A stretch of 64,000 nt of DNA from Paenibacillus andongensis (GTDB taxonomy: Bacteria; Bacillota; Bacilli; Paenibacillales; NBRC-103111). The notes below the pieces were generated by a model. The model was given only the letters and a program-made list of their open reading frames with translations, was not told the origin of the DNA and made no database searches. The stretch spans positions 6,083,001-6,147,000 of the forward strand of contig NZ_CP104467.1 of the NCBI RefSeq assembly GCF_025369935.1, written 5' to 3'. This document shows, piece by piece, positions 1-64,000 of the stretch (positions within the stretch are counted from its first letter, which is position 1; the number at the start of each line of letters is the position of its first letter). The position numbers and the translations under genes are program-made.

Positions 1-502
1 CAGCTGAAAGTAAGTTTTCCTTTATCAAATGACTTAGCGGTGCATGTTCTTTAAGCGGAACTTCGCCACGAATCGTTTGACCAATTAGCCCATGTGTGTA
101 GATTAACGTATGTATGACAGTTGACTTATCGCTTGTATCACCTTTATCGAGCTTGTATAACTGCGCTGAACCTAGGTTATGGACGGAAAGATGAATACCT
201 GCTTCTTGCCACACGAAACGGTCTCTTGAAGTCCCACCCTTTGCTACTTCAGACCAAATCAACACCTCTTCTAGTACATCTTTCTTCCAAAAGGACAATG
301 CTAGCCCGTCCAAAATGTGCAATGTCCGCTCAACATAATCAAGCACAGGGTTCGCCTGTGCCAGCTCCTGGATCGACTGAATCCGCTCGAAGTTAACGAT
401 GCGCTCCTCCGCCGAAACGATATAGGTTAACCATTTAGGTTGGTCTGCGGCATTTGTGTCCCCTGCCCGATACCTTTTTATTAATTCTAATGAACTTAAC
501 AT
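1..502 (-). CDS. Unrecognised protein, C-terminus cut by window edge
   Basis: An open minus-strand frame runs without a stop from an ATG at 502 to the left edge, giving about 167 residues beginning MLSSLELIKRYRAGDT. A ribosome site (gggagga) lies about 10 nt upstream of the ATG. The visible part is soluble, charged and probably mainly helical, with no signal peptide or membrane segment. I do not recognise the family. Codon use resembles the neighbours and the frame excludes stops over 500 nt, so it is probably a real gene. Its 3' end lies outside the window, so its full length and any C-terminal domain are unknown. Confidence 0.6.
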   Translation of the reverse strand, partial: MLSSLELIKRYRAGDTNAADQPKWLTYIVSAEERIVNFERIQSIQELAQANPVLDYVERTLHILDGLALSFWKKDVLEEVLIWSEVAKGGTSRDRFVWQEAGIHLSVHNLGSAQLYKLDKGDTSDKSTVIHTLIYTHGLIGQTIRGEVPLKEHAPLSHLIKENLLSA

Positions 503-591
503 GCCGGAATATATCCTCCCATTTCCTACCTATTTATAAAACAAGTATAAACCAACCTCATGGCAATCTCACGTTTCTTCATTCAACTGCT

Positions 592-912
592 TCATTGATG
601 ATCCGCATATAAATTCGCGTAATTGACAAGTATGGTCATAAAGCCCAACACGACAAATGAAAAAAAGGCCATTAAATCCAGATGATATACGTTGGGAACG
701 ACAATAAACACAGCACCTAAAATAAAACAAAGCCAATTTTGCCAAACTTTTTTACCGGTTTTCCCTAGGGCCATCAGAGATCCTACGAACTGCAAGCTGC
801 CTAGCAGCGCGCAGGTGTAAAGCGCATTCGTATGATCTTCGAAGCCGAACACCCAGGGACTCGCCAGAAACCAAAGGCCCATACAAGCGGACAATAAGTT
901 TTTCCAATACAT
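592..912 (-). CDS. SPW-repeat family membrane protein
   Basis: This 106-residue integral membrane protein has about four hydrophobic segments. The signature LASPWVFGF at residues 16-24 is the SPW motif of the SPW-repeat family (small four-helix proteins of unknown function). The second half has the second pair of helices but no second SPW. A ribosome site (aggagg) lies 12-13 nt upstream of the ATG. The gene stands alone between convergent or unrelated units. Its biochemical role is unknown. A cre-like sequence about 40 nt upstream of the start could put it under carbon control, but that is only a sequence match. Confidence 0.75.
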   Translation of the reverse strand: MYWKNLLSACMGLWFLASPWVFGFEDHTNALYTCALLGSLQFVGSLMALGKTGKKVWQNWLCFILGAVFIVVPNVYHLDLMAFFSFVVLGFMTILVNYANLYADHQ

Positions 913-953
913 CGTCTGCTGCCACCTCCTACTTTACGAGATGTAATAGTATA

Positions 954-967
954 TGCAATCGCTTTCA
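954..967. promoter_or_regulatory. Possible cre (CcpA) site
   Basis: TGCAATCGCTTTCA fits the cre pattern TGWNANCGNTNWCA with one mismatch at the third base. It lies 42 nt upstream of the SPW-protein start codon. A single match of this degenerate motif is weak evidence. Confidence 0.3.
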
Positions 968-983
968 AAAATGTGAAATGGAA

Positions 984-1025
984 AAGCCTCCAGCTCACCC
1001 AAATCAATTAGGCAGCAAGAGGCTT
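984..1025 (-). terminator. Probable Rho-independent terminator
   Basis: On the minus strand, AAGCCTC pairs with GAGGCTT, with further interrupted pairing inside, and the stem is followed by TTTTCC. It lies just past the stop of the stalk-domain gene that ends at 1041. The long loop and short T tract make it a modest terminator. Confidence 0.45.
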
Positions 1026-1040
1026 ATATTTCTAAATTTC

Positions 1041-2174
1041 TTATTGTTCAAAATGAATGACGCCTGCGTCGCTCGTTTTCACATCTGCTTGCAGGATGTC
1101 CGTTACGAATTTCAAAGGTACATACAGCGTATCGTTCAGAATAACTGGAGCAGTCCCTAGCGTAACCGGAGCCATTTTCGCATAGAAATAGCTATCTTTA
1201 CCCACGGAAACACTCGTCCACTCAGCACCCTTTTTCAATTCTGCAGCGTATGTCTCTTGATTCCATTTCACTTCGTAGTCAAGTCCTTCTGCCACTTTGC
1301 GTAAAGGCACCAGACTCACGCCTTCGGCATTAGTTAGGCTATCTCTTGCTACTAAATCCAGCTTCATTTTCACTATAGGCGTAGGGGCAACGGGTTTTGG
1401 TGTCATCTGCCATTTCTCAGGTAAGTTAAAACGGAATTCCGGTGTGCCTGTGGAGCCTGGCGCAATCGAATATTTCGGGAACACAATAACCGCTTCGCCT
1501 TTTTCCACATAAAAGCTTTGCTCCTCGCTGATTCCTTTAAATGCATCTTTGAAATAATTCTCCGGTTTTTCATTGATTTGGGCTTGAATTCCGGCATTGA
1601 CATTCTCCTTGAAGTTATCTCCAAGCAGATCCTGCAAAGTAACACGCTGCCCTTGTTCGTGATTTAGGACATTGTACGTATCAACGCGCGGCATACCTGT
1701 ACCGCCTGTAGCTGCATAAGTTGTGACTTCAAGTGAAACAACACCCGCCTGGTTGCCCGAACCATCCGATTTCAACGCATAATGAATCGTCAGCTCGTAG
1801 GGGCGATAAGTGAAACCATTCGTCTTTGCATCAGCCGCGGCTTGAGCAGCCTCATTCTCCCAAATCGCCAAATCTTTGTTCGCGTGGGATAAAATGATGT
1901 CATTCGTTTGCTCTTGATACTTCGTATCCAACATGCCTGAAAGCTGCGGCACTTTGATATTGGTTTTTAGATCCTGCGTTTTAGATGTGAGATCTACTTC
2001 TTTCACTTGAACTGAAGAAATTGATTCCGATGCAATTGGTGAAAGAATTGGAACTACGGCAGCTGTTTCCGCTGATGCCATACCTGTTAATGGTAATATG
2101 GCACCGCTCACTCCTACCAGTATTGCACATCCGACTACACCAAATTTCAACATGTTAAACGGATTTCTTTTCAT
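1041..2174 (-). CDS. Exported DUF4163/DUF3298 and copper-amine-oxidase stalk protein
   Basis: The predicted exported protein has 377 residues. An N-terminal hydrophobic signal (about residues 8-34) ends near ASAET. Next come a DUF4163-like region (about 55-140) and a DUF3298-like region (about 145-240), the pair seen in PdaC and RsiV relatives. The C-terminus is a copper amine oxidase N-terminal or stalk domain (about 265-375, with YVPLKFVTDIL). Such stalk domains are common on Paenibacillus surface proteins and do not imply amine oxidase activity. The ATG at 2174 is preferred over one six codons upstream because the GAGGAG ribosome site falls inside that extension, 10 nt before this ATG. No polysaccharide deacetylase domain is present, so the enzymatic role is unknown. 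Confidence 0.75.
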   Translation of the reverse strand: MKRNPFNMLKFGVVGCAILVGVSGAILPLTGMASAETAAVVPILSPIASESISSVQVKEVDLTSKTQDLKTNIKVPQLSGMLDTKYQEQTNDIILSHANKDLAIWENEAAQAAADAKTNGFTYRPYELTIHYALKSDGSGNQAGVVSLEVTTYAATGGTGMPRVDTYNVLNHEQGQRVTLQDLLGDNFKENVNAGIQAQINEKPENYFKDAFKGISEEQSFYVEKGEAVIVFPKYSIAPGSTGTPEFRFNLPEKWQMTPKPVAPTPIVKMKLDLVARDSLTNAEGVSLVPLRKVAEGLDYEVKWNQETYAAELKKGAEWTSVSVGKDSYFYAKMAPVTLGTAPVILNDTLYVPLKFVTDILQADVKTSDAGVIHFEQ

Positions 2175-2194
2175 TTCATGTTCACTCCTCATTC

Positions 2195-2237
2195 GTTATC
2201 GTGAGTAATCTTCGGTTGATTTAACCTTTACGATAAC
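2195..2237. repeat. 8-bp inverted repeat upstream of stalk-protein gene
   Basis: GTTATCGT at 2195-2202 and ACGATAAC at 2230-2237 are exact inverted copies separated by 27 nt. They lie between the chemoreceptor stop and the stalk-protein start. They could be an operator or a weak terminator of the chemoreceptor gene. No T tract follows. Confidence 0.3.
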
Positions 2238-2280
2238 TAGACGCGCCAACGTATCAGAAAGTCTGGACGTCAACATTCTT

Positions 2281-3987
2281 TTATGCAATTCGGAATGAAC
2301 TCACAACTTGATGCAAATCTTGAGCAATACCAGCAAGGCTTTCAGCAGAAGCTGTAATCTCTTCCGTGGACGCGAGCTGCTCTTCCGTTGCAGCCGCTAC
2401 CAACTGAGCGGTCCCCGAAGTTTGCTGCGCAACAGAGCCTACACTAGTTACGGTTGCCGAAACTTCTTCCGAGCTTGCAGCCATTTGCTGAGCCGCCGCA
2501 GCCGTTTCTTGAATCTTGCTGGCTACTTCTTGCGACGCGTTGACGATTTGACCGAATGCTAGCTCCGCAATCCCTACCTCTTTAAGACCTTCCTGTACTT
2601 CTGACAGTCCCTTATCCATAACCAGACCGGCACGTGCAGAATCTCTTTGAATGTTCGAAATGAGTTCGGTAATATCACGTACAGAGTCATCCGTCTGCGA
2701 CGCTAACTTACGAACTTCACCGGCTACAACTGCAAAACCTTTTCCGCTCTCTCCGGCACGAGCAGCTTCAATCGCTGCGTTCAAGGCAAGAAGATTGGTT
2801 TGCGAGGCAATATTTCCAATCAGCGTCGAGATTTTACCGATGCTTTGTGAATGCTTTTCCAATTCTTTTATGACTTTATTCGCAGCATCCACAGAATGGC
2901 TCACTGTTTGCATCTTGCTCACTACGCGCTCCATCGAAATGGTCCCTTGCTGAGCAATCTGCGAGGCAGAAATCGATAAATCAGATACATCCGATGTTGT
3001 TTCTGCAATCCGTTGAATGCCTACAGCCATTTCTTCCATCGCTTTGCCGCATTCCATCGAGCTTTGGGCTTGTTTATCGGCTCCAGTCGCGAAATCCTGA
3101 ACAGATTGTGCAACTTGCTGCGAGGCAGATGTATTCTGCTCGGAGCTGGCAAACAACTGCTGCGACGATGCCGCTACGCTATTCGAGGCTTGCATCATTT
3201 GCTCTACAGACTTACGCAAGTGGTTAACCATTTGATTTACCGAACTGACTAACACGCCAATCTCGTCTTTATTTTTTATGATAATAGGTTCGACGGTGAG
3301 ATCCCCATTCGCTATCCGATTTAAGGCATGTGATGCTTTACGAACGGGTGAGGAAATGTTTCTAACAAGCACATAGCAAGTAACTAGCATGAATGCAATG
3401 ATGATACTAAGGACGATAAAAGATGTGTTCACACTAGTTTTATATACGTTCAAGCTTTCCAGCTCCGCTTTTCTTCCTCCCTCTTGATTGAACGCAACCA
3501 TATCCGCCATTGTTTTTTGCGCTTTTCCAAAAGCGGTTGACATCACCTGAAGACTTTCTGCGGCTTCTTTTACCTTACTAGGATCAGCGGCATTTTGTTT
3601 GTTTTTCATAAAAGCAGTCTTGAAATCTTCCCAATTCTTATTAAGCTCCTTGAAGTAATTGGCATCTTCTTCCCCGGCGAGGGATTCCTTATAATCTGCT
3701 GACAACTTATCAATACTTGCGATTGATGATGCCATTGCAGCATCAAGTGACTCATGCTTCTTTACATCCGGCTCTAACTTCTTCTGGTAGTATAAGGTCA
3801 ATAGATGCTCCGAGTTATAGTGAATCTCTTCAATAATTTGAATACCCATCATCCAATTGCTAGCAAGCTTCTTGGTATTGTCCTTCAACGCGCCCATTCG
3901 ACTCATATCTGTCCAGCTTAACCCCCCAATCATCAGAAAGATGAGTGCAAATACCGTAATCATTTTAGTTCGCACTGTAAGTCGCAT
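2281..3987 (-). CDS. Methyl-accepting chemotaxis protein
   Basis: This is a 568-residue transmembrane chemoreceptor. Transmembrane helix 1 is at about residues 8-26. A helical periplasmic-side ligand domain of the four-helix-bundle type spans about 30-185. Transmembrane helix 2 is at about 189-208, HAMP at about 209-262, and the signalling domain at about 290-568, with the hairpin tip [19 protein letters not shown]. It would report to CheA/CheW and control motility. The start at 3987 follows GGAGGA with a spacing of 8 nt; the longer frame to 4062 has no ribosome site and runs into the divergent promoter region. The gene is transcribed divergently from the hybrid kinase at 4150. The ligand cannot be read from the sequence. 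Confidence 0.9.
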
Positions 3988-4149
3988 ATGCCAATTCCTC
4001 CCAAATAATGAATGAATGATCCAACTATGATGTATACTCAATTCATCTGCTGCAATCATCATAAACTTTATTCATTAAATTTCTTACCTTACATTCATTG
4101 TGAAATTGTTAGATTTGCTAACAGTTTATCATTTTCAAGGAGGTTGCTC
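3988..4149. promoter_or_regulatory. Divergent promoter region with inverted repeat
   Basis: This 162-bp AT-rich spacer separates the divergent chemoreceptor and hybrid kinase genes and must carry both promoters. It holds the inverted repeat TGTTAG-N5-CTAACA at 4107-4123, ending 26 nt before the kinase ATG, a position suited to an operator. No confident -35/-10 pair was identified. Confidence 0.4.
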
Positions 4150-7100
4150 ATGTCATCATCGTTACGTTTCAAACTTGTCTCCTTGCTTGTTCTAATCACT
4201 TGCATATCCCTAACTGTTGTAGGGATTACCAACTACCGGCTCTCGAAAGATAAGCTGATTCAACAAATGAAGAAACAATCGATAACTTCCGTTTCCAATT
4301 CCGCACAAAACTTATACGATTTCTTATCCATCCGTTTAGCAGAAGCGGAACTTTTAAGTCGGGTTGATGTTATGAAGCATGGGACACTTGAGGAGCGTCT
4401 CCAATTTTTGACCCAAGAATTAAAAACAGGCGCTAAACGCTATCATTCTATGGGGATTATAGATCTCAATGGCTCTATGACGCTCACTACCGGACAAACC
4501 ATTTCTGCAGCAGGGGAACGAAGATTCCAAGAAGCACTAAAAGGGAAAACGTTCATCTCTGATCCTGAAATCAGTCATATAACCGGTAAATACATCATTT
4601 CCATTACCGCGCCTGTCTTCAATGAGAAAAACGAAGTGACGAGTATCATAAACATTTCTCTTGATGCGGAACAAACCTTTTTCGAGCATCTTCATACCCC
4701 TTTGGAGAAGGGCGAAGTACTTATCGTGAACCAAGAGGGACTCATTCTGTATCATACCGATACACCGCAAATTTTGAACCTTAATATTTTCAAAGAATAC
4801 CCTTCACTTATGCCCGCCTTTCAAAAAGCGCTGCAGTCGAATGAAGGATTTCTGGATGAATCTTTATACGGCGGCCAAAAAGCTCGGTGGTTTTATGCGC
4901 GTGTACCTCAATTAGATTGGTATCTCGCTTATTCCATGCCCCTTTCAGCTTTCGAAGCTCCAACGAGTCCATTGCTTTGGTCGACTATCGGATTAATTAT
5001 GATGACGGCCGTGGTCATTTTTCTCCTCATTTACTTGACGGCTAATACACTGATTATTAAACGCATCAAGCAAATTCTTCATGTTACAGAATCAGTCGCT
5101 GCAGGTAATTTCTACATCAAACCGCTCGTTTTCAAAAGCAAGGATGAGCTGGGTGCTCTTGCCCATTCTGTGAATGGCATGATCGAAAACTTACGTGAAC
5201 TATTCGAGCCTTTCGAAGCTTTTATTCATCACAATCAATATGCCATGATCGTAACAGACCCTTTCTTTACGATTAACCATCTCAACAGTAGAGCTATACA
5301 GCTTCTTGGCTATTCTTTTGCTGAAGTTCATAAGAAAGCTACACCTCTCCTGTGGTTGGATCAAGAACAACTAATGGAAAGAGCCGCGCAATACTCGTCA
5401 GAGCTTGGGGAATATGTTCCAGCTGATTGTACCGCCCTCGTGATTCGTTCATTACGTCATCTCAAAGAGGATTCTGAATGGACTTGGCATCACAAAGATG
5501 GCACTCGTATTTTCGTTCAGGTTAGTGTCAGTAGTATTACACATCCGAATGGTGAGCTGAAAGGGTTCGTATTCATCGCTCGAGACATTAGCGATATTAA
5601 GGAGAGCAATGAGACTAGGGAGAGATTGTTAACGATTGTAGAAAGCGCACGTGATTCCATTCTCTCATTTGATGAGAGAGGCTATATTTTTTATATGAAT
5701 CAGGCTTGTAAGCGTATAATTGGATTAGATAAACAACAAACCGCCGGCAAACATTTCAGTGAGTATGTAGATATCCAGAATGACATCAATTTCGAAGAGG
5801 GTTTGAACACAGCCATTCGGGAAGGATTCTGGGAATTTGAAGCTGAGGTCCTAACGAAGGAGAAACGGCAAATATTCATTTCCGTCATCATCGTTCCCCA
5901 TTGCCCAGGAGACAAAGCTGGTTGTTATTTCTCAGCCATTACGCGAGATATTACGGACCAAGTACATGCCAAAGAGGAGCTGATTCGAGCGAAGCAAGAA
6001 GCGGATGATGCTAATCTGGCTAAAGGGATTTTCCTAGCTCGCATGAGTCATGAAATTCGAACACCTCTCAATGGCATCGTCGGACTCTCCTACTTGATGG
6101 AGCGAACAAGCATGTCACCGCTACAGAGGGATTATATAAGTAAAATAGCGAGATCCTCGGTATCCCTTTCCAATATTATTAATGACATTCTGGACTTTTC
6201 GAAGCTCGAGGTGGACAAGCTAGCGATTGAACATCATGCATTCCAGCTGGATGAGACCATTGACCGTGTCTGTGAAACCCTTAGTGTGCTGCTTGGCCAC
6301 AAGCCGGTTGATTTTATTTGTGATATCCACGATAGTGTACCGCTTGGACTCATTGGGGATTCGCTGCGCTTGTATCAAGTACTGCTGAATCTAACTAGCA
6401 ATGCGATAAAATTCACGGAGCAAGGAACGGTCACATTGCGTGTTTATGTGGAACAGTTCCGAGAGGAAGAAGTCCGAATTAGCTTTACCGTCAGCGATAC
6501 AGGCATCGGGATGGATGAAGAGCAGCTGTCCAAGCTGTTCCAGCCGTTTGTTCAGGCAGATGAAGTAACGAATCGGAAATTCGGGGGTACGGGTCTCGGT
6601 CTTGTTATCTCCAAGAACATTATTGAGAATATGGGCGGCACCATCGAGGTGTCAAGCCAACCAGAGTTTGGCAGTGAATTTCGGATTAGCTTACCTTTCA
6701 CGTTGTCCTTACAACCTATGAAGAAGTCTCAGGCAATCCTCCCGCTGCGCGTATTAATTGTGGAAGATCACCCTTATCTGAACCAAGTGCTTGTCCATAC
6801 TCTTCAATCCATGTGCACAGAAGCAGCCGGCGTTTATTCTTGGAAAGAAGCAAGGAATGCCATTGAAGTTATTCCCGTAGATGTGATCCTGCTTGATATG
6901 GAAGCTGATGATATGTACGGAGAGGAAGTATGGCTGGGCATGCTTGAAGCCTGCAATCGAATGAACATTCTAACGGTTATTTACACCTCTTTATCGGGTA
7001 GGGATGCCTTAGAGCAGCTGCCTGCAGCATGGGCTCCACATGCAATTTTGGTCAAACCTATCTCACGGATCGTGCTGTACCAGACGCTGCAAACACTAAC

Positions 7101-7908
7101 AGGCACACATGCCGCGAAGGAACTTATATCCACGACTGACTTCGTACAAACAGAAGAAAGAATGACCAAATTTCATCGTATTCTTTTAGTCGAAGATAAT
7201 GAAATTAACCAAACGGTCGCTCGTTCGCTGCTGGAAAGCAGTATGAATTGTGACGTTCAATTGGCTTCCAACGGCTTCGAAGCATTAAATGACTTAGAGA
7301 ATAACGATTACGACTTGATCTTAATGGATATCCATATGCCCGTTCTAGACGGTATTGAGACTACCAAACGAATTCGTCTTGAGCCAAAATGGATGCACAT
7401 CCCTATCATTGCTTTAACTGCTGACTCTACTTTGGAGAAGCGTTTGGATTGCATTCGCGCTGGCATGAACGAAGTGATCTCCAAGCCTATCATTCCTAGC
7501 CGATTATTTGCAGCCGTCGATGCTGTTCTTAGTGAGAAGAATCGGATGGCTGTTCCTGGACTAGATATCGAAGAAGCACTTGGACGGCTTGGCGGAAAAA
7601 CGGAGATCTATCACGAAATGCTTCGAACATTTTATAGGCAATCCGCTCCTATTATTCCGCAATTAACCCTTTCGATTCAGAAAGGGGACTATGCCGAAGC
7701 CATTAGTCAGCTGCATGCGCTGCGCGGCTCTTCTAGCAACCTGTCTGCCAATCGGGTTTTCGCCGCGGCAACTGCCCTAGAAGAAATGTTAGAACATAAC
7801 GCTGGGCCCGACGAATTAAACGCCAGCATGATCCAGAACCAACTTCTATCAGTTGCCATTGCTCTGGAGGAAGTTTTTCATTCCATCCAAAAATTGCTGT
7901 TAGATTGA
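4150..7908 (+). CDS. Hybrid sensor histidine kinase (Cache-HAMP-PAS-PAS-HK-REC-REC-HPt)
   Basis: This 1252-residue phosphorelay kinase starts after AAGGAGG 8 nt upstream. Domains in order: transmembrane helix about 6-28, extracellular Cache-type sensor about 30-270, transmembrane helix about 273-297, HAMP about 299-357, and two PAS domains about 357-490 and 490-603. HisKA follows with MSHEIRTPLNG (phospho-acceptor His634), then the ATPase domain with DTGIGMD and FGGTGLGL boxes. Receiver 1 has phospho-acceptor Asp916, receiver 2 has LMDIHMP with Asp1060, and the C-terminal HPt has LHALRG with His1189. The complete relay in one chain suggests phosphotransfer to a response regulator or Spo0F/Spo0A-like partner elsewhere. 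No partner regulator lies beside it. Signal unknown. Confidence 0.9.
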   Translation: MSSSLRFKLVSLLVLITCISLTVVGITNYRLSKDKLIQQMKKQSITSVSNSAQNLYDFLSIRLAEAELLSRVDVMKHGTLEERLQFLTQELKTGAKRYHSMGIIDLNGSMTLTTGQTISAAGERRFQEALKGKTFISDPEISHITGKYIISITAPVFNEKNEVTSIINISLDAEQTFFEHLHTPLEKGEVLIVNQEGLILYHTDTPQILNLNIFKEYPSLMPAFQKALQSNEGFLDESLYGGQKARWFYARVPQLDWYLAYSMPLSAFEAPTSPLLWSTIGLIMMTAVVIFLLIYLTANTLIIKRIKQILHVTESVAAGNFYIKPLVFKSKDELGALAHSVNGMIENLRELFEPFEAFIHHNQYAMIVTDPFFTINHLNSRAIQLLGYSFAEVHKKATPLLWLDQEQLMERAAQYSSELGEYVPADCTALVIRSLRHLKEDSEWTWHHKDGTRIFVQVSVSSITHPNGELKGFVFIARDISDIKESNETRERLLTIVESARDSILSFDERGYIFYMNQACKRIIGLDKQQTAGKHFSEYVDIQNDINFEEGLNTAIREGFWEFEAEVLTKEKRQIFISVIIVPHCPGDKAGCYFSAITRDITDQVHAKEELIRAKQEADDANLAKGIFLARMSHEIRTPLNGIVGLSYLMERTSMSPLQRDYISKIARSSVSLSNIINDILDFSKLEVDKLAIEHHAFQLDETIDRVCETLSVLLGHKPVDFICDIHDSVPLGLIGDSLRLYQVLLNLTSNAIKFTEQGTVTLRVYVEQFREEEVRISFTVSDTGIGMDEEQLSKLFQPFVQADEVTNRKFGGTGLGLVISKNIIENMGGTIEVSSQPEFGSEFRISLPFTLSLQPMKKSQAILPLRVLIVEDHPYLNQVLVHTLQSMCTEAAGVYSWKEARNAIEVIPVDVILLDMEADDMYGEEVWLGMLEACNRMNILTVIYTSLSGRDALEQLPAAWAPHAILVKPISRIVLYQTLQTLTGTHAAKELISTTDFVQTEERMTKFHRILLVEDNEINQTVARSLLESSMNCDVQLASNGFEALNDLENNDYDLILMDIHMPVLDGIETTKRIRLEPKWMHIPIIALTADSTLEKRLDCIRAGMNEVISKPIIPSRLFAAVDAVLSEKNRMAVPGLDIEEALGRLGGKTEIYHEMLRTFYRQSAPIIPQLTLSIQKGDYAEAISQLHALRGSSSNLSANRVFAAATALEEMLEHNAGPDELNASMIQNQLLSVAIALEEVFHSIQKLLLD

Positions 7909-7992
7909 AAAATACGCTGGTTTATGTCACTATATGCTTATGCTATCTTTGTTTAAGCATGCAATATATACGTATAGGTGGTTAAGTTAATC

Positions 7993-8898
7993 ATGACAGT
8001 AGAAGGCGCTCCATATCGCATTTTGTTGTATTATAAATTCGTTACCGTCATAGATCACGAAGCTTTGGCTCGGGAACATTTGGCTTATTGCAAAAAGCTC
8101 GGAATTAAAGGCCGTATCCTTATCGCTCCCGAAGGTATTAATGGAACGCTTTCTGGAACGGTCGAACAAACCGATGCTTACATGGCGATGATGCGTCAAA
8201 TGCCACTGTTCAAAGACATGATCTACAAGATAGATGAAAGTGAACAGCATGCTTTCAAAAAGCTATTTGTTCGTCCTAAAAAGGAACTCGTCACCTTCCG
8301 GCTTGAAGAAGACGTGAATCCGAACGAACTCACCGGCACACATCTGAAGCCAAAGGAATTCTACGAGAAGCTCCAGCATGAAGATGTCATTGTCCTGGAT
8401 GGACGCAACCATTACGAGTACGATATCGGACATTTCCGAGGCGCCATTCGTCCAGAAGTTGAGACTACGAAGGAATTCCCGGAATGGATTCGCAATAATC
8501 TCCAGGAATACAAGGACAAACCGATTCTCACCTATTGCACCGGCGGTATCCGCTGTGAGAAGCTGTCAGGTTTCCTTTTACAGGAAGGCTTCAAAGAGGT
8601 TTATCAGCTGGATGGCGGTATTGTAAGCTACGGGAAAGACGAAGATGTTCAAGGTCGCTTATTCGATGGCAAATGCTACGTCTTCGACGAGCGGATCTCA
8701 GTCCCCATCAATCGTACGGACGAAGATATCGTCGTAGGCAAATGCTACCACTGTGGAACGGCAGAAGATCGCTACATCAACTGCGCGAACGATGCTTGCC
8801 ACTTGAAGCATATTTGCTGTGAAGCCTGTGAAGAGAAGCATAATAGCTTCTGCTCGAAAGAATGCGAAGAGAAAACGATGAGCACGCTTGAGGCTTAA
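7993..8898 (+). CDS. trhO: tRNA uridine(34) hydroxylase TrhO (rhodanese family)
   Basis: This 301-residue cytosolic enzyme belongs to the YbfQ/YceA/TrhO family, which hydroxylates uridine 34 of tRNA at C5 on the way to methoxyuridine. An acylphosphatase-like N-terminal domain (about 1-95) precedes the rhodanese domain (about 120-235), whose active loop is YCTGGIRC with catalytic Cys182. A cysteine-rich C-terminal tail (CYHCG, then CCEACEEKH) is typical of the Gram-positive branch and probably binds metal. The ATG at 7993 is chosen because AGGTGG lies 11 nt upstream; the GTG at 7978 overlaps that ribosome site. The gene is monocistronic with its own terminator. Confidence 0.9.
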
Positions 8899-8912
8899 GC
8901 GTTACACTTACA

Positions 8913-8946
8913 AATAACCTAAGGCGCTGCCTTAGGTTATTCTTTG
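8913..8946 (+). terminator. Rho-independent terminator of trhO
   Basis: A perfect 13-bp stem (AATAACCTAAGGC with its complement) around a 3-nt loop is followed by CTTT. It begins 15 nt past the trhO stop codon. The A-rich 5' flank is short, so it acts mainly on the plus strand. Confidence 0.8.
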
Positions 8947-9302
8947 TTGCAAAGCGTTTCAATAGCACATCCCCCTCAACTTACTCATCCCTCTTCTGTT
9001 CTGCGTGGTAACCTAATCTTTCGGCGACCTGCCAAGGTGGCAAGGTGATACTTTTGAGGAACGTGAGTACGCTATTTTGCCGAAAAACCCCGAATTTCAT
9101 TACAGGAGGAACGAGGATTCGCTATATCGTTGTTTTGTTCCGAAAACGCACAAATTTCATCAAATAGCGAACTGACGTTCCGCTAATTTCAAGTTGTGTT
9201 ACATTTTCCCCACATTTGCAGAACGTCGTTCCTCTCAGCAGACCATCCTGCGCGCCCGCACTGAATAAGCGCACGAACAAATAACCGCAGTAAACTCAAC
9301 TC
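8947..9302. other. Gene-free stretch holding dispersed repeat copies
   Basis: No credible gene lies between the trhO terminator and the hemerythrin terminator. The middle part holds copies of a GGAACG...CGCTATTT repeat that recurs near 40 kb and is listed separately. The rest shows no structure I can name. Confidence 0.6.
9058..9185. repeat. Dispersed intergenic repeat, three copies (locus A)
   Basis: Two forward copies of GGAACGNGNNTNCGCTAT lie at 9058-9078 and 9108-9125. One inverted copy (AAATAGCGAACTGACGTTCC) is at 9162-9181. The same core appears at 39967-40149. The copies sit only between genes, as expected of a small interspersed repeat family that can form hairpins in RNA. Confidence 0.6.
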
Positions 9303-9349
9303 AAAAAAGGGTCCTCTACAAGTCAAATGACTTTAGAAGACCCTTTTTT
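9303..9349 (-). terminator. Rho-independent terminator of hemerythrin gene
   Basis: A long nearly perfect stem (AAAAAAGGGTC...GACCCTTTTTT) closes 6 nt past the hemerythrin stop on the minus strand. Its symmetry with A and T flanks would also let it stop plus-strand transcripts. Confidence 0.85.
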
Positions 9350-9355
9350 ATGTAC

Positions 9356-9886
9356 TTAAGCTAATTGTTCCACGATGCGATCGGTGAGCGGGTACACCAG
9401 CTCCTCTTCTAGGGTAAAATGTTTGAGCAGTATTAAGCAAGCTGTCATTAATTCCGATGCCATCAAATGCAAAAACTCCTCATCTATCGGCACTTTCATC
9501 GCATTCACGCCATCTACGAACGCCTGCACCACTCTCTTCGCCAAGTCATGGTCCTGCTCTAAAACAGTCATGGAACGAGAGACAGACATCGCTGTTGTTG
9601 GATGTAAATAAGATTGTAGGAGAGGAAATAATTCTTTTTCTTCCCATTCCGAATGCTGTTCCAGCTCTTCAACAAGGGAGAGAATCAGATCTTGGAGTTC
9701 AATCAGCTTGCACATTCCTATTGAGCAATCCTCAAGGGAGTACAAGGAAGCAGCCATCGTTCGGATCCCGGAGAGCTGCTCGCGCATCTGCAAATGCTCC
9801 TCCTTCAGACGCTCTACGAGCATTGGAAAATAGCCGGGATCCATCATGTACTCCCTATTCGTTCGAATGCTCAAACGGTCATTCAT
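9356..9886 (-). CDS. Hemerythrin-like (HHE) domain protein
   Basis: This 176-residue protein is a single hemerythrin HHE cation-binding domain, a four-helix bundle carrying a non-haem di-iron centre. Candidate ligands are visible in order: EEH near residue 30, HSEWEEKELFP near 78, EQDHDLAK near 110, and HFTLEEELVYP near 155, which is the expected H...HxxxE...H...HxxxE layout. Family members bind oxygen or nitric oxide, or repair iron-sulphur clusters. The start has an excellent ribosome site (aaaggagg). A perfect 20-nt palindrome just upstream may be its operator. It is a single-gene unit with its own terminator. Confidence 0.85.
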   Translation of the reverse strand: MNDRLSIRTNREYMMDPGYFPMLVERLKEEHLQMREQLSGIRTMAASLYSLEDCSIGMCKLIELQDLILSLVEELEQHSEWEEKELFPLLQSYLHPTTAMSVSRSMTVLEQDHDLAKRVVQAFVDGVNAMKVPIDEEFLHLMASELMTACLILLKHFTLEEELVYPLTDRIVEQLA

Positions 9887-9901
9887 TAGACATCCTCCTT
9901 T

Positions 9902-9921
9902 AAGTTTTCTTTAGAAAACTT
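9902..9921. promoter_or_regulatory. Perfect 9-2-9 palindrome before hemerythrin gene
   Basis: AAGTTTTCTTTAGAAAACTT is an exact palindrome with a 2-nt centre. It abuts the ribosome site of the hemerythrin gene, about 15 nt from its start codon. Its form fits an operator for a dimeric regulator, possibly redox or nitric-oxide responsive given the gene product. The regulator is unknown. Confidence 0.45.
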
Positions 9922-9939
9922 TCTTCGCAAGCAAGACAA

Positions 9940-9984
9940 AGCTAACCCATTCCGCATTATCATTGTATGCGGGATGGGTTAGCT
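9940..9984 (-). terminator. Probable terminator of second chemoreceptor gene
   Basis: A stem pairing AGCTAACCCAT-CCGCAT with its complement (one mismatch) lies 33 nt past the chemoreceptor stop. On the minus strand it is followed by TTTGTCTT, a moderate T tract. Confidence 0.7.
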
Positions 9985-10017
9985 AACATGCGCAGGAAAT
10001 GTCTTAGAATCAAACCA

Positions 10018-12225
10018 TTATCGAATGCGGCTCTCCGTTAAATGAAACTGATTGACAAGCAGAAGCAATGACTCCGTAATAGCGCCTACATCCCCCGTCG
10101 TTTGGCGCACGTGAAGCATATCCTGCAGAAGCTCTTGCACGGTGCGCTCAACCTCCGCCGAGATTTGGCGATTCTCCATGCTTACCGCCGCCACTTTCTC
10201 CATCAGCGCAACCACTTCATCCACCACCTGTGTCTTCATGGTGTCGTGCGCATTCGCGCTGCTTAGAATCTCAGAAGCCGCCGCTACAATTTGCGTCCCC
10301 TCGAGAACAACCTTGGTGCCTTCTTCCATTGAGATGAAGGCTTCATTCGCATGGCGCTCAATCTGTTCAATCGTGTCGTTGATTTCCGTCGTAGACTTCT
10401 TAGTCAGATCAGCCAGCTTGCGAATCTCTCCGGCCACGACTGCGAAGCCCTTCCCGTGTTCACCTACCCTCGCGGCTTCAATGGAAGCATTCAGGGAAAG
10501 CAGATTGGTTTGAGCGGAAATCTCTTCGATGACCTTAAGCAGCTTCGGAATTTCTTGCGTCGTTTGCAAAAAAGTCTGAATGGTACGATTCGTTTCAGCG
10601 ACTTTCGCCGAAATATGATTCATCTTTTCGCCAATACGGTCCACTTCATCCTGCGCCACAGCGATTTGACCCGAAGCCTTCTCTTCCAATTCACGCAGAG
10701 TGCCGCTCATATTCTGCGTTACATCCTTAGCAACATCGATGTCCTTGAGCTGACCACGCAAAGAACGAATCATATCATGAATCTTGGTGCTCATGCGTCC
10801 GGTCGATTGTTCCGTTGAACCCGTTGAATCGTTCATTCGTTCCTGGCTCCGCTGAACTTCAGCCGCTGCTTGTTTTACCTGAAGCATAATCCCCTCAAGG
10901 GAATCAATCATATTATTAATCCACTTCGCCAATTCCCGCGTCTCATCGCCAGCGAACTCCTGCACTTGCAGGCGCTGTGTCAAATCTCCGCTGCCCTCTG
11001 CGTTAATGCGGATGAACTTATTCATTTGCGCGAGCTGCCTTACGATCGGCCTGCTGCCTTTTCGCCTTATCATGCTTGCGCCTATTCCTCCATATACAAG
11101 ACTTACAGCTGCCATAATTACGGATCCCCATGTACTGGAAACATGTCCATTAAGCAGCCAAAAGCCCCCTGCCGAGAGTAATATATAACCTACAATGAAC
11201 CGCAGCTGCAGCTTGAGCAATTTCCAGTCGATACTGCGAATACGGTATACCTCCTCAAGATCGCCTTCACACATCATCCCCCAAACATCTGGGCAGTGCG
11301 GAAGCTGGAAGGTAACACCTTTGCCAATGACAGAAATATGCCGATAATCCGAATAACCTGGAAACTCCACGAATAGGTTGTGCCCCTTTGCAATTGTTCC
11401 CGCGATCCCCGGATGAAGCTGTCCCGTTGCTGGATCCGTGAAAATAAGCTCAAGCTCTGTATGCTCCTTTACACCGACAATGCCGTAATCGGTGCGTACG
11501 CCATCTTTTAAATTGTCACCATGCGTAAAGGTAAGATCCTCAAAACGGCTGCGAGATAACGCTGTGCCTGGGACAATTTGTTTATTTAACACAGGCTTCG
11601 CCATAAATAAATAATTATCTCCGGAGTCCGGATACACATGTCCTGACTCACGCTGAATTAGATCGCCGAGCACATCGTTCGGGACACGTCCGCAAATAGC
11701 CCCTTTCCATATGCCGTTAACCATGATAGGAGTAATAAAAGCAAGTGTCATAGCATCGTGAAACGGAGAAGTGCTTGGACCAAACTTTAATGTCAGGGGA
11801 TCGGAATAAGGTCCAAATAAGCATTTCTTGCCTTTACGCGCTTCCTCTAGCCCTTTTGTAAGATCACTTCCTGAATCATAAGACTTCCCAACATGAGTAG
11901 GGGACGTAGAGTGAATCACTGTTGCCTTTTCATTCAATATGAAAATCTCGGAAAAATCAGCACCGCTCTTTAATGCTGCCGCCAACAGCCGTTGAACCAT
12001 CGAGTCATCCTGTGTCAAGCCTGTAGATCCATGCTCAGAATCAGATATTTGCTCAAGCAGTCGATCCAAATTGGACCAATATGCCTCTACCCAGCTTCGT
12101 AAAATTTCAATTCTCGTATGCGCAATCCCTTCGAAGATATGTTCCACATCTTCTTTGAGATGACGATTCAAACGATACGACCACCACAAAGGCAGACCTT
12201 TTCGAAATCCCAGCCAATCAAACAT
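10018..12225 (-). CDS. Chemoreceptor with N-terminal cytosolic sensor and membrane hairpin
   Basis: This 735-residue methyl-accepting protein lacks an N-terminal membrane helix. A large sensor region (about residues 30-330, PDC/Cache-like in part, with [20 protein letters not shown]) comes first. Two closely spaced hydrophobic helices follow at about 342-360 and 365-385, then HAMP and the MA signalling domain containing [22 protein letters not shown] two-helix hairpin places both ends in the cytoplasm, so the sensor probably reads an internal signal. The ATG at 12225 follows AGGAGG with good spacing; a GTG seven codons upstream overlaps that site. The gene is monocistronic. Confidence 0.85.
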
Positions 12226-12514
12226 ACCCCAACCTCCTATATTCACAATTTAGCATATGACTCTATTGTGACTTTATGTAACATTTACTTATTCGACATT
12301 TTATAGCTGATTCCGACGTAAAGCAAGATAAAAACAGAAAATTCTCGAAACTTTCAACCATTTGATCTATTTGCGCATTTCTTGTCAGTTAATTTATACG
12401 TAAGCTATATTGACATAATTTTCTGATAAATTTACAATGTAATAAAAAAGCAACGTTTTCCATTAGGTTGCGTCATATTTTCTAACACAAAAAGAACTTA
12501 GATCAGAAAGGAGG
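12226..12514. other. AT-rich divergent promoter region, no gene
   Basis: This spacer lies between the divergent chemoreceptor and ATP-grasp genes. It is rich in short A/T tracts and contains no open frame with a ribosome site. Promoters for both sides must lie here, but I cannot assign hexamers with confidence. Confidence 0.4.
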
Positions 12515-12577
12515 CCTGGTTTCTGCTTCGGGCCCTTATCCTAACGTAGCTTCCGAAAGCATAGCTTAGAAACCAGG
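12515..12577 (+). promoter_or_regulatory. Leader hairpin covering the ATP-grasp ribosome site
   Basis: CCTGGTTTCT (12515-12524) pairs exactly with AGAAACCAGG (12568-12577), and inside it GCTTCGG pairs with CCGAAAGC leaving one bulged base. The 3' arm runs into the AGGAG ribosome site just before the ATG at 12585, so the folded leader would hide it. A second ribosome-like string (aaaggagg, 12507-12513) precedes the hairpin but no start codon follows it. The layout suggests translational control of the operon. Confidence 0.5.
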
Positions 12578-12584
12578 AGCTGCG

Positions 12585-14042
12585 ATGTCCAAACCTGAGA
12601 ATCTGGTCACCACCCCCTATGATCCCCGTCCTTTTTTTGATGAGATGTTTGTGAACTCCTATTCGGTAAGATCACATTATCAAAATGTTTTCCTTCAGTT
12701 CATGTCTATGAAGGCGGGGAATTTGAGTAAGCGCCAGACGGCCACCATGAAACGCATGATGGAAGAAGGAATTACGTTTACACTCTACAGCCCTGATCAA
12801 GCGGAAGCATTGGAACGAACCATCCCTTTCGATCCGATCCCACGAATCATTCCACGGGATGAATGGCTCAAGCTAGAACGAGGGCTTCAGCAGCGTGTTA
12901 AGGCGCTTAATCTATTTCTCAAGGATATTTATCATGACCAGTGCATCTTAAAGGACGGTATTATTCCTAGGAAAATGGTTCTTTCCAATTGCTATTTCCG
13001 ACCTGAAATGATGCGTCTATCCGTTCCGAATGATGTGTACGTAACTGTATCAGGTATCGATTTAATTCGCGATGAGCATGGCGAATATTTCGTCCTAGAG
13101 GATAATTTGCGATCACCTTCAGGCTTCTCTTATTTGTATAAAAGCCGTTCCATCATGACGCACTTATTCCCTGAGCTCGTTTTTAGCCATTCGATCCAAG
13201 ATATTGAACATAGCTTAAATGTGTTTCTATCCGCATTGCGCAGGCTTAGCCCTTCGGGAAAATCTGATCCTGTCATTGGCTTATTGACCCCAGGCTGCTA
13301 CAATTCAGCTTACTTCGAACATACGTTCCTTGCCCAGCAAATGGGCATCCAGCTTGTTGAAGGGCACGATCTCGTCGTCATTGATCATAAGGTCTATATT
13401 CGCGGGATCAAGGGACTCTGCCAAATCGATGTCTTATATCGAAGAATCGACGACGATTTCTTGGATCCACTTGCTTTTGATCCGAACTCGATGTTAGGTG
13501 TAGCTGGAATCATGAATGCTTATCGTGCGGGTAATATTAACATCGTGAATGCCCCTGGAACCGGAGTGGCCGACGACAAAGCCATTTATGCCTATGTTCC
13601 AGACATGATTCGTTACTATTTGAACGAAGAACCTATTCTGAATAATGTGCCTACTTATATCCTTTCTAGACCGGAAGAACGTGATCACGTGCTGCAGCAT
13701 CTAGATGAAATGGTCGTCAAAGAGACCTCGCTCTCCGGCGGTTACGGTATGCTCATTGGGCCTTCGGCCTCTGAGAGTGAGTTGGCAGATTTTCGGCTTA
13801 AAATTATTGCGAATCCCGAGCGCTATATCGCTCAACCAACGATTCAGCTTTCCAGAGCTCCTGTCATGATGGACGGTCAAATGGCTGCACGGCATATCGA
13901 TCTTCGGGCCTTCGTCATCGCCGGCGAGAGCATTCAGGTTATACCTGGCGGACTCACCCGGGTAGCATTGAAGGAAGGTTCACTTGTAGTGAACTCCTCG
14001 CAGGGTGGGGGATGCAAGGACACGTGGGTCACTCATTCATAG
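12585..14042 (+). CDS. Circularly permuted ATP-grasp type 2 protein
   Basis: This 485-residue cytosolic protein of the circularly permuted ATP-grasp family has EDNLRSPSGFSY (about residues 180-191) and the RHIDLRAFVI region near residue 430 typical of that group. ATP-grasp enzymes join a carboxylate to an amine or thiol through an acyl phosphate. Comparative work on this family predicts peptide or amide ligation together with alpha-E and transglutaminase-like partners, which are exactly the next two genes. The substrate is unknown. The ATG follows aggag at a spacing of 5-6 nt inside a leader hairpin. It is the first gene of the operon, with 31 nt to the alpha-E gene. Confidence 0.85.
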   Translation: MSKPENLVTTPYDPRPFFDEMFVNSYSVRSHYQNVFLQFMSMKAGNLSKRQTATMKRMMEEGITFTLYSPDQAEALERTIPFDPIPRIIPRDEWLKLERGLQQRVKALNLFLKDIYHDQCILKDGIIPRKMVLSNCYFRPEMMRLSVPNDVYVTVSGIDLIRDEHGEYFVLEDNLRSPSGFSYLYKSRSIMTHLFPELVFSHSIQDIEHSLNVFLSALRRLSPSGKSDPVIGLLTPGCYNSAYFEHTFLAQQMGIQLVEGHDLVVIDHKVYIRGIKGLCQIDVLYRRIDDDFLDPLAFDPNSMLGVAGIMNAYRAGNINIVNAPGTGVADDKAIYAYVPDMIRYYLNEEPILNNVPTYILSRPEERDHVLQHLDEMVVKETSLSGGYGMLIGPSASESELADFRLKIIANPERYIAQPTIQLSRAPVMMDGQMAARHIDLRAFVIAGESIQVIPGGLTRVALKEGSLVVNSSQGGGCKDTWVTHS

Positions 14043-14073
14043 GGAAACAAATATAGATTGGAGGCCGGCGAAC

Positions 14074-15033
14074 ATGGTAATGATGGGACGTACAGCGGAA
14101 GCTTTATTCTGGATTGGCAGGTATACGGAGAGAACGGAGAATCACGCGAGGCTAATCGACGTGTATTATCATATTCGCGAGGAGAAAGAGACTAGTAGCG
14201 ACCAATCGTGGAGCCGATTAATCGATACAATTGGCGATCGTGCCGCATTTACGGAGCAGTACGGGAGCTTCACCGAACAGCATGTCCTCCAGTACATTAC
14301 ACTCGATAAAAATAATTCGAATTCTTTGCTAGCATGCACCAACCATGCTCGCTCTAACCTTCGTAATATTCGCGAGAAAATGCCTGCAGAGCTGTGGGAT
14401 ATCATGAATGGCTTGTATCTCTGGCTAAAAGAAAAAGAAGTACGAGATATCACTAACGATTCGCCTCATTTGTTCTATCGTTTCATTCGCGACACCTTGT
14501 CGATGTTTCAAGGAGCAGCCACATCCGTCATGCCGCGTCAAAATGAATGGCACTTCGTGGAAGCCGGCAGATATTTGGAGCGCGCTGAGAACTTGCTGCG
14601 CTTACTCCAATCGTTATGTCATGATTACGCTAGGGAAGAGCTCTCTTCTTACCCGCTTATGCTGTCCGTATTGAAATCGGTTAGCGGTTATGAGTCGTAT
14701 CGCAGGGAACATGCAGACACCGTAAATCTAAGCAGCATTATTAAATTTCTGATGCTTCACGAATCATTTCCACGCTCGGTTAACTTCTCTTTCCAATCCT
14801 TGGAGCGTTCCTTGCAGGGCATTCAATTGGAAGACCCCGATTTAAACCTCGCTGTACAAAGACTTGCTAAGCTAGCGGGAAAAGTAAAGGCTAATCTTGC
14901 TTGCATGGACGAAGAGGATATTTTATCCGGCAAATTGGAAATGACGTTAAGTGCACTTCGGGAATCCTGTAACGTGATGGGGTTAAGGATGTCAAAAGTC
15001 TTTTTTCCCTCCCGGGAAGAGGTCATCGCATGA
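14074..15033 (+). CDS. Alpha-E domain protein
   Basis: This 319-residue, almost entirely helical protein carries the alpha-E signature at its start (RTAEALFWIGRYTERTENHA) and the matching repeat AGRYLERAENLLRLL near residue 170. Alpha-E proteins occur with circularly permuted ATP-grasp and transglutaminase-like genes; the conserved Arg/Glu residues suggest an active site, but no reaction is proven. The start at 14074 follows GGAGG 10 nt upstream; an upstream in-frame ATG overlaps the preceding gene and has no ribosome site. The stop overlaps the next gene's ATG (ATGA), indicating translational coupling. Confidence 0.85.
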   Translation: MVMMGRTAEALFWIGRYTERTENHARLIDVYYHIREEKETSSDQSWSRLIDTIGDRAAFTEQYGSFTEQHVLQYITLDKNNSNSLLACTNHARSNLRNIREKMPAELWDIMNGLYLWLKEKEVRDITNDSPHLFYRFIRDTLSMFQGAATSVMPRQNEWHFVEAGRYLERAENLLRLLQSLCHDYAREELSSYPLMLSVLKSVSGYESYRREHADTVNLSSIIKFLMLHESFPRSVNFSFQSLERSLQGIQLEDPDLNLAVQRLAKLAGKVKANLACMDEEDILSGKLEMTLSALRESCNVMGLRMSKVFFPSREEVIA

Positions 15034-15893
15034 AAAAGCTGGAGATTACTCATATCACACGCTATTCCTACACCCATACAGCGCAGGACAGTGTCAATGA
15101 AGTTCGTTTAACGCCTCTCACTGATAATCGTCAAGCCTGCTATCATCACGCAATCACCACGGAGCCTGCTTCAGCTTTCTTTACGTATTCGGATTTTTTT
15201 CATAATCGTGTACATGCTTTTACCGTCAATAAACTTCATCGCGAGCTAACGATTAAAATGGTGTCCACTGTCGTCACGAACGACAACGATAACATTCCGT
15301 CAAGCGTCGCTTCTCCTTTCGAGGAGAAAGGGATGAGACTTAGCGATGACTTCCAAAATGAGCATGCGGAGTACTTGCTGCCAACCAGTTATACGGGTTT
15401 AACCCCTGAACTCAAGGCATACTCCGATGCCATTTCTGATCAAAATATCCGTTTATACGAATTACTGCGTACGATCTACACAACGATTCATCGTGATTTC
15501 ACCTATGATCCCTCAGCCACTTCCGTACAGACCACCGTTGGAGAAATGCTTCAATTTAAGCGCGGTGTTTGCCAGGACTACTCCCATTTTATGATTGCCA
15601 TTTGCCGAGATAAAGGGATTCCTGCTAGGTATGTTAGCGGTTATCACTTTGTTGGCGATCTGCAAGGAGGCAGCACCGAATTCACCCAAGCCTCCCACGC
15701 ATGGGTAGAGTGCCTGATCCCGGGAACAGGTTGGTTCGGCTACGACCCTACGAACAACTGCGAGGTCAATTGGCGCTATATTAAGCTCGGACATGGCCGC
15801 GACTACAACGATATCGTTCCGGTCAAAGGTGTCTATCGCGGCGCCGGTCAGCAAGATTTGGAAGTCATCGTTGATGTAAAGCTGATTGAGTAA
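15030..15893 (+). CDS. Transglutaminase-like cysteine peptidase
   Basis: This 287-residue protein has a bacterial transglutaminase-like N-terminal beta region (about 1-95) and a papain-fold catalytic core. The triad is visible: Cys181 in RGVCQDYSHF, His223 in ASHAWVEC, and Asp239 in GYDPTNN. Such proteins usually act as peptidases or amidases. With the ATP-grasp and alpha-E proteins it would complete a ligation and cleavage system for a peptide tag or small peptide. There is no signal peptide, so it acts in the cytosol. It is coupled to the previous gene by a 4-nt overlap. No clear terminator follows. Confidence 0.88.
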   Translation: MKKLEITHITRYSYTHTAQDSVNEVRLTPLTDNRQACYHHAITTEPASAFFTYSDFFHNRVHAFTVNKLHRELTIKMVSTVVTNDNDNIPSSVASPFEEKGMRLSDDFQNEHAEYLLPTSYTGLTPELKAYSDAISDQNIRLYELLRTIYTTIHRDFTYDPSATSVQTTVGEMLQFKRGVCQDYSHFMIAICRDKGIPARYVSGYHFVGDLQGGSTEFTQASHAWVECLIPGTGWFGYDPTNNCEVNWRYIKLGHGRDYNDIVPVKGVYRGAGQQDLEVIVDVKLIE

Positions 15894-16020
15894 TTCATAC
15901 CACGTACGACTCAGCGTTGCTGCCCCGCTTCACTCCCCTCTTTTTTTCCCTTTTTGGCATGGATCAGTAATTAGTGTAGAATGGTGTCGAAGCTACACTA
16001 CATTGCTAAGAGGTGCTTGA

Positions 16021-16323
16021 ATGGCTATAAGTTTCACTTTATCTATCATAAATCGATTAAAAAAAGAAATTACTGAAACTCAACAAAGAAGTATCGACGA
16101 ACAGAAAAAAAAGGAAAAAGCCCTTTCAAAAATAAATCAATTACAAAGGGATATAAAATTAAGCACTTCACCCAGCGATTTAAGCAGCAAGATGTCTAGA
16201 CTTAGTAAATTGAAGGATGAGATTAATAAAATCAACCTTTTACAAGTTGAATTATCCAAACAACTGGTTATTAAAAATGCAGCGCTTAAAGAGCAAACCT
16301 CCAAAGATCAACAACGGGACTAG
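16021..16323 (+). CDS. Small coiled-coil protein, unrecognised
   Basis: This 100-residue, lysine- and glutamine-rich protein has heptad-like spacing over most of its length (about residues 10-90), predicting a long coiled coil. It has no membrane segment. Its composition is clearly more AT-rich than the operon before it, and no good ribosome site is visible beyond aagaggtgc 8 nt upstream of the ATG. It may be a remnant of a larger protein, because coiled coils of this kind often precede an effector domain, but nothing downstream continues the frame. A hairpin-repeat array follows directly. Confidence 0.5.
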   Translation: MAISFTLSIINRLKKEITETQQRSIDEQKKKEKALSKINQLQRDIKLSTSPSDLSSKMSRLSKLKDEINKINLLQVELSKQLVIKNAALKEQTSKDQQRD

Positions 16324-16328
16324 ATAAA

Positions 16329-16509
16329 ACCTACTGCGAAAGTGCAGGTATTTTCGCTAAAATCGTTTGAATTGAGGAAAAGCCTGCGATTATGCAGGAA
16401 TTTTTTTGCTTTTCCATCCTAAGATTAAAAAAACGACAAAAGCCTGCACGATTGCAGGAATTTAGGATTAGGCGTGATTCAAAGAAAAAAGCATGTACAA
16501 TTGCAGGCT
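16329..16509. repeat. Array of four small CCTGC/GCAGG hairpins
   Basis: Four related units, about 50 nt apart, each form a short stem: an imperfect copy at 16329-16350, CCTGC-GATTAT-GCAGG at 16383-16397, CCTGC-ACGATT-GCAGG at 16443-16458, and an imperfect copy at 16491-16509. The two central copies are followed by AATTT. The array fills the space between the coiled-coil gene and the AbrB-like gene and contains no open frame with a ribosome site. Confidence 0.6.
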
Positions 16510-16536
16510 TACCACAACCGTAGTTTCGCTCCAACC

Positions 16537-16582
16537 ATAGAGGGCTTCCACATGTTCATTGAAACACGTGAAAGCCCTCTAT
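16537..16582 (+). terminator. Strong stem-loop, terminator-like
   Basis: ATAGAGGGCTT pairs with AAGCCCTCTAT, and the stem continues through CAC-TGT with only single mismatches around a 5-nt loop. The following bases (TTGTCG) are a poor T tract, so it may be a terminator, an RNA-stability element or another repeat. Confidence 0.5.
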
Positions 16583-16721
16583 TTGTCGTCCACCTTCACA
16601 CATTTTACAGATATTTCACTAAAATGTTTGAAGTAAATAAAAGGAATTCAAGTTTATATGTGGAATTGATTAAACAACATACTTGATCGAAGTCTAAGGA
16701 AATAAATAGGGAGGCTTTCAT

Positions 16722-16961
16722 ATGAAATCGACGGGAATAGTGAGAAAAGTAGACGAGTTGGGCCGGATTGTTTTGCCGATTGAGCTGCGACGAACACTTC
16801 ATATCGATATCGGCGACGCGATCGAGGTTTATGTCGATCCGGAGCGCATTACACTTAAGAAGTATATGCCGGCCTGTGTATTCTGCGGTAATTTCGAGAA
16901 TATGACCTATTTCAAAGGCAAGCTGGTCTGCAACTCCTGCGTAGAAGAAATTGTTGTTTAA
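16722..16961 (+). CDS. AbrB-family regulator with C-terminal zinc-knuckle-like tail
   Basis: This 79-residue protein has an N-terminal swapped-hairpin AbrB DNA-binding domain (MKSTGIVRKVDELGRIVLP...LRRTL), very close to AbrB/Abh of Bacillus. Instead of the usual AbrB oligomerisation domain, residues 52-75 carry two Cys pairs, CVFC and CNSC, spaced like a zinc knuckle. It probably binds AT-rich promoters as a dimer or tetramer, as AbrB does to control transition-state genes. A good ribosome site (ggagg) lies 8 nt upstream. The Zn role is inferred from the four cysteines only. Confidence 0.8.
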   Translation: MKSTGIVRKVDELGRIVLPIELRRTLHIDIGDAIEVYVDPERITLKKYMPACVFCGNFENMTYFKGKLVCNSCVEEIVV

Positions 16962-16988
16962 ATCCTCATTTCGGTTAAAATAGGATAC

Positions 16989-17031
16989 AAAAAGGGCGTA
17001 TAACACTCATCCTGAGGGCTATACGCCTTAT
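16989..17031. terminator. Bidirectional terminator
   Basis: AGGGCGTATA (16993-17002) pairs with TATACGCCTT (17020-17029). On the minus strand the stem is followed by TTTTTG, serving the membrane-protein gene ending at 17036. On the plus strand it can serve the AbrB-like gene. Confidence 0.75.
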
Positions 17032-17035
17032 ATGT

Positions 17036-17311
17036 TTATTTAGAGCTAAACCAAGAAAGTCCGATGGATATGAGAATGCCTGCTATCGCGATCCAAAATA
17101 AATAGGAACGAAGCACACGTCCCAAGCTCTTATCCTGCCGATCCAGTACGGCTTTCTTTCGAGAGCCGCTTCCTTGCGTCTCCCCATCTAACTCATCGTT
17201 TACTTGTGTGCGCCAATTTACGAACTGAAATCCAATTCCGCTAACCACAATGGAAATCATGAGTAAAATCAAAGAACCCATAAACAGTTTGTCCGATATG
17301 GACTGCATCAT
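17036..17311 (-). CDS. Two-helix small membrane protein, unrecognised
   Basis: This 91-residue protein has hydrophobic helices at about residues 9-30 and 69-87, joined by a hydrophilic, charged loop that includes QGSGSRKKAV. Both termini are on the same side of the membrane. It starts with two ATG codons, and a ribosome site (agagagg) precedes the first. I do not recognise a family. It is a single gene between convergent AbrB-like and same-strand peroxiredoxin units. Confidence 0.55.
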   Translation of the reverse strand: MMQSISDKLFMGSLILLMISIVVSGIGFQFVNWRTQVNDELDGETQGSGSRKKAVLDRQDKSLGRVLRSYLFWIAIAGILISIGLSWFSSK

Positions 17312-17384
17312 GCATCTAACCTCTCTGTCTTCACCTATATAGTTCTTCTATTATACTTCAAAACAAACTTTGAATACATACAAA

Positions 17385-17416
17385 AGCCCCAATCGAGTGA
17401 GAGTCGATTGAGGCCT
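17385..17416 (-). terminator. Terminator of peroxide-defence operon
   Basis: On the minus strand GCCTCAATCGA pairs with TCGATTGGGGC and is followed by TTTTG. It lies about 17 nt beyond the peroxiredoxin stop codon. Confidence 0.8.
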
Positions 17417-17432
17417 GTTTTACAATTGTGAC

Positions 17433-17999
17433 TTAAAGTGTTTTATCGCCTGGCTTCCAATTCGCCGGACAAAGTCCGCCAGCCTGAAGCGCTTGAAGCA
17501 CACGAAGTGTCTCATCTACAGAGCGACCAACATTCATATCCGTGACCACTTGGTAACGCAGCACGCCTTCCGGATCGATAATGAACAATCCGCGATGCGC
17601 AGCGCCGCTTTCATCGTCTAACACGCCATATGCGCGTGCTGTTTCTTTGGAGAAATCACTGACGAGCGGGAACTTCACTGGACCGATGCCGTTTTGGTCG
17701 CGCGGCGTTTGAGTCCAAGCTCTGTGTGTAAACACACTGTCGACCGATGCGCCAACAATTTCACAATCCAGTTCAAGGAACTGCTCGTAATGGTCGCTGA
17801 AAGCTGTAATTTCGGTTGGACACACGAACGTAAAGTCGAAGGGCCAGAAGAAGAAAACAAGCCATTTTCCTCTATAATCTTCAAGCGTTATTTTTTCTTC
17901 TAAGGTTTCCATATTCTTCGTCGATAGCAAGGAAAATGAAGGTGCTGGAAGCCCTATTTTAGCAAAAGTATGTGAGGGTTGTACGGTTAATTGTGTCAT
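17433..17999 (-). CDS. 2-Cys peroxiredoxin (AhpC/TSA family)
   Basis: This 188-residue thiol peroxidase reduces hydrogen peroxide and organic peroxides in the cytosol. The peroxidatic cysteine is Cys60 in FTFVCPTE and the resolving cysteine is Cys177 in GLCPANWKPG, as in typical two-Cys AhpC. It is the last gene of an operon with a glutaredoxin and a TrxB-like reductase, which would supply electrons in place of AhpF. The conserved Thr and Arg of the active site are also visible (PTEI; GRSVDETLR near residue 158). Control is probably by PerR through the operon promoter. Confidence 0.92.
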   Translation of the reverse strand: MTQLTVQPSHTFAKIGLPAPSFSLLSTKNMETLEEKITLEDYRGKWLVFFFWPFDFTFVCPTEITAFSDHYEQFLELDCEIVGASVDSVFTHRAWTQTPRDQNGIGPVKFPLVSDFSKETARAYGVLDDESGAAHRGLFIIDPEGVLRYQVVTDMNVGRSVDETLRVLQALQAGGLCPANWKPGDKTL

Positions 18000-18034
18000 G
18001 GTTAGCTCTCCTCTATCTCTTTATTTGTATGATA

Positions 18035-18274
18035 TTAGCTTGCGATTTCAGCCAAAGCTTTTTTGAGTTTGGTAACGTTAAGGCCCAAAATTTTGTGTTC
18101 ACCAATGACCGTCACAGGCAAAGACATCAAGCCTAAATCGTGAAGCTCTTGCCCGAATTGATCATTCAGATCAATGTTTCTTTCTTCGTAGGAGACATTT
18201 TGTTCCGTTAAATACTTTTTCAACTGTTGGCAATAAGGGCAATTTGTACTTGAATAAACAATGACATTCGACAT
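18035..18274 (-). CDS. Glutaredoxin/NrdH-like protein
   Basis: This 79-residue thioredoxin-fold protein has the dithiol motif CPYC (Cys12, Cys15) and the cis-proline region SLPVTVIG. It probably passes electrons from the upstream TrxB-like reductase to the downstream peroxiredoxin, replacing the AhpF N-terminal domain. In an organism likely to use bacillithiol, reduction by a flavoprotein is plausible. A good ribosome site (aaggag) is present. There is a 29-nt gap to the preceding gene's stop. Confidence 0.88.
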   Translation of the reverse strand: MSNVIVYSSTNCPYCQQLKKYLTEQNVSYEERNIDLNDQFGQELHDLGLMSLPVTVIGEHKILGLNVTKLKKALAEIAS

Positions 18275-18303
18275 CGGAATTCATCTCCTTGTGGGGTATA
18301 GGA

Positions 18304-19227
18304 TTATTTGTATTGCGGGATCAGCTGAGCCCGTTTATTAATAAATTTATCAACCGCCATGGCCGCGATGGCTCCATCAGCAGCTGCGACAACCGCTTGC
18401 TTCACCGGTGTGCGTCTAACTTCTCCAGCCCCGAATACACCTGCAACTGGTGATTGCATCGAGCTATCCAGAATCATAAAACCTTCCGCGTCCAACGGAA
18501 CCTGATCTTGTAGGAAATCTGTGCCTGGTTTACTGCCGGATAGGAAGACAAACACACCATCCACTTGGATTATTTCCTCTGCACCAGAACTCGTGCGTAT
18601 CCTAAGCCCCTCTACATGCTTGTCTCCAAGCACTTCAAGCGGTTTGGCTTTGTAGAGAAAGTCAGTACGCGGCAATTCTGGAACGTTGTGAACGCCCTGC
18701 AGTTCAGGCCGTGGAACTATGAAGTATATTTTATCCGTAAATTTGCTTAACGCTTGCGCTTCTTCCAAGGCTTCCTCTGAATCACCAATGACAGCGACCG
18801 TTTTTCCATCGAAAAAGGCTCCATCACACGTTGCACATGTACTAACGCCGCGCCCTAACAAGTTTTCCTCCCCTGGCAGCATACGGTTGCGTCCTTTGGA
18901 ACCCGTCGCGATAACAATCGATTTGCCCTCATAGATTCCGTCAGCCGTAAATACATATTTCGTATCGCCTTCCACATCTACAGCTGTAATCGTTGTTTGG
19001 ATGAACTCCGCCCCAAAACCCTTGGCTTGCTCCCTCATCGTATCGAGTAAATCCTTACCTGATAACTCCCCAATGACACCCGGGTAATTCGCAATTTTGT
19101 GAGTGATGGCCAATGCTCCTGTATTCGGTGCCTTGTCAATCACTAGTGTCTTCAGATTTCCTCTTGCTGTATAGATAGCAGCTGAAGCTCCCGCCGGTCC
19201 AGCTCCAATAATTATGACATCATACAT
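18304..19227 (-). CDS. Thioredoxin-reductase-like flavoprotein
   Basis: This 307-residue FAD/NAD(P)H disulphide reductase has GAGPAGASAA (FAD site, about residues 8-17), CATCDG active-site dithiol (Cys131, Cys134), a nucleotide site at VIGDSEEALEEA, and the C-terminal FAD motif GVFGAGEVRRTP. The start ATG at 19227 follows AAGGAG; the longer frame has no ribosome site. It heads the operon with glutaredoxin and peroxiredoxin and is probably dedicated to that peroxide-reduction chain rather than being the general TrxB. Two PerR/Fur-like boxes lie upstream. Confidence 0.9.
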   Translation of the reverse strand: MYDVIIIGAGPAGASAAIYTARGNLKTLVIDKAPNTGALAITHKIANYPGVIGELSGKDLLDTMREQAKGFGAEFIQTTITAVDVEGDTKYVFTADGIYEGKSIVIATGSKGRNRMLPGEENLLGRGVSTCATCDGAFFDGKTVAVIGDSEEALEEAQALSKFTDKIYFIVPRPELQGVHNVPELPRTDFLYKAKPLEVLGDKHVEGLRIRTSSGAEEIIQVDGVFVFLSGSKPGTDFLQDQVPLDAEGFMILDSSMQSPVAGVFGAGEVRRTPVKQAVVAAADGAIAAMAVDKFINKRAQLIPQYK

Positions 19228-19284
19228 CGCTGTGCACTCCTTCAACTCATATTGACTGTTTGTCCAATGAGAATCCATATCAGA

Positions 19285-19342
19285 TAATAATTATTATAAA
19301 TAAATAAAAACAAAAGTCAATCCTTTTTGATAATTATTATAA
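19285..19342 (-). promoter_or_regulatory. Promoter with two PerR/Fur-like boxes
   Basis: The minus-strand promoter reads TTGACT (19315-19320), a 16-nt spacer, then TATAAT (19293-19298). Box 1 (TAATAATTATTATAA, 19285-19299) covers the -10. Box 2 (TGATAATTATTATAA, 19328-19342) lies just upstream of the -35. Each differs from the PerR 7-1-7 consensus TTATAATNATTATAA at one position. Box 2 also differs from the Fur box by a single base. Together with the gene products this makes PerR control the best reading. Confidence 0.75.
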
Positions 19343-19367
19343 ATAAGGAAAGAAGAAGTCTAAAAGA

Positions 19368-19498
19368 AGTCTAACGACATGAAAATGCCTACTAAGAACC
19401 TTGATAAATCAAGGTTTCTTTCTGTTTGTGGGATATTCTTGTCGTTTTTTTATGACAAGAATATCCCTATAAAACATACTGGCGACAAGAAAGTCCCT
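19368..19498. repeat. Left end array of 16-bp repeats
   Basis: Copies: CGACATGAAAATGCCT at 19375-19390; an inverted copy at 19430-19444; TGACAAGAATATCCCT at 19453-19468; CGACAAGAAAGTCCCT at 19483-19498. The second and third form a perfect 14-bp hairpin (19430-19467). The outer copy carries the 12-bp terminal repeat (19368-19379). A 9-bp string GAAGTCTAA is also duplicated just outside (19355 and 19366). Confidence 0.75.
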
Positions 19499-19658
19499 TT
19501 AAAACCTAGCAGTTGTCTGTGAAAAAAGTTATTTAGTTTATAAAAAAGTAGTTAAAATATTGATTACCAATAATCTTTACGTTAAGATATCCTATCATAA
19601 TGTGATTAATAATCCGATAGACTACCTTAAATTTATCAATAAATATTCATTTTTAACT

Positions 19659-19689
19659 TGTAGATACTACCCCCAAAAAATTAGACGGA
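19659..19689. mobile_element. Relic of an IS3-family end
   Basis: TGTA followed a few bases later by ACCCCCAAAAAATTAGAC resembles the terminal inverted repeat of IS3-family (IS150-type) elements, which characteristically read ACCCCCAAAAAGTTAGAC. No transposase frame and no partner end is present. It sits inside the putative ger element. Confidence 0.4.
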
Positions 19690-19694
19690 CTAAT

Positions 19695-19733
19695 GAAGCA
19701 CTGCTACGAAATTGCGAGCAGGCTTCTTTTTAT
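19695..19733 (+). terminator. Terminator upstream of ger operon
   Basis: GAAGC(A)CTGCT pairs with AGCAGGCTTC with one bulged A, and is followed by TTTTTATTTC. It lies 68 nt before the first ger gene on the same strand with no gene ahead of it. It may be left from an excised or decayed insertion, or it may shield the ger operon from read-through. Confidence 0.65.
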
Positions 19734-19800
19734 TTCTTGGAATAAAATGACATAAAACCACACAAAATAAGAAAACAGATTTCGGGAAGGGGGGAGTGCC

Positions 19801-21198
19801 ATGGAGCAAAGCATTCCAGTGGATGTGAATGAAAATGTTACGATCAATTACGAAGCGTTACAACATATATTTCACCATTGTGAAGATATCGTATTTAGAC
19901 CGTTAAAATTTACGGATCACTCAGATATTTTACTCGTTTATATTGCAGAGATGACAGACTCGGATAAACTGGAACAGATTATATCGGCATGTATGATTAG
20001 TCGCGATTTTGATCGACTGACACAGTATAAAAGTGTTTATCACTTATCGGAAATTGTAGCAAAAGTATTGAAAGGCAGTACGGCCATTTTTTTAGACGGT
20101 AAGCCTTTTGCGTATTTAGCAGATCTGACCGATTTCAAACAACGCGCGATTAATGAACCATCCAATGAGGCATCTATTCGCGGTCCGCGTGAAGGATTTA
20201 CCGAAGACTTAAAAACAAACTTAAGCATGATTCGAAGAAAAATAAGTCATCCCAAACTAAAGTTCGAAAAGCATCAAGCAGGAGAACTGACCAATACGGA
20301 GTTTGTCGTTGCGTATATCGAAGAGCAGGTCAAACCAGAGTTGCTTCAAGAAGTCCGAAGAAGACTTCATACTTTTCAAACGAATCAATTGCTGGACTCG
20401 GGATATATAGAAGAATTTATTGAGGACAAGACCTTTTCTCTATTCCCGCAAATCCAAAATACGGAACGTCCGGACACCGTATCTGCGAGTCTATTGGCAG
20501 GCAGAGTAGCCATTATCGTCGACGGCTCTCCGAACGCTTTATTGTTGCCTATGACATTTTGGGCAGGTTTTCAAGCAGCGGAAGACCATTATGAACGCTT
20601 TTTATATGTCTCGGCAGTCAGACTTATACGTTTCCTGCTGGCAATTATGTCTTGCTTACTTCCTTCCGTATATGTTGCGCTTACGACGTTCCATCCACAG
20701 ATGATTCCGCTTGCGTTGATGCTCAGTATTTCAGTATCGAGAGAAGGTATTCCGTTTCCAACCGTAATCGAAACATTGTTGATGGAACTGATGTTCGAAG
20801 GATTGCGGGAAGCTGGTCTTCGGTTGCCTAAAGCAATCGGTTCAGCAGTAAGTATTGTAGGGGCGCTGGTTATTGGGGAAGCGGCTGTCCAAGCTGGATT
20901 TATCTCTGCTCCTATCGTGATGATCGTTGCCGGTACCGGAATTGCCTCGTTTGCTTTTCCGAGTTATAGTTTGGCATTGCCGTTTCGAATTCTACGGTTT
21001 CCACTTCTGATGTTAGGTGGATTCCTAGGTCTGTATGGTGTCGCCATCGGGATCATGTTCGTCATGATTCATCTTGTGTCGCTGAAGTCATTCGGCGTCC
21101 CTTATTTAAAACAGGTAGCGCCTATTGGACGAGAATTCTGGAAAGATACGCTTATACGAATGAATAAACGATACGCATCGGAGCAACGAAGACAATGA
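19801..21198 (+). CDS. Spore germinant receptor subunit A (GerA/GerKA family)
   Basis: This 465-residue inner-membrane protein of the spore belongs to the GerA family. A soluble N-terminal half (about residues 1-240) contains NEASIRGPREGFTEDLKTN, a hallmark of the family. The C-terminal half carries about five membrane helices (about 280-440), including SREGIPFPTVIETLLMEL. With the B and C subunits it senses nutrient germinants in the dormant spore. A strong ribosome site (aagggggga) precedes the ATG. Its stop overlaps the next start. Expression is expected in the forespore, but no sigma-G promoter could be assigned with certainty. Confidence 0.92.
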   Translation: MEQSIPVDVNENVTINYEALQHIFHHCEDIVFRPLKFTDHSDILLVYIAEMTDSDKLEQIISACMISRDFDRLTQYKSVYHLSEIVAKVLKGSTAIFLDGKPFAYLADLTDFKQRAINEPSNEASIRGPREGFTEDLKTNLSMIRRKISHPKLKFEKHQAGELTNTEFVVAYIEEQVKPELLQEVRRRLHTFQTNQLLDSGYIEEFIEDKTFSLFPQIQNTERPDTVSASLLAGRVAIIVDGSPNALLLPMTFWAGFQAAEDHYERFLYVSAVRLIRFLLAIMSCLLPSVYVALTTFHPQMIPLALMLSISVSREGIPFPTVIETLLMELMFEGLREAGLRLPKAIGSAVSIVGALVIGEAAVQAGFISAPIVMIVAGTGIASFAFPSYSLALPFRILRFPLLMLGGFLGLYGVAIGIMFVMIHLVSLKSFGVPYLKQVAPIGREFWKDTLIRMNKRYASEQRRQ

Positions 21199-22364
21199 GG
21201 AAAATGAAGAAAATGAGTTTAATCCTGTGGATTGCACTGACAATGTTAATTTCTGGATGTTGGGACAGGAATGAAATTAATGATTACGCTTTCTGGATTG
21301 GAACTGCTCTTGATTTATCAGAGAGCGGAAAACTTCAAAAAAGCGCTCAGGTTGCAGTGCCCGCTAATTTCAAGAGCACCAAAGGGGGAGGGGGAAGCGA
21401 GCAAAGAGCAAATATTGTACTTACAGCGACCGGAACTTCAATCGTAGACTTGACACAACAAATTCAAGACAAACTACCCCGGAGGGTTTTTCTTGGACAA
21501 CGCAGGTCCATTTTCATCGGAGAAAAGCTAGCGAAAAAAGGATTAGTTGATATTATGGATCAATTTACACGAAATACGGATACGCGTATGCGTACGGATA
21601 TATTTGTTGTGAATAATGGAGAAGGAAAAGATATATTAAAAATCAACAGTCCGTTTAATCAATTCTCAGCGATCGTAGCCGTTGATCAAGACCGATTTTG
21701 CCGTTTAGGGGATACTGCCTTACGAGATGTCTTACTCGATGTAGGACGAGATGGCATCCGGCCTTCCATGCCGATGGTTGAGATTTCACCGAATAGTGAA
21801 CAAGAGAAACATGAAATAATCGAAGTTAAATCCGTTGCTATCTTTAATAAAGACTTGCAAATGGTCGGGAAAGTGAGCGGGAGAGAATCCCTGGAAATGT
21901 TTTGGGTTAAAGGTGTGTTAAAAGATCAATTTCTTACTGAAGAAACGGAGGAAGGCAGCATATCGTTATACGAATCCAATTTAAAAAGATCCATTCGCAC
22001 AGAATTTAAAGATAATAAACTTAAAGCCTACGTGAAGCTAGAGGGAACAGGAAGAGTCCTTGAAAACAACACGAATACGGATATTTCCGTAACCGCAGAA
22101 CGAACGCCGTTAGAACGTAAGCTTAATGAAATCAAAGCAAAGAAAGTAGAAGCAACCATTAAGAAAATGCAGCTTCAATATGGTCAGGATGTGTTTGGAA
22201 TCGGAGAAGAAATTCACAAAGAACACCCTTACCGATGGAAAGAACTTCGTAACAGCTGGGATCAAATATTCCCGACAGTTGAAGTATCGGTTAATGTCAA
22301 ATTGAAAATTCAGAATATGGGGAATATTGGAAAACGCATCCCGGGAATAGGAGAAAGAACGTGA
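21195..22364 (+). CDS. Spore germinant receptor lipoprotein C (Ger(x)C family)
   Basis: This 389-residue lipoprotein has a short basic N-terminus, a hydrophobic signal and the lipobox LISGC, so Cys22 is the lipidated residue, followed by WDRNEIND as in other GerC proteins. The rest is the soluble Ger(x)C body. It is exported to the outer face of the spore inner membrane and completes the receptor. The ATG overlaps the A-subunit stop (ATGA), and the next gene's GTG overlaps this stop, giving a tightly coupled A-C-B operon. Length matches the family. Confidence 0.92.
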   Translation: MRKMKKMSLILWIALTMLISGCWDRNEINDYAFWIGTALDLSESGKLQKSAQVAVPANFKSTKGGGGSEQRANIVLTATGTSIVDLTQQIQDKLPRRVFLGQRRSIFIGEKLAKKGLVDIMDQFTRNTDTRMRTDIFVVNNGEGKDILKINSPFNQFSAIVAVDQDRFCRLGDTALRDVLLDVGRDGIRPSMPMVEISPNSEQEKHEIIEVKSVAIFNKDLQMVGKVSGRESLEMFWVKGVLKDQFLTEETEEGSISLYESNLKRSIRTEFKDNKLKAYVKLEGTGRVLENNTNTDISVTAERTPLERKLNEIKAKKVEATIKKMQLQYGQDVFGIGEEIHKEHPYRWKELRNSWDQIFPTVEVSVNVKLKIQNMGNIGKRIPGIGERT

Positions 22365-23452
22365 AAATCTCGCCTTGGCAGTTGTTTTGGATGCTCACAA
22401 CGTTAGAAATTTCAATGAGTATTTGGCTTACTGTATCTCCATCGATCGAGATTGCTAAACAAGACGCATGGATCTCTCTAGCGGTGGCAGGTGCAATTGG
22501 ACTAGTTGTGACATTGATTTTAGTGCGAGTTTGTCAACGGCATTCTTCACACACACTGGTGGAGTTTGCACAAAAGCTTTTTGGGAAGTGGGTCGGAAAG
22601 CTAATTGGTGCGTTGTATATTTTGATGTGGTTTTCAGTATCAGCAGATATACTGAGAATATTCTCCTTATTTATTAAGCAATTTCTTTTTCACGATACTC
22701 CGATTTGGGTCATAGCAGCTCTTATGGTCGCTGCTATGGTTTACATAAACTACGCAGGAAGTATCGAAGGTATTGCTCGCTTCAGTGAAATGGCAGGACC
22801 ATTGCTTCTGGTCGGCATTGTCATTACTTTTGGATTAAATTTAACGAATCTGCACCCAGCGCTTCTTTTACCGATATATGCAGACTCTGGGGTAATAGCT
22901 ATATTGAAGGGGTCATTGGTGAATGCATCATTTCTAGGAGAGTCCATGATGATCATGATGTTAGTGCCTTTTATTGCGAATTCTGAAAAGATGCTTAAGC
23001 CCACACTACTAGCGATCTGCATTCCATCCTTGATTGCCGTACTTACGGCAATTTTTGTAATTATGACATTCGGAACAAATATCGGATCAACCTTAATTTT
23101 TCCGTATTTTAGTATGGTTCGATTTATTAATTATCTAGAATTTATTCAAAACATGGATGTCTGGATTATGTTCATCTGGATTTTCAGTGTATTCGTAAAG
23201 TTAGCCATTTACTTGTTCATCAACAGTTATGGAACTGCACAATTGATTGGCATCAAGAACTGGCGGGTAATGATTGGATTTGCTGCAACCGCCATTTTCA
23301 CTATTTCCTTAGTGCCTGCAAACGTCATAGGTCTGTTGGATTATGCGAAATTCGTATGGATTATTTACATTTTTCCAATTTTCATCGTTGGACTACCGAT
23401 TATTTTTTTGCTCGTTAGTAAAGTAAGAGGCAAATCACTCGCACATGAATAG
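22361..23452 (+). CDS. Spore germinant receptor permease-like subunit B
   Basis: This 363-residue GerAB/YndE-type protein of the APC superfamily has about ten membrane helices and begins KISPWQLFWMLTTLEI, close to the usual GerB start. The B subunit is thought to bind the germinant. The GTG start overlaps the GerC stop by 4 nt. It is the last gene of the operon, and the right-hand repeat array of the putative element starts about 90 nt after its stop. Confidence 0.9.
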   Translation: MKISPWQLFWMLTTLEISMSIWLTVSPSIEIAKQDAWISLAVAGAIGLVVTLILVRVCQRHSSHTLVEFAQKLFGKWVGKLIGALYILMWFSVSADILRIFSLFIKQFLFHDTPIWVIAALMVAAMVYINYAGSIEGIARFSEMAGPLLLVGIVITFGLNLTNLHPALLLPIYADSGVIAILKGSLVNASFLGESMMIMMLVPFIANSEKMLKPTLLAICIPSLIAVLTAIFVIMTFGTNIGSTLIFPYFSMVRFINYLEFIQNMDVWIMFIWIFSVFVKLAIYLFINSYGTAQLIGIKNWRVMIGFAATAIFTISLVPANVIGLLDYAKFVWIIYIFPIFIVGLPIIFLLVSKVRGKSLAHE

Positions 23453-23545
23453 AAATAGATCGGCTACGTGATCTATTTAACCCAAAGATATGCTTTATCC
23501 TTACCATTTTGTTTGGCTAAATCAAAAATGACTGTAACACATTCG

Positions 23546-23664
23546 AGGGATTTTCATGTCGCATAGTTCGTTTTTAAGGTATTTTTTTGTCATGAAATTC
23601 TGCGATTTTAATGTTTGTAGTGGTATTTTTGTCGCTAATGGGAATAGATTCTTGTCGTTAGACT
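23546..23664. repeat. Right end array of 16-bp repeats
   Basis: Read inward on the minus strand the copies are CGACAAGAATCTATTCCC (23640-23657), CGACAAAAATACCA (23621-23634), TGACAAAAAAATACCT (23577-23592) and CGACATGAAAATCCCT (23546-23561). The outermost carries the 12-bp terminal repeat at 23653-23664. They match the left array in inverted orientation. The innermost copy here differs from the outermost left copy at one position. Confidence 0.75.
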
Positions 23665-23742
23665 ACTGTTCATACAATCGATGATGTTGCTGCGAATAAA
23701 GAACCCTTATTAAGTCACCAACATAAGAGCTCTCACTACTAT

Positions 23743-24873
23743 CTATTGGAACGCATAAACGTCTTCTAATTCCAGAGCCACCTCTTTAATATCATAGCCG
23801 GCTAGTCGAATCGCTCGGATTCGCTCATCCACCGGGACAGGATCGCTGCGCAATGCCCTCATTAACCACTGCACCCATACAGCAATGTCTTGTTTCAAAC
23901 ACACGAATGCGAAAAAGCCTGCCCTCAGATCCGCTTCTTCCGGAAAAACATCGGATACCACGCAGGGGACTCCTGCGGCTTGCGCTTCTATCAAAACCAT
24001 AGGCAAACCATCTTTGAATGAAGGAAGAACCATGACATCAAATTCCTGAAGGAGCTCAGAAATATCGTCTCGCAGTCCTAGTAGATGAACGCGATTTTGG
24101 ATTCCTTTTTGCTCGATCAATGCTAGAATCTGAGGCCGCAATGCACCATCCCCCACCAAAATAAGCCTCGCATTCGGCACACGGTACAGCAGCTCTTCAA
24201 AAATCTCAATCAGAAATGTATGATTCTTTGCTGCGCTAAACCGTCCAATATGACCAATAATTGGTTCATTGGGTGGAATATGCAACTGCTCGCGGAGCGT
24301 CATGGGTTTCTGTAATCTACTTGCAAATCGACCGACATCGATCCCATTACGCACCATTCTGCCGCGTTTATCTTTAACCCATTGATACCCGAATAACGCC
24401 TGACTTATCGTGATCGAGCTGCTTACCCAGCTGGTGGCAATTCGCCTTATCATGTTCCTTTTTAGCCATCGAGATATCTTAGTCGTTGAAGAAGAGTATG
24501 TAAAATCACTTGTACTGTGATAATGCGCAATACGAATATCAATGCCATACAGCTTTGATGTTAACAAAGTTAAGACACTAGCTTCATATGTATGATTATG
24601 TAAAGCATGGAAGGGGCCGTGTTGTTGAATCGTCGACTTTAACTCATATATGTAACCCATCCAGCCCGCTCTAGGTCTCTGCAGGATGAATATCCTTCCA
24701 CCAAATGCTCGTATTTCTTCATCGTAATCAGAAGGATTATGTGTGTGGACAACAAAATCAAATTGAATCTTTGATCGATCCAAGTGCCGATACACGTTCA
24801 TAATAAAGCTCTGCGCTTCTCCACGATTCATATCACTAATATGATGTAAGATCCGAACGGGTTGATCGCTCAA
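23743..24873 (-). CDS. Glycosyltransferase family 4 (EpsF-like)
   Basis: This 376-residue GT-B fold enzyme has an N-terminal acceptor-side domain beginning VRILHHISDMNRGEAQSF and a C-terminal group-1 nucleotide-sugar domain with GHIGRFSAAKNH and the ExnE-type motif FKDGLPMVLIEAQAAG. It resembles EpsF of Bacillus exopolysaccharide clusters and would transfer a sugar from a nucleotide donor to a cell-surface glycan or lipid in the cytosol. No other glycan-assembly genes are near, so the acceptor is unknown. The sequence just upstream of the ATG (aaggggga) is a good ribosome site. Confidence 0.88.
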   Translation of the reverse strand: MSDQPVRILHHISDMNRGEAQSFIMNVYRHLDRSKIQFDFVVHTHNPSDYDEEIRAFGGRIFILQRPRAGWMGYIYELKSTIQQHGPFHALHNHTYEASVLTLLTSKLYGIDIRIAHYHSTSDFTYSSSTTKISRWLKRNMIRRIATSWVSSSITISQALFGYQWVKDKRGRMVRNGIDVGRFASRLQKPMTLREQLHIPPNEPIIGHIGRFSAAKNHTFLIEIFEELLYRVPNARLILVGDGALRPQILALIEQKGIQNRVHLLGLRDDISELLQEFDVMVLPSFKDGLPMVLIEAQAAGVPCVVSDVFPEEADLRAGFFAFVCLKQDIAVWVQWLMRALRSDPVPVDERIRAIRLAGYDIKEVALELEDVYAFQ

Positions 24874-25151
24874 TACACATTCCCCCTTAAAGTTGTACAG
24901 GTAATTTTTGAAAAAGCTGAATTCGTATTCTATGGTTTAGATGAATGTATGCCAAAGGGGAAAATCAAGAGGAATAGTAACCGAGAGAGTAATTTATGTA
25001 AGCGCTATCCAAAAAGAATTGTAGCATGAAAACTACAGATTTCCTACTTAAATATTAAGATTTGATAAAGAAATTTAGGTTATTTCATCCAATACATGTA
25101 ATAAATGATAAAACGCCATGTTTCGGGGTAAAGGAAATGTGGTAACAAAAT
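24874..25151. other. Gene-free AT-rich spacer
   Basis: This stretch lies between the glycosyltransferase start and the terminator at 25152. It must carry the glycosyltransferase promoter. Beyond AT-rich tracts I see no repeat, RNA fold or open frame with a ribosome site. Confidence 0.4.
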
Positions 25152-25185
25152 ACCGAGAAACTTTCTGATAAGAAAGCATCTCGGT
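25152..25185. terminator. Bidirectional terminator
   Basis: ACCGAGA-AA-CTTTCT pairs with AGAAAG-CA-TCTCGGT around a GATA loop, with one internal 2-nt mismatch. On the minus strand it lies 32 nt past the Gly/His-rich gene and is followed by ATTTTG. Confidence 0.7.
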
Positions 25186-25217
25186 TCTTATACATTATCA
25201 AGTTAGGCTTATATTGT

Positions 25218-25589
25218 CTAAATACCTGGATAACCCGGGGAATATGGCGGGTATGGGTATGGACATTGACATAGATAATCCTGGTATGGATATGGACATG
25301 GACATGAATATGGATATGGATATGGATATGGATGTGGATAGTAAGGCTGTGTCGCATTCAATAAATAAGGGGCTACAACCAAAGGCAGCAGATTATTCAC
25401 TCCATGTCCAAAGTGATGAAACCCGCCATGCCCTGGGAAGCCATGATGACCGGGGCCAATATGACCAGGACCGCCATGTCCGGGGCCGCCATGCCCTGGA
25501 CCCCCATGCCCTGGACCGCCATGACTAGGGCCGCCACCGTGAGGCCCACCTACTGGCGGACGAAATTCTTGCTCTTCTGGTTTCGTCAT
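25218..25589 (-). CDS. Gly/His-rich and Tyr/Pro-rich low-complexity protein
   Basis: This 123-residue protein has three zones. A short acidic head (MTKPEEQEFRPP) is followed by a Gly-Pro-His zone with repeats of HGGPG (about residues 16-60). After a short hydrophobic stretch (NNLLPLVVAPYLL) comes a Tyr-Pro zone (YPYPYPY and CPCPYPY, about 85-120) with four cysteines. The composition suggests a spore-coat or surface structural protein, or a metal binder, but no family is recognised. No good ribosome site was found. The ATG at 25589 is preferred over a GTG four codons upstream only because it is an ATG. The terminator downstream supports a real gene. Confidence 0.6.
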   Translation of the reverse strand: MTKPEEQEFRPPVGGPHGGGPSHGGPGHGGPGHGGPGHGGPGHIGPGHHGFPGHGGFHHFGHGVNNLLPLVVAPYLLNATQPYYPHPYPYPYPYSCPCPYPYQDYLCQCPYPYPPYSPGYPGI

Positions 25590-25714
25590 CTTGAAGATCA
25601 CTCACATTCTTGTATAGTTAATTGCCTACAATACTGTATGTGTGCGATTGCCTAGTTGGTGACCATTTCACAAAAAATTGGGCGTTTATTTTCATACACA
25701 TGGTAACAAGCTTA

Positions 25715-26032
25715 TTATTTCCGGTCTTTCCAGATATCGCAGAGTCCTACGAAAAAAACAACAATTGTCGTGATCACAATAAACCGAATATCCCAAGCGT
25801 TCGGGAAATCATTCACCTGAGTACCCGAAGCACGAAGAACAAGAACAAACAAGAGCAGTACTAAATCAAAAAACATACAATAAGCCATACGAGCTGAAAG
25901 CTTATGGAGTGGGAGTTTGTCCATTATTTTGGCGAATCCTAAGAGGTCTGACCATCTTCCAGGTTCGTTGGATTTTTTCTGGGGGGAATTGTCCTCTTGT
26001 CGATCAGAGATCGGCTTTTGCTCGTTTTGCAT
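25715..26032 (-). CDS. Small membrane protein, unrecognised
   Basis: The predicted 105-residue protein has a charged N-terminal third (MQNEQKPISDRQEDNSPQKK) and two membrane helices at about residues 50-70 and 82-100. No family is recognised. The start at 26032 lies inside the end of the preceding membrane-protein gene, a 29-nt overlap suggesting translational coupling. An upstream in-frame ATG at 26068 would overlap by 65 nt. The ribosome site is weak in both cases. Confidence 0.5.
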   Translation of the reverse strand: MQNEQKPISDRQEDNSPQKKSNEPGRWSDLLGFAKIMDKLPLHKLSARMAYCMFFDLVLLLFVLVLRASGTQVNDFPNAWDIRFIVITTIVVFFVGLCDIWKDRK

Positions 26033-26225
26033 CTTTCTTGCCAGCACCTTGCGTAGACCCCTGGACATCCAACCACATCAGAATGGCTCCGACGAAGCTA
26101 AACCCCGCTATACATATTCCCCCCAACGGAGATAATAACCCCACCTCCCAAGTCATCACGAAAGCTAGAAAACTCACCAAAAGTAAAAGAACTGCACCTG
26201 TCTTTTTCATTGAGTTGCCTATCAT
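26004..26225 (-). CDS. Small two-helix membrane protein, unrecognised
   Basis: This 73-residue protein has two hydrophobic helices (about residues 9-27 and 32-52) and a basic C-terminus (GKKDAKRAKADL). A strong ribosome site (gaggaggtg) lies 10 nt before the ATG. It overlaps the next small membrane-protein gene and probably forms a two-gene unit with it. Function unknown. Confidence 0.6.
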   Translation of the reverse strand: MIGNSMKKTGAVLLLLVSFLAFVMTWEVGLLSPLGGICIAGFSFVGAILMWLDVQGSTQGAGKKDAKRAKADL

Positions 26226-26317
26226 ATCTCTTGCACCTCCTCTATCGTAAGATCTTATAGTATATGAGAGATTGATAGATTCGGTGATAGATGGTAGACG
26301 GTGCCCTTTACAAACGA

Positions 26318-26357
26318 AAAAAGGACCTGTGGGGTCGTCACCACCTCAAGTCCTTTT
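26318..26357 (-). terminator. Terminator of prkA
   Basis: On the minus strand AAAAAGGACTTGAGGTGG pairs with CCCACAGGTCCTTTTTT with small internal mismatches. It lies 21 nt past the prkA stop codon and ends in a run of T. The A-rich 5' side lets it work on both strands. Confidence 0.85.
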
Positions 26358-26377
26358 TATACTTCCACTATGAAGTT

Positions 26378-28273
26378 TTATCTGTTCAACAAGCTCCCTA
26401 CATACCGCAGCAGCTCATTCGCACACACAGGGCAATATCCGTGCTCATCAATCAATTGCTTTGTCACATCATTAATTTTCTTCAACTGCTTCTCATCCGG
26501 CGTCTTCGTGGAAGTCGTTATTTTCACGATATCTTTCAAATCAGCGAAGAGCTTCTTCTCAATCGCTTCACGCAGCCGTTCATGGCTGCTGTAATCGAAT
26601 TTCCGTCCTTTCCTGGAATAGGATGAAATACGGATCAGTATTTCTTCTCGGAATGCTTTCTTCGCATTTTCAGAAATGCCGATCTGCTCTTCAATCGAGC
26701 GCATCAGCCGCTCATCTGGATCCATTTCCTCACCGGTTAGCGGATCCTTAATTTTTCCCCAATTACAGTAAGCTTCAATATTATCGAGATAGTTATCGAA
26801 AATCGTTTTGGCTGACTCTTCGAAGGAGTAAACGAACGCTTTCTGCACTTCTTTCTTAGCAATATCATCGTATTCCTTGCGAGCTACGGAAATGAAATTA
26901 AGGAACCGTTCACGCTCATCCTTAGTAATCGACGGATGCTGATCCAAACCATCCTTCAGGGCTCGCAGCACATCTAGCGCGTTAATGCACTGAAGATCTT
27001 GACGAATCAATGCACTTGAGATGCGGTTAATGACATAACGCGGATCGATGCCGCTCATACCTTCTTCTTGATATTCATTCTGCATTTCTTTGAGGTCTGC
27101 TTCTTTGTAACCTTCCACAACTTCACCATCATACATGCGCATCTTCTTGACTAAATCCATCCCTTGCTTCTTCGTTTCTTTCAAACGAGTAAGAATGGAG
27201 AAAATCGCAGCAACCCGGAGCGCGTGCGGAGCAATATGAATGTGAGACATATCACTCTGTCCGATCAGCTTGTAGTAAATTTTTTCTTCATCCGAAACCC
27301 GCAGGTTATACGGAATTGGCATCACAATCATCCGCGATTGCAGAGCCTCATTTTTCTTGTTCGCAATGAATGATTTATACTCGGTTTCATTCGTATGCGC
27401 AATGATCAGTTCATCGGCGCTAATGAGAGCGAACCGTCCTGCCTTAAAGTTACCCTCTTGTGTGAGAGAGAGTAAGTTCCAGAGGAATTTCTCATCGCAT
27501 TTCAGCATTTCCTGAAACTCCATGATCCCCCGATTTGCCTTATTCAGCTCCCCGTCGAATCGATAGGCACGCGGATCGGATTCGGAACCAAACTCCGTAA
27601 TGGTAGAGAAGTCTATGCTTCCCGTCAAATCGGCAATATCCTGAGATTTCGGATCGGATGGACTGAACGTACCGATCCCTACACGCGCTTCTTCTGAAAC
27701 GAACACACGCTCAACATGAACATCTTCAATACAGCCATTGTACTCGGTCTTCAAACGCATTTGGCAGGAAGGACATAAGCTGCCTTCAATCTTTACGCCT
27801 AGCTCTCGCTCGATCTCGGGACGCAGCTCCATAGGGATCAAATGAAGTGGTTCCTCGTGCATCGGACAACCTTTAATCGCATAGACAGCCCCTAGGTCAG
27901 TTCTAGCAAATTGCTCCAGCCCTCTTTTTAACATGGTCACAATGGTTGATTTACCACCGCTTACAGGACCCATCAGCAGTAATATCCGCTTACGAACATC
28001 CAATCGACGGGCAGCGGAATGGAAATATTCTTCCACTAGCTTCTCAATGGCCCGATCCAAGCCGAAAATCTCTTTGTTGAAGAATTTGTAGGATTTGTGC
28101 CCGACTTGGTCATTGATTCCTTGCGAAGCAATCATATCATAGACCCTTGAATGCGCTGTTCTCGCGAGTCCAGGATTTTTGCGAAGCAATTCTATGTACT
28201 CCGCGAACGTACCGGTCCAGCTCAATGAATCCTTCTCCGTACGATGCTCCGAAATTCTTTTGAATATGTCCAT
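26378..28273 (-). CDS. prkA: PrkA serine protein kinase / AAA+ protein
   Basis: This 631-residue PrkA has an N-terminal AAA+ region with Walker A GPVSGGKST (about residues 102-110) and a C-terminal kinase-like domain. A CPMHEEPLHLIP segment and a CPSC pair lie between, as in all PrkA proteins. In Bacillus it is made in the mother cell under sigma-E and is needed for full sigma-K activity; ATP-dependent protease activity has also been reported. Length and motifs are complete. A strong ribosome site (aaaggagg) precedes the ATG. The usual yhbH/spoVR partners do not adjoin it here. Confidence 0.95.
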   Translation of the reverse strand: MDIFKRISEHRTEKDSLSWTGTFAEYIELLRKNPGLARTAHSRVYDMIASQGINDQVGHKSYKFFNKEIFGLDRAIEKLVEEYFHSAARRLDVRKRILLLMGPVSGGKSTIVTMLKRGLEQFARTDLGAVYAIKGCPMHEEPLHLIPMELRPEIERELGVKIEGSLCPSCQMRLKTEYNGCIEDVHVERVFVSEEARVGIGTFSPSDPKSQDIADLTGSIDFSTITEFGSESDPRAYRFDGELNKANRGIMEFQEMLKCDEKFLWNLLSLTQEGNFKAGRFALISADELIIAHTNETEYKSFIANKKNEALQSRMIVMPIPYNLRVSDEEKIYYKLIGQSDMSHIHIAPHALRVAAIFSILTRLKETKKQGMDLVKKMRMYDGEVVEGYKEADLKEMQNEYQEEGMSGIDPRYVINRISSALIRQDLQCINALDVLRALKDGLDQHPSITKDERERFLNFISVARKEYDDIAKKEVQKAFVYSFEESAKTIFDNYLDNIEAYCNWGKIKDPLTGEEMDPDERLMRSIEEQIGISENAKKAFREEILIRISSYSRKGRKFDYSSHERLREAIEKKLFADLKDIVKITTSTKTPDEKQLKKINDVTKQLIDEHGYCPVCANELLRYVGSLLNR

Positions 28274-28471
28274 GGGTACCTCCTTTCACTGCTGCCTTTC
28301 TTAACTAGGTCAGCTCGTGATGGTGAATTGTGTACTACAATCCTATGCACTCATGGGAGATAACTTGCCCGAAATTTTTTAACTGTCATGGATTTCTCGC
28401 TTTACAATTTTGGTTAACGTTATGGATTAGCTGTCGCGAATAAGCTGCTCCACCTACTGAATCGCAGATGA

Positions 28472-30760
28472 TTATTTACTAAAAAGTCCATAAGTTTTGC
28501 CCGCTTCAACACTAAACTCAACAACCGACTGATCCCTGCCAAAGGAGATTTCTTCTCCCCCGCAGCGAACCAGAACGGCATGTTGTGTACGTACTCTGCA
28601 TAAGCCATCCTTCGCTACCCTAATTATCGCTTCCGATAGCTTCCCATCGGTCCATTTCAGATTGACGACGTATCCGCCGCGCCCCCTGAGTCCACTCGCT
28701 TCTCCCTCGGACCACGCCGACGGCAGCGCAGGAAGTAAGTTCAGCTCATCGGTATGGGATTGCAGCAGCATCTCAACCATACCAGCCGTAGCACCGAAAT
28801 TCCCGTCAATTTGAAAAGGAGGATGCGCATCAAAGAGATTGGGATACGTTGATTTACGCAGCATGTGGCTCAAATGCGCATAGGATTGTTCGCCATCTTC
28901 CAGTCTTGCAAACATATTGACGATCCACGCACTGCTCCAACCCGTATGACCTCCTCCGTTCGCCAACCTGCGCTGCAATGTGGCTGCAGCTGCTTTGGCT
29001 AATTCCGGTGTGCGATGCGGGGTGATTTGGGTTCCCGGATGCAGAGCAAACAACTGCGAAATATGCCGATGACCTGGATCATCCTCCTCATAGTCCTTCA
29101 ACCACTCCATGATCTGTCCGTGTTTGCCAATCTGCGGCTTAGGCAGCCGCTCCATGAGTGCGGAGAGCCGCTCTCGAAGCTCACTATCAACCTGCAGCAG
29201 AAGGCTGCTCTGTTTACATGCCTCGAACAACTCACGGATGATCTGCGTATCCATAGAAGGTCCCATAGTCAGTGCTCCTCTAGTTCCATCCGCCAATACA
29301 TACAGGTTTTCTGGCGACACAGAGGGACCAGTCACAAGCTGTCCATCTGGCGATTCCACCAAATAATCTAGGAAAAAAGCTGCAGCATCCTTCAAGATCG
29401 GATAGGCTCTATGCCGCAAAAAATCCAAATCTTCGGTAAACACAAAATGCTCCCATACATGCAGACTTAGCCATGCGGCACCCATTGGCCATATCACACA
29501 TGTCGGAAACAATCCTTCAGGACGTGTCTCTCCCCATAAGTTCGTGTTGTGATGAGCGACAAAGCCCGAGCACCCATACAGCTCGCGAGCCGTTTGCCGT
29601 CCGCTGACCTGCATCCGTTCGATATGGTCGAACAGCGGCTCATGGCACTCCGATAATCCGCAAACCTCAGCCGGCCAATAATTCATTTGTGTATTGATAT
29701 TAATTGTATATTTAGACTCCCAAGGAGGCGTAAAGCTTTCATTCCAAATGCCTTGAAGGTTCGCGGGCAGACATCCCGGTCGGGAGCTGGCGATCAACAA
29801 ATAACGGCCGTAATGAAAGTACAGCTCCGCCAAACCGCTATCCATACGCGATTGATCCTCTTGTAGAAGCTTCAACCGCTTGTCCGTTGGCAAATCATCA
29901 AAAGGATCGTTTTCTGTCAAACGCAGACTCACCCGATTATACAATTCCTGATAATCTTCGATATGCCGGCGTTCTATCTCGTCAGCGTTGAAGCGATCGA
30001 CGCCTTCAATTTGAAGCTTGCATGCCGCTAAAGGATCAGACTCTCGAAATGTGCTGGCTGCGGCAAGAACTAAAGTCACAGAACTAGCCCCTTCCACAGA
30101 CAGGAAGTCGCCAATCACGGACACCTGACCATCCTCGGATTTTGCTTTCAACACACAGGCATATTCAACACCATGCTTCCCGCATTCCCCGCTCATCCAA
30201 ATACTATCTTCCGACAATGCGCCGGTTTCCCCCTCAAAAGGTCTGCGATTCAAATTCGCAGAGAAATTAAGCTTGCCTGGCTGATCGCACGATAGTAGAA
30301 TCATCATCACTTGATCAGGGTAACTGGCATACATCGTACGACGGTAGGTGACTCCGCCCACCCTATAAGTTGTGCGGGCGATCGCTTGCTTCAAATCCAA
30401 TTCTCGCCGATAATCTTCAACTTCGCCTTTCTGGTCATGAAAATAAAGCCTTAGGTCTCCCAAAGGCTGATAAGGGTTGTAATATTTGGGTGTTGAAAAG
30501 AGCGCCATTCGCGTTAATTGCGTGGCCTCCTCGACGTTTCCGGCAAAAAGCAGCTCCCTGATTTCTTCTAAATATCGAGAACCATCCGGATTGAGACCAT
30601 CCTTGGGACCTCCGTACCAGATGGAATCTTCGTTTAACTGAATTCTTTCCTCTTGCACATGACCGAAAATCATGCCGCCTAGTCGACCGTTCCCAATCGG
30701 AAGCGCTTCTACCCACATCTTAGCAGGCTGAAGGTACCACAATTTCTCGCGATTGTTCAA
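28472..30760 (-). CDS. Glycoside hydrolase family 95 (alpha-L-fucosidase type)
   Basis: This 762-residue cytosolic enzyme lacks a signal peptide. It begins with the typical GH95 N-terminal beta domain (PAKMWVEALPIGNGRLGGM, about residues 12-30), followed by an (alpha/alpha)6 barrel. Active-site segments include HHNTNLWG (the two Asn of the family) and a barrel Glu within EWLKDYEEDDPGHRH, plus the DGNFG segment near residue 660. GH95 enzymes invert and release alpha-1,2-L-fucose or L-galactose. With the GH31 and importer genes upstream it suggests use of fucosylated plant or host oligosaccharides taken up intact. It is the last gene of the minus-strand locus, 11 nt after the sensor kinase. Confidence 0.9.
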   Translation of the reverse strand: MNNREKLWYLQPAKMWVEALPIGNGRLGGMIFGHVQEERIQLNEDSIWYGGPKDGLNPDGSRYLEEIRELLFAGNVEEATQLTRMALFSTPKYYNPYQPLGDLRLYFHDQKGEVEDYRRELDLKQAIARTTYRVGGVTYRRTMYASYPDQVMMILLSCDQPGKLNFSANLNRRPFEGETGALSEDSIWMSGECGKHGVEYACVLKAKSEDGQVSVIGDFLSVEGASSVTLVLAAASTFRESDPLAACKLQIEGVDRFNADEIERRHIEDYQELYNRVSLRLTENDPFDDLPTDKRLKLLQEDQSRMDSGLAELYFHYGRYLLIASSRPGCLPANLQGIWNESFTPPWESKYTININTQMNYWPAEVCGLSECHEPLFDHIERMQVSGRQTARELYGCSGFVAHHNTNLWGETRPEGLFPTCVIWPMGAAWLSLHVWEHFVFTEDLDFLRHRAYPILKDAAAFFLDYLVESPDGQLVTGPSVSPENLYVLADGTRGALTMGPSMDTQIIRELFEACKQSSLLLQVDSELRERLSALMERLPKPQIGKHGQIMEWLKDYEEDDPGHRHISQLFALHPGTQITPHRTPELAKAAAATLQRRLANGGGHTGWSSAWIVNMFARLEDGEQSYAHLSHMLRKSTYPNLFDAHPPFQIDGNFGATAGMVEMLLQSHTDELNLLPALPSAWSEGEASGLRGRGGYVVNLKWTDGKLSEAIIRVAKDGLCRVRTQHAVLVRCGGEEISFGRDQSVVEFSVEAGKTYGLFSK

Positions 30761-30771
30761 GTTTATGCCCC

Positions 30772-32607
30772 CTATACAGGATTTGGTCTTTCATATTGTT
30801 TAGGCAATGCAGGCATCACCATGATCATTTTGGTTCCCTGCTCAGCCACACTTTCAATCCTCAGTCCATAGTTCTCCCCATAAACCATTTGGATCCGGCG
30901 ATGGACGTTCAACACGCCAATACCGCCTTTTTTACCCGCTTCATCTATTTCTGCATCTGCCAGTCTGTTTGTACTCAACTTCTCTTGGAGCTGCGTAAGT
31001 TGTGTCTGCGACATCCCTGAACCATTATCCTCTACACTGATCCAGAAGATCCCGTCCTCTACCCCACCGTCGATTCGGATGAAATGATAATCTTCCAACC
31101 CTTCCGGAAATGCATGCTGGAACACATTTTCGACCAAAGGCTGAAGAGTCAGCCGCACCATGACATGAAGCAAATATTCGGGCTTAATCGCAACATCAAT
31201 CTCGAATTCCCGACCAATTCTATGCCGCAACACGACCAGATAATAAAGTACGTGCTTCAACTCGTTCGCAACCGTTATTTCCTCCAGGTTGGTTTGGACC
31301 GAGTAACGCAGCATATAAGCCAGTGCCTTAACAATTTCAGAAATCTCTTCTGAATCCTGAATTGTGGCATAGCAGATAATCGTCTCCAGTGTATTGTACA
31401 TAAAATGAGGATTGATCTGCAGCTGAAGAGATTGAAACTCAGCCTTCTGCCGTTCCATCCGAATTTCTGAATTGCTTAATTCGACCTGAACCACACGATC
31501 AACCGCTTCAGATAGCCGATTGACCATCAGATTATAGCGAACCATGAGTTCGACAATTTCGTCCCTGTGAGAGGGGAGTGGAATGGTGGCCCAATTTCCT
31601 TTTTCCGTCTCTCTCATCCCGGATTTAAGTACTTGAATCGGCTTGGTAATCGACTTACCGAATCTGTAAGCAAGTAAGATCGCTAAAACCAGTGTAAATA
31701 ATCCGACTACAAGCGTTGTCGAACGGATGTTAGCTACCGGTTTACGGAGTTCATGAAGCGGCATGGAGACAACTAGCTGCCAACCCGAATAATCGGATTT
31801 GCGGCTTAGATACATGCGCTCCTCCCGCTCATCGCTGTCGACGAAGGAAGAAGTCCCAGCCTTCTGCAGCTTCTCCACGAACTCCTCCGGAACATCTGAA
31901 CCGACTTTTTTTCCATCTGGATGATAGATATAACGACCTTTTTCATCAATGATAAACAGGTACCCGTATTTCCCTAAATCAATCCCTTTCCATAGGGCAG
32001 ACAAATCAGCGGATCTCATCTCAATGGCGAGCAAACCATTCAATTCAGGCGAGGTGAAGCCTCGGATACGACGGACTAGCGTGAGCATTTGATTCTCTTG
32101 ACCTTCAATAATGCTATGGTTCAAAATACTTAATTTGCCGTCAGCCGCTGTATTGGCGAGAAAATATTTTCGCTGTTTCCGTTTATCTTCCGCATTGAAG
32201 GATTGCTCGTTCACCCCATTATAGTAATAGACCGCATTCAGCTTATCGCTGAGCAAGTAAACAGAAGCTAGTTTAGGGTTGCGAATGAATAACGGATCGA
32301 CACTCGTTTCGAGAATCATTTTCCGATAGGTATAAAAGTCATATTCCTCCCGATTGGCCTTCAGATCAATAAACTCCATAACCTGTCTGTTCGTCAAAAT
32401 AGAGACAATGGAGCGCTCATAGTCTTTCAAATACAGATCGGTATGATGAACCGCGTTTCCGACGATTTGATTCATTTGGTTCTCAACCATTTCCGCTAAC
32501 TCATCGGAAGAGGTCATATAAGAGAAAATACCGACACTGCTAAGAGAAAGAATGATGACAATCAGAAAATAGACGAATAGCTTTTTAGTTAAACCTCTAA
32601 TTTTCAT
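30772..32607 (-). CDS. YesM-type sensor histidine kinase
   Basis: This 611-residue membrane kinase has a transmembrane helix at about 10-30, an extracellular Cache sensor at about 35-290, a second helix at about 297-317, and HAMP at about 318-370. The His_kinase domain has LQLQINPHFMYNTLE with phospho-acceptor His401, and an ATPase domain with DNGSGM follows. The start codon overlaps the regulator's stop (ATGA), so the pair is translationally coupled. YesM-type kinases sense oligosaccharides or a loaded binding protein and phosphorylate AraC-type regulators. The two binding lipoproteins in this locus are candidates for the input. Confidence 0.92.
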   Translation of the reverse strand: MKIRGLTKKLFVYFLIVIILSLSSVGIFSYMTSSDELAEMVENQMNQIVGNAVHHTDLYLKDYERSIVSILTNRQVMEFIDLKANREEYDFYTYRKMILETSVDPLFIRNPKLASVYLLSDKLNAVYYYNGVNEQSFNAEDKRKQRKYFLANTAADGKLSILNHSIIEGQENQMLTLVRRIRGFTSPELNGLLAIEMRSADLSALWKGIDLGKYGYLFIIDEKGRYIYHPDGKKVGSDVPEEFVEKLQKAGTSSFVDSDEREERMYLSRKSDYSGWQLVVSMPLHELRKPVANIRSTTLVVGLFTLVLAILLAYRFGKSITKPIQVLKSGMRETEKGNWATIPLPSHRDEIVELMVRYNLMVNRLSEAVDRVVQVELSNSEIRMERQKAEFQSLQLQINPHFMYNTLETIICYATIQDSEEISEIVKALAYMLRYSVQTNLEEITVANELKHVLYYLVVLRHRIGREFEIDVAIKPEYLLHVMVRLTLQPLVENVFQHAFPEGLEDYHFIRIDGGVEDGIFWISVEDNGSGMSQTQLTQLQEKLSTNRLADAEIDEAGKKGGIGVLNVHRRIQMVYGENYGLRIESVAEQGTKMIMVMPALPKQYERPNPV

Positions 32608-33623
32608 TTGATACCGAGCCCTGCGCGATATTCAGAAGGCGAAACGCCAACAATTTTTTTGAAGGTTTTAGTAAAATGGGGGTAATCATCATACCCGACA
32701 TCTGCGGCTACATCCACGATTCGAACATAAGGGATAGCCAGCATTTCCTTCGCCTTCGTCATCCTTTTTTTGATCCGGTACTGAACAAAGGTCTCCTGCG
32801 TTACTTTTTTAAAAAGCGAACTGAAATAGGTAGGTGTCAATCCGACCATCGCAGCGACTTGATCCAGCGAAATGTCTTCTGACAATCGGCTGTCGATAAA
32901 GCCTTTGGCCTCTTCCATAGGATCTTTGAAGCTGCCGCTCCGAACGTCTTGAAGGCCTTTTGCCATTCGAATCAACCCCTTCTCGAACGCTTCAAGGGCT
33001 TCCTTCACACTATCCGCCTGCAAGTGAGCTTGCACGGAGGATGGGGAGTAATTGCGGCCCTGAAAGCGTTTGACAAGAAGCGCATTACAATCATCCAATA
33101 GCTCCTTAAGCTCAGCCAACGATAAATTGGCAGATAGGCAGTATTCACGCCAGCGGCTGATTAAGCTGCTTAGTTCCTCCATTTGCAAGGCCCATATTTG
33201 CTGTTCCATTTGATCGATCCACTCGATATAACGGGAAGGCGGCATATAGCTGCGTGATGGCTTTTTGATCAATTGATCCAGCATGCCATGCACATCTGAT
33301 TTGGTAACCGGTTTCAGCATATAGTGCCGAACACCATAATTCATGCTTTTTTGGGCGTATTCAAAGTCACTGTAACCAGATATCACAACGGTCTTAATTT
33401 GAGGAAATTCCTCATGAATGATTCTGCAGAGCTCCAATCCGTCCATTTTGGGCATGCGAACATCCGTCAACACAAGATCAGGTTCGCAGGCGCGAATCCG
33501 CTCTAAAGCAGCCACGCCGTTCTCAGCCGTCTGTATTTTCGAGAAAGCAGGTACGTACAATTCCGCCATCTTGACCATTCCTCTGCGAATGACAGGTTCA
33601 TCGTCTACAATCAGTACATGCAT
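32604..33623 (-). CDS. YesN-type response regulator with AraC DNA-binding domain
   Basis: This 339-residue protein has an N-terminal receiver (MHVLIVDDEPVIRRGM; phospho-acceptor Asp54 in VLTDVRMPKMDG; Lys in MLKPVTKS), a linker, and a C-terminal AraC double helix-turn-helix (about residues 238-335, with VGYDDYPHFTKTFKKIVGVSPSEYR). The start at 33623 follows GGGAGG 7 nt upstream, preferred to the longer frame. It is the only AraC-type regulator in the window. It is the best candidate to bind the 15-bp box found 43 nt before the -10 of five nearby sugar promoters; that link is inferred. Confidence 0.92.
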   Translation of the reverse strand: MHVLIVDDEPVIRRGMVKMAELYVPAFSKIQTAENGVAALERIRACEPDLVLTDVRMPKMDGLELCRIIHEEFPQIKTVVISGYSDFEYAQKSMNYGVRHYMLKPVTKSDVHGMLDQLIKKPSRSYMPPSRYIEWIDQMEQQIWALQMEELSSLISRWREYCLSANLSLAELKELLDDCNALLVKRFQGRNYSPSSVQAHLQADSVKEALEAFEKGLIRMAKGLQDVRSGSFKDPMEEAKGFIDSRLSEDISLDQVAAMVGLTPTYFSSLFKKVTQETFVQYRIKKRMTKAKEMLAIPYVRIVDVAADVGYDDYPHFTKTFKKIVGVSPSEYRAGLGIK

Positions 33624-33702
33624 GTCCAGACCTCCCCTATGTTTCTCAGCATCGCTATCCATTTATGATAACTCACGGAAATTGGTTCTACAACGGAAGG
33701 AA

Positions 33703-35841
33703 TCACAAACGAGTTTGTGCGAAACGCCACGTGATGGAGCTAAAGGATGTAGGCTCCCCATCCGTCCCTATGAGTTCCCCGGAGTAGACGCCAGCTGCAT
33801 TTTGCGTGACTGCTGCCTTCCACCAGCCGAACTTGCCATGTTCATAATCAAACGATTCCCCGTCATCGTCGTACAGTTTTCCTTCACCCATTCCATCGCC
33901 GAAATGAATGATTTCAAGCAGAACTCGCGTGCCTAAGGGTGGGACATGCGCTAGCGCAGGCATCATCGGAATGACGGACCCGTTTCTAACAAATACCGGA
34001 ATTCGCTCCAAGCCGGCTTGAACGCGAATGATGCATCCACCGGTATAGCGTTCCCCTGTCTCTAATCCATACCAGATTCCGGATGGCAGCAGGACCTCCC
34101 GCTCAGACTCTCCTTCAACCAGTGGAGCTACTAATAATGCATCGCCGAACATGTATTGGTCGTCCCATTCTCTCACTTTTTTCTTGCCGTAAGCGGCATC
34201 TGTCGTATTCAAGGTTTGCTCCGCTGCTTCAGCATACAATGCCTCGGCTTCCGCGATTTCTGATGCGGACATCACGAAAGGCATTGCGCGGAATGGAGGG
34301 ATCCCCTGCTCTCGGTAGGTTGCGAAAGCTGTATACAAATAAGGCAGCAATCTCATCCGCAGCTTAATATAATGCCGAACAGTGCCTTCCACTTCCGGGA
34401 AAGACCAAGGCTTCGTTCCATCGCCCCATGCATTCAGCATCGCGAGTGGCGAGAAACAAACCGTTTGCATACGCCGTACCCAATCTTCGGCATTTCGGGC
34501 TCTGCGAACCTCCGGTGTCCATAACAGCCCGCTGAAAGACGAGTTGACTAGGCCACGAATAAATTGCTTGTGATCATAGAGATCCGAATATAGGACATAA
34601 GGCATCGTGGAGGCTGCGGCATTTGAAGCTCTAACAAGCCCGTATGTTCTCCGATTTTTGCTGCGGAACAGTTCAGCCGTCATTTTCTGGAACATCAACC
34701 CGTACATTTGTCGCATCTGCTCGCCGTTCAAACCGGATGGAAACTGCGCATGTCCCGGAAACATCCAGGAATTGTTGGTCAAGTCACTGCCGTCACACTC
34801 ATCCAGCTTATAACCGGAAACTCCGATATTGACATGCTGCTCTTCATGCTGCTTCTTATACAGCTCCACAGCCGCTGGCAGCGAATAATCCGGCGCAAGC
34901 CCGCCCCATACCGAATGACTCCCCGAAAGCGGCTTCAATTCCTCGTACAGCTCACTCTTCGGCGAAACGAAGGGATGCTCCCACAGATTCACCCGAAAGC
35001 CGCTTTGGTCCAAAGCTTTCACGAATTTATCAGGCTCAGGGAATCGGTTTTTCTCCCATTCGTAACTGACTGGGTAGCTTTGGCTGTGCCAACCGGGTTC
35101 GAGCCCGATCACATCACAGGGAATATCGTGCTGGCGGAACTGCTCCGCTTCTTCAAGAACTTGCTGATCCGTATAGAGCGTCGGAACACGGTGCCAGAAG
35201 CCAAGGCCCCACTTCGGAGGCAGAGTGCCTCCCCCGCAGAATAAATTATATCTTGCCACCGCATCCGAAAGGGTTGGCCCGCCAAACACATACACGTCTG
35301 CACCTTCGACAGGAAGCCGGATCTCCACCCGCGATGCGACTAGAGTAGCTTTCCATCCCTTATCCGTGTTGCGATCACGAATATCCTCACTTTGCGTTTC
35401 CTCCTGCCTCATCGTTGACCCGCAGTACAGAGTCACAATCCGTGAAGTATCCACCAAAACGCCATACCCGAGATCGCTTACGTAAAAAGGCACAGGAGCA
35501 TGCGTCTCCCCCGTATCCTGCTTGGGATCGCTGTTCACACGCAAATAACGGTTTCTTCCCCGTTGATTCATTCTTAATAATTGCAGGCCTGTCCCGTATA
35601 GCTTTTCAGTTCGATTAAGCGGAATAGATAGAATGAGACAGTCACTTGCTTCCTCAAGCTGGATACTTACCCAGTCAAAAGGCGGCTGTACCTGCGGCAT
35701 CTGCTGCAGTGCCTCGGTTTTTGGCGAAACGCCCATCCATGAGAGCGGTGTAATTCCTTGCGGTTCTCCGATCGTAAGGCGCCATACACCAGGCGCCGAT
35801 TGCTGCGGGTTTGTTATTTGCATACTAGTTTCCCCATTCAT
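33703..35841 (-). CDS. Glycoside hydrolase family 31 protein
   Basis: This 712-residue cytosolic (beta/alpha)8-barrel enzyme has an N-terminal beta-sandwich (about 1-200), a barrel with GLEPGWHSQSYP, and a nucleophile region GYKLDECDGSD near residue 335 in place of the common WxDMNE form. The acid/base segment is YVLYSDLYDHKQ, and C-terminal beta domains follow. The family includes alpha-glucosidases, alpha-xylosidases, alpha-galactosidases and related enzymes; this variant motif does not settle the sugar. In context an alpha-xylosidase or alpha-galactosidase acting on imported oligosaccharides is plausible. The ATG at 35841 directly follows the oxidoreductase stop. The ribosome site is weak; a second ATG six codons in is possible. 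Confidence 0.82.
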   Translation of the reverse strand: MNGETSMQITNPQQSAPGVWRLTIGEPQGITPLSWMGVSPKTEALQQMPQVQPPFDWVSIQLEEASDCLILSIPLNRTEKLYGTGLQLLRMNQRGRNRYLRVNSDPKQDTGETHAPVPFYVSDLGYGVLVDTSRIVTLYCGSTMRQEETQSEDIRDRNTDKGWKATLVASRVEIRLPVEGADVYVFGGPTLSDAVARYNLFCGGGTLPPKWGLGFWHRVPTLYTDQQVLEEAEQFRQHDIPCDVIGLEPGWHSQSYPVSYEWEKNRFPEPDKFVKALDQSGFRVNLWEHPFVSPKSELYEELKPLSGSHSVWGGLAPDYSLPAAVELYKKQHEEQHVNIGVSGYKLDECDGSDLTNNSWMFPGHAQFPSGLNGEQMRQMYGLMFQKMTAELFRSKNRRTYGLVRASNAAASTMPYVLYSDLYDHKQFIRGLVNSSFSGLLWTPEVRRARNAEDWVRRMQTVCFSPLAMLNAWGDGTKPWSFPEVEGTVRHYIKLRMRLLPYLYTAFATYREQGIPPFRAMPFVMSASEIAEAEALYAEAAEQTLNTTDAAYGKKKVREWDDQYMFGDALLVAPLVEGESEREVLLPSGIWYGLETGERYTGGCIIRVQAGLERIPVFVRNGSVIPMMPALAHVPPLGTRVLLEIIHFGDGMGEGKLYDDDGESFDYEHGKFGWWKAAVTQNAAGVYSGELIGTDGEPTSFSSITWRFAQTRL

Positions 35842-36804
35842 CTATAGAGTTGGAACCTCAATGGCCTTCGTCTGACCGGATTCGCTTGCCAGCTTCGTGT
35901 AATGTACAAGCACTTGGGTTTTCAAATAGTCCCTGCCGCTTGTTTCCGCTTCGCGTCCCTCTTGAAGCGACGCCAAAAACTCAGCCAGTGTATCCGATTC
36001 ATCCACTCCGCTAAAGTCATCGACAAGCAAAACCTCTCCGTCGCGAATTAGGCGGATTTCCTTATCGATGACTTCCATAGCGCCTTTGGTTCCTTCAATT
36101 CTCCAATTGCCGCTCCACGGTGTCTCTGTCCCTCTTGAAGCAATGGATGCATTATAGGCAGCAGTGATACCACCCTCCATTTCAAGAAAGGCATACGCAT
36201 TGATAATAGCCCCTTCCTCTTCCCAGGCGCCAATTGGATTGTAAAGCTTGGCCTGGACCGACTTTCCTTCTCTCCCGGTTAAGTAACGGAGCATATCCAT
36301 GTGATGTACACCAATGTCATCGAGGATACTAACGGTATATCTCCGCTGCACATGGTGGTACCTGTAGAACTGTATATCCAGCGAGGAAAGAGTGCCAATT
36401 GCACCTTCATCCAATAGCTGTTTCATTTTACGAATATAGGGCATTCTGCGGTAGTTTTCTGCGATCATCAAGGGGATGTTTTCCCTTTTGGCTCGAGCTA
36501 CGACCTCAATGGATTCCTCATAATCAAAAGAAATCGGTTTTTCACACAAAACAGCCAGCTTACGGTCAAACGCCGCATGATTCACAACTGTGTGCATCAT
36601 CGGAGAGGTCACATTAACGAGAAAATCCGCCTGCTCGTTTTGCAAAGCTTCATCTAATGAAGTGTAGAAGGGGAACGGATCAACCTGCATCTTCTCTTTC
36701 ATGGCCATATCTACCTCAACAACGGCTGCTAATAAACCTTGATCTCTTAGACGTTTATACCAACTGAACCCTGCTGATCCCAAACCAACCAGTATAGCTT
36801 TCAT
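35842..36804 (-). CDS. Gfo/Idh/MocA-family oxidoreductase
   Basis: This 320-residue NAD(P)-dependent dehydrogenase has an N-terminal Rossmann fold (AILVGLGSAGFSWYKRL), the CEKPISFD motif with the conserved Lys (about residues 90-97), and the C-terminal beta-sheet domain with DDIGVHHMDMLRYL. Such enzymes oxidise or epimerise sugars or inositols. Its place between a beta-propeller glycosidase and GH31 suggests processing of a liberated sugar. A good ribosome site (agggagg) precedes the ATG, and the downstream GH31 gene starts at the base after its stop. Confidence 0.9.
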   Translation of the reverse strand: MKAILVGLGSAGFSWYKRLRDQGLLAAVVEVDMAMKEKMQVDPFPFYTSLDEALQNEQADFLVNVTSPMMHTVVNHAAFDRKLAVLCEKPISFDYEESIEVVARAKRENIPLMIAENYRRMPYIRKMKQLLDEGAIGTLSSLDIQFYRYHHVQRRYTVSILDDIGVHHMDMLRYLTGREGKSVQAKLYNPIGAWEEEGAIINAYAFLEMEGGITAAYNASIASRGTETPWSGNWRIEGTKGAMEVIDKEIRLIRDGEVLLVDDFSGVDESDTLAEFLASLQEGREAETSGRDYLKTQVLVHYTKLASESGQTKAIEVPTL

Positions 36805-36819
36805 ATGTAAATTACCTCC

Positions 36820-37842
36820 CTAAGGCTTCAATGGAATAACCATATTCCAAGTGTTCGCTGCGTTACGAAATCCCCCGGGTCCGTCGGCAACTGCTGCGAA
36901 CAAGTGCGTTGGCTTCCCGTCATGAAATAACAGAAAAGGCCGTTCAAGGTTGCCCATCGTCTGCTCCGTTCCATCATCCCAAAGAACCGTACGCGAATAA
37001 GACTTAGGCGTCTCAGACAATTGCCAACTTAACCCGTCCGGAGAAACAGCATGAATGCCGCCATGTTTTTCCCCGCAAAGTGTTCCCTCCATATCCTTGG
37101 CTAACAGCTCATACCCTTCCGGCGTCTTCCAAATGAAAGGATCCTCGATATGAAATTGATCCGGCGGAAAAATAGGCTCCTCAGTTAATACGCGATAAGG
37201 TCCTTGATAGTTATCTGCTGCGGCTGCCCCGATCGTCATTTTCCCATGAAGATTACCTTCATATTGGCGAGCTTTGTAGACAAGCAGCACGGAACCGTCC
37301 TCGTGTAGGCAAGGTGCCGGATTGGAGGTCAAATAACTATCGAACCGGTTTGGACGCACGGGGAGTATCGGGTTATCGCTTCTTTCCCAAGGCCCATTAA
37401 CACTGTCCGCCATAGCGAGCCCCACTCGTTTATTAGAACGGGCTACGATGCATCGCGGATCTTCCAACCCGAATCCATCACCAGCGACCACATCGGGCAG
37501 CGGGTGCGTAGAACCCATGTAGTAGAGAAGATACTTATCTCCGAATTTGGTGATATGCGGATTATGTGTGCTGCGCCCGTCCCAATATTGGGCTCCTCTA
37601 GCTGGAAGAACGACCTCTTGAAAGGTATATGGCCCTTCCGGGGTATCCGAAACCGCTCTCACAATTTCCGAAGCAACCAGCCACCCCGGATGCATGGGCA
37701 GCGATTTGGGCCAACGAGATGCAAACATGTGATAGCGTTCATCTTCTCCCCGAATAACCGAACCGCACCATACCCAATAACCTTCCATCCGAAATCCGCC
37801 TTCACGGGGCGCGGGCAGCATACGTTCTGCGATACTTTCCAT
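36820..37842 (-). CDS. Five-bladed beta-propeller glycoside hydrolase (GH43/GH117-like)
   Basis: This 340-residue cytosolic protein is predicted as a beta-propeller glycosidase. Recurring blade motifs include WVWCGSVIRGEDERYHMF, THNPHITKFGDKYLLYYMGS, SNPAPCLHEDGSVLLVYK and FHIEDPFIWKTPEGYELLAKD. The conserved acidic residues (Glu25-Asp area, DP/EDP turns) fit the GH43/GH117/GH130 fold group, but I cannot name the exact family or linkage. The start has an aaggtgag ribosome site. It is the first gene of a unit with the oxidoreductase, GH31, regulator pair and GH95, and has its own shared-motif promoter. Confidence 0.75.
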   Translation of the reverse strand: MESIAERMLPAPREGGFRMEGYWVWCGSVIRGEDERYHMFASRWPKSLPMHPGWLVASEIVRAVSDTPEGPYTFQEVVLPARGAQYWDGRSTHNPHITKFGDKYLLYYMGSTHPLPDVVAGDGFGLEDPRCIVARSNKRVGLAMADSVNGPWERSDNPILPVRPNRFDSYLTSNPAPCLHEDGSVLLVYKARQYEGNLHGKMTIGAAAADNYQGPYRVLTEEPIFPPDQFHIEDPFIWKTPEGYELLAKDMEGTLCGEKHGGIHAVSPDGLSWQLSETPKSYSRTVLWDDGTEQTMGNLERPFLLFHDGKPTHLFAAVADGPGGFRNAANTWNMVIPLKP

Positions 37843-37877
37843 TTAGACACTCACCTTTCCATCGATTTGTTGCCTTC

Positions 37878-37941
37878 ATTATAGGAGATTATTCACCCTA
37901 GTAGAACGGACAAACTTAAGATAACATGTGTTTTTTTACGA
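37878..37941 (-). promoter_or_regulatory. Shared-motif promoter P1 (propeller glycosidase unit)
   Basis: On the minus strand TCGTAAAAAAACACA (37941-37927) is followed after exactly 43 nt by TATAAT (37883-37878), 35 nt before the start codon. A second element, AAGTTTGTCCG, begins 9 nt after the box. No -35-like hexamer is present, as expected of an activator-dependent promoter. Confidence 0.75.
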
Positions 37942-37962
37942 ATTTAGCAAAATAAAAAACAC

Positions 37963-37991
37963 CCCTCTACTGAATACTTTCAGCATGAGGG
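37963..37991 (-). terminator. Terminator of second binding-protein gene
   Basis: On the minus strand CCCTC...GCTGAA pairs with TTCAG...GAGGG and is followed by TGTTTTTTATTTT. It lies 21 nt past the stop codon at 38013. Confidence 0.8.
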
Positions 37992-38012
37992 ATGCGTCTG
38001 GTGGAAGAGCTT

Positions 38013-39587
38013 TTATTTTGTATCGATCATAATCGCGCCTTGCTTTTTGTTCCAACGCTCGGTCGCTTCTTTAATAATTTCATTGCCGCCTTTGGCTTTA
38101 TACTCTTCGATTACCTTCGGCCAATCGGTGATTGGCTCTTTGCCGTAAATCATTTTGATCATGTGATCGATAATGATCTTCGGGCCAACGTCAGGCTGAG
38201 GAGCTGCAAGATCCGGAAATTTTGCGAAGCTGCTCAAATCAGGGTAAAACCCGATACCAGACAGACCTTCCTTCGTCAGCACTTCATCGAATGCTTTCAA
38301 GGTCGCTTTTCCATCTTCGTTCAGCAGCAGTCTTGGTTTATTGTAAGTGGAGTCATGTACCGCCCACATCGTTCCGCTGCGGAAGCCTTCTTCATCGGTT
38401 TCTTCCTTCGTCGTCGGGAATTTATACGTAATTTTGCCGCTGCTGTCCTTCGTGTAGGTATCGCCTTCGATTCCGAAGGTAAAGAAGGTTTCAGCTTCCG
38501 GAGAAACCATCCAATCAAACATTTTAATAATGCCCGCAGCGGTATCTTGCTTCACATTTTTATTAACGAAGAAGGTACGAATGACAGGTGCATAATAGAA
38601 ATACCCGCCTTTTCCTTCCGGGCCTTTTGGCGAAGCAATAATATCAACTTTTGCTCCTGGAACAGCTTGTTGGGCTTTCGTGCGGTACCCTGGTAATCCG
38701 GAAGCATTTTGAGACCAGATTCCCGCTTTGCCGGACTCAATGCTTTTCGTAAAATCAGTAGAAGTGATGGTTGCGAATTCCTTTGGTATCAAACCTTCGT
38801 CATACATTGTTTTGTACGTGGTGAGTGCCTTCTGCACATTTTCTACATCGAAAAATTTCGGGACTACTTGACCATTTACCAGCTCAAATTGATCCTTATA
38901 AGGCAAAACATCGAAAGCTCCTAGAATCACGTCTGCGTACTTGAAGTTTTCCCTCATTTGATAGGGATTCTCTACACCCATCTTTTTAAATGCTCGCAGC
39001 ACATTCAGAAATTCGTCAACGGTTTTTGGAGCTTGAAGCCCAGCCTTCTCCAACAAATCCGTACGAATGTATGTGGAACGACGGGATGGATTGCTCAAAA
39101 ATTCTGGCACGCCATAAATCTTCCCTTCATACGAAACACTATCCCAAGCTGCTTTGGGTATCACTTTTAATAAATTCGGCCCATTCTGTTTCAAAAGCTC
39201 GTCCAGCGGCATGAAAACACCGTTCTCTACTGAACCGGACATCGACTTACTGCCTGGACCACCGATACTCCCAACAACATCGGGAATATCGTTACTCGCG
39301 AACATAACGCCGAATTTGGCATCTTCCACAACCTTAACGTCCAAATCCGTATTCGTTAACTCCTCCAGTTTCAATACCCATTTATCCTTGTTTAAATCAG
39401 GTACCCGGGTATGATATCCCGTACTGACAGTCGTTGGATAGAGCATGGAGAATTTGACCGGTGCTTTCTTCACGTTGCCCGATGGCTGTGGTGAACCCGT
39501 TCCCGCTACCTTTCCATCCGAAGAACATGCGGTTAATGCAGAAGCCGTCAACACGACAGCCAGCGTAAGACTGATCGTTTTTTTCAT
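38013..39587 (-). CDS. Extracellular sugar-binding lipoprotein (second copy)
   Basis: This 524-residue family-1 solute-binding lipoprotein has a signal peptide ending in the lipobox LTAC, with Cys21 lipidated and a Ser/Asp spacer. It is an LplA/YtcQ-like protein. It is clearly paralogous to the protein encoded 846 nt upstream: long blocks such as RTDLLEKAGLQ, LGAFDVLPYK and NGQVVPKFFDV are identical or nearly so. It probably feeds the same two permeases or presents ligand to the sensor kinase. It has its own shared-motif promoter, a cre downstream of it, and its own terminator, so it is regulated separately. Confidence 0.9.
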   Translation of the reverse strand: MKKTISLTLAVVLTASALTACSSDGKVAGTGSPQPSGNVKKAPVKFSMLYPTTVSTGYHTRVPDLNKDKWVLKLEELTNTDLDVKVVEDAKFGVMFASNDIPDVVGSIGGPGSKSMSGSVENGVFMPLDELLKQNGPNLLKVIPKAAWDSVSYEGKIYGVPEFLSNPSRRSTYIRTDLLEKAGLQAPKTVDEFLNVLRAFKKMGVENPYQMRENFKYADVILGAFDVLPYKDQFELVNGQVVPKFFDVENVQKALTTYKTMYDEGLIPKEFATITSTDFTKSIESGKAGIWSQNASGLPGYRTKAQQAVPGAKVDIIASPKGPEGKGGYFYYAPVIRTFFVNKNVKQDTAAGIIKMFDWMVSPEAETFFTFGIEGDTYTKDSSGKITYKFPTTKEETDEEGFRSGTMWAVHDSTYNKPRLLLNEDGKATLKAFDEVLTKEGLSGIGFYPDLSSFAKFPDLAAPQPDVGPKIIIDHMIKMIYGKEPITDWPKVIEEYKAKGGNEIIKEATERWNKKQGAIMIDTK

Positions 39588-39614
39588 CTAAACACCCCTT
39601 CTTTCCATTTATAC

Positions 39615-39628
39615 TGCAAGCGGTTTCA
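39615..39628. promoter_or_regulatory. cre (CcpA) site downstream of P2
   Basis: On the minus strand TGAAACCGCTTGCA matches TGAAANCGNTTNCA throughout. It lies 13 nt downstream of the -10 and 27 nt before the lipoprotein ATG, a position where CcpA blocks transcription. It fits catabolite repression of a sugar gene. Confidence 0.6.
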
Positions 39629-39641
39629 CTTCTATGTATGT

Positions 39642-39705
39642 ATCATAACGAAAAGTTGGCGTTTCCTGTATGTATAATTTTAAGACGCTATGTCGTTTTA
39701 TACGA
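39642..39705 (-). promoter_or_regulatory. Shared-motif promoter P2 (second binding protein)
   Basis: On the minus strand TCGTATAAAACGACA (39705-39691) matches the shared 15-bp box at 13 positions and is followed after exactly 43 nt by TATGAT (39647-39642). The second element is degenerate here (AAAATTATACA). Start codon 54 nt further on. Confidence 0.65.
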
Positions 39706-39966
39706 TTAGACACATACGTTTCTGTGCACAGAATAAAGTATGTCAGAACACGATCACTTCTACGTTCCTACATCGATTGAGGGGGGCGTGATTCTTGTTT
39801 GAACTGTGGTAAATCATGTGACGTGCTCCGTTATTGGAGGGTGTAGTAAAAAGTTTGGTGCGAGGGCAGGTAGATAGTCATGAAAATGTTCAAATACAGA
39901 TAACAGTTGGTCAAATCCAACGATGAGTGATTTCGGACATATAGGCTACTGATCTGAAGATCGAGG

Positions 39967-40149
39967 GGAACGAGGATCCGCTATTTTGGTGAAAATGCCG
40001 ATGAGGGGCAGGTACGCGGAACGTGGTTCCGCTATTTTGCCTTTTTACCGGTTTTTACACCTCGAAAGCGGGAAATAGCGGATCCTTGTTCCGCGAAAAC
40101 GTAATACACGCGGTTTTGAGCAAAATAAAGCATCTATGTTCCGCTAAAA
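39967..40149. repeat. Dispersed intergenic repeat, four copies (locus B)
   Basis: Forward copies of GGAACGNGGNTCCGCTATTTT lie at 39967-39987 and 40018-40038. An inverted copy (AAATAGCGGATCCTTGTTCC) is at 40074-40092 and a degenerate inverted one at 40122-40149. The core matches the copies at 9058-9185. Confidence 0.65.
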
Positions 40150-40273
40150 TCTGACGATGCCTGGTGCGTGGCGAACTCTAATTGTTTGGCTACTTGGCAG
40201 AAGGAGCGGCTATTGTGGAGAATCGATTCAGATGGACGGTTGAGCGGTCTACGATTGGGGGCTGGTTGGGATC

Positions 40274-40332
40274 GGGGTGGGGTTGGGGTTGGGGTTGGGG
40301 TCGGGGTCGGGGTCGGGGTCGGGGGTCGGGGG
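40274..40332 (+). repeat. G-quadruplex-type tract, (GGGGTY)n
   Basis: Ten runs of four or five G are separated by 1-2 nt (T, TT or TC), mostly as GGGGTT then GGGGTC hexamers. Several parallel G-quadruplexes could form. The G strand is the template strand for the surrounding minus-strand genes. No promoter or gene overlaps it. Confidence 0.85.
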
Positions 40333-40394
40333 TCAAATCTGGCTAGGATGCGGACTTGGCTCGCTCATCAGCAAACCCCACCCAAAAAACAAAA

Positions 40395-40417
40395 AACTGC
40401 CCGCTCAAGGGGCAGTT
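40395..40417 (-). terminator. Terminator of first binding-protein gene
   Basis: On the minus strand AACTGCCC pairs with GGGCAGTT around a 7-nt loop and is followed by TTTTGTTTTTTGG. It starts 17 nt past the stop codon at 40434. Confidence 0.85.
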
Positions 40418-40433
40418 ACATATCGACTTGCTA

Positions 40434-42005
40434 TTACTGTTTCTTACCCAAAAAAAGCACGCCTTTTTTATTGTTGTAACGGTCCGTCGCTTCTTTAATG
40501 ATCTCGTTGCCGCCTTTGGATTTATACTCTTCAATGACCTTCGGCCAGTCGGAAATTGGTTCCTTGCCGTAAATCATTTTAATCATATGATCCATAATGA
40601 TCTTCGGCGCAGCATCCGAACCTGGTGAAGCAGCATCCGGATACTTGGCATCGGCCTCCAGATTAGGAGAAAAGCCAATTCCCGATAAGCCTTCTTTTGC
40701 TAAAATATGATCAAATGCATTCAGAATGTAAGGTCCATTAGGGTCTGTTTGCATTTTCAGACGGTTAACGGTACTTTCATGGGAGGAATGCAGCGTACCA
40801 CGGTGATCCTGCTCCTCTTGCTCTTCTTTGTTGGTCGGTTCCTTATACTTCACTTTACCGTCAACTACCGTGTACGTATCGCCTTCGATACCGAAAGTAA
40901 AGAACTTGAATGCTTCTTCTGACGTCATCCAGTCGAAATATTTAACGATTTCTGCGGCCGTTTCAGGCTTCACATTTTTGTTGATGTAATGAGCGCCAAT
41001 AACTGGCTGGTACATGAGATAACCGCCTTTGCCGTCAGGTCCTTTGGGAGAGGCGATGACATCAATCTTGGCATCTTTCACCGCATTCGGAACGTTCGTC
41101 CGGAAATCATTCAAGCTGACTAAGTTGGAAGACCAGATACCAACATCGCCGGAGCGGATATTTTTCAACCAATCGGTCGAAGTTGTCGTCGCGAACTCTT
41201 TGGACATCAAACCTTCATCAAACATGGTCTTGATCACGTTAAGCGCTTTTGTCATATTGTCCACATCAAAAAACTTCGGCACAACTTGACCATTTACTAC
41301 CTCGAATTGTTCTTTATAAGGCAGCACATCAAATGCCCCCAGCACGGTGTCGGCATATTTCAAGTTCTCACGAGCACCATAGGGATATTTGACGCCCATG
41401 GCCTTAAACTTTCGGAGTACATCCAGGAATTCATCGATTGTTTTAGGTGGCTGTAAACCCGCCTTTTCAAGCAAATCGGTACGAATAAACGTAGCACGTC
41501 TAGAAGGATTCTCTAACCAGTTGGGGATCCCATAAATCTTCCCATTATAGGATACGGCGTCCCATGCTTCCTTCGGCACCGTTTTCATTAAATTTGGGGC
41601 ATTTTGTTTCAGCAAGTCATCCAGTGGCAAGAACATCCCAGCTTCTACGGATCCTGACATCGCTTTATCTGTTGCTGTGCCCAAGCTGCCTACAACATCG
41701 GGAATATCATTGCTTGCGAACAAGACGCCCATCTTGCTTACTTCCGTTATTCGAAGCGTAAGGTCGGTATTCGTCAGCTCTTCCAATTTCTTTACCCATT
41801 TGTCATTGTTAATGTCAACACGCGTGTGGTATCCAGTGTTCGTCGTGGTCGGATATGAAATAGAAAACTTGGTCGGTGCCTTTTTTGCCGCTGTTGTGAC
41901 TGATGACGGCGTTGCTTGCTGCTGACCGGTTTTTCCCGTTGAACAGCCCGCTAAAGTACCTACAGACAATACAGCGACGAGTGCAACATTTGTAACTTTT
42001 TTCAA
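40434..42005 (-). CDS. Extracellular sugar-binding lipoprotein (first copy)
   Basis: This 523-residue LplA-like solute-binding lipoprotein has a signal peptide with lipobox LAGC (Cys21) and a Gly/Gln/Ser-rich spacer before the mature domain. It captures an oligosaccharide outside the cell for the two permeases encoded directly upstream (28 nt gap), so it is the cognate binding protein of the importer. It is paralogous to the lipoprotein at 38013-39587. A ribosome site (gaaagaaggg) precedes the ATG. Confidence 0.92.
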   Translation of the reverse strand: MKKVTNVALVAVLSVGTLAGCSTGKTGQQQATPSSVTTAAKKAPTKFSISYPTTTNTGYHTRVDINNDKWVKKLEELTNTDLTLRITEVSKMGVLFASNDIPDVVGSLGTATDKAMSGSVEAGMFLPLDDLLKQNAPNLMKTVPKEAWDAVSYNGKIYGIPNWLENPSRRATFIRTDLLEKAGLQPPKTIDEFLDVLRKFKAMGVKYPYGARENLKYADTVLGAFDVLPYKEQFEVVNGQVVPKFFDVDNMTKALNVIKTMFDEGLMSKEFATTTSTDWLKNIRSGDVGIWSSNLVSLNDFRTNVPNAVKDAKIDVIASPKGPDGKGGYLMYQPVIGAHYINKNVKPETAAEIVKYFDWMTSEEAFKFFTFGIEGDTYTVVDGKVKYKEPTNKEEQEEQDHRGTLHSSHESTVNRLKMQTDPNGPYILNAFDHILAKEGLSGIGFSPNLEADAKYPDAASPGSDAAPKIIMDHMIKMIYGKEPISDWPKVIEEYKSKGGNEIIKEATDRYNNKKGVLFLGKKQ

Positions 42006-42033
42006 AAGAATCCCTTCTTTCCAAATGAAAATA

Positions 42034-42903
42034 TTAGGATTTCACTGAACCCACCATCATCCCTTGGATAAAGTGCTTTTGCAGGAACGGATATACACAA
42101 AGGATCGGGATCGTAGCCACGACAATGACCGCCATCTTAATCCCTTCCGGTGATAGTAAAAGCATTAGTTCCGAAGATACATCCGATTGCCCCATCTGAT
42201 CTGTAAATACAATTTCTCTTAACCGAACCTGCAGCGGAATCCAATTGCGATGATCAATATAAAAGACAGCCTCGGCATAACGGTTCCAATGACCCACCGC
42301 ATACATGATGCCCATTGTAGCCATAGCAGGTTTAGAAAGCGGCAATACAATATTCCACAATATCCGAAACTCTCCGCACCCGTCAATTCTTGCCGAATCC
42401 AGCAGCTCCGTCGGTAGGTTCAGGAAGAATGAACGCATAACGAATAAATTAAAAGCGCTTATCGCCATAGGTAGCATTAAAGCCCATAGCGTATTAAGAA
42501 GCCCTAATTGCTTCACCAACAAATAGTTCGGAATTAATGGCGCGCTGAAAATAAGAGTAAACAGCACCATCACCAGAATGGATTTGCGGAACAAATACTC
42601 AGGTCTGGATAAAGGATACGCAAGCGTTGTTGTCATAAAAAGATTAATCAAGGTTCCAAATACCGTAATAATGACACTATTCCGAAACCCAATCCATATC
42701 GTTGGGTCCTGTAAAATAAGTTTATAACTCCCCAGTGTGAAACCAACTGGCCACAACGATACCTTACCCGCATTAATGGCCGTGTTATTGCTTAATGACT
42801 GCGCAATAATGTGAATAAGGGGAAGCACCATGCTGAGTCCGATGATACCTAACAAAATGACATTGAACAAATTAAAAATTTTATGACCTCTTGTCATAAT
42901 CAT
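42034..42903 (-). CDS. Sugar ABC importer permease, LplC type
   Basis: This 289-residue inner-membrane protein has six membrane helices and the cytoplasmic coupling loop DSARIDGCGEFRILWNIVLP (the EAA-type loop that contacts the ATPase). It pairs with the LplB-like permease upstream to form the channel of a carbohydrate uptake (CUT1) transporter. No ATP-binding gene is present, so a shared MsmX-type ATPase elsewhere must power it. A ribosome site (gaggtg) lies 8 nt before the ATG, and the gap to the upstream permease is 28 nt. Confidence 0.93.
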   Translation of the reverse strand: MIMTRGHKIFNLFNVILLGIIGLSMVLPLIHIIAQSLSNNTAINAGKVSLWPVGFTLGSYKLILQDPTIWIGFRNSVIITVFGTLINLFMTTTLAYPLSRPEYLFRKSILVMVLFTLIFSAPLIPNYLLVKQLGLLNTLWALMLPMAISAFNLFVMRSFFLNLPTELLDSARIDGCGEFRILWNIVLPLSKPAMATMGIMYAVGHWNRYAEAVFYIDHRNWIPLQVRLREIVFTDQMGQSDVSSELMLLLSPEGIKMAVIVVATIPILCVYPFLQKHFIQGMMVGSVKS

Positions 42904-42931
42904 AGCGATTCACCTCCCGTCTCCTTCCGTA

Positions 42932-43888
42932 TCAATACAAACCTTCTCCGGTCAGCTTTTTACTAAACGTATTACTGATCATGATCAACATAAGACCCAC
43001 AACCGACTTGAACAATCCGATGGCCGTCGTGTAGCTGTATTGCCGATCAACAAGTCCTGCCCGGTACACAAACGTATCGATAATCTCCCCATTCTCATTG
43101 TTAAGCGGGTTAAGAAATACGAAGACGCGTTCGAAACCGAAATCAAGAAAATTACCGATATGAAGCAGGAATAAAATAACAATGGTTGGTAAGATACTTG
43201 GAATCGTGATGGAGAACACTTGACGAATCCGGCTGGCTCCATCAATTTGTGCAGCTTCATACAGATCGGGATTGATGCCGGCAATCGCAGCCAAATAAAT
43301 GATGGTGCCCCAACCGCTATCCTTCCACACGCCAGAACTGATGAGAATGGTCCGAATATAGGTGTTTTCCCCTAGAAAATAAATGGGCTCGACGCCAAAT
43401 AAAGATAGCAAATGATTGACGATTCCCGTGGAAGGCGATAATACCCCAACGACGACTCCACCGACGATTACCCATGATAGGAAGTGCGGCATATAAACCA
43501 CGGTTTGAACAATTCGCTTATACATCATAACGCGCACTTCATTGATGAGAAGAGCCAGAATGATCGGAACCGGGAAAGCGAAGATCATATCGTATATACC
43601 GATTAATATCGTATTTTTCAATATCTGAAGGAAATCTGTATACGCGAACATGCGTTGGAAATTTTCTAAACCTACCCACTTACTTCCTTTAATTCCTTTG
43701 AAAATGTTGTAGTTTTGAAACGCGATGACGGAACCGAATAACGGGATATATTTAAAAAGTAAGAAATAAATGATTCCCGGTAATGAAATCACATAAATCG
43801 GCCAATGTTTTCGGACAAAAGCCCATTTCTGACTCTTCGATGTGAAATCGTAAACTAATCGATCGGATGGCTGAATTTTACTGGCCAT
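42932..43888 (-). CDS. Sugar ABC importer permease, LplB type
   Basis: This 318-residue permease has six membrane helices after a cytoplasmic head (MASKIQPSDRLVYDF...), with the coupling loop EAAQIDGASRIRQVFSITIP. It resembles LplB/YteP of Bacillus polysaccharide-fragment importers. The start at 43888 follows GGGGAGG 5-6 nt upstream; the longer frame to 43933 includes that ribosome site and is rejected. It is the first gene of the lplB-lplC-binding-protein unit, which has its own shared-motif promoter in the gap behind the amidohydrolase gene. Confidence 0.93.
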   Translation of the reverse strand: MASKIQPSDRLVYDFTSKSQKWAFVRKHWPIYVISLPGIIYFLLFKYIPLFGSVIAFQNYNIFKGIKGSKWVGLENFQRMFAYTDFLQILKNTILIGIYDMIFAFPVPIILALLINEVRVMMYKRIVQTVVYMPHFLSWVIVGGVVVGVLSPSTGIVNHLLSLFGVEPIYFLGENTYIRTILISSGVWKDSGWGTIIYLAAIAGINPDLYEAAQIDGASRIRQVFSITIPSILPTIVILFLLHIGNFLDFGFERVFVFLNPLNNENGEIIDTFVYRAGLVDRQYSYTTAIGLFKSVVGLMLIMISNTFSKKLTGEGLY

Positions 43889-43931
43889 GTTGTCCTCCCC
43901 TTCTTGCATGCTGCATCTATTTGTCTTCTTC

Positions 43932-43995
43932 ATCTTACTAGGGTTGTCCGGAGGTAGCGATGGTGAAACTTATAGCGCTTTGTGTTTTTTTACGA
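43932..43995 (-). promoter_or_regulatory. Shared-motif promoter P3 (importer unit)
   Basis: On the minus strand TCGTAAAAAAACACA (43995-43981), identical to the P1 box, is followed after 43 nt by TAAGAT (43937-43932), 43 nt before the permease start. The second element reads AAGTTTCACCA. The box lies only 14 nt after the amidohydrolase stop, so it is a true intergenic promoter and not part of that gene. Confidence 0.72.
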
Positions 43996-44009
43996 TGGGA
44001 AAAATAGGA

Positions 44010-45209
44010 TTAACGAGCGACTCCATAGCGCTTAGCTGCACTGCTGTGCAGCCAATTCTCAGCAACAAATAAGGCCGTGTCATACTCAATCCAGCCTGCT
44101 TCGATTTGCCCCCACAGGAAATCACTCACAATCCGTTTGACAAGCAAAATTTTGCCGTAGCTCCACTCCATACAGCGGGCATCGGATACAATGAGCGAGC
44201 TTTTGATGGCCGGAAGCGCTTCTAACCGGTACTGCATACTATCTCGGTATGTACTTGCCCGAAAGTTAAACCACCAATGTCCGCCCACATGAACATTCGG
44301 AAAGTTCCATGCCGCTTGCACAATATCCAGATTGTTTAGCTCCGAGGCCACCACAAGCTCGAAGGTACAAGCATAGGCTTCAAACAAGGCAGATAGCTTC
44401 AAGATACGGGCCGGGTCATTGACCGGGGTGGCTGTTCCACACCAGGAACGTTCCACACCGAGAAACAACTGAATAAGAAGTCCCCTCTGCTCAGCTGCAG
44501 AGCCTAATTCGTGCAGAAGCATCATCAAAATCTCATCCTTGGTGCTGCCTTGCCCAATCACAACCTTGCGGTTCGCCCTGGTTTCATAGCTCGGCAATGT
44601 GGTCATGATGCCCACGTAACCGGCTTCCTTGTACTCGTCGAGTAGTTGCTTAAGCTTCTCACGCGCTTGAGCGAATGCCTCAGCCGGGTTATGCGACAGC
44701 TCAACTTCTTTGACCCACCCGCCTAATTTACCGTCAATTCGCGGGATAAGGATGGCGTTCTCCCGCATGCCTTGGAACTCCGCATGCTCGGGTATATTCA
44801 CCACGAACCTGCTAACGTTCATACGGTCCGCGACTTCTTGCGCCCATGTAGCGCTTTGTGCGGTCTCTTTGACAGCAGCGTCGGCTTTCCGTACGGAGGC
44901 AGCGTCGCTGATTTCAATGCCATATAGATTTTTGAAAATTTGAGTCAACACCACATTCATCATCGTGTTTCTTGATCCATGGTACGCTTCCAAAAAGGCA
45001 GCGATTCGTATATCCTCTGGGAGCTCCATGGCATTCGCCGGATATCCCGCAGCCTGCAGCTCGCGAAACAACCAGAAATAATGCGCAATCTCCCAAAAGT
45101 CGCTGGCACAGAGGCGATCCCCCACAAGGTGGGTGTGCGTATCCAATACAGGCAGCTGCATGATACGTTCCTCAAACGCTTCCTTGACGTGTCTCATCTC
45201 CGTATTCAT
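44010..45209 (-). CDS. Uronate-isomerase-like amidohydrolase
   Basis: This 399-residue cytosolic metal-dependent enzyme of the amidohydrolase superfamily resembles the UxaC/glucuronate isomerase branch. An N-terminal metal site VLDTHTHLVGD (about residues 20-30), the core GGHWWFNF, and a C-terminal SDARCMEWSYGK with the conserved Asp all fit that branch. It may isomerise a uronic acid or hydrolyse a related lactone released from the imported oligosaccharide. True uronate isomerases are usually longer (about 460 residues), so the activity is uncertain. A very strong ribosome site (ggaggagg) precedes the ATG. It has its own shared-motif promoter. Confidence 0.72.
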   Translation of the reverse strand: MNTEMRHVKEAFEERIMQLPVLDTHTHLVGDRLCASDFWEIAHYFWLFRELQAAGYPANAMELPEDIRIAAFLEAYHGSRNTMMNVVLTQIFKNLYGIEISDAASVRKADAAVKETAQSATWAQEVADRMNVSRFVVNIPEHAEFQGMRENAILIPRIDGKLGGWVKEVELSHNPAEAFAQAREKLKQLLDEYKEAGYVGIMTTLPSYETRANRKVVIGQGSTKDEILMMLLHELGSAAEQRGLLIQLFLGVERSWCGTATPVNDPARILKLSALFEAYACTFELVVASELNNLDIVQAAWNFPNVHVGGHWWFNFRASTYRDSMQYRLEALPAIKSSLIVSDARCMEWSYGKILLVKRIVSDFLWGQIEAGWIEYDTALFVAENWLHSSAAKRYGVAR

Positions 45210-45242
45210 TCCTTATCCTCCTCCTGTAACAACTATGTCCTG

Positions 45243-45306
45243 ATGGTACAATGGTTGCTCAATCTGTTCCATGGGATAACTTCCGCTCGGTTGTGGTTTT
45301 TTATGA
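45243..45306 (-). promoter_or_regulatory. Shared-motif promoter P4 (amidohydrolase)
   Basis: On the minus strand TCATAAAAAACCACA (45306-45292) is followed after 43 nt by TACCAT (45248-45243), 33 nt before the start codon. The second element reads AAGTTATCCCA. The -10 is weak on its own, in keeping with activator dependence. Confidence 0.65.
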
Positions 45307-45333
45307 TGTCCTCCGGTCAAGAGACAAAATAAA

Positions 45334-45372
45334 GGGCTGTCCCAAAAGGTCATAAACCTTCAGGGATAGCCC
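45334..45372 (-). terminator. Terminator of peptide-modification cluster
   Basis: On the minus strand GGGCTATCCC pairs with GGGACAGCCC (one mismatch), with AAGGT/ACCTT pairing inside, and is followed by TTTATTTTG. It closes the cluster that ends at 45471 and separates it from promoter P4. Confidence 0.8.
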
Positions 45373-45470
45373 CTGTTCCATAATTTGTATAAACAAAAAG
45401 AAACCACCCCCATGAAATGGAAGTGTCGAAATGGTATCTCCTTTACATTCATTCCTCAATTGGACTGTTT

Positions 45471-47051
45471 CTAGCCGTGCAAACCTCCTGCCAATCGGGG
45501 GGAATGGCGATAAGGTCCAACCGGGATTTGGATTAGGCTGGTTATCCCTATCGGAGGCATCTTGTAGATCTCATCACACAATCTGGCATCAAAACCTAGG
45601 AGCGGATGCCCCCCCATCCCGAGAGCGGATGCCGCCAACAGTAAGCGCTGCACGAGCATCCCCGCCTCCATCTGTTGGATGCGGTATCCCCTAAACCCCA
45701 GGGCCGATACGTGATGATCCCTGTTCCCCGCCACATGAAAGCATAACGGAACTTGAAAGAGATTCACGTTGTCGGAAGGCATTCCCTGCTGCAGCCTGAG
45801 CCGATGATCACCATGACGTATTCGCCGTAACGTATGAGCAGCGCTGTCATAATGATAAGCACCGTCCGGGATGCCCTCAACGTTATACAAACAGCCGTAC
45901 AGCGAAACGCGTGAAACGAGGTTCTCTTGATCTCCATCCAAATCATTCCGATAATTGAAGGATGCCGTTGCCTCCTGCAGCAGCAAGGCCAGCTGTTCTA
46001 GGCTAACCTTGCTCATAACAAAATCACCGTCCGGCGAAAAACGTTTTCGGCTTACGGACGCCAGATCATACAATAACCGCTTTACACGGGGCAGAGCCAC
46101 TGCTTGATCCTCGCCGTGAAAGATCTTCTCTTCCCCAATTCGCCGTAACGGCCGAAGAGATTCCAATAGGGAAGCTTCGTTCATCTTGATTAACATCGGA
46201 AACTCCTTAACCCTCCGGGACCGTATGTAGTGATCATGCTTAACTATTGTCAACTCCCGGCATAATTCGGCGGCAGAGCCTTCCCCCTCATCCGCATTCC
46301 TATTGGCAAACCAAGAGATCGCAGGTTCCACCGACAGCGGAATTACCGCATACACGCTCTCCTCTTGTTCCGATACTCCAAGGAGATGATTCACAGCCCG
46401 ATCAAGGAACTGGAAATACACCCCGGACGCAAAGCCGAACCGCTTTGCCACTTCCAAGAGCTGCCCAATCAATGCACCAGCATCCAGTCCTTGCAGTCGG
46501 TAGGAAAAGTTATTGTATTTAAAGAAGTTTTTCCAAAACATGGTCGATACAAAAACAGTACCAAAGCAAGCCGACACGTCACATCGATTGCCAAGAGCCC
46601 GAGCCAAAAATGAATCGAAGTTGCCTTCGCGCAGCAACACTAAACGATGGTGCGCCACATCATAATGATATACCCCCGAGGGCAAATCCTCCAGCTTCAG
46701 ATACACGTATAATTCATTCGGATATAGCGCTCCGCCTGAGGGAACAAACCGCCGATACAACTGCATCAAGCCCATGTTCGGTACCATGGAATTCGAGGCA
46801 GGGACTGACTGGGACAATTGAGTGAGCCCGTATATGTACCAGAGAAAATGACCCATACGGCGAAGGTCAGGCAGCACTTGCGCTTCACCGCCTTCTAACG
46901 TTAGCGGTACTTCCGGAGATAACGGAACCACAGGCAAACCGCGATAGAGCTTATACGCAAGTGGTCCGTCATCCCAATCCACCACCAAGTCCGGTGGTTT
47001 GGTCTTGTCAATATCATAATGCAGATTGTGCAGAAATGCCTCCAGATTCAT
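45471..47051 (-). CDS. SagB-type azoline dehydrogenase (double nitroreductase)
   Basis: This 526-residue FMN-dependent protein has two nitroreductase-fold halves, about residues 90-265 (FVPSGGALYPNELYVYL, GVYHYD) and 330-515 (SRVSLYGCLYNVEGIPDGAYHYD, RLLLAASALGMGGHPLLG). This matches SagB/ThcOx dehydrogenases that oxidise thiazolines and oxazolines to aromatic azoles in thiazole/oxazole-modified peptides. It is the last gene of the cluster, 165 nt after the YcaO gene. A strong ribosome site (gaggaggg) precedes the ATG. Its substrate should be the Cys-rich precursor at 51317. Confidence 0.9.
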   Translation of the reverse strand: MNLEAFLHNLHYDIDKTKPPDLVVDWDDGPLAYKLYRGLPVVPLSPEVPLTLEGGEAQVLPDLRRMGHFLWYIYGLTQLSQSVPASNSMVPNMGLMQLYRRFVPSGGALYPNELYVYLKLEDLPSGVYHYDVAHHRLVLLREGNFDSFLARALGNRCDVSACFGTVFVSTMFWKNFFKYNNFSYRLQGLDAGALIGQLLEVAKRFGFASGVYFQFLDRAVNHLLGVSEQEESVYAVIPLSVEPAISWFANRNADEGEGSAAELCRELTIVKHDHYIRSRRVKEFPMLIKMNEASLLESLRPLRRIGEEKIFHGEDQAVALPRVKRLLYDLASVSRKRFSPDGDFVMSKVSLEQLALLLQEATASFNYRNDLDGDQENLVSRVSLYGCLYNVEGIPDGAYHYDSAAHTLRRIRHGDHRLRLQQGMPSDNVNLFQVPLCFHVAGNRDHHVSALGFRGYRIQQMEAGMLVQRLLLAASALGMGGHPLLGFDARLCDEIYKMPPIGITSLIQIPVGPYRHSPRLAGGLHG

Positions 47052-47216
47052 GCTTCTCCCTCCTCATACAAGGATAAACGACTTCGTCGTCAATTAAGGA
47101 CGAGCGCGTTTGTCAAGGTTGATGCGAAGCAAAAAGTATAAAACTTATACTTTCTTATCAACTGAACGAGGTTGTGAACCACTCCACGTTTCGATATTTG
47201 ATACCATAGTTAAAAC

Positions 47217-49160
47217 CTATGGAAACGGATGTGGGTATGGATTGAGACGTTCTATTTTCAGTGGCTCCTTCGTGTACCCGAGCTCCATCGGTACCCTCAA
47301 TACACGCTCCAACCCTACCACGCGGGTAAATTGATGTCCGAATGTCATCGGCAGCATCCCTGGAATCAGCACTTTCACGCAATGAAGTCCATTTCGCTTA
47401 ATTTCCGGCGCTGTCAGATCCACCACGATCACATCGAGATTCAATCGACGGAACGCCTTAAGAATGTCCTTCAGATCGTCTGTTAAATCAGCATGCCTTA
47501 CTTCCCGTTTGAATTCCTCCTCAAACTTTCGCATAGGGCGATTTTCATCCAGCAGAAATTGCAGGCGCTCCTGCGCTTGCGGCAAACCGTACAGCAGTGA
47601 ATGATCCTCCATCTGCTTCACCTGGGAGGAATCGTGATACATCCGAACATACGCCTCCCGGTTCGCCTCAAATTTCTTATCCAGATTCAGTACCATGCTA
47701 GCCAACTCGTGAACCGCGCCTTTCACCGCCCGTACAGGATCAGGATGAGCTCCGGCCGCACAGATGAGATTCACTCCTGTTTGTTTCCTGTTTTTCGCTA
47801 CCCCCCAAACGCTTGGAATCCCGCTCTCCATCGTCGAGTTAAAGAAATACACATCAAACCCCGCCACGGCTCGTAAACGATCGATCATCAACCGCAATTC
47901 TTGGTCGTTAGCCGAATAAGGGTCAAGACGCGGGAGAGACAGCTGCGCATACCAAGTCATCAGGAAAGAATCTCGCTCCACCACTTCCAATATGCCGTAA
48001 AAAATCGCTTCCTCCAAACTTCCTCCTAACGCGCAGCCGTTGGAAGACTCGGACACGAAACCATGCCCGCAGCCCATACTGTAATAAGCGAGCTGCTCCG
48101 GAACCAGAATCGGTCGCTCTTGCAAAAACGAATAGCCCCATACCCAATTGATGGGCTGGTCAGGATCGAACGTTGTGAACGGAAACCCCGGCTGAGCATA
48201 CTGTTCCTTCGTGTGCGTCCCTACCTTGACGGGGTCGAGCGCTTGATCTTCCAGATTGCGGAAGCTGCCATGGACTACCGTCCGTTTGCCGCGGGGTGCC
48301 AGACCGCAGTATCGTTCTAACCCCTCCAGAATGGCGGTGGGTTCGCTCATCGCATAGGAATGAGTCCGACCTGCCGTCCCCACGTCCTCAGAGAACAACG
48401 GCAGATTCACACTGACATCGGCAAAAGGCGACTCAAGGTCAATCATTTTCCCATTCAAAAAGCCAGTCCGGTAATCCAGATAGTCTTTGGTCAGAACTTT
48501 ATTCAGGTCATCCATCGAACGGGAGCGGTAACTGTCTGAGCTGATCTTCGGACTTGGTTGCAGCGAAACGCGGGCTGCTGTTGATGAGTCATCAGGCAAT
48601 CGACTACAAACCGGACACAGCGGGTCTGGGAGAAAGAAGTGAAGGGTGCTCTCCAGCGTTTTCAAGTTGATCAAAAACACTTTCTCTGCCGTGTAAACCG
48701 GATCGCCTTGTAGCATCCTCCGTGCCTCTACTACCAACAGGTGAGCCATCTGCAAAAGTCCTGTACGCGACGCCCATGCGTCACTCGCCATGCCCTCGTG
48801 CGCTGCCAGCCTCATCTGCAGCTCCCGCATCTCCCTGCGCTCACGTCCCGCCATGAGGCGCCGCATGTCTGCGCACTGGGAGCAACCCGGTGTACCCGGG
48901 CGAACCAGAGGCCCGATCACGCCCTCACCAAATGAAACGAAGCCGCGCAGCCAAGGAATGCCGGCTGGCTGCAGCTGCTTTTCCGCCTTTTGATGAACGT
49001 TAGGATGCCAAGCATCGTGCAGCACCAGAGCCAAATCCACCGCTTTCGGTACTCCTGATTCGAAATCAATTTGACGTACGACCTCGAATTGGGTTGACAG
49101 TTCTTCGTACACGCAATCCGCCAACCCCCCATTTCCCACAATCATAACGATAGCGCTCAC
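47217..49160 (-). CDS. YcaO cyclodehydratase with ThiF-like N-terminal domain
   Basis: This 647-residue protein has an N-terminal E1/ocin-ThiF-like domain (about residues 1-200) with a probable zinc site from GCSQC and CPVC. The YcaO domain (about 230-645) ends in NPYPHPFP, the proline-rich tail that marks azoline-forming YcaO enzymes. It activates backbone amides with ATP and cyclises Cys, Ser or Thr. The GTG start overlaps the upstream gene's stop (GTGA) and has aggaggg in front, so the two proteins are made together and probably form one cyclodehydratase complex. Confidence 0.92.
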   Translation of the reverse strand: MSAIVMIVGNGGLADCVYEELSTQFEVVRQIDFESGVPKAVDLALVLHDAWHPNVHQKAEKQLQPAGIPWLRGFVSFGEGVIGPLVRPGTPGCSQCADMRRLMAGRERREMRELQMRLAAHEGMASDAWASRTGLLQMAHLLVVEARRMLQGDPVYTAEKVFLINLKTLESTLHFFLPDPLCPVCSRLPDDSSTAARVSLQPSPKISSDSYRSRSMDDLNKVLTKDYLDYRTGFLNGKMIDLESPFADVSVNLPLFSEDVGTAGRTHSYAMSEPTAILEGLERYCGLAPRGKRTVVHGSFRNLEDQALDPVKVGTHTKEQYAQPGFPFTTFDPDQPINWVWGYSFLQERPILVPEQLAYYSMGCGHGFVSESSNGCALGGSLEEAIFYGILEVVERDSFLMTWYAQLSLPRLDPYSANDQELRLMIDRLRAVAGFDVYFFNSTMESGIPSVWGVAKNRKQTGVNLICAAGAHPDPVRAVKGAVHELASMVLNLDKKFEANREAYVRMYHDSSQVKQMEDHSLLYGLPQAQERLQFLLDENRPMRKFEEEFKREVRHADLTDDLKDILKAFRRLNLDVIVVDLTAPEIKRNGLHCVKVLIPGMLPMTFGHQFTRVVGLERVLRVPMELGYTKEPLKIERLNPYPHPFP

Positions 49161-51118
49161 CGGGATCCCTCCTCTCGCAGCAACACGCCAAACACTCCTA
49201 CTATTCCCTCTTTCAAAAACGGTTCTGCTGCCAGATCGATAGCCAAGAGCCGCTTACGGTTCCGTTTCAAGACCTGCAAAGCGGACTGAAGAACCTCCGA
49301 TTTTGCGTTCACTCCACATGAGGGGATCACTTGGTTTAGCGGCAACTGTTCTGCCAAACGCACGGAAGAAACCTCCAACACTTGCGATGTGAGGTGAGCC
49401 AGTTGGTTTTGTGCCTCCATCAGAACCTGTTGCAAAGCATCCCGTAACGCCAGGGTTACATTCAAGCCTACACCGCCATACCAGCGATCACTCGTACCGA
49501 CCCATACCACTGGGAAACCGGACACTTCCTCTCCCAGGCCAATCATCGGTACTCCCTTCATTGTGGTTAAAGCCTGCAAATAAAACTGGCAGTGCTTATC
49601 TTCTATCGCAGATAACTGTACTCGAAAGACAGAAGGTAACTGACACGCCAGTTGCTTGCTCAGTATCTCGGACAAGCACTTTTGCAACCCCCGGCCAATA
49701 CCTTCCGCAACCGTTTCTCCCGCTCCGACACCGATGAATTCCTGCGGTTCAATCCTGCTGCCATCTGATTCCTTTTGGGATGGAAGTGCAGCAACGAGCA
49801 GGCCGACCATTCGCGACACATACGCTTCAATCCCGGCTAGCCCCGCTTCCCGCCTTGCTCCCTCATGCGTAAGATCAGTACAAACAAGGTCGGGCAGCAG
49901 CCCCGCCGGCCCTTCCGATAGCGGATCGACTGCCTGTACGCGACACTGCGAGAGCGGCAGCTGCTTTAACTCCCCCTCCTCCCAAATATGGAAAATCCCT
50001 GATTCCGCCGATGTCAACCTGCTGAAGTAAGGAAGTAATTCGTTTTCACTTTTGCTTGACCTCCGTTCGAGCTGCAGTTCGAAATCGTGAATCCATTCTG
50101 CTGCGATGCGTCCGGTCACAAGCGGATGTGGCATGAACGAATGCCATCTTCCTTCCAAAGTCTCCAGATTAAGCAGGAAGATCTGATTACTAAACCCCGA
50201 ATCGTTCGCTCCCGTAATTTTTTTAAATAATTCAAACACGTTTACATTCGCTAACATCGCTCCCGCTGTGGAAGAAAAGGTGTGCAGCTGAGGGTCTTTA
50301 CGAATCGCGGATTCGTGTAAGCTGCGCCACGCTGACTCCCAGCATCCCTCAAAGTCCGGATGCACGAGCGGACCCGCAAGTCCCACCTGCTGTAGACACA
50401 CTGCTGGAAGAAACGCTTTCTTCTCCTCTCTGCAAACCGCATGAAGAATCCGCAGTTCCTCTATACCACCCTCCTGTGACACAAACAAAATCGAATCAAA
50501 CGGTCTCACAGCCTCCCGCCAACTACTAACCCCTTCCTTCTGCAGGATAACCTCCTCTATTGCCACTTCCGGGTCCGTTCTACGGGCATGAGCCGCCAGT
50601 TCCAGCAACCGCTCCCGATCAGTCGGCTCTGAGCCCGAAACTAATACGTGAAACTTGGGCAATCCGGATGCAAGCAGCGCAGAAATGACCGAGAGCAAAA
50701 ATGGGCCTGAACCCACCGTCAATACTTTAGCCTGACGATAGGACTGAAACCGGTACGCACCCGAATGACCGAAATTGTCCAAAAATTCAATTTGAGAAGC
50801 ATATTTTTTGAGAACCTCTTCCGGCAATTGATGTGGTATATCTTGGCTCACATCCCGAACAAAGCCATTACGATACAACATTTCTGCAATTCTATATACC
50901 TGGTTCCGGTGTTGGTCCGGCAATCCGTCTGTCAAATCCTCCAACCTATGTTCCCCGTTAAATATCGGCAGCAATTTTTCAATCCACTGATCGATTAATT
51001 CTCCTTCCATACGGAACGAGCTTACATTGTTTCGAAAATACACACTACCGTTTGGATTAGGGAGAAAAAACGTATCCCTTTTCACCTTCAGTCGCATCGA
51101 AGGGTTCAAATTTATCAT
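49157..51118 (-). CDS. ThiF-like TOMM maturation protein (leader-binding partner)
   Basis: This 653-residue protein resembles the putative thiazole-containing bacteriocin maturation proteins found beside heterocycloanthracin precursors. An N-terminal RRE-like winged-helix segment (about residues 1-100, MINLNPSMRLKVKRDTFFL) should bind the precursor leader. A Rossmann E1-like domain follows (KVLTVGSGPFLLSVISALLA), and the C-terminal part carries GVGAGETVAEGIGRGL. The start at 51118 follows GGAGG 6 nt upstream; the longer frame overlaps that site. It is the first biosynthetic gene after the precursor, across a stem-loop that probably limits read-through. Confidence 0.88.
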   Translation of the reverse strand: MINLNPSMRLKVKRDTFFLPNPNGSVYFRNNVSSFRMEGELIDQWIEKLLPIFNGEHRLEDLTDGLPDQHRNQVYRIAEMLYRNGFVRDVSQDIPHQLPEEVLKKYASQIEFLDNFGHSGAYRFQSYRQAKVLTVGSGPFLLSVISALLASGLPKFHVLVSGSEPTDRERLLELAAHARRTDPEVAIEEVILQKEGVSSWREAVRPFDSILFVSQEGGIEELRILHAVCREEKKAFLPAVCLQQVGLAGPLVHPDFEGCWESAWRSLHESAIRKDPQLHTFSSTAGAMLANVNVFELFKKITGANDSGFSNQIFLLNLETLEGRWHSFMPHPLVTGRIAAEWIHDFELQLERRSSKSENELLPYFSRLTSAESGIFHIWEEGELKQLPLSQCRVQAVDPLSEGPAGLLPDLVCTDLTHEGARREAGLAGIEAYVSRMVGLLVAALPSQKESDGSRIEPQEFIGVGAGETVAEGIGRGLQKCLSEILSKQLACQLPSVFRVQLSAIEDKHCQFYLQALTTMKGVPMIGLGEEVSGFPVVWVGTSDRWYGGVGLNVTLALRDALQQVLMEAQNQLAHLTSQVLEVSSVRLAEQLPLNQVIPSCGVNAKSEVLQSALQVLKRNRKRLLAIDLAAEPFLKEGIVGVFGVLLREEGSR

Positions 51119-51216
51119 TTTATTCCTCCTCCGTAAGCTATTCCCGACATGCCCCAACTCTTCACAAATAATCTTATGTACAGCTATTTGTCCCTCATGT
51201 CTTATTCTTTAAGGAA

Positions 51217-51243
51217 AGCCCCTGCAGCCAGTCTGCAGGGGCT
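51217..51243 (-). terminator. Stem-loop between precursor and modification genes
   Basis: AGCCCCTGCAG pairs perfectly with CTGCAGGGGCT around a 5-nt loop. On the minus strand it is followed only by TTCCTT, a weak T tract. In peptide clusters such leaky terminators set the precursor well above the enzymes. Confidence 0.7.
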
Positions 51244-51316
51244 TATCTCTACTCATTAGGTATCCACTGTTTCCTTCTGGAAGCTAGAAACAACGGGCAA
51301 AACCATCTCAATGTCC

Positions 51317-51574
51317 TCAACGATGGCAGTTATGGCAGTTATGGCAGTTATGGCAGTTGTGGCAATTATGACAATTATGACAGTTGTGGCATTGATGACA
51401 GTTGAAACAATTGAAGCAATTGAAGCAATTGGCGCAATTGAAGCAATTGGTGCAAACGAAGCAAACGAAGCATAAACGAGCATCTTGCTGGCTTTGAGCG
51501 TTCCAAGGTGTCGCCTCGCTCGCCTTGAACTCGGAAACATTCAACTTCTTTAAATCATTTTGAAAATCATTCAT
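51317..51574 (-). CDS. Heterocycloanthracin-type precursor peptide with 17 C-X-X units
   Basis: This 85-residue precursor has a leader (residues 1-34: MNDFQNDLKKLNVSEFKAS, then ATPWNAQSQQDARL) that matches the family pattern, including the PWN segment. Residues 35-85 are 17 uninterrupted C-X-X units: CFV twice, CTN, CFN/CAN/CFN variants, CHQ, CHN seven times and CHR. The downstream ThiF-like, YcaO and SagB-type genes would turn the cysteines into thiazoles. Earlier members of the family are usually glycine-rich; this one has Phe/Asn then His/Asn. A strong ribosome site (cggagg) lies 8 nt upstream. No transporter, protease or immunity gene adjoins. Confidence 0.92.
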   Translation of the reverse strand: MNDFQNDLKKLNVSEFKASEATPWNAQSQQDARLCFVCFVCTNCFNCANCFNCFNCFNCHQCHNCHNCHNCHNCHNCHNCHNCHR

Positions 51575-51738
51575 TTTTCCAACCTCCGCTTAATAGATAG
51601 TTGTGCCGGCAGCGAATAATCAGGAAACAACTTCCCCTGTGAGATCCGCCAATTTATTGTGTACTCCCATGACAACATATGAATTCAGTTCCGCTCTTGT
51701 TACTGATCTAAATGCCTATATTTACTCTGAAAATAGAA

Positions 51739-51778
51739 AAAAGGAGCCTAGCCATGTGTAACTGGCTGAGCTCCTTTT
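51739..51778 (-). terminator. Terminator of Cys-periodic protein gene
   Basis: AAAAGGAGC pairs with GCTCCTTTT, with AGCCA/TGGCT inside. On the minus strand the stem is followed by TTTTCTATTTTC. It separates the 206-residue protein gene from the precursor gene. Confidence 0.85.
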
Positions 51779-51838
51779 GCTTTTCGTTTTTGCGGAATTA
51801 CAACACGGAGGGTGTATGACTTTTTTAGCTATTTTAAA

Positions 51839-52459
51839 CTAGCAAAGGAGTAAACATGCGGCTTGTGCAGCATAACAGGCAATTAAGCAAGGTGGGAACA
51901 ATACAGAGCAAGCGGCAGCACAGGCAGCTCCTGCGGCAATACAGGCAATCTCACATGCTCCTTGCGGTGGTAATTTATCCAAGAAGGCTTGGACTTCTTT
52001 GGATAATTTGTTTGAAACTAGACGCAGGGCCCTCTCCAGTTGAGGACTAACCGTTATTGTTAACGTGCCTCCGTTTTTAAATTTGATAGAGTCGGGGCCT
52101 TTACATTTCCCTTTACTACATCGAATGGTGAAGGGAACGATCTGCTTCCCATCGACATTTCCGCTAACATTCGTTGTGTCTCCATTCGTCGTAATACGAA
52201 ATCTAGCAGTCGTAAGTCCTCGAATTTCTTTGCCGAAAAAAAGAGTAACAATTGTGGTCTTATTGTTTACTGCCCTTGTCCTAATTGTCGCAAGTTTATG
52301 GCCGTTCAGCCGGAAATCTATCAGGTTATTAAACACCCCGCGATCCGGATTCAATATAGATAAGAAAGCTTCATTCAGAGTACCCACACCTTTTGTACTA
52401 ACACTTGTGTTAGCAAAAAATACACTAGTTCCATTTACCCGTTTTAATTGAACTGTCAT
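51839..52459 (-). CDS. Protein with exactly periodic C-X3-C-X6 hydrophobic tail
   Basis: This 206-residue protein is not recognised. Residues 1-150 look like a soluble beta-rich domain. The last 40 residues (about 167-206) are hydrophobic, Ala-rich and hold eight cysteines in the strict pattern C-X3-C-X6 repeated four times, ending on Cys at the C-terminus (CEIAC, CAAAC, CLIAC, CLLLC). The 11-residue period is three helix turns, so all Cys fall on one face. Possible roles are a second bacteriocin-like peptide, an immunity protein for the neighbouring thiazole peptide, a metal-cluster carrier or a coat protein. A strong ribosome site (aaaggagg) is present. Confidence 0.7.
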   Translation of the reverse strand: MTVQLKRVNGTSVFFANTSVSTKGVGTLNEAFLSILNPDRGVFNNLIDFRLNGHKLATIRTRAVNNKTTIVTLFFGKEIRGLTTARFRITTNGDTTNVSGNVDGKQIVPFTIRCSKGKCKGPDSIKFKNGGTLTITVSPQLERALRLVSNKLSKEVQAFLDKLPPQGACEIACIAAGAACAAACSVLFPPCLIACYAAQAACLLLC

Positions 52460-52611
52460 TATACAACGCCTCCTTTTTCAAGATATCTTATGTGAAAAAA
52501 GGAGGTGTAGATTGGGGTGGAGCCTGTACACAAGATAATTGAGGAGCGTGCACCTGAAGTGAATTAACCTATGAATATTTGAAAAGAACAAAAGTCATAA
52601 GAGTGTAATTA

Positions 52612-53619
52612 TCAATGTGCTAGATTCTTTCCCCCAAGAATTTGATCGATAAGATCCAATTCTTCTTGCGTGAAGGTAGGCTGCTTCAAGGCTGCCACAT
52701 TATCATCAAGCTGACTCACTTTACTTGCCCCGATTAATGCGGAGGTAACGTATCCCTTGCGAAGGACCCATGCTAGAGCCATTTGGGCAAGACTTTGCCC
52801 GCGTTCCGATGCTAATTTATTCAGAAGTCGAGACTTGGCAATCTTCTCTTCGGTAATATCCTCAGGTCGCAGGAACACACTGCCACCTGCAGCACGGGAG
52901 TCCGCCGGAATGTTCTCCAAATAACGGTCCGTCAGAAGTCCTCTGGCTAGCGGACTATAAGCGATGGACCCCACACCTTCTCTTGCCAAAATGTCTTGCA
53001 GACCCTGCTCCAACCGTCTTTCGAACATCGAATAGTGTACTTGATGAATGATGAACGGAGTACCGAGACCTTTCAATATAGCTGCTGCTTGCTCCGTTTG
53101 CTCCGCATTGTAATTGGAAACACCCACATACAGCGCTTTTCCCTGCCTCACAGCCTGATCCAAGGCACCCATCGTTTCTTCCAGAGGCGTCTCAGCGTCG
53201 AAACGGTGCGAATAATAAATATCGACATAGTCCATGCCTAGCCGTTTCAAGCTCTGGTCAAGGCTGGCGAGCATGCTTTTGCGGGAGCCCCGCTCCCCAT
53301 AAGGACCTTCCCACATGCGATAGCCTGCTTTGGTTGCAATAATCAGCTCATCACGGTATGGCTGAAGATCCTTCTTCAGAATTTGTCCGAACGTTTCCTC
53401 CGCTGAGCCAGCTGTTGGACCATAATTATTCGCCAAATCAAAATGGGTAATCCCCAAATCAAACGCATGGCGCGCCAGAGCCCTGCTGTTCTCGAATAGA
53501 TCGACACTTCCAAAATTGTGCCATAATCCGAATGAGATCGGAGGCAGCTTAAGGCCGCTCTTTCCGCTTCGGTTATAAGGCATTTCTGCATATCTTCCTT
53601 CATTAGCTAAATAGTTCAT
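52612..53619 (-). CDS. Aldo/keto reductase, YghZ-like
   Basis: This 335-residue NADPH-dependent TIM-barrel reductase resembles L-glyceraldehyde-3-phosphate reductases (YghZ). It has the N-terminal SGLKLPPISFGLWHNFG, catalytic Asp/Tyr (DLANNYGP, about residues 54-61), Lys in IATKAGYRMW, and His in DIYYSHRFD. It probably reduces an aldehyde or ketose formed in the sugar pathway of the operon. The start at 53619 follows taggagg. It is the last gene of the GH4-MATE-GH36-cupin-GH36-like unit, 35 nt after the previous stop. Confidence 0.9.
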   Translation of the reverse strand: MNYLANEGRYAEMPYNRSGKSGLKLPPISFGLWHNFGSVDLFENSRALARHAFDLGITHFDLANNYGPTAGSAEETFGQILKKDLQPYRDELIIATKAGYRMWEGPYGERGSRKSMLASLDQSLKRLGMDYVDIYYSHRFDAETPLEETMGALDQAVRQGKALYVGVSNYNAEQTEQAAAILKGLGTPFIIHQVHYSMFERRLEQGLQDILAREGVGSIAYSPLARGLLTDRYLENIPADSRAAGGSVFLRPEDITEEKIAKSRLLNKLASERGQSLAQMALAWVLRKGYVTSALIGASKVSQLDDNVAALKQPTFTQEELDLIDQILGGKNLAH

Positions 53620-53654
53620 CGATGATCCTCCTAATGTGCGTGCCATTTTTAGTT

Positions 53655-55433
53655 CTATAAGATAGAGATGGTTGCGAGGCCCGAGGCCGGAATCGCAAGC
53701 TTATGAATGCCTGATGTTAGCGTGGCAGTCAGCTCCTCCACAATGTCTCCGCAGCAATTTTTAATAATCACTTTCGCAGCTCCAATTTCACCAGTAACCT
53801 CTAGATAGAGTCCATCCTGTCTTCTGCCGTTCACCACGATCCACTGGGACAGCGGCACCCCTGCATCTATAGGCACAATTCGCTCATGATAAGCTACCAT
53901 AATCCCTCTATCCTCTTTAAAAGCACGGACTAGCGGATACAACAGCTCCGGATTCAAAGGCTCAATACGACCGTCTAATAGCAAATCACGGTTCTCCTTC
54001 CAGAAGGAAAGCCAATATTCGAGCATCTTCAAATGGTTGGAAGGCAGTTTATCCAAGAGGACGGATACTTGAGGCACAGAAAACAGACAGTTAATCAACT
54101 GTAAAGCGGCGCTTTCCACGGGTTCCTCCGGGTGCCACATGATCATATCGGCATGAGCGGCCGTATCTCCGCAGATTAGCCTGATGTCCAGCGTCCGCAC
54201 TCGGTTTTGGATACTGTCGTTCGGACAATCGGATGCACGGAACATATTGCCGTATTTGCGCATGGCAGGCCCGATATACATTTGGCGGAATTCAATCATG
54301 ATATCGGGATTCAATTCTCTCAATCTGCCGATTGAGTCCGTCAATAGGCGGTCCACAGCTTCCGGTATGGACTCATAATCCTTGCCGGGGACAGTTGAGG
54401 GAAGCTGCAGCTCAGGTGAATAGAACGTATCAATGAAATCAAGCTTGAAGCCGTCCAAGCCCCATTCTTTTACCGCCGCTTCATATTTATTAATGATATA
54501 CTCCCGGACATCTGGGTACCTCGGATCGAGCACGGCTGCTCCGTGATTTTCGTTAAATCGCAGAATCTTATTACTGAAGCGATCCCACACCTTACTGTAT
54601 TTGCCGATAAAAGGAACCGAGTACCAGAGGATAAACTTCATGCCTAGCTCATGAACCGCATCGACATGCCGCTTCATATCGGGGAATTTGCCCTCATAAG
54701 TCTCCCAATCGCCGCAATACGCATACCCCCTGCGGTTATCTTCCGTCTGCCAGCCATCATCCACGATAACGGCTTCCATCCCCAACGTCTTAGCGATTCG
54801 GCACTGCGCTTCGATATGTTTATCTGTTACATTTTGGTGCATACTGTACCAGGTCGAATACATCGGTTCCTTGGCAGCCACAGGAACGAACGCTGGACGA
54901 TATTCCGGCATCGCGCTCCACCACTCTTGAACACCCTGAAGGCTTTCATAATATGGAACATCTCTCGTATCTACGAGAAGCTTCGCCTCATAGGAAGTGA
55001 ATGACGCCGTCGTTTCTGTAAACAATTGGACGCGGCAATGGAAATCAGCCGTTTCCTCGCTTATGCCTCCCGAGTAGTGAACCGTATTAAGTGCATCCGA
55101 ATAAGCAAATGTCAGCCTATTGCGGCCCTCCGCATTAAACAAGGCGTAAACAGGAGCCGACGCAGCCGCATTGGAACGTAAAGTGCGCATCCAATCGGCC
55201 TTAAAGCTCTTATTCCGGTCCTGGGCCGGATGCCAACTTCCCTGTATGTCACAAGCGGGATGCGACCATTGAAGTGTTAAAGCGGGAGGCGTCAGCGCCT
55301 CCACCGCTTCCAATTGCAGCGAGATGAGATCGATTCCCTCCTGCAGCTTTTTCGTAGAAAGCGTGACGGCAAACCCATGATCCTCGCCCGATAAAGTAAA
55401 GGTATGGGAATCCGTCGCTATGATTTTGTTCAT
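53655..55433 (-). CDS. GH36-like alpha-galactosidase
   Basis: This 592-residue cytosolic protein has an N-terminal beta-sandwich (about 1-185) and a TIM barrel (about 190-500). It has EAVIVDDGWQTED, a nucleophile region DGFKLDFIDTF and an acid/base candidate RASDCPNDSIQNR, as in a GH36/clan-D enzyme. It is shorter and more divergent than the second GH36 enzyme of the operon and may act on a different alpha-galactoside or related alpha-linkage. The ATG overlaps the cupin stop by 4 nt. Confidence 0.82.
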   Translation of the reverse strand: MNKIIATDSHTFTLSGEDHGFAVTLSTKKLQEGIDLISLQLEAVEALTPPALTLQWSHPACDIQGSWHPAQDRNKSFKADWMRTLRSNAAASAPVYALFNAEGRNRLTFAYSDALNTVHYSGGISEETADFHCRVQLFTETTASFTSYEAKLLVDTRDVPYYESLQGVQEWWSAMPEYRPAFVPVAAKEPMYSTWYSMHQNVTDKHIEAQCRIAKTLGMEAVIVDDGWQTEDNRRGYAYCGDWETYEGKFPDMKRHVDAVHELGMKFILWYSVPFIGKYSKVWDRFSNKILRFNENHGAAVLDPRYPDVREYIINKYEAAVKEWGLDGFKLDFIDTFYSPELQLPSTVPGKDYESIPEAVDRLLTDSIGRLRELNPDIMIEFRQMYIGPAMRKYGNMFRASDCPNDSIQNRVRTLDIRLICGDTAAHADMIMWHPEEPVESAALQLINCLFSVPQVSVLLDKLPSNHLKMLEYWLSFWKENRDLLLDGRIEPLNPELLYPLVRAFKEDRGIMVAYHERIVPIDAGVPLSQWIVVNGRRQDGLYLEVTGEIGAAKVIIKNCCGDIVEELTATLTSGIHKLAIPASGLATISIL

Positions 55434-55804
55434 ACGGCGTCCTCCTGCTGTTGATTCTTATGACGATTCGGGCCTGCATGGCACCACACGGTGACAATCG
55501 GATCCTCCGTACTTGAATTGAGGTGATGATCCTCGCCGGGTTCAACAATCACGATATCCCCGGTAATAACCGGAATATGCTCCCCGTTAATTTCCATCGT
55601 TCCGGTTCCCTGCAAAATAAGGAACGCTTCACAATCCCCGTGGACATGATAGTCTCTTCCATCCGGTCCATCGTTCGTATGACTGCGCTCTCCCCGTTTC
55701 GCGAAAGAAAGACCGCCTGAAGATAAATAAGCACCTGGTAATACATCCTGCAAAATGTGGCCGTTCTTCTTATCCTGCAAATCGCTCAAACGCAGCTTTT
55801 TCAT
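55430..55804 (-). CDS. Cupin-domain protein
   Basis: This 124-residue single cupin has metal-ligand motifs DYHVHGDCEAFLILQGTG (His-His-Glu) and PGEDHHLN (His). In sugar operons such proteins are isomerases, mutarotase-like or sugar-sensing proteins; the exact role is not visible. It starts 4 nt after the GH36 stop and its own stop overlaps the next gene (ATGA). Confidence 0.85.
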   Translation of the reverse strand: MKKLRLSDLQDKKNGHILQDVLPGAYLSSGGLSFAKRGERSHTNDGPDGRDYHVHGDCEAFLILQGTGTMEINGEHIPVITGDIVIVEPGEDHHLNSSTEDPIVTVWCHAGPNRHKNQQQEDAV

Positions 55805-55808
55805 CTTG

Positions 55809-58019
55809 TCATTCCTCCATTTTTAAGCGGTAAAGGCGGCTTCGGAAATCGCCTTTCCAGATCGGTAAATTTAGACCCAAATGCATGAGCTCATCCCCGC
55901 CAAAGATTTCCACACCATCGTCTTGGTTTTCCGCATCGTATAGTATGTAATTACTCTCTGCCAATAAGCCCTTTAATCGCAGTTTTCTGAGAGGCGCGTT
56001 CGGCTCCGACAGCACTTGAAAAAAAGCGACTAACGCTTCCTTCTTATCCTCGGAAACAAACATCCAAGCAGCACTAACGTGTTCAAAAGGGCTGATCAAT
56101 CGGTAAAATTCGCCGAATTGGATCAAAGGCCGCAATTGTTTATAAAGCGCAACTTGCTTCTTCACGGCTTCCTTATCCGCTTCCGTAAATGCGGTTAAAT
56201 CCAGCTCATAGCCGAAGTTACCCGACATCGCGACATTCCCCCGCATATCGAGCGGGGTCGTACGATGCACCTGATGGTTAGGAACTGCGGAAACATGCGC
56301 GCCCATCGTGCTGATTGGATATACAATACTCGTTCCATATTGAATTTTCAGCCGTTCAACGGCATCGGTATTATCGCTCGTCCACGTCTGCGGCATATAG
56401 TAGAGCATCCCAGGATCGAACCGTCCGCCACCGCCTGAGCAGCTTTCGAACAACACATTCGGGAATGCCGAGGTTATCCGCTCCATCACTTCGTAAAGTC
56501 CGAGCATATACCGATGCGCCGTCTCACGCTGCCGCTCTGGCGGGAGCTGGGCGGAACCGATTTCCGTCATATTGCGGTTCATATCCCATTTCACATACGT
56601 GATAGGGCTGCTCGCAAGTATATCGGTAATGACCGTAACGATGTAATCTCTTACATCTTGGCGAGAATAATCGAGAATCAACTGCTGCCTCGCTTCGGTC
56701 CTCCGGCGGCCTGGCACGTGCAGGCACCAGTCAGGATGGGCCCGATACAGGTCGCTATCCGGAGATACCATCTCAGGCTCAAACCATAGACCGAACTCCA
56801 GCTCCTGCTGCTTCACACGGGTTACCAAATCTGGCATGCCTTGTGGGAGCTTGTTACGATCAACGAACCAATCTCCGAGTGAGCTTTTATCGTTGTCACG
56901 CTTGCCGAACCAACCATCGTCCAGCACGAGAAGTTCTAAACCGAGCTCCTTGCCGACTCGCGCAAGCTCTTCAATTTTATCCGCGTTGAAATTAAAATAA
57001 GTAGCTTCCCAGTTGTTGATGAGAATCGGCCTATGACGATCGCGGAATTGTCCACGGCATAACCGTGTGCGATACAGCTTGTGATACGTGCGCGACATCC
57101 CTCCGATGCCATCCGCGGAATAGACGAGAACCGCCTCCGGCGTTTGGAAGGTTTGCCCTGGCTCCAAGAGCCAAGAAAAATCAAACGAGTTGATGCCCAT
57201 CACCACGCGCGTCGTTCCGTAAGGATCCACTTCGGCTTGAGCAACAAAGCTGCCGCTGTAGACAAGACTGAATCCATAGGCTTCTCCTTGGTCTTCATTC
57301 GCTTGCTTGGAAAGCAGAGCCATAAAGGGGTTGAGCGAATGGCTGCTGGATCCCCGACGGCTTTCAATCACAGACCCGCCTGTTAGAATGGGGCGTCTTT
57401 CGATATGACGCTCACGCGCCCATGTGCCTGATAAATGAAGCATATCGAAATCGCACCGGGAGATATCGATACCGAAGCTCAGTGCTCGAAGCAGCTTGAT
57501 CGACTGATAACCCACATTCATGAACCGAACAGACCGAGTTATCGCATCCAAATCGCGAAATACAGTATACGTGAGAACGACCTTCAACCCGATCGTCGAA
57601 TCGATCAACACGATATCGATACTCTCCGCTTCGCTGTCATCCTCCGTATAGGTGGACGGCAGTCCCTCTAACCGCGCTTTTCCCGAATAAATCCGGTGAG
57701 ACTCATAGACGAGTTCGCTGACCGTCGTCCCGTTTTCCAACTGAACCTGATAGGCCGGAACGCGAAAATCACTTCCTCCGTACGCCGGAAATTCCTGCGG
57801 CAATGTGTCCAAAGACAGCGTTAGATCACTTGGGTCCGTGGACGGCGAGAAAGAGCAGCGACGTCTAATAGCGAGTAAACTTCCCGGATTCGTTCCCCGT
57901 ATTTGGCGGCCCCAATGAACGTGAGCCAAATATTTGGATTTGATCAGTTGCATGATATAGCTCGACGACTTCCCTTGAAGATGGAAAGTTTGCGAATTCG
58001 AATCAAACACAATCCCCAT
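55809..58019 (-). CDS. Alpha-galactosidase, GH36
   Basis: This 736-residue cytosolic GH36 enzyme is close in length and motifs to AgaA/RafA-type alpha-galactosidases. It has LLVLDDGWFGKRDND, a nucleophile in YVKWDMNRNMTE, a substrate loop in ESCSGGGGRFDPGML, and an acid/base in TSDNTDAVERL, plus a C-terminal beta-domain. It retains configuration and removes terminal alpha-galactose from raffinose-type sugars or galactomannan fragments. The start at 58019 follows AAAGGAG; the longer frame overlaps the MATE gene and that ribosome site. The operon context suggests alpha-galactoside catabolism. Confidence 0.95.
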   Translation of the reverse strand: MGIVFDSNSQTFHLQGKSSSYIMQLIKSKYLAHVHWGRQIRGTNPGSLLAIRRRCSFSPSTDPSDLTLSLDTLPQEFPAYGGSDFRVPAYQVQLENGTTVSELVYESHRIYSGKARLEGLPSTYTEDDSEAESIDIVLIDSTIGLKVVLTYTVFRDLDAITRSVRFMNVGYQSIKLLRALSFGIDISRCDFDMLHLSGTWARERHIERRPILTGGSVIESRRGSSSHSLNPFMALLSKQANEDQGEAYGFSLVYSGSFVAQAEVDPYGTTRVVMGINSFDFSWLLEPGQTFQTPEAVLVYSADGIGGMSRTYHKLYRTRLCRGQFRDRHRPILINNWEATYFNFNADKIEELARVGKELGLELLVLDDGWFGKRDNDKSSLGDWFVDRNKLPQGMPDLVTRVKQQELEFGLWFEPEMVSPDSDLYRAHPDWCLHVPGRRRTEARQQLILDYSRQDVRDYIVTVITDILASSPITYVKWDMNRNMTEIGSAQLPPERQRETAHRYMLGLYEVMERITSAFPNVLFESCSGGGGRFDPGMLYYMPQTWTSDNTDAVERLKIQYGTSIVYPISTMGAHVSAVPNHQVHRTTPLDMRGNVAMSGNFGYELDLTAFTEADKEAVKKQVALYKQLRPLIQFGEFYRLISPFEHVSAAWMFVSEDKKEALVAFFQVLSEPNAPLRKLRLKGLLAESNYILYDAENQDDGVEIFGGDELMHLGLNLPIWKGDFRSRLYRLKMEE

Positions 58020-58042
58020 AATTCCGCGTCTCCTTTTATGTA

Positions 58043-59425
58043 TTAAACCTTTAGATGTTTCCAAGTACCGCGCTTGAACCTAAAATAAATCAAATTAGAC
58101 CTAAGAAATTGATCACAAGCAACGGCACTCCATAAACCGATCATGCCCCAATGAAAGATATAAACAAATAAATAACTAAGAACAACCCTTATTCCCCACA
58201 CGCCAATGAATGTCGAATATAAGGGATAGCGAGTATCTCCTGCTCCTCTTAAAGCTCCTCCAAGTACAAACTGCGATATTTGAGATACCTGGATAAATCC
58301 TACGATCCGAAGAGCCCAAGCCCCTTCACGAATAATCGTCTCATCATTCGTATATAGCATGAGGATAAGAGGAGCGAACAAGATGAATAGCGTTCCCATA
58401 AATCCAGCCACGAACATGCCGTACTTTCTGACTTGCCACACATATCGTTCAGCGAGGTCGGGTTTGCTTACGCCAAGTGTTTGCCCAACTAGCGTAGAAG
58501 CTGCGATGGCAAAAGCAGCCCCCGGCATAAACGAGATCCCGATAATGCTCGTTACAATTTGTGATGCCGCGACAGCAACCGTCCCCAGTCCAGCACAAAT
58601 TTTCACAAACGTCATAATCCCTAAACGCATAATGAGCTGCTCCAGACTGCTCGGAATCCCTATCTTCAACATGCGTCTGATCATAACCTTATCCAACCGA
58701 GTTATATCCGACAAACCGATGCGGACTGCAAATCTTCCGCTGAACATAACGGCTATAAAGCAAATCATAGCTCCTGTCTGAACTACTAAGGTGGCGATTG
58801 CCGCCCCCGTAATGCCCATTTGCGGAAAATCGAGGTGACCGTAAATCAGCACGAATCCGAGGCTCACATTGACGCCCCCTGACAGCACGTTGATTTTCAT
58901 CGGAGTCCGTGTATCTCCTGCACCTCGCAGAATAGCGGATAATGCAGACGAGATAGAGGAGAATCCAATGGAGAAAAACATTAACTTCGCATATGACATT
59001 CCATATTGCACGACCTCAGCACTGGCTCCCATCAAATGGAGCATGCTCTTCGCAAAGGTGACGCCGAGCGTAACAATAAGGACAGACAGGACGGTACCGA
59101 GCAGAAGCGACTGCCCTGCGGCCAGATTCGCGTCCTCCATCTTTCCCGCTCCCGTGGAACGGGCTACGATAACCGTTGTTCCTGTATTTAGCGCTGCAAA
59201 AAGGACGGTCAATAATAAATAAGGTTGGCTTGTTAAGCCCACAGCTGCTACCGCAATGGCCCCAAGGTGTCCGACCAGGATCATCATCACCATTTGGGTC
59301 ATATTCATGAGCAGCATTTCCGTCAAAGATGGACCTGCCAGTTTGAAAATCATCCGGCGAACAGCCTTTTCATCCTGCGGATCAATGGAGGCGGATTCAC
59401 TGAATAACTCTAACCCTGCACTCAT
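58043..59425 (-). CDS. MATE-family transporter
   Basis: This 460-residue integral membrane protein has about twelve helices in two homologous halves of the MATE type (MTQMVMMILVGHLG; LRGAGDTRTPMKIN and ALRGAGDTRYPLYS mark the repeats). MATE proteins export cationic compounds in exchange for Na+ or H+. Its place inside a sugar-hydrolase operon is unusual; it may export a sugar-derived or toxic aglycone. The start at 59425 is 13 nt after the GH4 stop. The ribosome site is weak, so translation is probably coupled. Confidence 0.85.
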   Translation of the reverse strand: MSAGLELFSESASIDPQDEKAVRRMIFKLAGPSLTEMLLMNMTQMVMMILVGHLGAIAVAAVGLTSQPYLLLTVLFAALNTGTTVIVARSTGAGKMEDANLAAGQSLLLGTVLSVLIVTLGVTFAKSMLHLMGASAEVVQYGMSYAKLMFFSIGFSSISSALSAILRGAGDTRTPMKINVLSGGVNVSLGFVLIYGHLDFPQMGITGAAIATLVVQTGAMICFIAVMFSGRFAVRIGLSDITRLDKVMIRRMLKIGIPSSLEQLIMRLGIMTFVKICAGLGTVAVAASQIVTSIIGISFMPGAAFAIAASTLVGQTLGVSKPDLAERYVWQVRKYGMFVAGFMGTLFILFAPLILMLYTNDETIIREGAWALRIVGFIQVSQISQFVLGGALRGAGDTRYPLYSTFIGVWGIRVVLSYLFVYIFHWGMIGLWSAVACDQFLRSNLIYFRFKRGTWKHLKV

Positions 59426-59438
59426 GGCCGGCCCGCCA

Positions 59439-60824
59439 TCAGATATTCCATCCAGGCAAATACGCTTTCGTATTTTGCAGCATTCGATCAAACAATACTT
59501 CCGCATCGTTGATATCGATATTCACAAGCGGATCGTTCATAAATGCCTTGAAAGCTAAGTCTTTGTCCTTTTGAAGAGCCGCCTTCAAAATAAGCTCCTG
59601 ATTCATCGTATGCTGCAAGACCAGATTACCCACTTCCATCGGAAGCTCACCCGCATAGACTGGACGCAAACTGTTCGCTGAGAATACAGCGTTCGTTTCT
59701 ACAACCGCTCCCAGAGGAATTCCCTTCATTTGTCCCACGTTGGGAACGTTAATATTGGTTACGAATTGTTCAAGTCCGATTAGACCTTTTAACTGTCTGA
59801 CCTCTTCTTCTCCTGATGCCTTGAGCGGCAGCTTCTCCTCGGAACGTAGCAGCTTCCCGTAAAAAAGCTCTGTTGCCGCCTGCTTTTCAACACGACTTTG
59901 GACCGTCGTTAAGCCGAACTTCCATGATCGAACCGTCTCCGGATCTTTCAAATACCAAGGAGGCATGAATTCCGCCAAATGGCGATCACCTGCCGCTGCA
60001 ATAACGCCATAGCGCCGAAACAAATCAAACTTCACGCGGTTAGCGGCCGTATACGTGTTCGTGACCCAGGCATCTTTGTTGTGCTCAAATCCGGATTCAT
60101 AGTACTTATCAACAAACTTCCGATACATCGGAAATAAATCCATATTTTGATACGTCGCTTGATCGATCCAAGTAAAATGATTAATACCCAGCACATTCAC
60201 CTTCACTTGATCGCGCGTTACACCCTCAATCCCTTCCATATCGCGCAGCATACGAATCAAAAGCCCTTGCGCACCGAATATCTCATGGCAGCATCCAAGT
60301 GCTTTTATTTTTGGAAACACTTCAAAAAGCGTCCGCGTACAGAGTGTCATTGGATTCGTGTAATTAAACACCCAGGCATTCGGTGAAAAGCGCTCAATCG
60401 CTTGCGCGATTTCCACATACATGGGAATGGTGCGCAGTGCTCTGACAAGACCCCCAGGTCCAGTCGTATCGCCAACGGCTTGATAAATGCCGTATTTTTC
60501 CGGTTCATGCACATCGGATTCCATCTCCCGGAATGTGCCAGGAAGTATCGAGATAAACACAAAATCGCATCCGCTAAGCGCCTCTTGGAGCGTCGGATAC
60601 GCCTTGTAAGTCCATTTGGATTTCGTTTCCGCATAATCGGAAACCGAGTTTCCCAGCTTTTCATTATTTTTGGCCTTGCTGTAATCAAGGTCGTACAAAC
60701 GAACAGTGCCCGACAATTGACCATCAAGCGCCAGATCGGCAATCAGATTTTTCGCCCAATACATCGAGCCTCCACCAATATAAGCGATTTGGATATCGCT
60801 GACTTTCTCATTAGCAAATTTCAT
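59439..60824 (-). CDS. GH4-family NAD-dependent glycosidase (CHEI type)
   Basis: This 461-residue enzyme of family 4 cleaves glycosides by an NAD+/Mn2+ oxidation-elimination mechanism. It has the Rossmann motif AYIGGGSMYWAKNL, the metal motif GCCHEIFG, and the INHFTWI segment. The CHEI form of the metal motif separates it from 6-phospho-beta-glucosidases (CNVP); in this family CHE forms are linked with alpha-glucosidic or alpha-galactosidic activity. The start at 60824 follows AAGGAGG. It is the first gene of the second sugar operon and carries shared-motif promoter P5. Confidence 0.9.
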   Translation of the reverse strand: MKFANEKVSDIQIAYIGGGSMYWAKNLIADLALDGQLSGTVRLYDLDYSKAKNNEKLGNSVSDYAETKSKWTYKAYPTLQEALSGCDFVFISILPGTFREMESDVHEPEKYGIYQAVGDTTGPGGLVRALRTIPMYVEIAQAIERFSPNAWVFNYTNPMTLCTRTLFEVFPKIKALGCCHEIFGAQGLLIRMLRDMEGIEGVTRDQVKVNVLGINHFTWIDQATYQNMDLFPMYRKFVDKYYESGFEHNKDAWVTNTYTAANRVKFDLFRRYGVIAAAGDRHLAEFMPPWYLKDPETVRSWKFGLTTVQSRVEKQAATELFYGKLLRSEEKLPLKASGEEEVRQLKGLIGLEQFVTNINVPNVGQMKGIPLGAVVETNAVFSANSLRPVYAGELPMEVGNLVLQHTMNQELILKAALQKDKDLAFKAFMNDPLVNIDINDAEVLFDRMLQNTKAYLPGWNI

Positions 60825-60867
60825 ATTGCCCCTCCTTCTTGTCTTGGAACCGTCTTGCATACGTACC

Positions 60868-60931
60868 AGTATAGAAAACAATTCCACATTGCGGGATGGC
60901 AAAAATTAAGTCATGTTGTGGTTTTTTACAC
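60868..60931 (-). promoter_or_regulatory. Shared-motif promoter P5 (GH4 operon)
   Basis: On the minus strand GTGTAAAAAACCACA (60931-60917) differs from the P4 box only in its first three bases and is followed after 43 nt by TATACT (60873-60868), 43 nt before the GH4 start. The second element reads AATTTTTGCCA. This ties the second sugar operon to the first locus 15 kb away. Confidence 0.68.
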
Positions 60932-61249
60932 TTTTTCAGACACTAACGACTAAGATCAGACGACTAGATCTTACCACCTGCGGTCTTGTATTTGGATGTA
61001 TTAATTTAATGGACTATTGTAGTAAATTACGATAGTTAACATGCAGATTGCAGACCAAGAGTTTAATTCCGCGAGAGGCGATTTCATTGGAGTAAATCCA
61101 ATAGAAGTCCCTCACCGGACGATGAATCAGCCATTTGGTTGGATAATATCCAATGGAATGGCGATTTTCAGAGCTTGATAGAGCATTTGATTGGATTTAG
61201 TCCAATGGAGATGCATTTTCCGTCATAAAAATCTAATCGGATGAGCAAA
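60932..61249. other. Gene-free stretch upstream of P5
   Basis: Between promoter P5 and the terminator at 61250 there is no open frame with a ribosome site. Its right half is occupied by three copies of a TTGGA palindromic repeat, listed separately. Confidence 0.6.
61086..61206. repeat. Three evenly spaced TTGGA/TCCAA palindromes
   Basis: ATTGGAGTAAATCCAAT (61086-61102), TTGGATAATATCCAA (61139-61153) and ATTGGATTTAGTCCAAT (61190-61206) recur every 51-53 nt. The units are related beyond the palindrome: CATTT or similar precedes, and ATGGA then an AT-rich GCATTTTC-like tail follows two of them. Confidence 0.65.
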
Positions 61250-61297
61250 AAGGCTGCCCCTCAAGTAGGTAGATCTATCTACTTGAGGGGCAGCCTT
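61250..61297 (-). terminator. Very strong terminator of egsA
   Basis: AAGGCTGCCCCTCAAGTAG pairs with CTACTTGAGGGGCAGCCTT around a short loop that is itself nearly palindromic. On the minus strand it is followed by TTTTTGC. It ends 18 nt before the stop codon at 61315. Confidence 0.9.
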
Positions 61298-61314
61298 ATT
61301 TAAAGATAAAGCGT

Positions 61315-62619
61315 CTATAGCAGACGCTGTAAACGTAGGATCGTGAATCGGTTGCGCACGAAAAGCGCATCCTGCAGGGACGCCTCCACCAGCTCCGGCT
61401 CCACACCGAGCTGCTCCGGCGTTACCGGTCCCTGCACGGCCTCGAGCCATGCGATGAGCTGCGATGGCAGCGGGACCGCTCGGGCGATGGCCTGCACATC
61501 GCCCCACTTCTCCGCGATGCGCGCCTTCAGCGCGTGCGCATCCACAGCCGTGCCATTCGCCGGAAAATTCTCGGCGATGACCTGCTCGGCCATGTCCCCA
61601 TAGACCTGCCGGATGCGCACCGCATCCGCAAGCTCGCTGGGGACTTGGCCTTGCGCTAGGCGCGCAGCGGCCGCGTCGGCCGTGAGCCCTCGCAGCGCCT
61701 CATAGCGCTGTGCCATGAGCACGGTCGCGACGCCGACCTTCGCGCCGTGCAGCAGCGCCCGGCGGCGCTGCTGCAGAAGCACCATCTCCCAATAGTGGGA
61801 GAGATGGTGCTCAGCCCCGGAGGCCGGCCGCGAGTGGCCGACCAAGAGCATGGAAAGGCCCGATAGAATCAGGCCTTCCATCAAGCGAAGCAAACCGAGA
61901 TCGGTGCGCTGCGCGATCTCGTCCAAATGAGCCGTGCAGAGCTCCACGGCCTCCAGCGTCAACCGAGCGCTCAGCTCGCAGTAGTGCTCGCCGAGGAGCA
62001 CACGGCCTAGCGACCAGTCGGCCAGCGACGTGTGCTTGCCGAGCATATCGCCGAGGCCGGCCGCGATCATCGCCTGCGGCGCCTTCGCCAGAACCGCGAG
62101 GTCGGCGAAGATGGCCTCCGGCGCGCAGGCCGGGATCGTCATCTTGAAGCCGCGGATGATGAGCGGCGCGCCTACTGACGCAAAGCCGTCCACTGACGGC
62201 GCCGTCGGCACAGACAAGAACGGCCGCTTCGTGCGATGCGCCACGAAGCGCACGATGTCGTGGACGGTGCCCGCGCCCACGGCAACCAACACCTTGGATG
62301 AAAGCGGCGTGTCCAGCATCACCTGGACAATCGCTTCTTCATCGGCCGCCACTTCCCCCATCGCGTTCTCACGAAGCACGCTCAGGCTCACCTTCACCTG
62401 CGCGGCTTCCAGCAGCACGCGCAGCTTCTCTCCAGCCGCTTGATACGTCCTCCCGTCCGCGACAAGCGTCACTTCCCCATAGCCGGCTTCTTTCACATAC
62501 CCGGCTACCTGAACTAGCGCCTCCCGTTCAATAACAATGCTCCGAATCGGCACTTCATGCCGTTGACCACATGCACATTCGAAGCCTCGTCCCAGCCAGG
62601 CATCCAAAATCTCACTCAT
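61315..62619 (-). CDS. egsA: Glycerol-1-phosphate dehydrogenase (EgsA/AraM)
   Basis: This 434-residue NAD(P)H- and metal-dependent enzyme resembles AraM/EgsA, which reduces dihydroxyacetone phosphate to sn-glycerol-1-phosphate. It has nucleotide motif VAVGAGTVHDIVRF, substrate/metal segment VPTAPSVDGFAS, and metal ligands in SGAEHHLSHYWEM. The C-terminal 60-70 residues are Ala/Leu-rich. The start at 62619 follows GGAGG at ideal spacing; the longer frame overlaps it. The gene is conspicuously GC-rich compared with its neighbours, mainly at third positions. In Bacillus the product feeds heptaprenylglyceryl phosphate or arabinose-linked pathways. Confidence 0.88.
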   Translation of the reverse strand: MSEILDAWLGRGFECACGQRHEVPIRSIVIEREALVQVAGYVKEAGYGEVTLVADGRTYQAAGEKLRVLLEAAQVKVSLSVLRENAMGEVAADEEAIVQVMLDTPLSSKVLVAVGAGTVHDIVRFVAHRTKRPFLSVPTAPSVDGFASVGAPLIIRGFKMTIPACAPEAIFADLAVLAKAPQAMIAAGLGDMLGKHTSLADWSLGRVLLGEHYCELSARLTLEAVELCTAHLDEIAQRTDLGLLRLMEGLILSGLSMLLVGHSRPASGAEHHLSHYWEMVLLQQRRRALLHGAKVGVATVLMAQRYEALRGLTADAAAARLAQGQVPSELADAVRIRQVYGDMAEQVIAENFPANGTAVDAHALKARIAEKWGDVQAIARAVPLPSQLIAWLEAVQGPVTPEQLGVEPELVEASLQDALFVRNRFTILRLQRLL

Positions 62620-62764
62620 CCCACTCGTCCTCCTCGGTCCCGTTGTTCTACTCGCTCCAACATGTACGTACAAGTGATTCTTCCCCTATTCTAACAAAAG
62701 CTATGCTATAATGGAACACATTCTGGCTGCAATTGTTGTAACTAGAGAGGAGATCATTAACCTC

Positions 62765-63511
62765 ATGCCTATCCAAACAGAAACGGAGCTTTATGCACCG
62801 ATTAAACAATATTTCGAGCAGCGAGGATACACCGTCCGCGCCGAGATTAAGCATTGCGACTTAGTTGCCATTCGCGGTGATGAGACGCCAATCATTGTCG
62901 AATTGAAAAAAAGCTTCAATATTCCGCTCCTCGTGCAAGGCATCGATCGCTTGCGCCTGACGGATCAGGTCTATGTCGCTTTCGAGCTTCCCAATAAAGG
63001 ACGTGCGCCGCATCGACTGCAATGGGAAGAGATTCGACGTTTATGCCGCATGCTCGGCCTAGGTGTCCTGACTGTCCAATTTTTCAAACGCAAACAGCCC
63101 GCAGTGGATCTCGTCTGCGAGCCTACTCCCTATCTATTACGCCCAAATAAGCGCGCTGCCTTGAAAGTCGTCAACGAATTTCATGAACGAAGCGGGGATT
63201 ACAACGTCGGAGGCAGCTCTCAGCAGAAGCTCATGACTGCCTATCGCGAGAAATCACTTCATTGCGCCTACCTCATGCGTCAGCATGGACCACTCAGTCC
63301 TCGTCAGCTTCGCGATTACACAAGCAATAAAGCCGTGAGCTCCCTGCTTCAAAAAAACTACTATCGCTGGTTCGTACGCCAAAGCCGCGGCATTTATCAT
63401 ATTACCCCACTTGGGGAGCAGGCGTTAGCAGAGTATGCCCATGTTGTAACTGCTTTTCCAGGGGCGGAAACGTCCGACACGACTAAAATCTTATCTACTA
63501 TTAACCCTTAA
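62765..63511 (+). CDS. DUF2161 protein with PD-(D/E)XK-like fold
   Basis: The protein has 248 residues. The N-terminal domain (about 1-95) carries HCDLVAIRGD followed by PIIVELKKSF, the D...ExK arrangement of PD-(D/E)XK phosphodiesterases and the hallmark of DUF2161 proteins. A C-terminal domain (about 165-245, HGPLSPRQLRDYT, RGIYHITPLGEQAL) looks like a winged helix. The pairing suggests a nucleic-acid-acting protein, but the substrate is unknown. The start at 62765 follows GAGGAG with a 12-nt spacing; the longer frame starting at 62711 overlaps that site. It is divergent from egsA and convergent with the last gene. Confidence 0.78.
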   Translation: MPIQTETELYAPIKQYFEQRGYTVRAEIKHCDLVAIRGDETPIIVELKKSFNIPLLVQGIDRLRLTDQVYVAFELPNKGRAPHRLQWEEIRRLCRMLGLGVLTVQFFKRKQPAVDLVCEPTPYLLRPNKRAALKVVNEFHERSGDYNVGGSSQQKLMTAYREKSLHCAYLMRQHGPLSPRQLRDYTSNKAVSSLLQKNYYRWFVRQSRGIYHITPLGEQALAEYAHVVTAFPGAETSDTTKILSTINP

Positions 63512-64000
63512 GAGCGAACTACAACGCGATGTATGTTCGCTTCTTCCTTTAACATCAGCAGTGCTTTGTTCATCCAGATCGCGGCCTGCGCCCCTTCTCC
63601 CATGGCAATCGTCACTTGCTCCGCATGAACACCTACGTCCCCAGCTGCCCAGACGAAGGGCACACTCGTCATTTTACTGCGGGGATCAGTAACAATGTGG
63701 CGATTCTCCAATCGCTCCGCGCCTAATTGCCGTGCCAAATCCGACTTCACTTCATTCCCGCCGAAGGCGATAAACCCGCGATCCGCAGCGATTCGCTCCC
63801 CATTTGCCAAAACAACACCGCGAAATAAGCCACTCTCTTCTGCCATCACCGCATCAATATCTTCCGCGACATAGGTGATTCTCTTTTCCTTCAACTTTGC
63901 TAAAAGCTCGCTCTTCACAGCTTTCTGCTCATGATTCACATAGGTAAGCTTGTCCGTACGCGTACTAAGCGTCAGGGCCATTCCCGCTCCTGAATCACCA
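63508..64000 (-). CDS. TrxB-like FAD/NAD(P)H oxidoreductase, N-terminus outside window
   Basis: The frame stays open to the right edge (GDSGAGMALTLS precedes the first ATG in view), so only the C-terminal 164 residues are seen. The visible part contains the NAD(P)H-domain start GDSGAG, GFIAFGGNEVKSD, and the C-terminal FAD motif VWAAGDVGVHAEQV followed by an Ala-rich helix, as in thioredoxin-reductase-like proteins. The part that would show the redox dithiol is missing. Its stop overlaps the stop of the convergent DUF2161 gene by 4 nt. Confidence 0.85.
   Translation of the reverse strand, partial: GDSGAGMALTLSTRTDKLTYVNHEQKAVKSELLAKLKEKRITYVAEDIDAVMAEESGLFRGVVLANGERIAADRGFIAFGGNEVKSDLARQLGAERLENRHIVTDPRSKMTSVPFVWAAGDVGVHAEQVTIAMGEGAQAAIWMNKALLMLKEEANIHRVVVRS

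Follow-up and report, generated by a model that had tools for sequence, protein, structure and literature searches.

At araBAD, AraC binds two half-sites (I1-I2), the proximal one beside the -35 element, an arrangement like that of the five promoters (P1-P5) that we describe here in a 64,000-nucleotide window of the Paenibacillus andongensis genome, the whole stretch of DNA that was analysed. AraC is not a response regulator, however, and its proximal half-site overlaps the -35 element, unlike that of P1-P5. Closer in regulator type are the predicted sites of AraC-type two-component regulators at sugar transporter loci of Caldicellulosiruptor bescii, which the accessible text of PMC8579813 describes as repeats in tandem, separated by large spacers and lying upstream of mapped promoters, and reads as activator sites. 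As at P1-P5, the regulator encoded nearby is a two-component protein whose DNA-binding domain is AraC-type, but the sites come from another genus and other regulators, and the likeness is one of description, not of sequence. The predicted AraC-family rhamnose regulators of Bacillales, as far as the accessible parts of PMC3870299 describe them, use direct repeats spaced by some two helix turns, at 21 bp close to the 20-21 bp between the half-sites here; they differ in serving rhamnose genes and in not being YesN response regulators, and were likened by description rather than by motif letters. Pneumococcal YesN and RR07 are YesN-type response regulators like the one studied here, but the accessible text of PMC11034029 gives no clear repeat for pneumococcal YesN, and its RR07 candidate, CTWWWWWWAG, is unlike the P1-P5 operator. 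In Ruminiclostridium, the CuaDSR (PMC10384115) and XydS/R (PMC3572039) systems likewise pair a sensor kinase with an AraC-type response regulator that activates sugar or hemicellulase genes, but the described parts hold no defined two-part operator; those of the XydR paper (PMC3572039) note repeats and no consensus. No operator of a Paenibacillus YesN-type regulator was found in the largely subscription-free literature searched. To our knowledge, the targets and operators of YesMN-type pairs in this genus are mostly unknown.

All five promoters carried, on the minus strand, a 15-bp box followed after 43 nt by a -10 hexamer, each letter for letter as the initial annotation had reported. That annotation had recognised a second element in P1, P3, P4 and P5; this was correct for those four, but P2 has the element too (TCTTAAAATTATACA, from reading the sequence), and in all five the box (box1) and the second element (box2) form a single 35-bp two-part operator. 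At P1, the distal half-site (box1) occupied 37927..37941 (profile match of 29.8 bits), the proximal half-site (box2) 37907..37921 and the -10 TATAAT 37878..37883. The corresponding positions, also on the minus strand, were 39691..39705 (27.7 bits), 39671..39685 and 39642..39647 (TATGAT) for P2; 43981..43995 (30.2 bits), 43961..43975 and 43932..43937 (TAAGAT) for P3; 45292..45306 (25.9 bits), 45272..45286 and 45243..45248 (TACCAT) for P4; and 60917..60931 (25.9 bits), 60897..60911 and 60868..60873 (TATACT) for P5. Box2 of P2, P3 and P4 was kept in orthologs. The start-to-start spacing of the half-sites was 20 bp in 5/5, with box2 at offset 20-34 and ending just before the slot of a -35 element at 17-bp spacing. 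The reported absence of a -35 element held at P1-P5, where any hexamer 15-19 bp from the -10 matched TTGACA at 3 of 6 positions at best. The operator thus sits in an activator position, beside an empty -35 slot. Direct similarity between box1 and box2 at offset 20 was equalled by 80 of 20,000 column shuffles and inverted similarity by 2,007, and the letters give only moderate support to the two boxes as direct repeats. A palindromic operator was rejected, inverted similarity over the full box not exceeding that of the shuffles; a short, 12-column inverted register (A-run on T-run) scored well, slightly above the best direct register.

A 36-bp operator profile with the -10 left out matched P1-P5 only in the 7.64-Mb genome (25.9-30.2 bits, E 4e-6 to 9e-5), scores that are circular because P1-P5 are themselves in the profile; the gap to the best non-site match, which was 10 bits weaker (15.5 bits, E 0.18), is not circular. 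When each site was scored with a leave-one-out matrix of the other four, 0 of 127,872 non-site window positions scored as high as any of P1-P5, in line with the initial view that chance was a very unlikely source of the pattern. The exact box regex had 12 matches in the genome, five of them P1-P5. With one mismatch allowed, the box alone showed no enrichment in the genome (137 matches, versus 147 for the reversed control), nor did it in the window with up to two mismatches (13 matches, versus 10.3 +/- 2.9 in shuffles). Rarity was upheld for the full operator, but not for the box alone with mismatches, which occurred at control level. Box2 at offset 20 was absent from all 25 inspected of the 132 one-mismatch matches outside P1-P5. 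In one such match (L001) the second element scored 6.7 at offset 21, which puts it near the 99.9th percentile for positions in the window, and a fitting -10 was absent.

The genes under these promoters all lie on the minus strand. A yesN-type response regulator with a receiver and an AraC-type HTH (32604..33662; Pfam Response_reg and HTH_18) more likely starts at 33623, since homologs often align from residue 8-14 onward, and adjoins a yesM-type sensor kinase (30772..32607; Pfam Cache, HAMP and His_kinase). Both belong to the P1 operon (28472..37842), which comprises GH43-like, GFO/IDH, GH31, yesN, yesM and GH95 genes with gaps of -4 to 40 bp. The P2 gene (38013..39587) encodes a solute-binding lipoprotein-like product that has no Pfam match and is matched weakly by an NCBIfam model of a substrate-binding protein; its place and layout are homologous to those of a second solute-binding protein. 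By their domain matches, the P3 operon (40434..43888) encodes two permeases and a solute-binding protein, giving the locus two binding proteins (the P2 one by weak match), and the P5 operon (52612..60824) encodes GH4, MatE, GH36, cupin, melibiase-like and aldo/keto reductase proteins. The two binding proteins are candidates for a part in three-component sensing, in which a solute-binding protein would bind the sensor kinase. The product of the P4 gene (44010..45209) resembles glucuronate isomerase at a distance, its 22.1 bits falling well short of the curated cut-off. The initial annotation had spoken of a regulon joining two loci. This was rejected, because in relatives the two form one locus; a thiazole/oxazole-peptide cluster splits it in P. 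andongensis. Directly after the P2 -10, near the predicted transcription start, lay TGAAACCGCTTGCA (39615..39628, minus strand), cre-like by the usual cre consensus and kept at the matching place in the 17 ortholog leaders listed. With this additional site, CcpA would be expected to shut P2 off on preferred sugars.

In related promoters, both half-sites and the -10 were 93-100% conserved, versus 52-53% for the upstream flank, in sets holding 20-bp-spaced sites only, with P2 of L108-L111 and P3 of L106 and L108 left out. The P2 sites of L108-L111 were degenerate, and the P3 site was missing in L106. Among 48 distinct sites elsewhere, the half-sites were 20 bp apart (start to start) in 30, 21 bp in 16 and 19 bp in 2, and the distance from box2 to the -10 was constant in 39. 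The identical 43-nt gap noted initially is real for P1-P5, but is ruled out as a law by box-to-(-10) gaps of 42-45 nt in relatives.

A public genome collection was scanned with a pattern that ignored box2, and 61 stretches matched. The non-pathogenic P. alginolyticus DSM 5050 is among the carriers of the locus. Homologs of the locus were present in 47 of the 49 Paenibacillaceae-type stretches, 20 of which come from genomes that gave training sequences or orthologous regions; the remaining 29 had a locus homolog in 27. Neither box2 nor a locus homolog was found in the 12 unrelated matched stretches (0/12). Nearly all sites (47/50) lay no more than 350 bp upstream of a co-directional locus homolog. 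These results bear on the idea that the box is a UP element or a chance likeness of A-rich promoter DNA. The box is indeed A-rich, and its enrichment over the control vanishes once mismatches are allowed; yet it holds invariant non-A letters such as ACA, its second half stands at a set place, and the whole is conserved over diverged flanks. Given the uniqueness of the five full sites in the genome, their phasing and their footprint in relatives, we ruled out both a UP element and chance as barely credible.

Site and regulator co-occurred across genomes. Of the 58 family genomes that encode a YesN homolog, 47 had the motif at E <= 0.05, versus 6 of the 46 that lack one, counts that share ancestry; under the strict filters applied, 11 of the 58 had no motif. 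The profile used (R1) comprised 26 operator strings, hand-picked from 48 distinct ones plus P4 and P5 with doubtful ones omitted. Outside its training genus, the proportions were 25/36 and 3/38. In the same genus they were 22/22, which includes training-sequence and orthologous-region genomes and P. andongensis itself, versus 3/8 (G009, G023 and G028). Among the matches listed, 18 of 33 out-of-genus motif rows had a YesN homolog no more than 10 kb away and 15 had none nearby; in L176, L177, L180, L182 and L184, the site was immediately upstream of yesN. Another regulator, encoded elsewhere, might bind the operator, with yesN a mere neighbour and target. Association does not equal binding, six genomes matched without a YesN homolog, and L188, from a genome that lacks this YesN, has a good site upstream of GH2/GH88 genes. 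On the other hand, the motif follows YesN across genera, the first gene after the site varies while the locus always includes YesN or lies near it, no regulators besides yesMN were seen in the conserved neighbourhood, and the strongest exception, G009, is a decaying copy of the locus with a YesN fragment. We regard another regulator as unlikely.

The site is best read as an activator operator of the AraC-type regulator YesN, first defined here but of a known kind. Each of P1-P5 probably carries an activator-type operator of the neighbouring YesN, at a probability that we put at about 0.82. A linked receiver and AraC-type HTH regulator has an adjoining cognate kinase, and the two half-sites lie about two helix turns apart. 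The comparative evidence supports the initial proposal that the regulon is of activator type and that its likely activator is the YesN-type regulator. We infer that YesM would sense an extracellular sugar signal and phosphorylate YesN, two DNA-binding domains of which would fill the half-sites, which span about -70 to -56 and about -50 to -36. Binding would start at the better-conserved distal half and extend to the weaker proximal one upon activation. Lying a nearly fixed distance from the -10, the proximal subunit could touch sigma region 4 and make up for the absent -35 element, as in class II activation. The predicted targets are transporter genes (P2, P3), glycosidases (P1, P5) and an isomerase-like enzyme (P4), and yesN-yesM, as targets through P1, would be under positive feedback. 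Some AraC-type proteins are repressors, and YesN might bind but repress, or act as an antirepressor, the direction of effect being read here from layout. That layout, in which the operator precedes the core promoter, no -35 element is present and the proximal half is phased to the -10, is one that the accessible text of PMC8579813 reads as activator for AraC-type regulators, making a repressing or antirepressing YesN very improbable.

Beyond this pair, a YesN subfamily of Paenibacillaceae may share an asymmetric operator grammar, a tentative extension of the activator reading. In it, regulators with no more than 53-71% identity would all read a near-invariant distal half (TCRTAAAAAAACACA) in the same way, the degenerate proximal half would stay in step with the -10 while the half-to-half distance floats by 1-2 bp, and phosphorylation would gate the proximal step only. 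This extension, and slightly also the YesN activator reading itself, is made less probable by the paralog regions L112-L122, of which 6/11 (L112, L113, L116, L118, L120 and L122) had no match at E <= 1. Their YesN paralogs were 43-58% identical (one 51%), with HTHs much alike even in the motif-less regions. The YesN paralogs of P. andongensis comprised one full-length protein at 45% and next ones at 30-31%. One motif for all YesN proteins did not emerge, and R1 had no match within 1.5 kb of L191-L193. For one pair, the operator, promoter geometry, full genome site set and cross-species footprint are now available together. The targets of the regulator, the class II geometry and the feedback loop become directly testable, and the site offers a template for other YesN operators. 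If the asymmetric grammar is true, the operators of many uncharacterised YesMN pairs would be readable from sequence.

All five boxes, 43-nt gaps and -10 hexamers of promoters P1-P5 were found at the window positions originally assigned to them. The five sites had the same layout, with a 15-bp distal half-site (box1, offset 0-14), 5 free bases, a 15-bp proximal half-site (box2, offset 20-34), 23 further free bases and the -10 at offset 58. The initial annotation had correctly reported the second element in P1, P3, P4 and P5 and had wrongly omitted it from P2; box2 was present in all five. It had also described the promoters as lacking a -35, and hexamers 15-19 bp from the -10 indeed matched TTGACA at no more than 3 of 6 bases.

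When the box expression was run over the 7.64-Mb genome without mismatches, 12 matches were obtained, 5 of them being P1-P5. With one mismatch allowed, there were 137 matches compared with 147 for the reversed control, showing that the box alone was not enriched at this looseness; among the 30 such matches read, box2 at offset 20 was seen in none besides P1-P5. Chance had been judged a very unlikely source of the shared spacing. Leave-one-out scoring of the sites left 0 rival positions among 127,872 in the window. The operator profile R1 was built, with the -10 excluded, from 26 operators (5 from the window and 21 from orthologous promoters in the same genus). Run over the genome of the window, it ranked P1-P5 first, with scores of 25.9-30.2 bits (E 4e-6 to 9e-5), and the sixth-best match reached 15.5 bits (E 0.18). 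The regulon is local there: five sites, one strand and one neighbourhood.

In orthologous regions from 21 same-genus genomes, genes were identified by tblastn using 18 proteins of the window, and the DNA preceding each gene was scanned for the site. In the distinct sets for P2 (n=18), P3 (n=17) and P4 (n=10), window included, box1, box2 and the -10 were 93-100% conserved, compared with 52-53% over the 30 bp upstream; the 5 bases between the boxes reached 71-86% and the 23-bp spacer 72-78%. Where GH43 was missing from its place (L096-L107), the site preceded the next gene, GFO, in 10 of 12 loci and was not found there in L105 and L107. P2 sites were degenerate in L108-L111 (scores 9.0-19.4), and the scan showed no P3 site in L106 and no P4 site in L101-L103, L105-L107, L109 or L110. 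A cre-like site, TGAAACCGCTTGCA, lay a short way after the P2 -10 (39615-39628, minus strand), and a cre-like sequence occupied the same position in the 17 ortholog leaders printed. Another exact cre-like match was seen at 954-967 (minus strand), in the window but outside the sugar locus.

A pattern blind to box2, TCGTAAAAAAACACA-N41-46-TAWRAT, matched 61 stretches in a collection of 84,980 species, each represented by a single genome; 49 were named Paenibacillus, Cohnella, Gordonibacillus or (two) Bacillus sp. A locus homolog (at least 45%) was present in 47 of the 49, compared with 0 of the 12 others. Twenty of the 49 came from genomes already used, and 27 of the remaining 29 had a locus homolog. 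Of 50 sites, 47 preceded a locus homolog in the same orientation by no more than 350 bp; this homolog was the first permease (35), GFO (4), YesN (3), the solute-binding protein SBP1 (3) or GH43 (2). Box2 had a median score of 10.5 on a matrix of window sites only, compared with 1.2 in unrelated matches. The 43-nt gap held in P1-P5 and not throughout the 50 sites, where it was 43 (24), 44 (24) or 45 (2), gap-43 sites coming nearly all from the genus of the window. Among 48 distinct sites, the box2-to-(-10) distance was constant in 39 and the box1-box2 distance was 20 (30), 21 (16) or 19 (2); in 15 of the 22 distinct gap-44 sites box2 had shifted together with the -10. The proximal half thus tends to stay in step with RNA polymerase.

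The sites were first thought to join two loci. There is one locus: the P4 gene adjoins AKR-GH36b-cupin-GH36 (AKR, aldo/keto reductase) in L101-L103, L105 and L107-L110. In the window its two parts are separated by a thiazole/oxazole-modified peptide cluster (45471-52459, minus strand) encoding a SagB-type dehydrogenase, a SagD-type YcaO, a thiazole-bacteriocin maturation protein and a candidate precursor, which is Cys-rich and 206 aa long. A relative of the SagB-type dehydrogenase occurred at the same place in L093. A terminator-like stem (45405-45425) lies ahead of P4; the stretch held 12 such stems compared with 8.0 +/- 2.7 in shuffles. Intergenic gaps in the P1 and P5 gene runs were -68 to 40 bp, and by gene spacing P1 drives the run from GH43 to GH95, which includes yesN-yesM, and P5 drives the run from GH4 to AKR.

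The searches for R1 matches (E<=0.05) and for YesN homologs (E<=1e-110) covered one set of 104 genomes of the family. Where a YesN homolog was present, 47 of 58 genomes had the motif, compared with 6 of 46 where it was absent; the genomes share ancestry, and p-values on this association are a guide only. Within the genus the counts were 22 of 22 (profile-training genomes and the own genome included) and 3 of 8, and in the rest of the family 25 of 36 and 3 of 38. Among the out-of-genus matches listed, 18 of 33 had a YesN homolog less than 10 kb away and 15 did not. The genus exceptions were G009, with a strong match, G023 and G028. The G009 locus (L187) is a decaying copy, with GFO in two pieces, a YesN fragment (residues 6-103) and an intact operator. 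In L176, L177, L180, L182 and L184 the site directly precedes yesN. Counting against the link to YesN, only 5 of 11 YesN paralog regions (L114, L115, L117, L119 and L121 among L112-L122) had an R1 match at E<=1. A good site with TATAAT was seen ahead of GH2-/GH88-type genes (L188, 4033-4065), and the genome concerned lacks a close homolog of YesN.

YesN comprises a receiver and an AraC HTH, its C-terminal part matching solved AraC-type domains, those of AraC (2k9s) and a response regulator (6swi); YesM is a Cache-HAMP histidine kinase. In most homologs with the motif, the first HTH, whose residues are expected from the fold to form the recognition helix, had the sequence TPTYFSSLFKK or one close to it. 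The paralogs L053-L057 and L191 (43-46%) had NPSYFSQLFKQ or a close variant, and no R1 match was found within 1.5 kb of them. Paralogs L058-L060, L118, L120 and L122 retained much of the helix with no motif nearby, indicating that the helix alone does not predict the motif.

P1-P5 are a real promoter family, as seen in the sites themselves, their uniqueness, conservation, phasing and co-occurrence with YesN. They most likely form a YesN-activated regulon, for which we infer binding, phosphorylation, activation itself and an inducer. AraC I1/I2 offers a further comparison. Direct repeats with a 21-bp period are described for predicted rhamnose regulators of the AraC type in Bacillales (PMC3870299) and tandem upstream repeats for predicted Caldicellulosiruptor AraC-type two-component activators (PMC8579813), and the window operator is of the same kind as both; a clear repeat was reportedly not found for pneumococcal YesN (PMC11034029), and repeats without a consensus are noted for XydR (PMC3572039). 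In a same-genus genome, L190 carries two more sites. One (3711-3743) precedes a protein of 2,261 aa that has Ig-like, carbohydrate-binding, cohesin and dockerin domains, and the other (10713-10747) precedes an ABC permease in a different locus. These two sites are likely an extension of the regulon. The operator is newly defined and of a known kind.
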